From the IMG/VR virus record IMGVR_UViG_3300006802_000351, positions 1-30,117 of that record: a stretch of 30,117 bases of DNA; one strand, written 5' to 3'. Positions 1-30,117 of this stretch are shown one piece after another. Each line of letters opens with the position of its first letter. Within the stretch, counting starts at the first letter, position 1. The position numbers and the translations under genes are program-made. The DNA is from a virus. The notes under the pieces were generated by a model that was not told the DNA's origin, did not search any database, and was given only the letters and a program-made list of their open reading frames with translations.

Positions 1-39
1 CTCGACTTCCTGTCCCTCGTCTACTGAGCCGCTTTCCAT
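1..39 (-). CDS. Start of an unidentified gene, cut by the left window edge
   Basis: The minus strand opens with ATG at base 39 and stays open for 13 codons (MESGSVDEGQEVE) to the window edge. A GGAGG and an AAGGA lie just upstream of the ATG, a typical ribosome binding site for this operon. The visible residues are acidic and carry no recognisable domain. It follows the two small membrane proteins of the lysis region after a gap of about 100 bases that holds a hairpin. Function cannot be assigned from 13 residues. Confidence 0.5.
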   Translation of the reverse strand, partial: MESGSVDEGQEVE

Positions 40-72
40 GTCCTTGGCCTCCAGACCAATTTGTGCTGATCG

Positions 73-97
73 GGCCTTAGAACGGCTTCTAGCGGCC
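73..97 (-). other. Imperfect RNA hairpin between genes
   Basis: On the coding strand GGCC-GC-TAGAA-GCCG-TTCTA-A-GGCC can fold into a nine-pair stem with a small internal bulge and a four-base loop. It lies in the gap between the stop at 142 and the start at 39. No T-run follows, so it is not a classical intrinsic terminator. It could slow polymerase, protect the 3' end of the lysis transcript or be a regulatory site. A second possible stem, GCCTCT/AGAGGC, occupies 95-117. A copy of the TGCTGATC octamer (64-71) abuts it. Confidence 0.35.
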
Positions 98-141
98 TCT
101 CAGGGGCTTCCAGAGGCTCTCTCCCGGCCTCTGTCGGGGTG

Positions 142-360
142 CTACTGGTCTCGGTCGAGATGCCAGGAGAGGTGATCTGTGAGGTGATCCCCGATCTCCG
201 TCACCCGGCCTTGCACGTCGTCGAGCTTGTTCTCCACGCGCTGCATGGCCTTGAGGTTCTCCCCGTGCTGATCGGTGTTGCGTCGGTCAAGACGGCGCAG
301 GAGGACCACCACCGGTCCGGTCAAGAATGCGACCACAATGGGCACTAGCCAGTCACTCAC
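142..360 (-). CDS. Small membrane protein with N-terminal helix and coiled coil
   Basis: This 72-residue protein starts at GTG (360), overlapping the stop of the upstream gene by 8 bases, with an AAAGGG ribosome site. Residues about 4-21 (WLVPIVVAFLTGPVVVLL) form one membrane segment followed by positive residues (RRLDRR). The rest is hydrophilic with coiled-coil character. This topology (N-out or N-in single helix plus coiled coil) is common among small proteins next to holins in actinophages. It directly follows another small membrane protein and the holin. A role in lysis (second holin, pinholin regulator or spanin-like part) is inferred from context only. Confidence 0.65.
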   Translation of the reverse strand: MSDWLVPIVVAFLTGPVVVLLRRLDRRNTDQHGENLKAMQRVENKLDDVQGRVTEIGDHLTDHLSWHLDRDQ

Positions 361-496
361 GCCAAAGCCCTTTCTGCTGATTCTCGACCTCTTGCATGTA
401 GTCGAGGTACAGCGCCCAACACCAAGCGCAGAAGAGGGCCAATGTGGTGATCACTCCCCCGGCCAATGCCAGGCCACGCAACCACCACCGGCCCAT
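353..496 (-). CDS. Small single-span membrane protein of the lysis cassette
   Basis: Starting at ATG 496, this 47-residue protein (MGRWWLRGL...) has a strongly hydrophobic stretch at residues about 9-29 with two Cys and three Trp, then a polar tail ending in KGLWRE. The start is chosen because it lies 8 bases after the holin stop and removes an implausible Arg-rich extension that would read back through the holin gene. No classic Shine-Dalgarno is seen: the sequence right before the ATG is the octamer GATCAGCA. Its position between the holin and a further membrane protein suggests a lysis helper, such as an antiholin. The start is moderately sure, the function is not. Confidence 0.55.
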   Translation of the reverse strand: MGRWWLRGLALAGGVITTLALFCAWCWALYLDYMQEVENQQKGLWRE

Positions 497-503
497 CTGC
501 TGA

Positions 504-722
504 TCAGTCGACGACGAAGCTCGCGGAGCGGGTCGACGTACGGCGGGCAGCCAATGCCTTGAGCACCGAGAGGACACCCGCCACCGCGGCCACCTTGAGA
601 GCAGTGGTGAAGCTGACTCTGGTCAGCCCCGCCACGTCGGTGCCGAGGGCGGCGAGGAGTGCCTGGGCGAATGTGCTGATCGCCCGTTCCATTGTGTCGT
701 GAGCAAACCGTGTCGAGAACAT
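504..722 (-). CDS. Holin, r1t-like
   Basis: This 72-residue protein contains ERAISTFAQALLAALG at residues about 12-27, the signature-like start of phage r1t-type holins. Two hydrophobic segments follow (about 18-32 and 40-60) with a short hydrophilic C-terminus. Holins of this family oligomerise in the cytoplasmic membrane and open it at a set time, giving lysins access to the wall. The start at 722 has AGGA seven bases upstream. ATG at 692 (MERAIS) is the alternative and would match the usual family start. It sits in a run of small membrane proteins downstream of the lysozyme gene, which supports the call. Confidence 0.8.
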   Translation of the reverse strand: MFSTRFAHDTMERAISTFAQALLAALGTDVAGLTRVSFTTALKVAAVAGVLSVLKALAARRTSTRSASFVVD

Positions 723-755
723 GCCGCCATCCTATGCCCCCGCCCCCGTGGAGCG

Positions 756-1022
756 CTAGGGGCGGCGGCGACTGCGTCGAATCCTTCGTCGACCTCGTGC
801 TGATTCTCCGCCCCAGATGCCCTCTCGCTCGGAGTTTGTGAGCGCCATCTCCAGGCACTCCTGCTGAACTGGGCATGTCTTGCACACCAGCACGGCGCTC
901 TCGATCCTTTCTCCCCGCTCAGGGAAGAAGATTTGGACATCAAGCCCGCGACAGGCGGCGTGCTGCATCCACTCGGGGCGTGAGAAGACCAGTCTGCTGA
1001 TCAGGTTGTAGGGATCAGACAT
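756..1022 (-). CDS. WhiB-family iron-sulphur transcriptional regulator
   Basis: The 88-residue protein has the full WhiB pattern: C24 in AACRG, then C47-x2-C50-x5-C56 (VCKTCPVQQECL), the GIWGG turn at residues 68-72, and a very basic C-terminus (ARGRRRIRRSRRR) for DNA contact. WhiB proteins bind a [4Fe-4S] cluster through these four cysteines and act with the housekeeping sigma factor. They are restricted to Actinobacteria and their phages and plasmids. The gene overlaps the upstream 60-residue gene by 8 bases and precedes the holin. It may tune late or host genes, or antagonise host WhiB-dependent functions, as known for mycobacteriophage TM4 WhiB. That role is by analogy. Confidence 0.95.
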   Translation of the reverse strand: MSDPYNLISRLVFSRPEWMQHAACRGLDVQIFFPERGERIESAVLVCKTCPVQQECLEMALTNSEREGIWGGESARGRRRIRRSRRRP

Positions 1023-1197
1023 CGACTACCTCCCCCGCCACCCGGATCTGCACCGATTCGTACTGCATCGACCACAAGGTGGCCTGCTCACGGGCCTTGG
1101 CCAGGCTAGAGAAGAACCCCCACGATCGAGGGTCTATGTGGATCGACTTGGGCAGGTGTGCCAAGACGATGTACATCGGTCCTTTGGGTCGCCCCAT
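1015..1197 (-). CDS. Small conserved-looking protein of unknown function
   Basis: The 60-residue reading frame begins MGRPKGPMYIVLAHLPKSIH and is preceded by AAGGAG eight bases before the ATG. It overlaps the WhiB gene by 8 bases, which supports a real translationally coupled gene. It has one predicted alpha-beta pattern, no cysteines and no transmembrane segment. I do not recognise a family. An ATG at the eighth codon is a less likely start because the ribosome site fits the first. Confidence 0.65.
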   Translation of the reverse strand: MGRPKGPMYIVLAHLPKSIHIDPRSWGFFSSLAKAREQATLWSMQYESVQIRVAGEVVDV

Positions 1198-1221
1198 TGC
1201 TGCTGCTCCTTGTGGTGGTGA

Positions 1222-1605
1222 TCAGATGACGGTGGTGCCGTCTGCGGTCTTCATGTGGATGGTGTCGCCCTCGACCCAGGCCCACACGTTGTAGCGGACT
1301 CCCACCGCCGATGCGATGGCGGCGAGTGCCTTGTAGTCATTCCGGCCGTAATGGGCGACCCACTTCTCGGCGTAGCTGATCGCCTTGCCGAGGTTGTGGA
1401 CCTCCTTGCCGGAGGTCTTGGTGCCCGTCGAGGTGATCAGGCGGGCAGCGCAGTCGACACCGTAGTGCGCCACCGTGCCCTCGTTACCGTCGGCGTCGAG
1501 TGCTGCAAGCCAGACGACCCGCTTGAGGTTGGTGCGGCCGCAGTGTGAGCAAGTCTCCTCGTCGTTGTTGACGCCCTTGACGGTGTACTTGCTGATCTTC
1601 TCCAT
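1222..1605 (-). CDS. Putative zinc-binding protein with CxxC and HYGxxC motifs
   Basis: The start at 1605 (MEKISKYTVKG) has an excellent GAGGAGG site. The longer frame to 1629 would lack one. The 127-residue protein carries C19-x2-C22 (CSHCGRTNLKR) and H47-YGV-DC52, a likely four-ligand metal site. The pattern CGxTNLKxxVxL ... YGxDCAA recurs in uncharacterised phage and plasmid proteins. The remainder is alpha-rich (LGKAISYAEKWVAHYG, YKALAAIASAVG) and ends in a small beta unit. It sits between the lysis enzyme and WhiB, and a promoter candidate lies just upstream. A nucleic-acid or regulatory role is possible but not shown. Confidence 0.75.
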   Translation of the reverse strand: MEKISKYTVKGVNNDEETCSHCGRTNLKRVVWLAALDADGNEGTVAHYGVDCAARLITSTGTKTSGKEVHNLGKAISYAEKWVAHYGRNDYKALAAIASAVGVRYNVWAWVEGDTIHMKTADGTTVI

Positions 1606-1627
1606 GTCCCTCCTCGAAGCGGAGGTC

Positions 1628-1655
1628 ATTGTATCGGCTCATCTGCTGATTGCAA
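1628..1655 (-). promoter_or_regulatory. Candidate sigma-70-type promoter upstream of the zinc-binding gene
   Basis: On the coding strand TTGCAA (1655-1650) and TACAAT (1633-1628) are separated by 16 bases. These match four and five of six consensus positions of -35 and -10 boxes. A start of transcription near 1621 would give a short leader before the ATG at 1605. The leader contains CCTCC-GCTTCGA-GGAGG, a hairpin that would pair with the ribosome site. One TGCTGATT octamer lies across the spacer and -35 (1644-1651). Confidence 0.4.
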
Positions 1656-1657
1656 CA

Positions 1658-1738
1658 TCAATGCCGAGGTTTGCTGAACCACCACGAGGCAACGATCGAG
1701 GCGAGGCCGAAGAACATGACGAGCGCTGCTGCTGTCAC
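1658..1738 (-). CDS. Possible 26-residue single-span membrane peptide
   Basis: A GTG at 1738 opens a 26-codon frame whose product is almost entirely one membrane helix (VTAAALVMFFGLASIVASWW) followed by FSKPRH. It lies directly after the lysozyme-like gene, where a small holin or release factor would fit. The upstream GAGAAG is a weak ribosome site. The frame continues open upstream into the lysozyme gene, so it may also be a chance overlap. Reported because the hydrophobic pattern is unlikely in random sequence and the gap otherwise has no gene. Confidence 0.3.
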   Translation of the reverse strand: MTAAALVMFFGLASIVASWWFSKPRH

Positions 1739-1754
1739 AACGGCTTCTCGGTGA

Positions 1755-2396
1755 TCATGACGTGGGTTGTTCGCAGTAGTAGTCGCCGTAGTTCCACGGT
1801 CCACGCCCACACACTGACCACAAGTGCGCGCAAGCATCTGCGTTGTACCCGAAGTCGACAGCGAAGCGGAACCTGTCGTACCAAGCGACGATGCCGTTAC
1901 TGCTGAAATGGCCAGCGAGCGCATTGATCTGGCACAAGCCCCATGAGTCGTCGCCGGTGCGGCGGTTGCCATTGTGCGCTGCACTGTCGCATGTGCTCTC
2001 TCTGCTGATCATGCCGAGCGCCCACATGACCGTGTCGTCCGATGCACCTCGGCTCCAGAACGCTCGGGCGATGATGTCGGCCTCGTCCTGGGAGCACCCG
2101 CTCCCCGGGCCGTAGTACTCGGGGATGCTGCTGATCCACCGCGGCAACGTGGTCGTGGTCGTGGCGATCGTCGTCTCGACCTGCACCGCCGTCCCTCTTG
2201 TTGCAGTTGCAACCACCGCCGCCGAAGAGGTGATCCGTTCATAATCGGCGCGTGCTTGCTGGTTGTCTTCGACTGCCTCGATCGAGGTCGCAATGGCGGC
2301 ATCGAGTTCGAGGCGCCCGGTGCCGTCATCAGGTGATGGCCCGATGTAGGCGAGCATACCGATGCTCGCGATGAGCAGGATTGAGCGTGTAATCAT
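1755..2396 (-). CDS. Exported lysozyme-like / lytic transglycosylase endolysin
   Basis: The start at 2396 has a near-perfect AAGGAGG six bases upstream, giving 213 residues. Residues 5-19 (SILLIASIGMLAYIG) form a short hydrophobic segment that can act as a signal peptide or signal anchor. A Thr/Ala-rich linker follows to about residue 87. The C-terminal half has a lysozyme/SLT fold pattern: catalytic Glu133 in ISRESTCD, GLCQIN at 153-158, and CGRGPW near 196-201. Six cysteines (101, 136, 155, 189, 196, 208) in this domain suggest disulphides formed outside the cytoplasm. It should cleave glycan strands of the host wall. It is followed by WhiB, holin and small membrane genes, so it probably belongs to the lysis cassette. 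A tail-tip associated role is the alternative. Confidence 0.8.
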   Translation of the reverse strand: MITRSILLIASIGMLAYIGPSPDDGTGRLELDAAIATSIEAVEDNQQARADYERITSSAAVVATATRGTAVQVETTIATTTTTLPRWISSIPEYYGPGSGCSQDEADIIARAFWSRGASDDTVMWALGMISRESTCDSAAHNGNRRTGDDSWGLCQINALAGHFSSNGIVAWYDRFRFAVDFGYNADACAHLWSVCGRGPWNYGDYYCEQPTS

Positions 2397-2432
2397 GGTG
2401 TCCCTCCTTGTGAGCGGGCACTCTAGCACCAA

Positions 2433-2891
2433 TCAGGCGGGTTGATACCAGTGCGAGATCAGGAGGCGGTCACCGCTCACCCAGGTGAACGGGATCGAGT
2501 TGGTGATACTCACCCCGCGCAGGTACGTCCCGGTGGTGTCCCACGCTAGGACTTGCAGGCTTCTGCCGCTGACGCGCCGTGTCACACCGTGGTAGTCGCT
2601 GCCGTCGGCGTCCTCGAAGAAGATTTGGCCGTTGCTCCCATCCGGCCGGAATCGAGCGCACGGGAGTGGGAAGGAGACCCACACGTTGTCGGTGATGTCG
2701 GTCGTCGACCCCCACAGCAACTCGACTTGCATGAAGACGAGGTCATTCAAGCGGCAGTAGCGCCCGGCGCTGCTCCCATTGCCGACGTTTAGGTTCGTCC
2801 ATTCCGGGGTGTACGAGGTCCATGTGCCGATCGCATTGAGTTCTGCTGCGGTGACCGCTTGGTCGCGTACGAAGGTTCCGAGGGTGCCCAT
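2433..2891 (-). CDS. Small tail-tip / fibre protein, paralogue of the N-terminus of the adjacent adhesin
   Basis: The 152-residue protein aligns with residues about 10-155 of the large adhesin at 3681-5876. Shared features include EWTNLNVGNG versus IWTNLTVGNG, GSTTDIT versus GSTTSIT, NGQIFFED.DG.DY.GVT and VPFTW..GD. The fold is predicted all-beta. It lies in the tail adhesin cluster and is probably a minor tail or baseplate-appendage component. The ATG at 2891 is preceded by TAAGGATCAGCACA, in which the upstream gene's stop, the AAGGA ribosome site and a copy of the RATCAGCA octamer are fused. Confidence 0.75.
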   Translation of the reverse strand: MGTLGTFVRDQAVTAAELNAIGTWTSYTPEWTNLNVGNGSSAGRYCRLNDLVFMQVELLWGSTTDITDNVWVSFPLPCARFRPDGSNGQIFFEDADGSDYHGVTRRVSGRSLQVLAWDTTGTYLRGVSITNSIPFTWVSGDRLLISHWYQPA

Positions 2892-2902
2892 TGTGCTGAT
2901 CC

Positions 2903-3679
2903 TTACGCATACATCGAGTTGTAGAGGGCGGTGATGTCAGTGGTATCGAGATACACGCCCTGCCAGTATTGCACCTTGGCGATACCAGTGCCCGCTGGCG
3001 CTGACCATTGAGTCAGCGAAGTGCCTGGGCATCCAATGGCAAAGTTCATGACCGATGGGTCGATTGTAACTTCACGTGATGTGGAGGCATTGCCAACATC
3101 GTTGACGATTGTGCCTGATAGGACTCCATCGACATACATGCCGATGCTGTTCATGTTGACTCTCACGGTAATCATGTGCCAGTCCGTATCGAGAAGATCA
3201 ACGTATGCTGATCGCAGCTTGTCGTCTCCCCATTCGGGCTGGGTGTACGACAGGCGGCTTCCATCAACCGAGAAAGCCCACATCGCATTTCGTGGCTGGA
3301 CAGCACCCGCCAACGATGATGAGGCGAAAGCAAGCGTGACGGGGCTTGACACTTTGAAGGTGAAAGTTCTGGATGCTAGGGCCAAGACGAGGCTCTTGTC
3401 GTTGCACCACCGCCAGGCTCCCTGATCGCTTGTTGACGCCTTGAACCAGAAGTTGATGGTCCACAGGAAGGTGTTTTCGGATTGGAGAAGCCTCCCTGCG
3501 TAACCGTGGATGTTGGCCACCGCTTGCTGCTTGATGCTGACTCGCTTGTTGGTGAAAATGAGTGCCCCGTCGCCATTGGGCAACGAGCTTGGCACCCACT
3601 GAGCGCCATTCTCGCTCTTTGAGGCTGTGAGCGGTACTTCTTGAATCAGTTCGGGGACCGAAACCCCTGACGACGACAT
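2903..3679 (-). CDS. Tail protein with a concanavalin/LamG-like lectin domain
   Basis: The 258-residue protein shows the laminin-G/concanavalin pattern: a front strand with TINFWFKAST, and later DWHMITVRVN, then GMYVDGVLSGT. This is the usual core of carbohydrate-binding jelly-roll domains in phage tail tips. No catalytic motif is seen. It starts one base after the stop of the large adhesin and ends just before the small paralogue at 2433-2891. Likely role: recognition of host surface glycan at the tail tip. Lectin function is inferred from fold pattern and position. Confidence 0.75.
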   Translation of the reverse strand: MSSSGVSVPELIQEVPLTASKSENGAQWVPSSLPNGDGALIFTNKRVSIKQQAVANIHGYAGRLLQSENTFLWTINFWFKASTSDQGAWRWCNDKSLVLALASRTFTFKVSSPVTLAFASSSLAGAVQPRNAMWAFSVDGSRLSYTQPEWGDDKLRSAYVDLLDTDWHMITVRVNMNSIGMYVDGVLSGTIVNDVGNASTSREVTIDPSVMNFAIGCPGTSLTQWSAPAGTGIAKVQYWQGVYLDTTDITALYNSMYA

Positions 3680-3680
3680 C

Positions 3681-5876
3681 TCATGTACCCCACTTCGTTG
3701 CCAGGTAGCTCTCGATTGCGGACAGTTCGTTCGCCTGTAGCTCTCGGTCGTAGACGACTACTTCGCCGAGCACCATGTCAGAACAGTAATTGGGGTCGAG
3801 GTTGTATCTGGTGCCCACGATGATTCCTACCATGCCATCTGGACCTGCATTGCCAGATGCGATTTCGGTGCCGTTGAGTCGGAGGTATGAATTGCTCCCG
3901 CTGAAAAAAGCCACGACGGCGTGGGTGTCTCCAGTAGTAATCGTCGTAGACGACGACAATACTGTGCCACCACTCATCATCCAGTTCGTGGTGTTGAACG
4001 CCCCCACGACTGACCGGTCGTTGCCAGTGGAGAGGAAGCCATCTGTGATGTGCGAGGATGTGTCAATCGTGTCGAAATTGGCGGCAATGACGATGGTGCG
4101 AGGCTGGTCAATGGTGGCGAAAGCGGTCCGCATGTAATCGTTAGTGCCATCGAAGTCGAGGGCGTTCAGGCCGTTCAATGTCCTCGTGCCGGTTGTGGGC
4201 TGATTCGTCGCGGTTGCTTGTGCCAGGTGATACCCGTTTCCGCTCAGGTCGTTCCACTGGCTGACACTTCCGCTCGATTCGGTGATCGAGCCAGTGTCGG
4301 AGGCGTCGTACCAGACTGCTGGCAACAAGAACGAGGCGTCGAATGCGATGGCTGCGTTAGGAGTGGCAGTCTCGATGTCAGACATAGTGCCTTGCCCCAC
4401 CTGATTGCTAGCCACAACTCGGAAGCTGTACTCGGTCCCGTTTGTGAGTCCGTCGGTGAAGACGAAAGTCCCTGTTGTTGTGGTGCTCGACCATGTGGTC
4501 CCATCTGCTGAATACTGAAGCTCGTACGAGGTGATGGTCGAACCCTTGTCGTCAGGAGCAGTCCACGTTGCCGTGACTATCGTGTCGGCAACGTCCAAAG
4601 TGAGGTCGGTGATCTGGGCCGGTGTGTTGCTGATCCCCCACTTGTTGTACAAGTAGTCCTTGATGGCATAGTGCTCGTCTTCCGTGACTTCGCGGTCGTA
4701 GCAAACGATCTCGCAGATGACGCCATTGAAATAGGAGGTGGCTGTTCCTTCCAAGAGCCGACCGACCGTCATGGCGCTCCACGAACCGGCCGGTGATGCA
4801 AGCGCGAGGAAGTACTCGTCGACATAGGCGATGTTGCCGTAATGCACGGCTGGGTCGATTGGTGAATAGCCGAAGTAGTCGACCTTGATGAGTACCGGTC
4901 GCGTGGTGACTTGGCTCCCGACAATCGTGCCGCTGAAGTTGTACCCGCTAGCGCGGAGCGCGATGTAGTGGCGGGTGTCTGTGCTGATCGCATCCAGAAT
5001 TGCGTCGGAGCTAGTGCTCGTGTTGATGGTGTCCTGCTGCATTACGAGGTAGACGGCGAACGGCTGGCTGAATGTCACTGGCGTGCTGATCGCCATGAAG
5101 CTGGTCGAGCCGTCGAAGTCGACCACGTTCAAGCCGTTGACGGTGCGAGTGCCGGACTGCGGGCGGTTGGCCGCTGTTGCTTGCACGAGGTCGGTATCCC
5201 CCGATCCGGCCTCGTCGGTCTTCGACCGCCACGCCGTGACGTTGTTGCTGCCATCAGTGGTGATCGTGGAGGTGTCCGCCGCATCGAACCACAGGTCGGG
5301 CGTTGGCATGATCTCGGTGTCGACGAGCACGGTGGTGTGCGATGCCGGTGCGAAGACCTCGGAGTCGAGCGTCAGTGCTGTTCCGTCGTACGCTGTCGCT
5401 CCCCCGACAATGGCCGGTGTGCCGTACCACAGCGACACCACCATGAAGTCTCCGGCCGCCCATGTGAACGGGACAGTGGCAGACAGGTCAGACGCTGAAG
5501 CGTACGACCCCGAGGCACTGACGACCTTCAAGTCGTAGACCGTTGTCGAGTTCGCTTCAGTGACGCCGTAGTAGTCGTCGCCGTCCACGTCCTCGAAGAA
5601 GATTTGCCCGTTGGCACCTCCGCGGTTAGCGGTGTCAGCCAGGATCGTCGCCGGGAACTCGACTGACACTGCCCCGGTGATACTGGTCGTGGAGCCAAAC
5701 TGAAGCTGAATGACGATGAACGCAAGGTCTTGGACCTGCCAAAAGTAGCCGTCCGCCACTCCGTTGCCGACGGTGAGGTTCGTCCAAATGGGGTCAAATG
5801 CCTGCACCTTGGCTAGGTCATTCAAGTCGTCTGCGGTGATTACGTCGAGGTCGGTCAATCCACCGATGGCGGTCAT
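3681..5876 (-). CDS. Multidomain tail adhesin: two lectin-like domains around an FN3 domain
   Basis: The start at 5876 (MTAIGGLTDLDV) has GGGAG five bases upstream. The earlier ATG at 5915 lies inside the hub gene and lacks one. The 731 residues divide into an N-terminal beta domain (1-155, paralogous to the protein at 2433-2891), lectin-like domain 1 (about 190-415), a fibronectin type III domain (about 420-507) and lectin-like domain 2 (about 515-731). The two lectin units are clearly duplicates. Each has LWFDAADT/VWYDASDT, an internal GTRT.NGLN..DFDG, and a closing YDRE....E...I..YL..KWG. Such proteins sit at the tail tip and bind cell-surface sugars. The gene follows the hub gene, consistent with the tail-tip order. 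Confidence 0.85.
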   Translation of the reverse strand: MTAIGGLTDLDVITADDLNDLAKVQAFDPIWTNLTVGNGVADGYFWQVQDLAFIVIQLQFGSTTSITGAVSVEFPATILADTANRGGANGQIFFEDVDGDDYYGVTEANSTTVYDLKVVSASGSYASASDLSATVPFTWAAGDFMVVSLWYGTPAIVGGATAYDGTALTLDSEVFAPASHTTVLVDTEIMPTPDLWFDAADTSTITTDGSNNVTAWRSKTDEAGSGDTDLVQATAANRPQSGTRTVNGLNVVDFDGSTSFMAISTPVTFSQPFAVYLVMQQDTINTSTSSDAILDAISTDTRHYIALRASGYNFSGTIVGSQVTTRPVLIKVDYFGYSPIDPAVHYGNIAYVDEYFLALASPAGSWSAMTVGRLLEGTATSYFNGVICEIVCYDREVTEDEHYAIKDYLYNKWGISNTPAQITDLTLDVADTIVTATWTAPDDKGSTITSYELQYSADGTTWSSTTTTGTFVFTDGLTNGTEYSFRVVASNQVGQGTMSDIETATPNAAIAFDASFLLPAVWYDASDTGSITESSGSVSQWNDLSGNGYHLAQATATNQPTTGTRTLNGLNALDFDGTNDYMRTAFATIDQPRTIVIAANFDTIDTSSHITDGFLSTGNDRSVVGAFNTTNWMMSGGTVLSSSTTITTGDTHAVVAFFSGSNSYLRLNGTEIASGNAGPDGMVGIIVGTRYNLDPNYCSDMVLGEVVVYDRELQANELSAIESYLATKWGT

Positions 5877-5889
5877 GTCTGCTCCCTGG

Positions 5890-7833
5890 TCAGCCCAACA
5901 CGTTAGTGCTGCCAATTTGGCCGTAGGTCGGGTGGTTGAGGATGAGTAGCGGGCCGTTCACGTTGGTGATCGACGACGTGACGAGCCTGAGCTTGCAAGT
6001 GCTCGGGGTGATGTTCCAGTTGATGCCCTCGACTCTCAAGGCACGCCACAGGTTTTCGTTGGAGCGCACCGGGTCGTAGACCACGACGGCACCTTGGCCG
6101 AGGTCGATCTCTGCCATCTTCTTGATGGCATCTGCGTCCATGCTCCTATCCCCCAAGACGATCTCAAGCTGAGTGACTCGATCTTGCGGCTCGGCGTAAC
6201 GGGCGACGTGCCGCTCGGCTGCTGATTGAGCCACGCCTTCATACGCCGCGTAAGGCAGAGCAAGATTGGCGGAGTAGGTGCCGTACTTTTCGATGCTGTC
6301 GTTGTCCTGTGCCTCGACTGATCCGCCAAGCCACGACCCGGTGACCTCATTCCGCAGCACTACCGGATCGCTGAACATTGCCGAGACAGCGTGGATCGAG
6401 GTGACATCCAAGCCGTCGCCGACGTACAGCTTGATGCCAGGCGACACGACAGTGTCTCGGTTCAAGAAGGTGATCTTGCCGATCCGGTTGCAGAAGACTG
6501 ATCCCTGCTCGCTGCTCGCTACATCTGCCAGGTAGTTCGCCAAGAACGCACCCTCGGGATTGAGTCCACGCAGCACCTCCTGGCCATCTTCTGCGACGAG
6601 CCAGGTTGTCGGGTCGACTCCCCCGTACAGCATTACCTCCTCGATCATCGACTTGGCGTCGGTAAGCTCTTCGCCGTTGCCAATGGTGGCCATCAAAGCG
6701 GGATCGTCTCCGCCGATGGAGAAGTGAGACACGAACGCATTGAGGCCGACGTAGCAGTTCGTCAAGAGCACGGCGACATTGCCAGTGTGAACGGTGCTGT
6801 AGGCGACAGTGTTTCTGAGTATGCCATTGACGTAGACGCTCAGGTTGGGAGTTGCTGATCGCCGGAAGTAGACATGCTTGCCCCGGCCATCGAAGAGACC
6901 GTCGACAGTTGCAAGGGTCGTCTCTTGTGTTGCCGTTGGGTAGTTGAGTGTGCTGAAACCCGTGGCGTAGTCGTACATGTGGAACTTGATGATTCCGTCG
7001 TCGTCCACACCCGACGGCGCGATGGTGATGTAGCCGTTCTCGATCGTACCGGCGACATGCACTTCGATCGCATCGGATGATGTCGTCCCCACGAACCAGA
7101 ACCCAAGCTCGTGGAACGAGTACGGCCGGAAGCCATCTTGGTTGTCGTCATTGCCGAACCCGAGCAAGGTGACCGCGTCGCCCCAGTAGGTAGACGCACC
7201 TGCTGGTGCCGTTGGCTTGTTGGTCAGCGAAGCGTGAGTGTCCGAACTGAAAGGCTTGTCGTCCGCATACCAGCCTCCCGTTCGGCTCGATGGGTTAGAC
7301 ACCTCATGGAAGTAACCGCCCATCTCGACCTCTTGCTCTTGCATCGGGATGTACTCGGTGACTGTGTTCTCCATGTATTGCACGAATGCTGATTCTGCCG
7401 CCTTCACTCGTCCGAGCATCCCGAGCAGATCGAAGCACTGGATGGTTACGGTGCTTTGCTTGTTGGCTGCTTCATAGCTCTGTGGCCACCCGGCGACGTA
7501 GCCTCGGTAGATCACAGTCGATGTCTGGACGCCTCCCACTTCCCCGTGGACAAGCTCGATCTTGATGTGGTTGTTCAGGCCAAGTCCGGTGTTGGGGTCA
7601 GTCGAGTAGTACAGCCCTGCCTCGTACGTCGGGTCGAACCGGCGGTCGTGGTTGTTGAGTGTGATGGTCGCCGTACCCGGCCCAAACCGCGAGAACTCGC
7701 TCGACCGTCCTCTGGTGATCGACAGGTTCGTGACACGATCTTGGATCGTGTTCCACCCTGACGGCTCTACGAACGGTGACGCAAACCCGAGCCAAACTCG
7801 GATGTCGTAGATGTTCTCGCCCCACAATGTCAT
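5890..7833 (-). CDS. Tail hub / minor tail protein with an inserted lectin-like domain
   Basis: The 647-residue protein begins with the siphovirus hub pattern: TNLSITRGRSSEFSRFGPG followed by TATITLNNHDRRFDP (residues about 34-68), then a beta-rich segment to about 160. Residues about 180-375 form an inserted LamG-like domain with FHELGFWFVG and a YVNGILR hairpin. The hub part resumes near 380 and ends with a structural region containing the repeated QLEIVLGDR type core. Its ATG overlaps the tape measure stop in ATGA, the usual coupling. Hub proteins cap the tail tube and carry adhesins. An insertion of a glycan-binding domain into the hub is compatible with receptor binding. Confidence 0.85.
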   Translation of the reverse strand: MTLWGENIYDIRVWLGFASPFVEPSGWNTIQDRVTNLSITRGRSSEFSRFGPGTATITLNNHDRRFDPTYEAGLYYSTDPNTGLGLNNHIKIELVHGEVGGVQTSTVIYRGYVAGWPQSYEAANKQSTVTIQCFDLLGMLGRVKAAESAFVQYMENTVTEYIPMQEQEVEMGGYFHEVSNPSSRTGGWYADDKPFSSDTHASLTNKPTAPAGASTYWGDAVTLLGFGNDDNQDGFRPYSFHELGFWFVGTTSSDAIEVHVAGTIENGYITIAPSGVDDDGIIKFHMYDYATGFSTLNYPTATQETTLATVDGLFDGRGKHVYFRRSATPNLSVYVNGILRNTVAYSTVHTGNVAVLLTNCYVGLNAFVSHFSIGGDDPALMATIGNGEELTDAKSMIEEVMLYGGVDPTTWLVAEDGQEVLRGLNPEGAFLANYLADVASSEQGSVFCNRIGKITFLNRDTVVSPGIKLYVGDGLDVTSIHAVSAMFSDPVVLRNEVTGSWLGGSVEAQDNDSIEKYGTYSANLALPYAAYEGVAQSAAERHVARYAEPQDRVTQLEIVLGDRSMDADAIKKMAEIDLGQGAVVVYDPVRSNENLWRALRVEGINWNITPSTCKLRLVTSSITNVNGPLLILNHPTYGQIGSTNVLG

Positions 7834-10800
7834 GTGCCCGCCACCGCAGTGCTGATCAGTGGAGCGCCACCATTGCGGAAATACTGGTTGAGGATGTCGA
7901 CGATCTCGGCCCCGATCCTCTGAGTGTCCGCTCCGGTCTCCGCGGTCAAGTTGATGTTGATCGATGTCGGGTTAGCGGGGAAGGCGGGTGTCCCTGACGT
8001 GCTGAGTTTCTCGATGCCACCCTCGAACCGCGAGAGGAAGTCGCGGAACGCCCCGTTGAGGTCCGTCTGGATTGTGGTGATGAGCGAGGCAATCGTTGTG
8101 TCGAGCGTCGCAATCTCGCTTTCCAACTTGGGCACGCCGAACAAGCTCTCGACGAGACCGCCCTTGCCGCCAACATCCTTGGCGATCGACTCGATCTCGG
8201 CTTGTGCTGAAAGCAACTCTGCCTTGTCGGCCCTCGACATGCCGAGCAACTCCCGAGCCATCGCAGTGCCTCCGACCAGGCCCGCACTGAGAACCTGGGC
8301 GATGACACTAGGCGGGAACCCCTTGTCCTTGAGGGCCGTGAGGTTCTGCTTGAAGTTCCGCGCCTGGCGTAGTGCCAAGCGGGCACTGCCACGGAAGCCG
8401 CGAGACGGGTCGTAGCCGATCCCGAAAAGCGACTTGGACCACTGCGCCAACTCCTTGCCTTGGATCAACTGGCCCATCAACTTGTCGCGGTCCGTGGTGA
8501 TCTCGGCCAACTCGACCATGTCAGCGGCGAACTTCTCGAACACTGGCCGGAACGGGTCAGCGAGTCCCCCGTCCAGCATCCCCAGGCTCGCTGCGTTATC
8601 CAACGTGCCTCGCAAGGCGTTGACGATGTCCTCGGATGTTCCGTAGAACAGAGCCTCTGCGAAGCCTGCGCTGTTCAGGAAGTTTGCGAACTCGGCAATG
8701 CTCGCTCGGAAGTCCTCCCAGGTGTCTCCACCACCACCGCCTCCGCCACGACCACCGACGTAGGGCTTGTGCGACTCAATGCGGGCCAGTGCCTCTTCGA
8801 GTCGTTCGAGCGCGGCTAGCTCTTCCGCCATCCCCAACATGCCAGCACCGCCGGAGAACGCTGTACCGAATGCGCCCACCAACTCCCTGATTTGAGCGCG
8901 CACCTGCTCAAGGTTCAGGCCGATGGTGACCGCAATGTGCGGCGAAAGGCTGTCCAAGATCCCAAGCTCTTCGATCAACTTCATGACTTGGTCTCGCTGG
9001 AAACCGGCTGCGTCGGCTGCCTCCAAGAACGTGTTGATCAACGCAACCTGAGCCGCTTGCGTTTCATGGATGCCGTTCCCCAAGCTCAACATCTCAAGGC
9101 CAACTCGATGGAATTCGTCGTATAGCTGATAAGCAACATCGCGCAAGTCTGTGCTTTCGCTCTCCAAATTCTCGATCGACTTCGCGAACGTCGCTGATGT
9201 CTTGTCCATATTGAACAGTGCGCGCTCGGCGCTGATCACTGCTGTTTCAAGACCATCGAAGACTTGGGCAAGCTGATAGATCGAGGCTTCAGACAAGCCG
9301 ACAGCCTTGTCGAGCAACTCAATGCGATGGCGGAAATCGTCGATGCTCATGTTGGTGGTATCCATCTGGGTAGCCAGATCCCAAGCTCCCACCTGCTGTT
9401 CTTTGAGCTTGTTGTTGAGTTCTTCGATCGCCGCCGTTGAAGCCTGGAACGGAGCGGGGTCAGCGTAGTCTGACCAGCTTTCAGCCACCGCCAACGCCTC
9501 CTGCATTCTCTTGAACGCTTCTGCGGTGTCTTCAGATTGGAGTTCAATCGCTTTGAGCAGAATCGCAGCTAGCTGCTGCTCTTCATTGAGTTTGCTGAAA
9601 CCCTCTTCTGCCGATACGGTAGCTTCGGCAAGCTCGAAGAATCTGTCGGCGACCAAGCCAAGGCCGACAAGCTCTGACTTCTGCTTGTTGAACTCTTCCA
9701 GCGTGAGTGCGAAGTTCTCTGTCTGATCTCGAAGTTCGGCCACTGCCCTGATTTCGTCTTCGAGCGAAAGGGCGTACGCCTTAGCTTCTTCTCGTGACAT
9801 GCCTTGCGCCTTGGCGATTCTGTAAATCTCGTTCTTGGCGTGAACCGCTGCTGCGGCATTGGAGTCGTACGCCGCTACGTTGTCCAAGATTGCTTGGGTG
9901 TACTCGTCGCTGACACCTCTTGCTTCCAACATCGCCGAGACTTCCTCTTGGAAGCCTTCCGCTGATTGCATGGCCATGAACTGAGTTTCGTCGAAGCTCT
10001 TGCCAAGTGCGCCGAACGAACCTGTGAGCTTCTGGGCTACATCCTCACTCGACAGCATCGAGTCTCTTAGCAGTTGCTGTAGGTCGGCCTGACTTGCCCC
10101 GGCTTCGTTGTTCTCAAGGAGTGCCTGGGTGTTCTCGATGAGCGCTTTGGTGAACGCCTCGGTGGTTTCCTTGCGCGCCTTGGACTCTGCGGTGAACATC
10201 TCAAACGCCTTGACTGCCGCATAGATCGCCGCCGTCAAGGCAAGCAGTGGCAGAACTGAAGCGATGAATGCCTTGGCCGCTACCGCCGCGGCCTTGAACG
10301 ACATGATCGCCGTCTGACCGAAAACTCGAACTGCTGATGTCGATGCGCCGAACGTGGCATTGGCCGACTGAACTGCCCCGTACATGTAACGGAAGTTCTT
10401 GACGACTCCCGCCGCCGCTACTGCGGCAGATGACCCCAAGGCAAGGTTAGCCACCTTGACTGCCGCCAAGGTGATCAAGAGTGTCTTGAGTACGGCCTCG
10501 TTCTCGGTGATGATTCGAGCGAACGTGGCGAATGAGTTGATCACGGGGATCATGATGGTCGCCAAGGACTCTGTCAAACTGATGGTCGCTTCAATGGCAG
10601 GTCTAACAGCCTCAATCAAGTTCAAGAACGCGGCGCGCGCATCTTCGTTCGAGGCAATGAACACTGCAAGCGCAGCCGGTACTGCCCCACCAATGGCACC
10701 GGCATAGTTGCCAATGATCGGCAGTGTTTTGAGCAGTTGAGTACCGGCGAAAGTGCTGATAGCAGTGGCAGCAGCCGCTACTGCCGGGAAGAACTTCTTG

Positions 10801-11771
10801 AACGAATCGGTCAACTCGCCGATCTCGACCTTGGTTCGATTGAACGTCTTGAGGTTGTCTTTCAACCCTTTGAGGAAGTCTGTAAGCGGCTGAAGAAAGT
10901 CCTTGAACGCCACCTGCATCTGATCAATGACCGGGCGCAATGCTCCGCCTTCTTGGAACAGTGCGGTGAATGCCTTGGTCGCGTCGTAAGCGGCTTTGAT
11001 GGCCGGGCCGAACCCATTCTGGAGAATCGAGCCGAAGGCGACCTGCAACTCATTGAAGATACGGGGGAACGAGCGGAGCACCTTGCCCGCCTCCATCATG
11101 GCCGCCTCGTAAGTGCCCGCCACTTTCTCGCCCTCTTCGAGAATCATGTTCATGACGGCTTGCTGGCGCTCGCTGGCGGTGAGTCCCGCCTCGGTCTTGC
11201 CCAACTGCTTTGCGTAATCCTGATACGCCTCACCGGCGTACTTGGTGATACCCGCCGACTTGAGCAACATCGAGTTGCCGGTCTGGATCGCGTAAGCCAA
11301 GAGTCGGGCGGTAGCGGTCGAGTTGGACTGCGACAGCACGGCCAAGTCCTGAGCTACTCGGGCGACCTTGGCCGCCTTTGCTAGATCGAGGTTGCCCTGG
11401 GCGAAGATGAGCGCGATCTCCTGGGACGACTTCATCTCGATGCCCATGTCTCGCACTGCCATCGATGCGTTGCGGATCGCGTCAGGAACAAGCCCAAGAG
11501 ACTTGTTGACCGCGTCCATTGCGACGTTCATTTCTGACACGTCTGCCGCTGCCATGAAACTTTGGCGGGCGTACTTGACCAGGCCGTAGCCAGCGGCGCC
11601 AACTGCGGCGCCAACTGCAAGCAAGCCCTTCTGGAATCCGCTGATCCTTCGAGCGGCCAACTCGGCCTCGCGGCCGACTCGGTCGAAGTCTTTGCTGGTG
11701 CGGTTTAGCTCGGAGCGTGCAGCGCGAGCGTCGACATTGATTCCGACCTCGACGATTCCAACTGTTGCCAC
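7830..11771 (-). CDS. Tape measure protein
   Basis: At 1313 residues this is by far the longest gene wholly within the window and lies between tail chaperones and hub, the canonical place. It starts with GTG (GTGGCAACAGTT) just after the chaperone stop. The protein is alpha-helical and Ala-rich with long coiled coils. It has hydrophobic patches at about 49-64, 327-376, 429-457 and 494-520, which are typical of tape measure proteins that insert in the host membrane. A Gly run (VGGRGGGGGGGDTW) marks a hinge late in the protein. Length sets tail length. At roughly 0.15 nm per residue the tail would be close to 200 nm, an inference. No peptidase or lytic motif was noticed inside. Confidence 0.95.
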   Translation of the reverse strand: MATVGIVEVGINVDARAARSELNRTSKDFDRVGREAELAARRISGFQKGLLAVGAAVGAAGYGLVKYARQSFMAAADVSEMNVAMDAVNKSLGLVPDAIRNASMAVRDMGIEMKSSQEIALIFAQGNLDLAKAAKVARVAQDLAVLSQSNSTATARLLAYAIQTGNSMLLKSAGITKYAGEAYQDYAKQLGKTEAGLTASERQQAVMNMILEEGEKVAGTYEAAMMEAGKVLRSFPRIFNELQVAFGSILQNGFGPAIKAAYDATKAFTALFQEGGALRPVIDQMQVAFKDFLQPLTDFLKGLKDNLKTFNRTKVEIGELTDSFKKFFPAVAAAATAISTFAGTQLLKTLPIIGNYAGAIGGAVPAALAVFIASNEDARAAFLNLIEAVRPAIEATISLTESLATIMIPVINSFATFARIITENEAVLKTLLITLAAVKVANLALGSSAAVAAAGVVKNFRYMYGAVQSANATFGASTSAVRVFGQTAIMSFKAAAVAAKAFIASVLPLLALTAAIYAAVKAFEMFTAESKARKETTEAFTKALIENTQALLENNEAGASQADLQQLLRDSMLSSEDVAQKLTGSFGALGKSFDETQFMAMQSAEGFQEEVSAMLEARGVSDEYTQAILDNVAAYDSNAAAAVHAKNEIYRIAKAQGMSREEAKAYALSLEDEIRAVAELRDQTENFALTLEEFNKQKSELVGLGLVADRFFELAEATVSAEEGFSKLNEEQQLAAILLKAIELQSEDTAEAFKRMQEALAVAESWSDYADPAPFQASTAAIEELNNKLKEQQVGAWDLATQMDTTNMSIDDFRHRIELLDKAVGLSEASIYQLAQVFDGLETAVISAERALFNMDKTSATFAKSIENLESESTDLRDVAYQLYDEFHRVGLEMLSLGNGIHETQAAQVALINTFLEAADAAGFQRDQVMKLIEELGILDSLSPHIAVTIGLNLEQVRAQIRELVGAFGTAFSGGAGMLGMAEELAALERLEEALARIESHKPYVGGRGGGGGGGDTWEDFRASIAEFANFLNSAGFAEALFYGTSEDIVNALRGTLDNAASLGMLDGGLADPFRPVFEKFAADMVELAEITTDRDKLMGQLIQGKELAQWSKSLFGIGYDPSRGFRGSARLALRQARNFKQNLTALKDKGFPPSVIAQVLSAGLVGGTAMARELLGMSRADKAELLSAQAEIESIAKDVGGKGGLVESLFGVPKLESEIATLDTTIASLITTIQTDLNGAFRDFLSRFEGGIEKLSTSGTPAFPANPTSININLTAETGADTQRIGAEIVDILNQYFRNGGAPLISTAVAGT

Positions 11772-11772
11772 G

Positions 11773-12302
11773 CTACTTCGCTTTCTTCATCGCTTGTTCT
11801 CGCTCCCAGGCGGTCAGCTTGTCGTGAGCCGCCCACCCAGTGAACTCGTCCGCACTCAGTGGCCGGTGGCTTGGACTGCCGAAGATCAACTCCTCGACTG
11901 TGCGCCCAAGCCGCTCGGCCAGGATGAAGTAGTAGCGGTACTCTGGGTCGGCTAGCTGCCTTTTCCCTCTTCGTCGATGGCACTTGCTGACATCCCCGAC
12001 ATCGACATCGCCTTCTGGGCGACGAACTCAATCGACGACGCAGACTTCTCTTTGAGGGCGGCGATGTCGATCTCGCTGAAGACCTGATCGCCCGTCTCTG
12101 GGTCAAACACGCAGGCGATGATGATCATCGGGTACAACTGGTCGAGGTCGACAGTGCCATCTCCAAGAGAGCACGTTTGGAGCATCCGGCTTCTCTTGCC
12201 CGCACTCATGGTACGGACCTCAATGGTCACGCCCCATTGTGGGACTTCGAGCAGTTCGGTGCCGATGTCATCGGCTGCAAGAATGCGGTCACGAAGGGAC
12301 AC
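11773..12302 (-). CDS. Tail assembly chaperone G-T fusion made by -1 frameshift
   Basis: Ribosomes that slip at GGGAAAA (11967-11961) leave the G frame after 114 codons and continue in the -1 frame for 62 codons to TAG at 11775-11773. The extension reads RQLADPEYRYYFILAERLGR..., then LSADEFTGWAAHDKLTAWE and a Lys-rich end. The pattern of a helix, TVEELIF and a W-A-A/..W.RE segment is the usual T domain of siphovirus tail chaperones. The fusion has 176 residues. As in phage lambda gpG and gpGT, the two products bind the tape measure protein and recruit tube subunits. The whole T frame lacks its own start, which supports frameshift expression. Confidence 0.85.
11952..12302 (-). CDS. Tail assembly chaperone G (zero-frame product)
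   Basis: The 116-residue product starts with GTG at 12302, preceded by AGGAG at a six-base spacing, and terminates at TAG 11954-11952 two codons beyond the slippery site. It has an alpha-beta N-terminus (WGVTIEVRTMSAGKRSRM, then DPETGDQVFSEIDIAALKEKS) typical of actinophage tail chaperones between tube and tape measure genes. Its length and position match lambda gpG analogues. It is the major product. The fusion is expected in small amounts. Confidence 0.9.
   Translation of the reverse strand: MSLRDRILAADDIGTELLEVPQWGVTIEVRTMSAGKRSRMLQTCSLGDGTVDLDQLYPMIIIACVFDPETGDQVFSEIDIAALKEKSASSIEFVAQKAMSMSGMSASAIDEEGKGS
11961..11967 (-). other. Programmed -1 ribosomal frameshift site GGGAAAA
   Basis: On the coding strand the heptamer is G-GGA-AAA in the zero frame, exactly the X-XXY-YYZ form. 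It lies at the end of the G gene between GAA GAG and GGC AGC TAG, and the -1 frame beyond it is open for 62 codons. Both positions match the conserved arrangement in siphoviruses. A stop codon in the zero frame sits two codons downstream. No strong pseudoknot was identified by eye. Confidence 0.85.
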
Positions 12303-12330
12303 GATGTACTCCTAGTTGTCGGTGTGGTGA

Positions 12331-12747
12331 TCAGGACGTTGCTCGGGTGATAGAACCCGTGACCTGAAGCTCAATGCTAACCGACACAACGTCGCCAACC
12401 GCGGGACTCATGTCGTAGCTCGTCACAATGCACTCGCCCGAGTAAACCGGGTTCGATGCGCCAGGGGTGCTGCCGTTGGTGGCGAAGGCCCACGACAGGG
12501 TCGCCGACTGGCCGAGCACTGCCTGGATGTGAGCGTCGAGCGTCGAGTCGAACATGCCGCTCAAGCTGATCGTCGCATCGCGGAGACCCACGATGTACTC
12601 CTTGTCGTCGTCTCCGAACTTGGTCGTCTCGGCCGTCTCGATCGAGCGCGAGAGGCTCGCGTCGTTGAGGTAAGCCGAGATGTCGGTCAGAGAGCCGCCC
12701 GAGTTGTCGAGGGCGAAGTAGGTGTTCTTACCGTGTACGAATGCCAT
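12331..12747 (-). CDS. Second tail tube protein (short paralogue)
   Basis: This 138-residue protein begins MAFVHGKNT and contains ETAETTKFGDDDKEYIVGLRDATISLSGMFD. It is clearly related to the adjacent larger tube protein (MAFIHGKNT ... ETAETTAFGSSDKTYVPGLSDATVSVSGMFD). The C-terminal SYDMSPAVGDVVSVSIELQV matches SYDVSAPVGDVVAASAELQA of the larger one. It lacks the C-terminal extension. AAGGAG lies five bases before the ATG. Tube proteins stack as hexameric rings around the tape measure. Whether both are in the tube, or one is a minor or tail-end variant, cannot be told from sequence. Confidence 0.85.
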   Translation of the reverse strand: MAFVHGKNTYFALDNSGGSLTDISAYLNDASLSRSIETAETTKFGDDDKEYIVGLRDATISLSGMFDSTLDAHIQAVLGQSATLSWAFATNGSTPGASNPVYSGECIVTSYDMSPAVGDVVSVSIELQVTGSITRATS

Positions 12748-12756
12748 GATGACTCC

Positions 12757-13482
12757 TTAGCGTCGGGCAAATGAGAGGATGAAGGTGATCGAGCCGGTGG
12801 AACCGGCCAGGGTGTAGTTGGCCCGCAAGTAGCGGTTGACCGTGGTCCCAGATGCCACGACAGCGATGCCTGACCCCGTGGTGGCGGCGGTCAAGTCGGA
12901 GAAGGTTACGAGGTCGGCCCACGTCGAGTTGTCGGCTGAGTGCTGGACCTTGATGGTCGTAGCGCCATCTCGCGTGTTGGCAGTGGCGTGATACACCGCG
13001 ATCCCGCCGTTGCTCGTGCTAGCGCCGTGATCCTCCGAAGCTGCTGTTCCGGTTGCCGTGACGGCTGCATGGCCGGTCAGTGCTACGCCGTTGTCGAGTC
13101 CACCGTCAGCCTGAAGCTCGGCCGATGCCGCCACCACGTCGCCGACTGGGGCGGACACGTCGTAGCTCGTCGCCTCGACCTTGGCGATGGAGACTCGGTT
13201 GCCCTTGGTGGCTCCGCCGTAGGCCACCGTTGCAACTGCGCCATCCTCGACTCCGAGGAGACCGCTCAGTACTTCATCGATTGCATCTGCTGATCCATCG
13301 AACATCCCCGAGACCGAGACCGTGGCGTCGGACAGGCCAGGAACGTACGTCTTGTCGGAAGAGCCGAAAGCCGTGGTCTCCGCCGTCTCGACGCTCACGC
13401 TCGGGCTGGCGTCGTTGAAAAAGGCAGACAGGTCATGTGCGTTGACGAAGACCGCCGTGTTCTTGCCGTGAATGAACGCCAT
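12757..13482 (-). CDS. Major tail tube protein with C-terminal beta domain
   Basis: The 241-residue protein has a tube domain at residues 1 to about 130, shared with the paralogue at 12331-12747. A C-terminal domain (about 130-241) carries VKVQHSADNSTW-like and NRYLRANYTL strands. Such appended domains are frequent in actinophage tail tube proteins and decorate the outside of the tail. GGAGG precedes the ATG by about seven bases, and the ATG overlaps the upstream TGA by one base. The gene precedes the tail chaperones as usual. Confidence 0.9.
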   Translation of the reverse strand: MAFIHGKNTAVFVNAHDLSAFFNDASPSVSVETAETTAFGSSDKTYVPGLSDATVSVSGMFDGSADAIDEVLSGLLGVEDGAVATVAYGGATKGNRVSIAKVEATSYDVSAPVGDVVAASAELQADGGLDNGVALTGHAAVTATGTAASEDHGASTSNGGIAVYHATANTRDGATTIKVQHSADNSTWADLVTFSDLTAATTGSGIAVVASGTTVNRYLRANYTLAGSTGSITFILSFARR

Positions 13483-13661
13483 CAGTCGACCTCCTCATCT
13501 CCGCGCTTGGCCGTCTTCGGTGGCAGCTTCGGCTTGGCCATTTCCTCGACAATCTGCTGATCGAGGAGCCACTTGACCGAGTGCTTGGGGAGGTCATCGA
13601 CAAGGTCGCCGGGTTCTGCCCGCTTGCCCTCGTAGTCGATTCCAATCAAAACCTTGTACAT
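13482..13661 (-). CDS. Small conserved phage protein upstream of the tail tube genes
   Basis: Starting at ATG 13661 after an AAGGAG, the product has 59 residues. MYKVLIGIDYEGKRAEPGDL and HSVKWLLDQQIVEE look like the short actinophage proteins commonly found between connector and tail genes (GIDYxGKRAExGDxVxDLPxxSVKWLL pattern). It ends Lys/Pro-rich and acidic. No function is known to me. The frame to 13745 without this start would read through the likely promoter leader, so 13661 is preferred. Its stop overlaps the tail tube start by one base. Confidence 0.75.
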   Translation of the reverse strand: MYKVLIGIDYEGKRAEPGDLVDDLPKHSVKWLLDQQIVEEMAKPKLPPKTAKRGDEEVD

Positions 13662-13698
13662 GCTGCTCCTTGCACGCCACTGGACCCTGCAAGGCGGG

Positions 13699-13740
13699 GC
13701 CACTAGGACACGGTCGTCGTACAAAGCCACTCGGGCACGG
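13699..13740 (-). repeat. Two 15-base direct repeats in the leader before the tail genes
   Basis: The plus-strand words gccactaggacacgg (13699-13713) and gccactcgggcacgg (13726-13740) match at 13 of 15 positions and are spaced 27 bases start to start. They lie between the candidate promoter and the 59-residue gene, that is in the predicted 5' leader. They could be operator half-sites or an RNA structural element. No protein-coding explanation was found, as all frames of the leader contain stops or lack starts. Confidence 0.4.
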
Positions 13741-13754
13741 ATCAATTGGCCCTG

Positions 13755-13783
13755 ATTCTATGGCCGATGTGGTGATCAATCAA
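13755..13783 (-). promoter_or_regulatory. Candidate promoter for the tail module
   Basis: On the coding strand TTGATT (13783-13778) and TAGAAT (13760-13755) are separated by 17 bases, matching four and five of six consensus bases. The -35 overlaps the stop of the Com-like gene, so transcription would begin near 13748, ahead of the 59-residue gene and all tail genes. The leader contains the 15-base direct repeat. This is the only gap of more than 100 bases in the structural operon besides the left edge, which strengthens the case. Confidence 0.5.
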
Positions 13784-13896
13784 GAGTCCCGCTTGTTTCG
13801 GGCCTTGCATCTTGGGCAAATGATCGACCAGGGGCGAGTCAATAGCTCGGCAAGAAGTCGGTTGCATCGCCAGCATCTTGGGTCGGCGTCGGCCAC
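13780..13896 (-). CDS. Com-like zinc ribbon micro-protein
   Basis: A GTG at 13896 preceded by GGAGG opens a 38-codon frame absent from ordinary gene calls because of its length. The product has two CxxC pairs: C8-W-R-C11 and C27-P-R-C30, with NRLLAELLTRPWSIICPRCKARN between and after. This is the layout of the Mu Com family of small translational regulators and their cysteine-rich relatives (RCxxCxKLLAE...I.CPRCK..N). Com binds mom mRNA in phage Mu. Here the gene lies between tail terminator and tail tube genes, with no mom-like gene visible, so RNA or DNA binding is only inferred from the family. The zinc pattern itself is clear. Confidence 0.75.
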   Translation of the reverse strand: MADADPRCWRCNRLLAELLTRPWSIICPRCKARNKRDS

Positions 13897-13921
13897 AGCA
13901 CCTCCGCCGTAAGCATCCAAC

Positions 13922-14314
13922 TCACAACTCCTTCAACACGTTGAAGTTGCAGGAGAGGACCGAGCGCTGATTGGCGTCCCGCTCAATGATGTACGGCGAT
14001 GTCACGGCTTCGATCCGGTGGTAGAGCGTGCCATTGATAGTGGCATTGGAGATCGAGGTGATCAGTTGCCACAGTGTGTCGGCCAGTGTTCTCCCCGCCG
14101 CATAGGACGTATTGCGGACAATGAACTGGAGTTCTGGGCGGTCAATGCGAGGCAGGTTTACACTGCCCATTGTGCTGATCGGCTGCACGCCCGAGTTCTC
14201 GAACAGGCCCACGACATTCCCCGGCTCGTCCGGCAACAGGGACAGGAACAGGTCGGTCCCGAGGGTGAGCGCGGTGTTCGAGGCGACGTATCCGCCGATG
14301 TCGTCGAGCATCAT
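13922..14314 (-). CDS. Tail terminator protein
   Basis: The 130-residue protein has the features of siphovirus tail terminators: MLDDIGGYVASNT near the start, then the LPDEPGNVVGLFENSG core, the PRIDRPELQFIVRN segment and a closing strand with RSVLSCNFNVL. Terminators cap the tail tube and join it to the head connector. Its ATG overlaps the preceding gene stop as ATGA, with GGGAG six bases upstream. It follows the neck protein and precedes the tube genes, the expected order. Two adjacent ATG codons make the start uncertain by one codon. Confidence 0.85.
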   Translation of the reverse strand: MMLDDIGGYVASNTALTLGTDLFLSLLPDEPGNVVGLFENSGVQPISTMGSVNLPRIDRPELQFIVRNTSYAAGRTLADTLWQLITSISNATINGTLYHRIEAVTSPYIIERDANQRSVLSCNFNVLKEL

Positions 14315-14718
14315 GGCAGTCTCCCTCGGATCGACAACTTGGCCGCGATGAACTGGCCGAGGAACTTCGGGATGTTCGGGGCAGCGGCGTAGAGCGGCTT
14401 GGTCAAGTACTTGTTCTTCCCCTGGCCAACATGCGGCGGGTACTCGTGGACCTTGAGTGCGTAGGTGACGTTCACGCCGACCGAGGTCGAGCCGCCGTAC
14501 CCGAGCTTGACGACAACTCGATCGCCGACAACTTGTGCCTTCTGGACCTTGCCGGAGAGGCGCAAATAGCCATTGACGACTGGGACGTAGTTGAGCTTCG
14601 AGTCCGTCATGATCTCCTCGGCGACCATCGTGACGGCGTCGGCAGTGTCCGATAGCACCGCACCGATGAGGTTCGGGATGTCGTTCTTGATCGCGACGGT
14701 CGTGCGGTAGGTCTTCAT
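14311..14718 (-). CDS. HK97 gp10-like neck / tail completion protein
   Basis: The 135-residue protein fits the family of HK97 gp10-like neck proteins: an N-terminal helix region with DTADAVTMVAEEIMTD, NYVPVVNGYLRLSGKV (the PVxTGxLR pattern), a beta segment with VVVKLGYGG, and an ALKVHEYPPHVGQGKNKYL loop then a C-terminal helix. Such proteins connect head closure ring and tail terminator. The ATG overlaps the head closure stop by four bases (ATGA) and its own stop overlaps the tail terminator start, so the three genes are coupled. Confidence 0.85.
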   Translation of the reverse strand: MKTYRTTVAIKNDIPNLIGAVLSDTADAVTMVAEEIMTDSKLNYVPVVNGYLRLSGKVQKAQVVGDRVVVKLGYGGSTSVGVNVTYALKVHEYPPHVGQGKNKYLTKPLYAAAPNIPKFLGQFIAAKLSIRGRLP

Positions 14719-15032
14719 CCGAACGTCACCACCGTGTGTTCAAGCCCCTCGACGACCGTGTGAATCTCGATGGACGTGATCGTCGGACTGCGACCGTCGG
14801 GGAAGACGATCTTGTCGTGGATGGTGATCGACGTGTCGGAGATGTAGGCCCGGGTCGGCTGGTGCGTCTCGTCGATCTGGGTCGTCCCGGTCAGAACCAA
14901 GTTCGGCTCGACGTAGGCGCGTGCTGTTCGAGCGGTGCCTAGTGCCTTGTCGCCGTAGTTGTCCGTCGCACCCGCCGGGTAGATCGTGACGACATGCGGC
15001 ATGAACGAGAGGAGTTGCTGATCAATCGCCAT
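14715..15032 (-). CDS. Head closure protein
   Basis: The 105-residue protein has the small beta-barrel pattern of head-tail closure rings: VVTIYPAGATDNYGDKAL, then ARAYVEP, a HQPTRAYISDTSITIHDKIVFPDG strand series and THVVEGLEHTVV-like ends. The start at 15032 has GAGGT six bases upstream. It lies between a small protein gene and the neck gene, in the canonical connector order. It likely closes the head opening after packaging and before tail attachment. Confidence 0.8.
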   Translation of the reverse strand: MAIDQQLLSFMPHVVTIYPAGATDNYGDKALGTARTARAYVEPNLVLTGTTQIDETHQPTRAYISDTSITIHDKIVFPDGRSPTITSIEIHTVVEGLEHTVVTFG

Positions 15033-15045
15033 GCCGCCACCTCTG

Positions 15046-15330
15046 TCAGGATGGGCGCGAAGGAATGGCGGGCCGCTTCTTGCTCGCCACCTTGCGCTCC
15101 TGTGCCTTGGTCAACTCGATGATGCGTCGTCCCTCGGCATCCTCGCCCGGCACATCGGCGCCGTGAGGAAGCGCTGAAATGTAGCGGTTGTCGACCAACG
15201 ACCTGACGTGTGTCCACGTTGTCGTGTCGACGACTTCGCCACGGACGAACCGCCGGTCTCCGTCGAAAGGCCGCAAAACGACGAACCACTTCTGCGGGGG
15301 AGTTACTGCCTGGATCAATGGGTCACTCAT
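15046..15330 (-). CDS. Small protein of the connector region, unknown function
   Basis: The start at 15330 (MSDPLIQAVTPP) is chosen because it lies 13 bases after the amidase stop and has AGG upstream. The longer frame to 15384 reads back into the amidase gene. The 94-residue product includes KWFVVLRPFDGDRRFVRGEVVDT and a HVRSLVDNRYI helix, then a basic, Lys/Ala-rich C-terminus. Small proteins of this kind (FVVLRPF...RGEVVD...RxLVDxRYL) are frequent between connector genes of actinophages, with no function known to me. Confidence 0.7.
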   Translation of the reverse strand: MSDPLIQAVTPPQKWFVVLRPFDGDRRFVRGEVVDTTTWTHVRSLVDNRYISALPHGADVPGEDAEGRRIIELTKAQERKVASKKRPAIPSRPS

Positions 15331-15343
15331 CACGCTGAACCTA

Positions 15344-16198
15344 TCACGCTGTTGCTTGAAGATCGACGACGAGATCGGTGGCAATGTGTGCGTAGATCGA
15401 GATGGTGCCTTGCGGACTGACCGGCACCCACGACGTATTGCAAACCACGCCGCTGTTGCCGTAGTTCAAGTTGGACACGGTCGGGCGCGACCCGCCGCCG
15501 GACCAAGCGGTCAGGTAGCCGCTCTTCGCCGGATTGATCGAGGTGATGTTGACGAACGCCGCCCGAGCACCGTTGACCCCAATTGGAACGGCGATTGTGC
15601 CGCCGTCTTTGAGTCTCTGGCTGGTTTGTCGGGTGTCGAGCAACCGGATCGGTGGGTTGACGATTTGCATCTCTAACTCCTGCTGGATCGGCCGGAAGGT
15701 GTCATTGCGGACCTGCGCCCTGAGTCCATCTCCGGGGCACTGCGTAGCGCGCACGTCGGAGTGGCACACGATCTTGAGCGGGGCGCCCGCTCGATGTTGG
15801 CAGTGATCGGCAACTCGACGAACTGCCTGGGTCATCTCCCAGTTCGCTGCCTCGGCCCCGTTGACAAGGCAAAGGATCGCCGGGCCTTTGGAGTTCGACT
15901 CGGTGTTGCCGTTGGCGGCACACCGGTAGTCGTCGCCACGAATCTCCCACACCCGGCCCTGACGGTCGCACATCCAGTTGTAGCCGTACGAGTATCCACG
16001 GTTCTCGGCGTAGCTTCTCTGAGACTGCTGCAAACGTCGCAGCACTTCGTCGTAGTTCTCGGCGGTCTTCGGTGCCGCGGTGTAGTGGATCACGATGTAC
16101 TCGGCCATGTCCCACGGTTGAGGTCGAGAGTTGGTGTGCTCTCCGATCCTCCAGCCCGGCTCTTCCCAAATCTCACGAGCGATCATGCCTGGGACCAT
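15344..16198 (-). CDS. N-acetylmuramoyl-L-alanine amidase with actinobacterial-type C-terminal domain
   Basis: The product has an amidase_2/PGRP core, with zinc ligands H39 (YIVIHYTAAP), H147 and C155 (IVCHSDVRATQCPGD), counted from the upstream GTG at 16201. The spacing is like T7 lysozyme. It cuts the amide bond between MurNAc and the stem peptide. From about residue 183 the protein is a different beta domain beginning IRLLDTR with VNITSINPAKSGYLTAW and SNLNY. This repeat-free form is common in secreted actinobacterial proteins and probably binds the cell surface. I chose ATG 16198 because GAGG lies five bases upstream. GTG 16201 is the alternative. The gene lies among connector genes rather than by the holin, unusual for an endolysin, so a virion-associated role is possible. 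Confidence 0.9.
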   Translation of the reverse strand: MVPGMIAREIWEEPGWRIGEHTNSRPQPWDMAEYIVIHYTAAPKTAENYDEVLRRLQQSQRSYAENRGYSYGYNWMCDRQGRVWEIRGDDYRCAANGNTESNSKGPAILCLVNGAEAANWEMTQAVRRVADHCQHRAGAPLKIVCHSDVRATQCPGDGLRAQVRNDTFRPIQQELEMQIVNPPIRLLDTRQTSQRLKDGGTIAVPIGVNGARAAFVNITSINPAKSGYLTAWSGGGSRPTVSNLNYGNSGVVCNTSWVPVSPQGTISIYAHIATDLVVDLQATA

Positions 16199-16650
16199 CA
16201 CGACCTCAGTCTGTAGGGCGCGTAGCTGTAATCGTCAGTCGGATAGACACGCTCGTTGTCGTGGATGCCCTTGCGCCCGAACGTCGTCTCACGATCGTTG
16301 TCCAACTCACGGGACTCCTTCTCGCTCCGCTTGAAGCCAGAGATGAATGGCCCGACTGGCTCCAACTCTTCCTTGGACATGAGCGAGTTGGCAAGCTCCA
16401 TGTACTGCCGGTACTTGGCACTGAAGTCGGCCGACAACCCACCAATCGAGCGGTTCATGTTCCGGGCGAACTTGGCGGCAATCGCACGGCAGCACTCAGA
16501 TGCTGATCGGTTCAGTGTCCCATGCAGCGTGACTAGATAGTCGACCTCTTCATCGGAGATCAACTGGTCGTTGGTGTCCGTGTCTCCAATGACGAAGCGC
16601 ACAGCGTCGCGCTTCGACTGGTTGGGGTCACCGGAATACGACCAAGACAT
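16198..16650 (-). CDS. Head-tail connector / adaptor protein
   Basis: The 150-residue protein begins with SGDPNQSKRDAVRFVIGDTD, then DQLISDEEVDYLVTLHG and a helix with CCRAIAAKFARNMNRS. This is the hallmark of gp6-like adaptor proteins (DP..S..D.VRF.IGDT......L.DEEI) that sit beneath the portal. The N-terminal half is helical and the C-terminal third is polar and probably flexible. The TGA overlaps the amidase start. The gene follows a small coiled coil protein and opens the connector block. Confidence 0.85.
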   Translation of the reverse strand: MSWSYSGDPNQSKRDAVRFVIGDTDTNDQLISDEEVDYLVTLHGTLNRSASECCRAIAAKFARNMNRSIGGLSADFSAKYRQYMELANSLMSKEELEPVGPFISGFKRSEKESRELDNDRETTFGRKGIHDNERVYPTDDYSYAPYRLRS

Positions 16651-16659
16651 GCAACCAGA

Positions 16660-16809
16660 TTACTCGGTCGGGGATTCAACTGGTAGTGCTGATTCTGCTT
16701 GCAACTGCTTGACGGCAGCGCGCAGCACAGCATTCTCGATCGTCATGTTCTTGATCTGCTCAGACAGATCGTCAAGAACCGCTTGCACGTCAATGTTCAT
16801 TTCACTCAT
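16660..16809 (-). CDS. Small coiled-coil protein (49 residues)
   Basis: ATG at 16809 opens a 50-codon frame ending with TAA at 16660. AAGGGG lies upstream. The product MSEMNIDVQAVLDDLSEQIK continues with NMTIENAVLRAAVKQLQAES and ends LPVESPTE. Residues about 8-40 form a heptad pattern with Leu and Ile at a/d positions and few breaks, so a short parallel coiled coil is likely. Similar small coiled-coil proteins occur in actinophages next to connector or fibre genes. It lies exactly in the gap between the FN3 protein and the connector gene, which leaves little doubt that it is a gene. Function unknown. Confidence 0.8.
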   Translation of the reverse strand: MSEMNIDVQAVLDDLSEQIKNMTIENAVLRAAVKQLQAESALPVESPTE

Positions 16810-16823
16810 GATGTTGCCCCTTC

Positions 16824-18428
16824 TCACCCGAATAGATCAATGTCGCCAAGATACGCCCCGGTCGCCTCTACATCGCCTAGATACATTTTAGTAACTGCAA
16901 GATCACCAAGGTATCCCTTGAATGAGGTAGGACTTGTTGACTCCGGCCCGATCCAGTCTTCGCTGACTTTCAGCGAATCCCACCAAAAGGGACCAGCGTC
17001 AGTAGTAACATTGACACCGAACCTGATGGTGCCCACGGAACTATAAGAAGCGGAGACAGTAACCTCTTCAGTTGCTGTTGTTGATTCCGTCGTGTTGTAC
17101 AGTCGCAAAGCAGAACTGGACGGGGTGACAGCAAACTCAATGCGGACCCAGGTGTTCAAAGAAAAAGATGAGGTGGTTGTACTGCCACCTATAGACAACG
17201 TGCCAGTAGAGTTCAGAATCACCTCAAACATTGACGAGTCTGACGCGTTGCCGACCCTCACAATGGTTGTGTTAGAACTTGGGTTGGCTGTGGCGTAGAA
17301 GTAGAATCGAGCGTAGAAGTTCGCTTTCGGCTCAGATGTGAAGGTCCATCCAGCCATAGAAGAACCTGAAGTGCCCGTATGCTCTGTTCGCATTGACACT
17401 GTGCCGCCCTTGGCGCGAGCAGTGTCGTAAACGGCAGCGGTGTTTGAGTAGAACAGGTTGAAAGCGTCAGGGCCAGCAAGACCAGGAGAAGACGCAATCG
17501 AAGTTTCGTCAGTACCGCCCTCTAACGTGTTCTCCAACTTCCACAACACGGGTGTTGCTGTTGCCGTATTCGACTGGGCGTTACCGGAAGCGTTAGTTCC
17601 AACAATGTAGAAGTAATATTGCTGGTCAGTAGTCAGCCCAGTAACGGTGTAGCTCGTCTGGTTTGTAATACCAGAAGCAACCGATGTGAAGTTCACATTG
17701 TCGGTACTTCTAAACACCTCGTATGTGGGATCAGGGTAAGCTCCCGTATCGTCGTTCCATGTCAGATCAACGCTCGTAGCCGACGCTGAAGCGGCAGAAA
17801 GCGTTCGTGATGTTGGTGCAGCGGGAGGGAAGTAGAAGTTGAGTGCTTGAGGAACGCTGATATACGAGGCAGGTGAGCCATTACTGTTGCCGGTTGACGT
17901 GTCATCAGTGCCGTCCCAGATCAAGGTGTTCGTGTAAGAAATACCTTTGTCTTGTGCGGCCGTATACCACACTTCCAAAACGAGTCGATCACCCTGCTGC
18001 AATGTGAACGAACCGATAGAGGCCGTGAACGACTCAACGCTAGTCGTTGTCGTCCACTCAGACCCCAACTCTGCGGCAGCATCATAGATGTATGAAGCAA
18101 CAGCCCCTGACCGCCATATGTACAACGAGGCCGCAACATACGGGTTGGCTCTGTTGTTACCAGACTGGTTGCCCACAAACATTGTCCATGTTTGGGCACT
18201 GACCGTTTGAGCCTCCAACTCGTCGGATGTGAAGATGGCAAACAGACCGCTTTGACGTGCGGTTTGAGCGGCAGAGTTGATAGATCGAGAGTCAGTCCCT
18301 GTGCCGATGGTCGTCGTCATCGTCCCAGCGGTTACCGTGCCAGTAGTGTTCGTCCCCCACGGAAGCGCAGTCGATTGAGACGATGTGGGGCCAGAAGATG
18401 TAGCCGAATGCCAGTAGAAAGTAGTCAC
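16824..18428 (-). CDS. Fibre/adhesin with FN3 domain, lectin-like domain and C-terminal YLGD repeats
   Basis: About 534 residues. The N-terminal 200 residues are beta-rich. A fibronectin type III domain follows (about 205-292, with SATSVDLTWNDDTG and YEVFRSTDN), then a lectin-like domain (about 295-505, with FYARFYFYATAN and STTIVRVGN). The last 30 residues carry YLGD three times at ten-residue spacing. I chose GTG 18428, whose GTGA overlaps the upstream stop and which has GGTGAG five bases upstream. GTG 18434 is possible. Base composition is visibly poorer in G and C than neighbouring genes, with frequent A/T third positions, suggesting recent acquisition. Likely surface-binding appendage on head or tail. 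Confidence 0.8.
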   Translation of the reverse strand: MTTFYWHSATSSGPTSSQSTALPWGTNTTGTVTAGTMTTTIGTGTDSRSINSAAQTARQSGLFAIFTSDELEAQTVSAQTWTMFVGNQSGNNRANPYVAASLYIWRSGAVASYIYDAAAELGSEWTTTTSVESFTASIGSFTLQQGDRLVLEVWYTAAQDKGISYTNTLIWDGTDDTSTGNSNGSPASYISVPQALNFYFPPAAPTSRTLSAASASATSVDLTWNDDTGAYPDPTYEVFRSTDNVNFTSVASGITNQTSYTVTGLTTDQQYYFYIVGTNASGNAQSNTATATPVLWKLENTLEGGTDETSIASSPGLAGPDAFNLFYSNTAAVYDTARAKGGTVSMRTEHTGTSGSSMAGWTFTSEPKANFYARFYFYATANPSSNTTIVRVGNASDSSMFEVILNSTGTLSIGGSTTTSSFSLNTWVRIEFAVTPSSSALRLYNTTESTTATEEVTVSASYSSVGTIRFGVNVTTDAGPFWWDSLKVSEDWIGPESTSPTSFKGYLGDLAVTKMYLGDVEATGAYLGDIDLFG

Positions 18429-18781
18429 AACCACTCACCCGTCAACAGGCATCCGTCCGCACTAGCCGGTAGACCATCAGGAGTCAGCGGGATATCGCGT
18501 CGCTGCTCATAGCCCTCCTCTAGGCAAGCCTGCGGCTGACCTGATTGGTCGTGCCAGCGAATAGTGCGAGTCCACTCCTCCTTGGTGCCGTCAAGATTGA
18601 AACGTCGATTCATTAGAACGACAGGCTGCCCATCAATCGCCGTAGGAGGAATCTCGCAGGCACCGCAGGCGTTACAAGTACCGGAGATGCGCCATCGCAA
18701 ACCGTCAGTGTTCTCATACTCCCACACATCGTCATAATGCGCTGTGATCCATGTCGTCGGGTCTTCCGTTGGTTCATTCAT
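18425..18781 (-). CDS. Cysteine-rich small protein with CxxCxxC motif
   Basis: Starting at ATG 18781 (MNEPTEDPTTWITAHYDDVWEYEN), five bases after the fibre stop, the product has 118 residues. It contains CNACGACEIPP, a CxxCxxC cluster, and further Cys in QACLEEGYEQRR and DGCLLTGEWL. This pattern can hold zinc or an iron-sulphur cluster and is rare in a fibre block. The longer frame to 18877 reads back into the fibre gene. It ends in GTGA overlap with the next gene. The ribosome site is weak (GAG). Function unknown. It may be an accessory or assembly factor. Confidence 0.65.
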   Translation of the reverse strand: MNEPTEDPTTWITAHYDDVWEYENTDGLRWRISGTCNACGACEIPPTAIDGQPVVLMNRRFNLDGTKEEWTRTIRWHDQSGQPQACLEEGYEQRRDIPLTPDGLPASADGCLLTGEWL

Positions 18782-18785
18782 CAGT

Positions 18786-19655
18786 TCAACTCGTAATGAG
18801 ATACAGGCGACCAGCGGGACGACCTGATCCCAATGCTGTATATGATGCTTGACTGATCTCCACGATGTCATCAACATCGCTACTCGTCACTGCTGCGTCG
18901 ATGATCGCCCCGTCAGTAGCAATATCTCGACCATCGACAGTGCCGCTCACAATGATGTTGCCGGTCACATCCAGGCCGGTGCTTGAGATTTCGCCAGCCG
19001 CATCGACCTGAGCGATCACGGTCCCGCTGCTGTTCTCCCACTGTGTCAAGTTGTTTGTTTGGCTAGCCAGCCCTTTGACTCTAATACCCAGATTGGCTGC
19101 ATCAGAAGGACTGACATTTAGGCTCGCAGCGTCTAACTGAACGGGGGAAAGCCCAGCACCAACCCCCCAGTCATTGACATTGAAGATTACCTTGCTGCTC
19201 GTACCGACTCTGAAAGACTGAACATTCCCAGCAGTGTCGATCGTTACAGCGAAATCTCCGTCAAACGTAGAGTCCCCGTTCACATCAAGAGCAGTAGCTG
19301 CACGAGTCCCGTTGGTGAGCAGATACTGGGTGTGGTCGTCGTCTGCGAGGCCGGTCAGTGCGCCGTGGTCCGTCGCACCGCCACCGCCACCGACCTCTAC
19401 CCAAGCGCTACCCGAACGTATAAAGAGCTTGTCGTTGGTCGTGTCAACTGCGAGAGCACCGTCAGCGATGGTCGCAGATGGCGTGCCCGCCGAAGTCAAA
19501 GTGATGACCCCATCGGACGCCTTGAGCACGCCGACTACATCAAGCGTGACGCCGGGCGTATTCGTCCCAACGCCTACTCGATTGTTCGTCTCGTCAACGG
19601 TCAGAGTTGTCCCGTCGACCTCGATGTCATTGACGACAAATGGGACTTTCGGCAC
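18786..19655 (-). CDS. Phage fibre protein with GVGTNTPxxxLDV motif
   Basis: The 289-residue protein has the repeated beta pattern of phage fibres: RVGVGTNTPGVTLDVVGVLK at residues about 26-45, DHGALTGLADDDHTQYLL near 95-112, and repeats of GLDVTGNIIVSGTVDG type. The end is SQASYTALGSGRPAGRLYLI. The same GIGT..P...LDV motif occurs in many T4-like and marine phage fibres. The start is GTG at 19655 with GAG upstream. It is one of three consecutive fibre genes between capsid and connector genes, so it is probably head-attached or part of a side fibre. Confidence 0.75.
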   Translation of the reverse strand: MPKVPFVVNDIEVDGTTLTVDETNNRVGVGTNTPGVTLDVVGVLKASDGVITLTSAGTPSATIADGALAVDTTNDKLFIRSGSAWVEVGGGGGATDHGALTGLADDDHTQYLLTNGTRAATALDVNGDSTFDGDFAVTIDTAGNVQSFRVGTSSKVIFNVNDWGVGAGLSPVQLDAASLNVSPSDAANLGIRVKGLASQTNNLTQWENSSGTVIAQVDAAGEISSTGLDVTGNIIVSGTVDGRDIATDGAIIDAAVTSSDVDDIVEISQASYTALGSGRPAGRLYLITS

Positions 19656-19667
19656 AGCCCGACTCTA

Positions 19668-21542
19668 TCAGGCAACGATGGCAGTCGAGAAGATTCGGTA
19701 GGTCGTCGAAGACGAGCTTGCTGCCGTGGCGGTCAACTCCAACGACGAGTTGGTGTAGGCAACCTCGAAGGTCGCTGGGGCGGTGCCCACAACAACCGTC
19801 GCGTACTCCGTGAAGTTGACCGTGCTGTTGTTGTAGACCGCCAGAAGCTCGGTGCTCACAGAGTTCGTGCCCTGCACCGCTTGGACGAGGTACTTCACGG
19901 TCGTGAACCCAGAGACCGCGTGAGACTCGATCACAGTCGGGCTAGTCGTCGTAGTGGTGTCGGCCACCGTACGCTGAGTCGAGGTCGCCGTACCGTCAGA
20001 TGTGCTGACCGAGCCGAACGTGACATCGCTCGTTGTAGCGACGGCCTGACCGATGGCGATGCTCGGAGTCGACCCTTCGCCCGTACCACCAGTGACGGTG
20101 ACGCCCGTGCCACCAGTGACAGAGGCAACGTAGTTGCCGGTCGTGTCAGTGCCGAGCGCAACCGAGTTCGCCGCGATGGTCGCCGTCAAGGTGACGTTCG
20201 CAGAACCGTCGATGCTGACGTTACCAGTGAGGTCGCCACCCAAGGTGATGGTGCGAGCCGTAGTCCACGACGCGGCAGTACCAGTCGTGTTGGCGTTGAT
20301 CGTCGCCGGGAGGCTCAGGGTAACTGCGCCGGTCGAAGCCGAGACCGTGATTTCGTTCGCGGTTCCGGTCAGCGAAGTGACACCGGAGTTCGTTACTGTA
20401 ACGGAATCCGCACCGGCATCGGTCGTCAGTGTGATGCCCGTGCCGCCGACAAGAGTCAGTGTGTCAGACGCCTGGTCAGCGACGACGTTCGACTGACCCG
20501 AGACAGCAATCGTGGTGAAAGACGAAGCGGACGACAAGGTGGCGGGAGCAAACTTCGTGCCGTTGTACTGGAGCACCTGACTGCTCGTGGCTCCGGTCGT
20601 GTCGACCTCGATACTGTCGACGAACAACGTCGAAGTTTCGACCGTGCCGACATCCAGCGTGCCCTTTGTGCCGGAGAAGACCTCGCTCGTGTTCGTGGCA
20701 TCAGGGATGAACGTGAACTTGCCGGACGAGTCATCGAAGCCGAAGAAGCCGACCTTGGCAGACGTTCCATTGTGCCAACGGAACTCGATGCCTCGGTCCT
20801 TGCTGTCGTCTGAACCGGGAGCCGTGTCGCCACCGAGCGTGAAGACGGGATCGTCAATCGTGACGACGGTCGAGTTGACGGTGGTGGTCGAGCCGTTGAC
20901 GATGAGGTCTCCGGTGACCGTCACGTCATTGGCGAAAGTCACCGTTCCGGCAGCATCGCCGATGTTGAGGGCGGTAGCAGCGCCACCGAAGTTGATCGTA
21001 GTTGCCGTGGCATTGACGAGATTGAACGTCGTCGCCGTGGTGGTGATGTCGCCACCGTTGACCGCAGCATCGCCCGTGAGTGTCAGGCCAACGAACGTCG
21101 GGGAAGCGCCCGTGTGAATGTCTTGAGGCAGCGACAACGTGATCGCCGCATTCTCAGAACCCGAGCCGGTGACGGTGACCTGATTGGTCGTGCCAGCAAT
21201 GGTGGCGACGTAGTTGCCCGTGGTATCGGTGCCGAGTGCGACGCTGTTGGCGGCGATGGTGGCTGTGAGCGTGACGTTTGCTGATCCGTCAATGCTGACG
21301 TTGCCCGTCAGGTCTCCACCGAGCGTGATCGTTCGTGCCGTGGTCCACGCCGACGCCGTTCCCGTGATGTTGCTATCGGTGAAGGCGATCGTCTTGGTCG
21401 CCGCTCCGGTGTAGAACTTCAGTGCCCCGCTGTCGTTCCAGAGGTCTCCGTTGGTCGATCCGGTCTGCGCGCTGGAGCGAATGACGACCTTGCCGTCGAC
21501 ATCAACACCTACAGATGGGATTCGGAAATCCTGACGAGCCAT
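19668..21542 (-). CDS. Large fibre protein with internal 53-residue duplication
   Basis: The 624-residue protein is almost entirely beta, rich in Thr, Val, Gly and Ala. It has an N-terminal SVGVDVDGKVVIRSS block, repeated TITLGGDLTGNVSIDGSANV units, a FNLVNATATTINFGG/ALNIGDAAGTVTF segment (about 173-205) typical of T4-like fibres, and a C-terminal domain (about 540-624) with STELLAVYNNS and TEYATVVVG. This last domain is shared with the next fibre at 21572-22705. Residues 61-113 and 421-473 are the same 53-residue module. It lies in the fibre block downstream of the capsid gene. Likely trimeric fibre. Receptor binding is inferred. Confidence 0.85.
   Translation of the reverse strand: MARQDFRIPSVGVDVDGKVVIRSSAQTGSTNGDLWNDSGALKFYTGAATKTIAFTDSNITGTASAWTTARTITLGGDLTGNVSIDGSANVTLTATIAANSVALGTDTTGNYVATIAGTTNQVTVTGSGSENAAITLSLPQDIHTGASPTFVGLTLTGDAAVNGGDITTTATTFNLVNATATTINFGGAATALNIGDAAGTVTFANDVTVTGDLIVNGSTTTVNSTVVTIDDPVFTLGGDTAPGSDDSKDRGIEFRWHNGTSAKVGFFGFDDSSGKFTFIPDATNTSEVFSGTKGTLDVGTVETSTLFVDSIEVDTTGATSSQVLQYNGTKFAPATLSSASSFTTIAVSGQSNVVADQASDTLTLVGGTGITLTTDAGADSVTVTNSGVTSLTGTANEITVSASTGAVTLSLPATINANTTGTAASWTTARTITLGGDLTGNVSIDGSANVTLTATIAANSVALGTDTTGNYVASVTGGTGVTVTGGTGEGSTPSIAIGQAVATTSDVTFGSVSTSDGTATSTQRTVADTTTTTSPTVIESHAVSGFTTVKYLVQAVQGTNSVSTELLAVYNNSTVNFTEYATVVVGTAPATFEVAYTNSSLELTATAASSSSTTYRIFSTAIVA
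20124..20282 (-). repeat. Internal fibre repeat, copy 2 (residues 421-473)
   Basis: Encodes a module nearly identical to residues 61-113 of the same protein: 51 of 53 residues agree and the two differing residues are a swapped Ala/Ser pair. At DNA level 37 of 159 bases differ, by my alignment, nearly all at synonymous positions. Confidence 0.9.
21204..21362 (-). repeat. Internal fibre repeat, copy 1 (residues 61-113)
   Basis: The partner of the module at 20124-20282. It begins GTASAWTTARTITLGGDLTG and ends at TDTTGNYVA. The intervening 307 residues contain different fibre sequence. Confidence 0.9.
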
Positions 21543-21571
21543 ACCTTTGGGCCTTCCTTGGAACTAAGACA

Positions 21572-22705
21572 TCAAGGTCCAACTTTGGCATACAAGATGC
21601 TGAATGTCAAAGGCGTCTGGGCCGGTGTAGCAACTAAACGCATCGACCCTCCCGAGTATTCCGCGTCAATAGACGCAAGCGTAGAACCGCCAATAGCCAG
21701 GAATCCGTACTCTGTGTATTCGAGGTCGCTTCCGTCATGAATGGCCAATAATTCGCTGGCTTGACGGCCAGTAGATGAGTTGGAGACATGCACAACGAAC
21801 TTCGCACATTGCGCGTCAACAGAGGCAATGGTTTGCGGAATCAGTGTCGAACTCGTGTATGTAATCGTCTGGAGTGCGCCGGGAGAAAAAGCCGACGGCC
21901 CCCAAAGCCCGGTCCCCGAAGAGTAGGTCAGAACGTCCCCGTTGGACGCGCCGGATACGTCCACGTCTTCGGACTCGGCAAGGGAACCGGCGAACGTCGG
22001 ACGGACAAGAACCGTTCCGTTCGACTTCTGATTGACGGCGACCGCAACCGTGACGATGTTGTTCGGTGCGGACGGTGCAGTCGACTGGAATCCACCCGCC
22101 ACCGTCGTCGAGGCGTACAGGATGCCGGGCGTGAGAAGCGACGTGTCAAACGAGCGCAGCTTGCCCCGCCAGAGGACATGAATGAACTCACCCGTGTCGG
22201 CATCTTGCGTCGCCAAGCCGATCACGGTCTTGGACTCGTAGGTGCCGTCGGCGAGGAACGGTGCGGCGAGGATGTGACCGCTCGCCCCATCGGTGCCGGT
22301 GTAGTGGACGACCTGGCCGCGGGTGATGGCCGAACTCGCCTTGACGTAGAAGTACTCGTCCTGGCCGATGTGCATCAACGTCGGCGTACCTGTGCCGTTG
22401 CGGAGGAGTACGTCGATCGTGTCGACATCGGCATCCCACGTCATCTGACCGGCAGCCGTCAACGTCTCCGCTGCTGTCGTGTCGAAGTCGATCTGGTCGA
22501 CCTTGATCTCGTCTTGCCAGGCGACATCGCCATGCGCTGCTGATTGCTTGACGAGGAGATCGTCAGTGGCACCGCTCAACGGAATGACGGCAGGCGTCGT
22601 GACAGTGAACGAGTTGTCGGTTTGCGTCACCGTCACTGAGTTGTCGGCCTCGACAACTACGACGGAGTTGTTGGCTTCAGTGACCGAGACTGTGTTGCTG
22701 CTCAC
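21572..22705 (-). CDS. Fibre protein with N-terminal short repeats and shared C-terminal domain
   Basis: The 377-residue protein begins with three to four short repeats of the form [ND]NS[VF]xVxx (NTVSVTEA, NNSVVVVEA, DNSVTVTQT, DNSFTVTTP), a likely beta-stack attachment stem. A middle domain with GQDEYFYVKASSAITRGQVV and ESKTVIGLATQDADTGEF follows, a pattern frequent in phage fibres. The C-terminal domain (about 290-377, SELLAIHDGSDLEYTEYG and LVATPAQTP) is homologous to the C-terminus of the 624-residue fibre. The gene overlaps the upstream gene in ATGA. Probably a fibre subunit that shares a trimerisation or tip domain with its neighbour. Confidence 0.8.
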   Translation of the reverse strand: MSSNTVSVTEANNSVVVVEADNSVTVTQTDNSFTVTTPAVIPLSGATDDLLVKQSAAHGDVAWQDEIKVDQIDFDTTAAETLTAAGQMTWDADVDTIDVLLRNGTGTPTLMHIGQDEYFYVKASSAITRGQVVHYTGTDGASGHILAAPFLADGTYESKTVIGLATQDADTGEFIHVLWRGKLRSFDTSLLTPGILYASTTVAGGFQSTAPSAPNNIVTVAVAVNQKSNGTVLVRPTFAGSLAESEDVDVSGASNGDVLTYSSGTGLWGPSAFSPGALQTITYTSSTLIPQTIASVDAQCAKFVVHVSNSSTGRQASELLAIHDGSDLEYTEYGFLAIGGSTLASIDAEYSGGSMRLVATPAQTPLTFSILYAKVGP

Positions 22706-23052
22706 CGCGTTGCCTCGCCACGAACCGTGAATGACCCCATGAGAAGCCGCTCGACAGTCGAACCGTCGACTAGCTCAAGGTCATAACGGTAAGTGCCGAC
22801 AGGCAAATCATCGGTGTCGGTGGCAGAAATCGTCAGAGTGATTGTGCCCGCCGCTCCACCGAGAGAGATGCGACCGTTCTCTGTAGTCAGTTCGATCAGG
22901 GACGTAGCCGACTTGACAAGCGGACGGACTTGCATACGAGCCGTCCAGCCCGTCAAGTCAATGAGCGTGCCGGAACTGTTCTTCCATGTGACAAGCTGGC
23001 TATACGTCGCGCCCTGATCGAGTGTGATGTTGTACTGACCTGCGAGCGCCAT
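22702..23052 (-). CDS. Small immunoglobulin-like structural protein, BppU N-terminal-like
   Basis: The 116-residue protein reads GQYNITLDQGATYSQLVTWK, then LIDLTGWTARMQVRP and ITLTISATDTDDLPVGTYRYDLEL. This is the beta-sandwich pattern seen in phage baseplate/head-appendage adaptors (DxGAT....F.wkds.G.pvdLtGyta.mqiR). These units often link fibres to the virion. Here it lies between a capsid-associated protein and a fibre, supporting an adaptor role for head fibres. The start at 23052 has only GTGAG upstream. Confidence 0.75.
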   Translation of the reverse strand: MALAGQYNITLDQGATYSQLVTWKNSSGTLIDLTGWTARMQVRPLVKSATSLIELTTENGRISLGGAAGTITLTISATDTDDLPVGTYRYDLELVDGSTVERLLMGSFTVRGEATR

Positions 23053-23069
23053 AGTGGCTCACTTTAGCG

Positions 23070-23507
23070 TCAGGCAGGGACGTATGTGATGTACGCAGTA
23101 CCTGCGAAGCTGCCAATGGTGCCAGTGATCGAGCCAGTGATGAACTGGGTGGCCGTGAGCGCACGAGCCGCCTTGCCGTTGGTGCCGCCGTCATCAATCG
23201 AACTGATGACTCCTGCCGATGCCGTCGACTTGCCGTCGATGAGCGTGTCGGAAGACGTAGTCCCGTCTGCCGCTACACCCACGTCGATCGTGGTCGTGGC
23301 GCCCGAGGCCGTGGTGATGTCAACGACGACCGAGGTCACGATGATCCGGCCACCCGTCGGGTTCTGCCAGGCGAGAGCGTTGCCTGCGCCAGTCGCCGAT
23401 CCCATCGTGACACGAGCCACTCGGGCAACCGGAGCGCCCGAGGTGGCGTTCGCATCCTCGACAACGATGTCGCCGACAAGCAGAGTGCCGTTAGTGGCCT
23501 TGTTCAT
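23070..23507 (-). CDS. Small beta-rich virion protein next to the major capsid gene
   Basis: The 145-residue protein (MNKATNGTLLVGDIVVEDAN...) is rich in Ala, Thr, Gly and Val. Strand-like segments RIIVTSVVVDITTASGATTTIDVGVAADG are followed by GSITGTIGSFAGTAYITYVPA at the end. AGGAG lies six bases before the ATG. It is the first gene after the capsid protein and before the adaptor/fibre genes, so it may decorate the capsid or anchor head fibres. I do not recognise a named family. Structural role is inferred from position and composition. Confidence 0.7.
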   Translation of the reverse strand: MNKATNGTLLVGDIVVEDANATSGAPVARVARVTMGSATGAGNALAWQNPTGGRIIVTSVVVDITTASGATTTIDVGVAADGTTSSDTLIDGKSTASAGVISSIDDGGTNGKAARALTATQFITGSITGTIGSFAGTAYITYVPA

Positions 23508-23522
23508 GTCGTGCTCCTAAGT

Positions 23523-24482
23523 TCAGGCGACGCAGCCGCTGAAGAAGTATCCGAGGTCGGTGGCGACGACCTTGTAGTCCCACGCCATCTGGGCCTCGAT
23601 GCGGTCCGCACGAAGCTCCGGCATACGGAACCGGGTGATGCCCACGTTGGTGCCCATGCCGTCCGAGATACCCCGCCAGACGAACTGGTAGCCCGCCGAC
23701 GGAGTCAGGAGGCCCGGCGAACCGGCGACGTAGTACAGAGCGGCGTTGTTGCCCGCGGTGAACGAGAACGAGTCGGCAGCACCTTCGGCCCCGGCGTTCT
23801 TGATCGAGCGAGACACGAGCACCCGGTCAACTCCGAAGAGTCGGGCGAGGATGCCCTCGGCCGGAACCTCGGACGAGGTGTACTTGATCCGATCGACGAC
23901 ATCGGGATGATGCCGCAACTGACGGAAGGCGTCGTAGCCGATGACCATCAAGTTCGGCATGAAGCCCGTGTTCGACAACATCGTCGACTTGCCCGTCTCG
24001 ACATCGGTGATCGGGTCCGACGAAGTGTAGTTCGACCACACCGTGAAGTCGGTGCCGCCAACCACGTCGGTGTCCCAGACGCCGGTCGTGAAGTAGGTGC
24101 CGACCCACTCGATCTCCTGGCGGAGCATCATCCGCTGCGTGACGAACTGAGTCGCATCCCGGTCAGGGTTGAGCGGGCTGTCGGCGTTCGCACGAGTCTG
24201 ATCGTCCACGTCCTTATGAAACGCATAGACCGAGGTCGTGTAGGTGTCGGTCGAGAGCGAGTATCCCGATCCGGCCGACTCAGTAGCCGGGGCACGAAGC
24301 TGGGCTTCGTCGCGGAACCAGTCGCCCTTGGTGTACTTGAAGTACTTGTCGGACTGCTTCTCGACAGGGACGGAGGGGAAGACCTGATTGGCGATGAACG
24401 CCGAGGTCTGCTGCATGTATGCGACACTGATGTTGGTCAGGATCGCATCAACATGCACATCGTTTGCGGTGGGCTGAGGCAT
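23523..24482 (-). CDS. Major capsid protein
   Basis: The 319-residue protein contains the pattern of HK97-fold capsid proteins found in many tailed phages. NDVHVDAILTNISVAYMQ leads the N-terminus, QVFPSVPVEKQSDKYFKY and GDWFRDEAQLRAPATESAGSG follow, and YAFHKDVDDQTRANAD marks the E-loop/spine region. Later come MVIGYDAFRQLRHHPDVVDRIKY and VDRVLVSRSIKNAG, with a closing beta segment. AGGAG is six bases before the ATG. It follows the decoration and scaffold genes, the normal head gene order. It forms the icosahedral shell. Confidence 0.95.
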   Translation of the reverse strand: MPQPTANDVHVDAILTNISVAYMQQTSAFIANQVFPSVPVEKQSDKYFKYTKGDWFRDEAQLRAPATESAGSGYSLSTDTYTTSVYAFHKDVDDQTRANADSPLNPDRDATQFVTQRMMLRQEIEWVGTYFTTGVWDTDVVGGTDFTVWSNYTSSDPITDVETGKSTMLSNTGFMPNLMVIGYDAFRQLRHHPDVVDRIKYTSSEVPAEGILARLFGVDRVLVSRSIKNAGAEGAADSFSFTAGNNAALYYVAGSPGLLTPSAGYQFVWRGISDGMGTNVGITRFRMPELRADRIEAQMAWDYKVVATDLGYFFSGCVA

Positions 24483-24496
24483 TGCTGGCTCCTAAC

Positions 24497-24889
24497 TCAG
24501 GCGGCTCGTGCCGGGGTGGCGCAGTTGATGATGGCGGTCCCGATCACACCGGCTGCTCCCGTAGCGGTGAGCATCTGCCCACCGACGTAATGCGTGGTGT
24601 CGGTCCCGATGACTCGGGCATCGGCTTGGCCGTCTGCCGACGGTCCAATGAGATCGCCCTCGTTGAGAGCGGCATCCGAGGACACCTTGCTCACGCCAAC
24701 GACGACGATTTCCGCAGTCTGTCCGGCAGTCGGGTCGTTCTGAAGAACGCCCACTGGGACATCGGTCAAAGCGGCACAGGCAGCGGCCTTGCCGTTCGAG
24801 TCGACTTTCACGAAGTGGTACTGCTTGGCCGACAAGTCAGCGGCAGCCTCCAACGTGATCTTGAGTGGCTGGGATGCCTGGTATGCCAT
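24497..24889 (-). CDS. Capsid decoration protein, DUF2190-like
   Basis: The start at 24889 (MAYQASQPLKITLEAAADL) has GAGGT seven bases upstream. The longer frame to 24949 lies inside the scaffold gene and lacks one. The 130-residue product shows SAKQYHFVKVDSNGKAAACA, TDVPVGVLQNDPTAGQTAEI, then VVVGVSKV and NEGDLIGPSADGQA, the pattern of DUF2190-type head decoration proteins. These bind the outside of the expanded capsid and stabilise it. It lies just before the capsid gene, as expected. Confidence 0.85.
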   Translation of the reverse strand: MAYQASQPLKITLEAAADLSAKQYHFVKVDSNGKAAACAALTDVPVGVLQNDPTAGQTAEIVVVGVSKVSSDAALNEGDLIGPSADGQADARVIGTDTTHYVGGQMLTATGAAGVIGTAIINCATPARAA

Positions 24890-24890
24890 G

Positions 24891-25709
24891 TCAGTTACCT
24901 CGCAGGTAGGCGCTGTAGAGCTTCGGGTTGGATTCGACTGCCTGGGCAACTGCCTGGGCGTGCGTCATGCCGGGGTTGGCGGCGACGATCGAGGCAGCCG
25001 CCTTGTTGATCTCCGCGGTGGGCGAGTCATTGTCGAACGACGACGCCTTGCCCAGTTCCGAGAAGATGTTGCCCGAGTCGGCCAGGGAGTTGGCGGTCGT
25101 CAGGACGTTCATGATCTCGTCAAAGACATCGGCGTGCAGGTGGTCGGCGGCGGTCTTGAGCACGAGGCCGAACTCCTTCGGGTTGACCGGGAGTGCATCG
25201 AGGGTCGCCGCCTTGGCGATGAACTCCTGCTCCAAGCGGTGGTCACGCTCGGCCTTGGCGATCAACTCAGCCGCTGCCGCTCGTTCCTCTGCCGCCTTGA
25301 CGATCTCGACGATGGCGGGGTCAGCCGACTTGAGGATGTCTTCGTTGGTGTCGCCTTCGTAGGCCATCTTCTCAAGCTGGTCGGTCAACTCGGCATTGGC
25401 CGACTCCAAAGCCTCGATGTACTCGAAGACCTCGTCGGGCAGATCGACGACGGTGTCGGACTTCCGCATTCTGCGGCCCTTCTTCATGGGCATCTCGTCC
25501 TCGTCGTCTTCCATTTCGTCCTCGACATCCATCTCCTTGTTGAGGTCTTCCTCGTCGTCGTACATCTCGGACATCTTGTTCTTCGGCATCTTGCGCTCCT
25601 TGTCGTCGCTCTTGAAGAGCACGACCTTGCTCAGTTGGTTGGCTGGCCTTGTGACCAAGGAGATTTCATCGAACTCCATGTCAGTCAGCCGGTTGCCTTG
25701 CTTCGCCAT
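24891..25709 (-). CDS. Scaffold protein with XkdF/protease-like N-terminal signature
   Basis: The 272-residue protein starts with MAKQGNRLTDMEFDEISLVTRPAN...LFK. The sequence resembles the C-terminal end of XkdF/prohead-protease domains (E.SLV..PAN). An acidic block (about 48-75) and long helices rich in Ala, Glu and Lys follow, with coiled coil to about 170, and a C-terminal ISxxNPGMTHAQAVAQAV-like segment. This is typical of scaffolding proteins. No catalytic Ser/His/Glu triad of a protease could be made out in the short N-terminal piece. A strong internal ribosome site precedes M41, so a shorter scaffold product is likely. It precedes decoration and capsid genes. Confidence 0.8.
   Translation of the reverse strand: MAKQGNRLTDMEFDEISLVTRPANQLSKVVLFKSDDKERKMPKNKMSEMYDDEEDLNKEMDVEDEMEDDEDEMPMKKGRRMRKSDTVVDLPDEVFEYIEALESANAELTDQLEKMAYEGDTNEDILKSADPAIVEIVKAAEERAAAAELIAKAERDHRLEQEFIAKAATLDALPVNPKEFGLVLKTAADHLHADVFDEIMNVLTTANSLADSGNIFSELGKASSFDNDSPTAEINKAAASIVAANPGMTHAQAVAQAVESNPKLYSAYLRGN
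25587..25601 (-). promoter_or_regulatory. Internal ribosome binding site and start inside the scaffold gene
   Basis: AAGGAG (25601-25596) lies six bases before ATG (25589-25587) in frame, at codon 41 (MPKNKMSEMYDDEED). This is a better match than the site for the gene's own first ATG, where no Shine-Dalgarno is visible. It would yield a 232-residue protein lacking the protease-like N-terminus, like lambda Nu3 inside gene C. Confidence 0.65.
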
Positions 25710-25743
25710 TGCGGATGACGATAATGGCTATTGAGGCACCGCC

Positions 25744-26751
25744 TCAAGAGTTTTTGGCAGATTTATCAGGCTTCTGCGAACTCGACTGCGCTTGAACATG
25801 CGCCATGATTGCGGCGATTCCATCCTCGTCGAGCATCTCGCCTGGGATGAGCATTACGCCCTCCCCCTTCTTCCCGTCCGACTTTGCCATTGAGAACATC
25901 CCTTCCATATACGGTGCGACTGGCATATAGACATCTTCGCCGTCTGGGTTCTTGTATCGGTTCCATTCAGTGAATGTGTTGAGGTCGAAGATCGCCAACT
26001 GATTGTACTTGCGGCCCATGTCAGCCGCCTCCTTGGCACTGTTCATGACAACTGACACGTCGAGGTAGACGTAGGTCTTGCCATCCGGCCCAGTGGTCGT
26101 CCAAGCGCCGAGGTGATGGTTGGGCTTGGCCAACATCTCGGCGTGCTTGGCCGCGTAGTCACGGATCGTCTGAGCGCTGAACTCACCGATCTCGTGCTTC
26201 TCCTCGTACTCAGTCGAAACCGCCGACACGAACCCTGAGCTACGCATCTCATCGCGCTTGGGGTTGAACGTGAAGCCGCCCGCCTTGGCCATCGACTCAA
26301 GCTGCTCGGCGCGCTTGCCAGTTGCTCTCGTCAGACCTTCAAGTTTCTCGCTGCCTCTGTCACGAGCCGAGCCACCCTTGCCCTTTCTCGCCCAACTCCC
26401 GTGGTCTTCTTGGTTGTGTTGGGCGTGCTTCTTGACGGACTCGTAGCGCTCAAGCAAGCGGCGACCTTTGGCTGCCAAGTTGGCGGCATCGCTCCGGCTC
26501 TTGGGGACTGGCTCTCCCCAAGCGGCAGCCGATAGAGCGAGTCGAGTCGGCTTGCCCTTGTCGTCCGTCATAGGGCCAGAAGGGTTGGTGAAGAAGCGGG
26601 TCAAGAAACTCCCCTTGCGGCGCATCTTCTCCGGCGTGTCGGCAGCGCCCTTCACACCCGGCTTCAAGTTGGCACCCTCAGTACGCTTGAAGTGTGCTCG
26701 GCCTGCCGCGGTGAGGCCGCCCTTGGGGTCTTTGATCGGCTGCTTGGCCAT
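25744..26751 (-). CDS. DUF6321-like protein with KHAxHNQ motif
   Basis: Starting at ATG 26751, whose TAATG overlaps the stop of the large multidomain gene, the product has 335 residues. Residues 1-105 fit DUF6321: KGGLTAAGRAHFKR, LKPGVKG, RRKGSFLTRF, KPTRLALSAAAWGEPVP and LLERY. KHAQHNQEDHGSWAR follows at 108-122. The C-terminal part (about 180-312) has HHLGAWTTTGPDGKTYVYLD, then EAADMGRKYNQLAIFDL, a pattern that recurs in phage multidomain proteins. The earlier ATG at 26859 overlaps the upstream gene and is less likely. GGAG is eight bases before the chosen start. Possibly a companion of the multidomain protein. Biochemical role unknown. Confidence 0.75.
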   Translation of the reverse strand: MAKQPIKDPKGGLTAAGRAHFKRTEGANLKPGVKGAADTPEKMRRKGSFLTRFFTNPSGPMTDDKGKPTRLALSAAAWGEPVPKSRSDAANLAAKGRRLLERYESVKKHAQHNQEDHGSWARKGKGGSARDRGSEKLEGLTRATGKRAEQLESMAKAGGFTFNPKRDEMRSSGFVSAVSTEYEEKHEIGEFSAQTIRDYAAKHAEMLAKPNHHLGAWTTTGPDGKTYVYLDVSVVMNSAKEAADMGRKYNQLAIFDLNTFTEWNRYKNPDGEDVYMPVAPYMEGMFSMAKSDGKKGEGVMLIPGEMLDEDGIAAIMAHVQAQSSSQKPDKSAKNS

Positions 26752-29700
26752 TAGTCGGACTCCATGTCTTGATTGTGCTCGGCGTGCTTCTTGACCTTGC
26801 GAGAGATTGTCGTCTTCCTGCCCCTCAACTGCCGAACATCCGGCCCGAAGTAGCCCCATTCGACAAGGTCGTCACCAGCCCAGCGCACATACTTGGCAGG
26901 AACCTTCACTTCGACGATAGGCATGTCCTTCGCCGAGTCAGTTGGGTGCTTGGCGTGCTCTGCGGCGTAGGCGCGTGACAAAGCAACCCAGTCGCCGTTG
27001 TTGACTTGAGAAGTTGGACCAGCGCGGTAGATGCTGACCAACGATTCTGGATCGGCACCGCGCAGCCTCCGCAACACTCGGATCGTCTCCTTGCCAGCAG
27101 GTTCATCCGCAAAAGCTGTGTACCACTGTGGGTTCTTGTAGATGTCAGGCGGCGCAAAGCTGTCTGGACCTGTCAACTCGACAACAGTTGGCCCTTCTTC
27201 ATTTGGCCGGTGTGACATCCGGTAGTCAGAATCTGCACGCTTCTTGCGCTTGATGCGCGTACGCCTTGGCTTGCCCTTAGCCCAGCTACCGTGATCGTCT
27301 TGATTGTGCTGGGCGTGCTTTGACAACTTGCCCTCTCGCTTGATCTGCTCGATTCCACGTCGATATTGCTCTAGGTCCAAGGCGTGGTCCCATTTGCCAG
27401 CCAACACTTCGTCGCGATGCTCTGACATATAGCGATACCCGCCGTGCCAACTCTCGTGGATTGCAACAATGGCTGAAGCGGGAATGTCACCAGAAGTAGA
27501 AAAGGTCGCTTCCTTGCCGCCGTTGGCGATGTAGGTGTCGTCCGGCAAAGCGACTTCCACAAGTATCTTGCCCTCGTCAATGAACTCGGGGTTGCCCCAG
27601 TCGCTTGCACGGCCTGAGAACCAGACTGCGTTCGGTTCTCCATACTTGTCGCCGCGAGCGCTCGCCATCGTCAAACCGTTTGTTCGGATCGAGGCAAGGT
27701 TCTCTGCCGATGTCCAGTGATAAGCGCGAAACGTGTTGGGCGGGATAGGTGTTTCGCCAACTGGTTGCGGTACTTCGCTCTTAACCGGGGTCTTCTTGTC
27801 CTTGTTGTCGGCGGTGCCAGTCTTGCCGCAGCCACCTTCGCCCGGCTTGCCTCCCGTGTGTTGGTTGCCACGGAAAGGGTGGCCAGGGCAGTCGCCCTTC
27901 TTGACCTTGTCGTGCTTGGCCCAGACGGCACGAAGCTCCTCGAAGAACTTCGGATCGTCGTTCTCCAACCCAGCGGGGTCAGTCTCCATCCACCTGTTGC
28001 AGATGGCCATGATCTCGGCGTGTGCTGTAGCTGCCTTGCTCAACAGGCTCGTCTCCTTCTCCCCTTCCCACTGGCCGTTGGACTTGAGCCAGTCCGCGAA
28101 GCCGGGGATGTCCACTATAGCTTGAAGAATGTCCTCCCCCATGTTCTCGCTGAATTTGATCGAGCGGCCTAGTTCGTCTTCTGGTGCCATCCAGCCGATG
28201 TAGCCGCCTTGATCGTAGGCGTCTTTGAGCGCCACATAGACCTCGTTCGCGGTAGCACCTCGATGCTGGAACTGCACTAGGGCGGACGCAACGCCTGGCA
28301 GGTCTTCCTCATCCAACTCGCCAATGAACTCTGACAAGAGCCTGTCAACAGTCCCCCATTCAATTGGCGTGTACCCATACTTCGCCCATGTGTACGCCCC
28401 ATTCATATAGAAGCCCGAAGTTGCGTTAGTCCGCATTGTGTCAATGCCGTGTCGTGCCAACTGGTCTTCCCAATGACGCAGGATTGTGGTCCCAACTCCT
28501 TGACCTGAAACTCCTAAGACGGAGAAGTAATCGTTGTAGACATACGATTCGCGAGGATGAATTGTCCGGTCGAACCTCCCTACGATTCTTGAACTGCCGT
28601 CAACCTCAGTCAAATTGACATAGCCATCAGCCGAAATTGAGCCGAATCTGTCGACCGAGGCACTGTGAATTTCGACTTTCAAGACAGTGCCATCGTCGCG
28701 TTCGATCTCCAACTCGAAGATGTCTTTGGCGACTTCCATCGCGATGTCGTCATCGCCGTATACATCTTCGAGTGAGTGCCGCGGCTCGTACGATGAATCC
28801 TTGACCTTTCCGGCTCGCGAGTCGTACTCCTCTGGGGCCGTTCGCTTGTATGGCTCGTCCGTCCACATTCCCAACTGGCCAATGGCTTGGCCGCGAGAAT
28901 GACGTGCCCAATTCCCGTGATCTTCTTGGTTGTGCCGAGCGTGCTTGGCGATCAAGATCATGTGAGCGATGGCGTGAGCCTTGTCTAGCTTCCGGCTCTC
29001 GGCCCACTCTTTGAGGTGGGGGTTGACATCGCCCAACTCAATGTCGCCCCAGACGTAGGTGCGCGCCTTGTCGCCGCCTTCAACTCCACCAACGCCAACG
29101 CCGTTGCTCGCCCGCTTGAAGACGCGGTAGGTGCCATCCTTGACGTACCACACACCTGTCTGAGTCTCGTCGTACTTCCCAGACTTGGGATCGACCCAAT
29201 AGTCGACCTCGACCGCACCTTCGGGGAGGATGAACTCACGAGGGGTATCGAGCCACTCTTCAACTGTGCCAATGAAAGCAGAGTGTGGGTTTTTGCTCGC
29301 TTGCTTGATCGCACCCTTCAAGCCGGTCCGGTTGACATCCACCTCGATGTCACTGAGCACCATTCCAGTCGTGTGCGCCTGCGTCGTTCCGTACTTCGGC
29401 TTGCCCTTGGCGCCGATCATCTTGATCGAGAACGCAACCCTCTTACCAAGGCCGGACTCGATGCCATTGAGGTCGAGGTGTACGCCGATGCGGTCGCCCA
29501 CCTTCGGGAGCGGCCTGTCCTTGAACATCTTTGGGTTGGAAGCATTGCTTCGGCCCTTCGCCCATTTGCCATGAGTCGACTGATCGTGTTCGGCGTGCTT
29601 GGCTAGGCCAGCAATGCCCTTGGACACCTTCCTGTACTTGCCACCGCGACGCTTGTACTCCTGCACCAGCCATCCGTTGGCGTAGGCCGATGGGTACACA

Positions 29701-30116
29701 TCGAACTTCCGCTTGGCCTCGGACTTGACTCTGGCGTACAACTCCTTGTCGACAGGGATGTCCTTCTTCTCGACACCGCCACGCTTACGTTGAGCGTGCG
29801 ACCGGCGGTTGTTGCAGTCGGCGCAAGAAGGAACAATCCTGCCCTTGCCGACATGATCGGCTTGAGTAGCTTTGGCACCGCACCAACGGCACTTCGGATT
29901 CTTCGCCAACATCTTCTCGCGACGCTGCTGGTAGTCCCACCCGTACCCGCGCGACGTTGTGTTGCCCTTGTACCGGCTGTCCTTCTTCTCAACTGCGGCC
30001 GAGGCCTTGAGTGTCGTGGGGTCAACCGAACGCCCATCGACCGTGAAGGTGTACCCAAGAAGTTTCTTGCAAGACAGATCGCGGCTCTCGGTCACAACGC
30101 ACTCGCCCGACAAAGG
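26751..30116 (-). CDS. Multidomain protein: HNH, DUF5872-like, GNAT-like and two ADP-ribosyltransferase-like domains (5' end outside window)
   Basis: Open at the right edge, so 5' incomplete; numbering here begins at a TTG at 30113. Order: an HNH endonuclease-like part with C75-x2-C78, DH86-87 and C97-x2-C100; a DUF5872-like unit (about 118-163, with VDKELYARVKSEAKRKFDVYP and YANGWLVQEYKRRGGKY); an unassigned region (190-388); a GNAT-like unit (about 525-585) with QGVGTT; an ADP-ribosyltransferase-like unit (about 795-890) with YHWTSAENLASIRTNGL; and an ART-PolyVal-like unit (about 1028-1090) with YRAGP, GDWVALS and VEWGY, a possible R-S-E triad R1030, S1046 and E1085. KHAxHNQ-type motifs lie at 172-187, 390-404, 932-947 and 1109-1115, plus GHPFRGNQHTGG at 744-755. 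Probably delivered or processed effector cargo. Confidence 0.8.
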   Translation of the reverse strand, partial: PLSGECVVTESRDLSCKKLLGYTFTVDGRSVDPTTLKASAAVEKKDSRYKGNTTSRGYGWDYQQRREKMLAKNPKCRWCGAKATQADHVGKGRIVPSCADCNNRRSHAQRKRGGVEKKDIPVDKELYARVKSEAKRKFDVYPSAYANGWLVQEYKRRGGKYRKVSKGIAGLAKHAEHDQSTHGKWAKGRSNASNPKMFKDRPLPKVGDRIGVHLDLNGIESGLGKRVAFSIKMIGAKGKPKYGTTQAHTTGMVLSDIEVDVNRTGLKGAIKQASKNPHSAFIGTVEEWLDTPREFILPEGAVEVDYWVDPKSGKYDETQTGVWYVKDGTYRVFKRASNGVGVGGVEGGDKARTYVWGDIELGDVNPHLKEWAESRKLDKAHAIAHMILIAKHARHNQEDHGNWARHSRGQAIGQLGMWTDEPYKRTAPEEYDSRAGKVKDSSYEPRHSLEDVYGDDDIAMEVAKDIFELEIERDDGTVLKVEIHSASVDRFGSISADGYVNLTEVDGSSRIVGRFDRTIHPRESYVYNDYFSVLGVSGQGVGTTILRHWEDQLARHGIDTMRTNATSGFYMNGAYTWAKYGYTPIEWGTVDRLLSEFIGELDEEDLPGVASALVQFQHRGATANEVYVALKDAYDQGGYIGWMAPEDELGRSIKFSENMGEDILQAIVDIPGFADWLKSNGQWEGEKETSLLSKAATAHAEIMAICNRWMETDPAGLENDDPKFFEELRAVWAKHDKVKKGDCPGHPFRGNQHTGGKPGEGGCGKTGTADNKDKKTPVKSEVPQPVGETPIPPNTFRAYHWTSAENLASIRTNGLTMASARGDKYGEPNAVWFSGRASDWGNPEFIDEGKILVEVALPDDTYIANGGKEATFSTSGDIPASAIVAIHESWHGGYRYMSEHRDEVLAGKWDHALDLEQYRRGIEQIKREGKLSKHAQHNQDDHGSWAKGKPRRTRIKRKKRADSDYRMSHRPNEEGPTVVELTGPDSFAPPDIYKNPQWYTAFADEPAGKETIRVLRRLRGADPESLVSIYRAGPTSQVNNGDWVALSRAYAAEHAKHPTDSAKDMPIVEVKVPAKYVRWAGDDLVEWGYFGPDVRQLRGRKTTISRKVKKHAEHNQDMESD

Positions 30117-30117
30117 C

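Follow-up and report, generated by a model that had tools for sequence, protein, structure and literature searches.

The octamer RATCAGCA is asymmetric and over-represented beyond codon and composition effects in the window, i.e. the whole 30,117-base record, from an uncultivated bacterial virus, analysed here, which alone makes up our G000. Within one siphovirus family the word is shared by five lineages, with a pooled direction of 94:5 in the coding sense. Its constant direction and its recurrence in some relatives, mostly at other places, suggest that it marks a direction along the viral DNA, possibly in the manner of Chi. We give a probability of roughly 40% to the reading that RATCAGCA acts as a polar site resembling Chi, which shields the end exposed by the terminase cut.

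In the window, TGCTGATY (RATCAGCA on the coding strand) occurs 28 times on the plus strand and never on the minus strand. Dinucleotide shuffles of the window gave a mean of 2.34 copies on both strands and at most 7, with none of 100 shuffles reaching 28. An earlier note on this DNA had claimed a 28:0 strand bias with few copies expected, which our counts bear out (28 vs 2.3 on both strands). All 28 coordinates fall within 64-22545, and they agree with its claim of seven sites in the first kilobase and two beyond 16.7 kb. The distribution along the window is non-uniform (KS p 2.4e-5, for 27 of the 28 sites, one being left out as it lacks flank). The sites and two further features are as follows.

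64-71, minus, GATCAGCA: outside ORFs, beyond the last late gene seen
266-273, minus, GATCAGCA: within small ORF 142-360
375-382, minus, AATCAGCA: within small ORF 353-496
498-505, minus, GATCAGCA: spans the stop of 504-722, directly before the ATG at 496
674-681, minus, GATCAGCA: within the holin gene 504-722; the L201/L271 holin gene has a site too
798-805, minus, AATCAGCA: within the WhiB gene
995-1002, minus, GATCAGCA: close to the WhiB gene start
1590-1597, minus, GATCAGCA: within ORF 1222-1629
1644-1651, minus, AATCAGCA: intergenic
2003-2010, minus, GATCAGCA: within ORF 1755-2432
2129-2136, minus, GATCAGCA: within ORF 1755-2432
2894-2901, minus, GATCAGCA: intergenic, directly before the ATG of 2433-2891
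3206-3213, minus, GATCAGCA: within ORF 2903-3679
4628-4635, minus, GATCAGCA: within ORF 3681-5915
4982-4989, minus, GATCAGCA: within ORF 3681-5915
5084-5091, minus, GATCAGCA: within ORF 3681-5915
6220-6227, minus, AATCAGCA: within ORF 5890-7833
6853-6860, minus, GATCAGCA: within ORF 5890-7833
7387-7394, minus, AATCAGCA: within ORF 5890-7833
7850-7857, minus, GATCAGCA: end of the 1313-aa ORF 7830-11771, probably the tape measure, judged by size and place only
13288-13295, minus, GATCAGCA: within the major tail gene; sole site at an aligned place in G005
13555-13562, minus, GATCAGCA: within ORF 13482-13745
14173-14180, minus, GATCAGCA: within ORF 13922-14314
15016-15023, minus, GATCAGCA: directly after the ATG of 14715-15032
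16501-16508, minus, GATCAGCA: within ORF 16198-16650
16687-16694, minus, AATCAGCA: intergenic
21279-21286, minus, GATCAGCA: within the structural-protein ORF 19668-21542
22538-22545, minus, AATCAGCA: within ORF 21572-22705
142-360, minus: small ORF closest to the window edge, with homologues at L271 5050-5250 (coding orientation) and at G001 49379-49570
23523-24482, minus: major capsid gene, used as the query for finding the family

As the same note had claimed, sites fall in all codon frames and in gaps: 23 of the 28 lie within ORFs, split 4/9/10 over the three frames, and the other five (64, 498, 1644, 2894 and 16687) lie outside ORFs or span ORF edges. Its remarks on start codons hold for the ATGs at 496, 2891 and 15032 and fail for that at 1605, which is codon 9 of ORF 1222-1629 and not a start in the present reading. 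In 500 synonymous-codon shuffles of the 33 window ORFs, 2.35 copies were expected (sd 1.50, maximum 7) for the 23 observed, an excess of some 9- to 10-fold. The Markov octamer count that had been proposed places ATCAGCA and GATCAGCA as the top 7-mer and 8-mer of the window under orders 1, 2 and 3, and both also rank first under codon shuffling. RATCAGCA is outside the best 15 words in the maximal-order Markov test, which conditions on the overlapping sub-words of the word itself and is blind to such a word. The motif is a sharp 8-bp unit whose flanking bases show no preference. An excess of GATCACC in the window was set aside, the ATCACC copies being mostly in-frame Ile-Thr codons.

The whole-contig directions in the five lineages are 28:0, 26:4, 21:0, 11:1 and 8:0, and the sense counts, observed over expected, are 23/2.45, 24/4.5, 17/2.2, 11/1.15 and 8/1.1, that of L271 being affected by a doubtful minus-strand ORF. 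In the same survey of sense counts, 48 of the 54 contigs had p over 0.001. The listing of relatives' loci comprised loci over 4 kb, and we did not count as lineages L024 and L141 (which duplicate parts of G001), L040 (a G002 copy) or L201 (a copy of part of L271). The motif is nearly absent from close relatives, with 0-1 copies at 86-87% capsid identity; G003, at 85%, shows more antisense copies than expected (8 vs 1.85), and 17 of its 22 TGCTGAT copies share a single codon frame. The window, G001, G005 and L271 have sites in mixed frames, and in G002 10 of 11 sites fall in one frame. A distant relative, G015, harbours another one-way word, GAGTTCA (23:0, in three frames and gaps).

The places of the sites turn over among relatives: of the window sites alignable to a relative, one of five is shared with G005, none of seven with G001 and none of six with G002. 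Thus, of the conservation that the earlier note proposed to look for, word and direction are kept and places mostly are not. Since word and direction are constant while places change, the signal is likely to be read in trans. The sharpness of the octamer, the codon shuffles, the mixed frames, the mostly non-homologous places and the five lineages together support the proposal of an oriented DNA- or RNA-level signal over codon usage. A quick 38-row capsid tree that includes four of the five lineages requires three changes for the motif-positives, at least two of them forced by starred branches; this result is weaker because L041-L043, short contigs with the capsid of L044, were labelled motif-negative. 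Window positions 1-25000 had no near match in the phage collection; the 5890-7833 protein retrieved no relatives and the WhiB protein retrieved one. Two triple-site scans of IMG/VR viral contigs (at least 120 stretches in the first, 80 of them listed, and 72 in the second, filtered for loci of at least 3 kb) did not reveal, among the matches listed, any dense one-way group of sites in an unrelated phage. After filtering, L201 and L271, of the same family, stood out; the next loci had at most seven non-repeat sites, three of which were owed to the search pattern.

L271 has 21 sites in the 5.25 kb that reach the apparent end of the late operon and none in the next 8.7 kb, which contain DnaB and a probable terminase large subunit; its sites thus stop before the terminase/helicase sector. 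The terminase assignment is based on a weak phrog_9 match and on visual recognition of a P-loop and nuclease motifs. A PDB search with this protein gave weak terminase matches only, ranked below weak ferrochelatase ones, and BLASTP gave no match between it and the Ottawa TerL. The L271 sites end just past the gene homologous to 142-360; because its site-rich sector ends there, a focus of sites left of the window, as had been suggested, is unsupported. In G001, 24 of 26 sites are scattered over 12-49 kb (KS p 0.13), with no thickening toward the late-operon end.

Chi (GCTGGTGG), read by RecBCD in E. coli and present in phage P1 (PMC3784561), is likewise an asymmetric octamer of sharp sequence that is tied to neither frame nor place; it is read in one direction, as RATCAGCA may be. 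In the same kind of codon-shuffle test, the first 50 kb of P1 contain 27 copies of true Chi vs 2.6 expected, 50 kb of E. coli K-12 contain 9 vs 2.0, and, as a second control, a stretch of T5 showed no excess (3 vs 2.4); Chi in P1 and RATCAGCA thus both show an approximately 10-fold excess in the carrier phage. RATCAGCA differs in being another word, with a purine choice as first base, and in its nearly absolute direction, 94:5 against 31:19 overall for Chi in P1. Between 64 and 94.8 kb of P1, a stretch picked after seeing the places, the Chi ratio is 16:5 (p 0.027); we take the P1 pac region to follow this stretch.

Under the Chi-like reading, terminase would cut near its own genes, in headful or cos packaging, and package one side. 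The other side of the cut would be the 3' end of the late operon, left as an open DNA end, whose place we infer from the terminase position in L271. A helicase-nuclease of the RecBCD, AddAB or AdnAB type, presumably supplied by the host, would enter there, run against transcription and meet RATCAGCA from the 3' side of the coding strand, which would switch it from degrading to recombining. As the enzyme would enter from one end and be switched by the word, selection would keep a single direction and leave the place free anywhere on the path, with sites in some phages thickest near the end. Given the polarity of Chi, the direction of RATCAGCA agrees with an approach from the late-operon end.

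According to Bobay 2013 (PMC3784561), phages without RecBCD inhibitors have an excess of Chi, thickest between the replication genes and terminase. In Ottawa and Laroye, two annotated relatives whose genes include a Gam-like end protector or 'host nuclease inhibitor', RATCAGCA does not clearly exceed expectation (0 vs 2.1, and 3 vs 0.8 for 50 of the 60 kb of Laroye). Gam was found in one of 17 records and is missing from G001 and also from motif-negative records; its absence does not separate the motif-positive from the motif-negative group. Genes for UvsX-like, Cas4-like exonuclease and RuvC-like proteins are common to motif-positive G001 and motif-negative G003, G006 and G012. True Chi is absent from two enterobacterial relatives (0:0).

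We compared stretches of 20-112 kb from each of 13 bacterial genomes, drawn from the phylum to which an Actinomycetota-labelled MAG belongs, and then of four more, with codon shuffles. The stretches of the 13 genomes contain 112 copies of RATCAGCA vs 59 expected on both strands, a mild mean excess, lower than that of Chi in E. coli. Single genomes reached 8 vs 2.1 (G280) and 16 vs 6.0 (G209), and in the later sample 14 vs 5.4 (G123), values that neither single out a host nor argue against one. A ranking of every octamer in 8 of the 17 sampled genomes did not place RATCAGCA among the top words listed. The densest of 296 genomes has about 0.22 copies per kb on both strands (sizes rounded); the window has 0.93 per kb on one strand. 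Two outliers in the comparison with RATCAGCT, G316 and G166, were discarded as both avoid AGCT, a flaw of the control word. KOPS and other architecture-imparting sequences are, like RATCAGCA, short polar octamers free of place. RATCAGCA, however, sits on the virus, and among the places listed for G300 (50 of 204) and G155 (100 of 339), neither known to be the host, strands are mixed without polarity, and we rejected a host KOPS reading for these mapped parts. The interpretation of the earlier note is partly supported: among its candidates, a Chi-like polar motif fits best, a stoperator is weaker and a segregation-type (KOPS) motif is unsupported in the mapped parts of those two bacterial genomes.

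A stoperator-like role, in which monomers of a phage DNA-binding protein would bind RATCAGCA and halt or adjust late-operon transcription in one direction, appears improbable. According to PMC6550527 and PMC9283540, stoperators of the L5 clade of mycobacteriophages are asymmetric, number 20-30 per genome, are syn-oriented with transcription and drift in sequence among relatives; similarly, RATCAGCA is present in many copies, follows the late-gene direction and has a counterpart of different sequence, GAGTTCA, in a relative. Nevertheless, stoperators are 13-14 bp long and found in short intergenic spaces, whereas the unit here is 8 bp without flank information and lies within ORFs in 23 of 28 cases. 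Moreover, no repressor was found among the window and G001 proteins scanned, and neither a repressor nor an integrase among the 20 of 61 G001 ORFs scanned with PHROGs; the L271 terminase/helicase sector is also devoid of sites.

We give little weight to an RNA-level element in late messages, whether recognised by an RNA-binding protein or an endoribonuclease or acting as a tag for transcript stability. The window sites are only in the sense strand, the L271 sites only in the apparent late operon, and a protein matching a PHROG labelled RNase E adjoins the boundary in L271 and G001; yet this neighbour is also present in motif-negative G003, and G001 has sites within replication and recombination genes (DnaE-like and UvsX-like). 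Unpairing at the sites does not clearly exceed that of the same octamer transplanted at random (p 0.055 in the window, 0.76 in L271 and 0.65 in G001).

Another polar DNA marker, such as a guide for a packaging, replication or segregation motor or a one-way asymmetric restriction/modification site, also seems improbable, even though RATCAGCA is one-way and place-free. Phage T7 keeps its EcoP15I sites all in one direction; RATCAGCA is in addition strongly over-represented, and one-way placement accounts for a missing reverse word but not for a 9-fold octamer excess. The reverse hexamer TGCTGA is depleted in the window ORFs (0 vs 6.3) and in G001 (9 vs 18.8) but not in G005 (6 vs 6.1) or G002 (6 vs 3.4). 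G001 and L271 both encode DNA methyltransferases, which have some PADLOC methyltransferase models in common, but tblastn does not match one to the other.

Chance, codon usage or a repeated protein domain is hardly credible: TGCGGCT (G003), GTTTGAG (G006) and TGGCGCT (G012), which we rejected as sister motifs together with TGCGGCA, are wholly or nearly frame-locked, and four of eight loci inspected after the first triple-site scan carry their sites in 15-base arrays of pentapeptide-type genes (named by eye), but RATCAGCA occupies all frames and gaps, exceeds all 500 codon shuffles (23 vs 2.35), which refutes this explanation, and occurs in five lineages at mostly different places.

If RATCAGCA is not Chi-like, several virus lineages nonetheless share a clear one-way code that is not tied to place. 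If it is, it would provide a candidate Chi word in a bacterial group where the literature, as excerpted, yielded none; phages would then be able to keep such a word almost absolutely in one direction, and their genomes could reveal the Chi of the host and perhaps its identity. More tentatively, these uncultivated siphoviruses may follow the recombination enzyme of the host: each lineage would write the polar Chi-like word valid in its host, in the one direction facing the bare end, and drop or swap it at a host change, with RATCAGCA in several lineages, GAGTTCA in another and hosts that would probably be actinobacteria. Should this doubtful extension be true, the word would be usable as a host tag and as a candidate Chi where Chi is unknown.

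The octamer RATCAGCA occurs 28 times on the coding strand of the window and not once reversed, for 2.34 copies expected over both strands from shuffled sequences, which bears out the one-way excess claimed in the earlier note. Its proposed independence of reading frame also holds, as the copies are distributed over the three ORF frames (4, 9 and 10, respectively) and five further sites lie outside ORFs. Synonymous-codon shuffling of the window ORFs, with proteins kept, gave 2.35 expected copies for 23 observed and placed the RATCAGCA core first among the 7- and 8-mers of the window. Single-base variants of GATCAGCA are rare, AATCAGCA excepted, with rises for GATCACCA (9), GAACAGCA (6) and GAGCAGCA (5), and the flanks of the sites contain hardly any information. 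Five forms of RATCAGCA, sought as whole words, found no match in the literature searched. Other repeated words were observed in the window: TGATCACCAC is present at positions 451, 1222, 12331 and 13776, with the copies at 1222 and 12331 directly at stop codons, and GATCACC favours the coding strand (21:2).

The late operon lies on the minus strand of this 30,117-base IMG/VR virus record.

Features of the late operon in the window
504-722, minus strand, holin, near the left edge
756-1022, minus strand, WhiB, near the left edge
7830-11771, minus strand, 1313-aa ORF of tape-measure size, without PHROG match
12757-13482, minus strand, major tail protein
15344-16201, minus strand, amidase
23523-24482, minus strand, major capsid protein

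The WhiB gene and the existence of Arthrobacter and Microbacterium relatives, whose capsid proteins are 49-53% identical to that of the window, suggest an actinobacterial host. Of note, a long gene (26751-30113) is located upstream of that for the capsid protein; its 1120-aa ORF contains a DUF5872 domain and also matches a PHROG named ParB C-terminal domain.

A capsid-protein scan yielded 309 relatives, 80 of which were retained. Six of 54 contigs reached p < 0.001 by codon shuffling, namely the window, G001 (53.7 kb, GC 0.43), L271, G002, G005 and L024, the last of these being a copy of part of G001. Over whole contigs, the direction of RATCAGCA in the five lineages is 28:0 (window), 26:4, 21:0, 11:1 and 8:0. 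Three relatives with 86-87% capsid identity (G006, G007 and G008) harbour 0, 0 and 1 copies, respectively. G003 (L021, 43.7 kb, 85% capsid identity) has five sense and eight antisense copies, the latter above the 1.85 expected by codon shuffling; TGCTGAT is found at 22:7 in that genome, with 17 of the 22 copies in one codon frame. On a quick capsid tree, the distribution of motif-positive tips requires three changes, at least two of them forced. L271 is absent from this tree, its contig being devoid of a capsid gene; three rows identical to L044 owe their negative score to the shortness of their contigs. Recombination genes fail to separate motif-positive from motif-negative relatives.

In L271 (13.9 kb, coding orientation), all 21 sites are within the first 5.25 kb, and a scan of the remaining 8.7 kb found none. 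The break is directly past the homologue of window 142-360, and beyond it are an RNase E-labelled gene, a methyltransferase gene, a probable terminase large subunit gene and, on the other strand, a DnaB helicase gene. The G001 genome is probably complete, as its ends overlap by 266 bases at 98.5% identity; no exact end repeat is shown in the record. In G001, the sector matching the site-free part of L271 runs from 49.6 kb across the genome ends to 12 kb and contains two sites, at 51565 and 982; the other 24 of the 26 G001 sites are scattered over 12-49 kb. The density gradient described earlier is real in the window (KS p = 2.4e-5) but not general (p = 0.13 in G001). Two other words, CCAACCCA (10:3) and ACTTAGCG (9:3), were observed at 1958-12785 of G001 (L091), mostly in the early sector without RATCAGCA; they are possible early promoters or origin repeats.

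In a Chi-like mechanism, terminase would cut near its own genes, one side of the cut DNA would be packaged into the head and the late-operon side would be left open. A helicase-nuclease entering at that end would reach the RATCAGCA sites from their 3' side, and the 3' side is the active side of Chi. As controls, true Chi was submitted to the codon-shuffling test. It gave 27 copies for 2.6 expected in the first 50 kb of P1, an excess comparable to that of RATCAGCA, 9 for 2.0 in a 50-kb stretch of E. coli K-12, and no excess in a T5 stretch (3 for 2.4). The direction of true Chi is 31:19 in P1 and 7:1 in T5, and the near-absolute direction of RATCAGCA therefore exceeds that of P1 Chi. In the two enterobacterial relatives checked, PQ783785 (L335, 56.5 kb) and OR508996 (L336, 58.5 kb), the Chi word GCTGGTGG is at 0:0, and the reversed Chi control word has five and four copies, respectively. 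No clear RATCAGCA excess is present in Ottawa (0 for 2.1 expected) or Laroye (3 for 0.8, in 50 of its 60 kb), each annotated with a Gam-like protein or a 'host nuclease inhibitor', but nor is there one in relatives without Gam. Bobay et al. (PMC3784561) describe Chi as over-represented in phages without RecBCD inhibitors and densest between replication genes and terminase.

Against a Chi-like mechanism stand the difference in direction from P1 Chi, the lack of true Chi in the two enterobacterial relatives, the distribution of recombination genes and the outcome of the search for a host, which identified none. RATCAGCA has 112 copies for 59 expected in 13 genomes drawn from the phylum to which a MAG labelled Actinomycetota belongs, with up to 8 for 2.1 in single genomes, and the polarity is absent from the mapped parts of two bacterial genomes. 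In G088 (L121-L125), sampled from the same phylum, codon shuffling places the Chi word of E. coli, GCTGGTGG, first among the octamers (14 for 2.8).

Stoperator-like sites appear less likely: stoperators share direction and sequence drift with RATCAGCA, according to PMC6550527 and PMC9283540, but they are longer and mostly located in short intergenic spaces, whereas 23 of the 28 RATCAGCA sites are within ORFs; they also require a repressor, and none was seen in the part of the proteins scanned. That the word acts at the RNA level is a doubtful proposition, as the sites show no clear structural context. One-way restriction sites would leave the excess unexplained. Separately, AGCT-containing words are avoided in G001, G003, G012 and G015, and GACGTC, GAGCTC, GCCGGC and CTCGAG in the window (both after codon shuffling), a pattern that resembles host-dependent avoidance of restriction sites.

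A second one-way word, from a distant member of the family, supports the idea that such words are lineage-specific, with one further case. GAGTTCA is found at 23:0 in the coding sense of G015 (L080, 34.1 kb, 59% capsid identity), in every frame and in gaps, with 21 copies within ORFs for ~2.8 expected, and is sharp around TGAGTTCA. Other top words checked in relatives, TGCGGCT, GTTTGAG, TGGCGCT and TGCGGCA, were discarded as wholly or nearly frame-locked.

As for the conservation of RATCAGCA sites in relatives, the word and its direction are kept, but the positions mostly are not. Window sites in alignable codons are also found in G005 in one of five cases, and in G001 and G002 in none of seven and six cases, respectively; one further window site, in the holin gene, also occurs in L201 and L271. 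Since the word and its direction are constant while the positions change, this turnover points to a signal read in trans rather than an inherited local element.

What the first reader, a model, noticed from the sequence alone, without database searches (positions are those of the whole stretch)
16824..23052. Fibre and adhesin block between capsid and connector genes: likely head fibres
Six genes of fibre or adaptor type (BppU-like adaptor, two fibres sharing a C-terminal domain, one LDV-motif fibre, a cysteine-rich protein, an FN3/lectin adhesin) interrupt the usual capsid-to-connector order. Tail-tip adhesins already follow the hub at 2.4-5.9 kb. Inference: this phage has two appendage systems, one on the head.
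Basis: inference. Interest (0 to 1): 0.6.

Follow-up and report, generated by a model that had tools for sequence, protein, structure and literature searches.

The report
Probable neck fibre cassette of phage
Between its shell gene and its head-to-tail connector gene, this uncultivated virus of probable actinobacteria carries an inserted set of fibre genes that most likely builds a second set of fibres on the virus's neck rather than on its head, making it a new version of the known neck-fibre theme and not a new kind of structure.

Summary
Six fibre- or adaptor-type genes (window 16824-23052, minus strand) lie between the capsid/decoration genes and the head-tail connector. Most phages with a related capsid gene lack them, so this is an insertion at a hotspot. 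Tail-tip adhesins are encoded separately, so two appendage systems are likely.

The "head fibre" reading is only partly supported. The evidence points to the neck, at the connector ring.
(1) The 116-aa protein is an Ig-like, BppU-type fibre-docking adaptor. It is translationally coupled to a fibre gene in nearly every relative read.
(2) A related domain is fused to the connector itself in two lineages of this capsid family. It is also fused to a second, unrelated adaptor family. Every fused phage whose upstream genes could be read has appendage genes upstream; close relatives without the domain lack them.
(3) A 66-77% identical adaptor+fibre pair in another siphophage (L114) sits among neck genes with a homologue of GP4 fibre I, the family of Sf14's neck whisker protein.
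(4) Cultured Streptomyces phage Wakanda has the same order: capsid, gp24, adaptor, two fibre-like genes, connector.

Location is inferred, not seen. The same adaptor family also sits beside baseplate genes in other phages, so a tail position remains possible.

The parts
24497..24889 (-). W130, capsid cement/decoration protein (130 aa), conserved upstream of MCP; context, not part of the block
   Evidence: Pfam Phage_cement_2 1.4e-4, just under the curated cut-off; phrog_673 3.6e-16; present in relatives
23523..24482 (-). Major capsid protein (319 aa)
   Evidence: phrog_1005 4.6e-96; 53% to Arthrobacter phage Ottawa MCP
23070..23507 (-). B145, family-specific protein after MCP, probable decoration; present in relatives without the fibre block
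   Evidence: 58-84% identity in many MCP relatives
22702..23052 (-). B116, Ig-like BppU-type fibre-docking adaptor; probable attachment of the appendage to the connector ring
   Evidence: phrog_1084 1e-26; AF2 pLDDT 88; Foldseek 80alpha baseplate TM 0.66 and R4C portal-adaptor TM 0.60; remote similarity to the adaptor-fused domain
21572..22705 (-). B377, fibre translationally coupled to B116 (4-nt overlap); V-rich N-terminus, shared C-terminal domain with B624
   Evidence: 76% over 276 aligned residues to the L114 fibre; C-terminal domain test
19668..21542 (-). B624, long fibre with repeats common in cyanophage structural/fibre proteins
   Evidence: phrog_697 1.2e-45, phrog_356 5e-20; tblastn to cyanophage fibres
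18786..19655 (-). B289, LDV-motif fibre
   Evidence: three LDV motifs; similar segments in fibre genes downstream of B116 homologues in L101, L107, L111
18425..18781 (-). B150c, Cys-rich small protein (118 aa from the likelier start), function unknown
   Evidence: CxxCxxC; start reassessed; no homologue found
16824..18434 (-). B536, FN3-containing adhesin with jelly-roll-like N-terminus and YLGD repeats at the C-terminus
   Evidence: Pfam fn3 1.9e-6
16198..16650 (-). CONN, head-tail connector (adaptor ring) protein, likely docking ring
   Evidence: phrog_1732 9.5e-22; family profile matches the Sf14 head-to-tail connector gp35, 7.2e-10; fused relative matches solved 9c39_C and 11bp_M
2433..7833 (-). 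Distal tail/hub-like protein (5890-7833) and tail-tip adhesins (3681-5915, 2903-3679, 2433-2891): the first appendage system
   Evidence: FN3 4.5e-13 and LamG-like hit; position after tape measure

Best explanation
The block is a horizontally acquired neck (collar) appendage cassette. B116 is an Ig-like BppU-type docking domain that sits on the outside of the dodecameric head-tail connector ring made by CONN. It captures the V-rich N-terminus of the fibre made by the next gene, B377. B624, B289 and B536 extend or decorate the appendage and carry the sugar- or surface-binding parts. The neck fibres would give reversible capture of the host or its matrix, while the separate tail-tip adhesins make the committed contact. 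Shown: gene content, insertion at a hotspot, coupling of B116 to a fibre gene, a related domain fused to connectors in relatives, link to a GP4/Sf14 whisker-type gene in L114. Inferred: that B116 binds CONN, the order of parts in the fibre, and the function.
For: Docking domain on connectors: in two lineages of the same capsid family (L010 group, L037 group) the connector carries a ~105-aa N-terminal domain matching BppU_N (2.3e-4, just below cut-off) and phrog_1084, the family of B116 (3e-4). A homologous domain (hhalign 98.5%, 4e-15) is fused to a second adaptor family (phrog_442) in L120-L136, whose core is not detectably related to CONN. A profile of that domain ranks B116-family proteins, window B116 included, next after the fused proteins among about 2400 proteins (E 1e-4 to 0.01; first unrelated hit E 0.037). 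Association: all fused connectors with readable upstream genes (2 + about 9 lineages) have appendage genes there, most with ~20-aa-period rope-like proteins and some with gp80-like proteins; relatives with the plain adaptor (L137-L149) have none. L114, an unrelated siphophage, has B116 (66%), B377 (77%), a gp80 homologue and a rope protein between terminator and tail-tube genes. gp80 is GP4 fibre I (8jou, 2.4e-10) and Sf14 neck whisker gp31 (9c39_K). Sf14's head-tail connector is a CONN homologue. Cultured phage Wakanda: MCP - gp24 - B116 homologue - lectin-like fibre - jelly-roll-like protein - head-tail adaptor. B116 genes also follow portal or neck-adaptor genes in several other lineages.
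Against: In other phages B116 homologues lie beside baseplate or distal-tail genes (HTVC008M, AP1, L103, L221, L222), so the adaptor is not neck-specific. gp80 homologues also occur next to minor tail genes in mycobacteriophages. The window itself has neither gp80 nor a rope protein, and its connector is not fused. The sequence link between B116 and the fused domain is remote; a direct profile-profile comparison was not significant. The R4C adaptor has an Ig-like attachment domain that touches the capsid and carries no fibre (PMC10276861). The Foldseek match is to a very common fold. No virion data exist.
Confidence: 0.6

Rival explanations
1. Head fibres: the fibres are attached to the capsid shell (capsomers or decoration proteins).
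For: Block lies directly after MCP and B145. RcGTA and phi29 show that head fibres exist (PMC7296036; phi29 from own knowledge). The R4C adaptor Ig domain touches the capsid.
Against: No block protein matches a known head-fibre or capsid-binding family. B145 and W130 occur in relatives lacking the block. The docking domain is fused to connectors, not to capsid or decoration proteins, in relatives.
Confidence: 0.13
2. Out-of-place tail-tip or baseplate fibres: B116 docks on the distal tail ring as BppU does, and the genes merely moved.
For: BppU-type adaptors act at baseplates (80alpha, TP901-1, Douge). B116 homologues follow Dit or baseplate genes in L221, L222, L103 and HTVC008M. Salgado gp28 at the same site matches minor tail protein families.
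Against: The window already has adhesins after its own hub. Where B116 acts at a tail tip its gene lies beside that module. The connector fusions and the neck position in L114, L098, L216, L233 and Wakanda argue for local docking.
Confidence: 0.2
3. The adaptor Ig domains only stabilise the head-connector joint, and the association with fibre genes is incidental.
For: The R4C authors propose local stability for their adaptor Ig domain (PMC10276861); phrog_442 adaptors often carry an N-terminal domain.
Against: Within two adaptor families the domain occurs with appendage genes in every lineage whose upstream genes could be read and is absent from plain-adaptor relatives without inserts. B116 stands alone and is coupled to a fibre gene in nearly all relatives.
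Confidence: 0.07

Closest known systems
Podophage GP4 fibre I (gp80 plus rope and collar)
   Same: gp80 homologues and repeat 'rope' proteins occur in cassettes at the same genomic site or together with B116/B377 (L010, L114); fibre held at a neck collar.
   Different: The window has no gp80 or rope; GP4 is a podophage; the window's fibres are of another type.
Shigella myophage Sf14 neck whiskers (gp30, gp31)
   Same: Connector is a CONN homologue; gp31 belongs to the gp80 family; whisker genes lie among head genes.
   Different: Contractile tail; whisker genes sit between portal and protease; gp30 has no detectable similarity to B116.
BppU/FibU adaptors (TP901-1, 80alpha, mycobacteriophage Douge)
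   Same: Ig-like beta-sandwich adaptor that connects a ring to fibres.
   Different: Those bind the distal tail ring; here the gene and the domain fusions point to the connector ring.
R4C head-tail adaptor with Ig-like attachment domain
   Same: N-terminal Ig-like domain on a connector; structural match to B116 (TM 0.60).
   Different: No fibre reported on it; the domain contacts the capsid.
Anabaena phage A-1(L) neck fibres; Pseudomonas phage DEV gp53 collar
   Same: Fibres attached at the neck or head-tail adaptor, in addition to other tail fibres.
   Different: Unrelated proteins and gene positions (PMC10966104, PMC10925440).

Membership tests
BppU-type fibre adaptor (phrog_1084) | sequence family membership | tested here: met
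   B116 phrog_1084 1e-26
BppU-type fibre adaptor (phrog_1084) | Pfam BppU_N (PF10651) match by B116 itself | tested here: not met
   No PF10651 hit for B116; only LtfC-like 0.028. Fused relatives hit PF10651 weakly
BppU-type fibre adaptor (phrog_1084) | Ig-like beta-sandwich fold like phage upper-baseplate adaptors | tested here: met
   AF2 pLDDT 88, 80alpha baseplate chain TM 0.66; many antibody hits too
BppU-type fibre adaptor (phrog_1084) | binds a ring protein and a fibre | not testable with these tools
   only gene coupling and fusions
GP4 fibre I / Sf14 whisker (gp80 family) | gp80 homologue in the cassette | tested here: not met
   None in the window among hits of the gp80 profile; present in L010, L114, L128
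Neck fibre (functional class) | fibre attached to connector or collar | not testable with these tools
   needs EM; indirect evidence only
Head fibre (phi29 gp8.5, RcGTA spike) | homology to known capsid-binding fibre or base proteins | tested here: not met
   no such match in Pfam, PHROGs, or PDB sequence search for B116 and B377
Tail-tip receptor-binding module | encoded next to distal tail/hub genes | tested here: not met
   block is about 9 kb from the distal tail gene, between MCP and connector

The most novel reading that the evidence does not exclude
One mobile docking domain of BppU type serves as a plug for adhesins at either end of the tail: on the distal tail ring in some phages and, free-standing or fused to the connector, on the neck ring in others. 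Phages can thus exchange or duplicate whole appendage systems between tail tip and neck by moving one two-gene unit.
Probability: 0.4. Interest if true: 0.68.

Novelty: new variant of a known kind. Interest (0 to 1): 0.5.

Why it matters
Neck fibres are known from a handful of solved virions, but their genes are rarely recognised from sequence. A docking domain that marks neck appendages, including fusions to the connector in two adaptor families, would let many 'hypothetical' or 'minor tail' genes between capsid and connector be read as neck fibres. It also offers cultured proxies (Streptomyces phage Wakanda and relatives) to test what such fibres do.

Tried and rejected
DNA-level search in phage records: no match. 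Direct hhalign of B116 and fused-domain alignments: not significant; replaced by a ranking test. Sf14 whisker base gp30 as a B116 homologue: rejected. Window fibres as rope-type repeats: rejected, no clear ~20-residue period. L016's 297-aa insert as a fibre: rejected on reading, it looks like a head/internal protein. gp80 as a neck-only marker: rejected, it also occurs beside minor tail genes in mycobacteriophages. PDB entry 26dk matches the B116 profile (1.9e-10) but its identity could not be read with these tools. Structure of the fused connector was only medium confidence (pLDDT 69) and its PDB matches were mixed (80alpha baseplate, R4C adaptor, other necks, CopC).

Full report
What is there. 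The window is an uncultivated virus record of 30,117 bases. The genes discussed here are on the minus strand. In order of transcription: two mosaic proteins, a scaffold-like protein, a cement protein (W130), the major capsid protein (phrog_1005), B145, then the six genes of the finding (B116, B377, B624, B289, B150c, B536), the head-tail connector CONN, an amidase, h112, stopper, gp10-like, terminator, tail tube, tape measure, distal tail/hub and tail-tip adhesins. A WhiB gene (Pfam 3.7e-22) and 53% capsid identity to an Arthrobacter phage suggest an actinobacterial host (inference).

All six ORFs are present. The shared C-terminal domain of B377 and B624 is far above shuffled sequence (94 against 31.8, sd 5.1). 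FN3 in B536 is significant. B150c probably begins at 18781, not 18877. Phages with related capsids, both cultured and from IMG/VR, mostly run capsid - one small gene - h112 - connector. A few lineages have other inserts at the same site (Salgado, Ottawa, L010, L037, L061, L071). So the site is an insertion hotspot, and the window's insert is one of several independent ones. Low GC3 in three of the six genes agrees with recent acquisition.

What the adaptor is. B116 belongs to phrog_1084. Its model is an Ig-like sandwich (pLDDT 88). The best phage matches by fold are the 80alpha baseplate adaptor and the adaptor of siphophage R4C, whose N-terminal domain is an Ig-like attachment domain on the connector ring. 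In relatives the next gene nearly always starts with a V-rich stretch, often followed by a collagen-like segment, and overlaps the B116 stop by 4 nt in most cases, as in the window. B116 and its fibre are therefore a unit.

Why the neck. First, a related domain is physically part of the connector in relatives. In the L010 and L037 groups the CONN homologue has a ~105-aa N-terminal extension matching BppU_N and phrog_1084. In L120-L136 a homologous domain is fused to an HK97-gp6-type adaptor (phrog_442) whose core is not detectably related to CONN. A profile of the fused domain ranks B116-family proteins next after the fused proteins themselves among about 2400 proteins. Second, every fused lineage whose upstream genes could be read has appendage-type genes directly upstream, most including a rope-like protein with a period near 20 residues, while plain-adaptor relatives L137-L149 have none. 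The counts are contigs, many nearly identical; independent lineages are about 2 and 9 against about 3. Third, L114 carries B116 and B377 homologues (66% and 77%) next to a gp80 gene and a rope protein of the same family as L010's (phrog_23524), between terminator and tail tube genes. gp80 is the solved fibre I of podophage GP4 (8jou; Zheng et al. 2023, its neck-collar location from own knowledge and as cited in PMC10925440). The Sf14 whisker gp31 is in the same family, and Sf14's connector is a CONN homologue. Fourth, cultured Streptomyces phage Wakanda has the same order: capsid, gp24, a B116 homologue, a lectin-like fibre, a jelly-roll-like protein, then the head-tail adaptor. Fifth, in a non-redundant set of B116 loci the gene recurrently follows portal or neck-adaptor genes (L097, L174, L186, L205, L211, L234; L098, L216, L233), once the capsid gene (L165); in others it follows distal-tail or baseplate genes (L221, L222, L103, L105) (assigned by reading, except the SU10-type adaptors of L098).

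What counts against it. The last point cuts both ways: the adaptor is used at tails too. gp80 also lies beside minor tail genes in mycobacteriophages. The window lacks gp80, a rope protein and a fused connector. Direct profile comparison of B116 with the fused domain was not significant. R4C's Ig domain carries no fibre. In the L010 group, but not L037, a GTG lies at the position of the free connector's start codon, so an unfused product cannot be excluded there; no close ribosome site is visible.

Mechanism proposed. B116 subunits ring the CONN dodecamer and hold B377 fibres; B624, B289 and B536 extend or tip them. The neck fibres capture host surface or matrix reversibly, and the tail-tip adhesins complete attachment. 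Only the gene-level facts are shown; binding and function are inferred. Confidence 0.6 for the neck, 0.2 for tail, 0.13 for capsid shell.

Comparison with the known. Neck fibres are an established class (T4 fibritin, A-1(L), Sf14, GP4, DEV). This is a new variant: a BppU-type dock, free or fused to the connector, with a different fibre set. It is not a member of the gp80 whisker family by test.

Noticed in passing
15344-16201: An Amidase_2 endolysin-like gene (Pfam 2.1e-11) sits between connector and stopper, and h112 is displaced behind it; relatives have h112 before the connector and no amidase there.
   Followed up: partly
25744-30116: The 1121-aa and 371-aa proteins carry a repeated tag (KHAxHNQxxHGxWA, three full and one partial copy in the first, one in the second) plus a GHPFRGNQ motif between apparently unrelated domains (HNH-like and acetyltransferase-like by eye, DUF5872, DUF6321); similar tags occur in large proteins upstream of the capsid gene in relatives. 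Possibly packaged or capsid-targeted cargo.
   Followed up: partly
18425-18781: Small protein with CxxCxxC in the fibre block, poor codon fit and no homologue found; Salgado gp30 at the same site is also small and Cys-containing.
   Followed up: no
L121:796-1575, L127:3195-4037: A nucleotide-sugar epimerase-like gene lies just upstream of the appendage cassette in the fused-adaptor phages; it might serve glycosylation of the appendage.
   Followed up: no
L010:11470-12246: In-frame GTG at the position of the free connector's start codon inside the fused adaptor; a second, unfused product is conceivable in this lineage but not in L037.
   Followed up: partly
L157:10087-10974: Wakanda's head-tail adaptor (gp28) aligns over its full length to phrog_442, including the N-terminal part that is missing from plain adaptors such as L137, so adaptors with an extra N-terminal domain may be widespread.
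   Followed up: partly
756-1022: WhiB-family regulator (Pfam 3.7e-22), pointing to an actinobacterial host.
   Followed up: no
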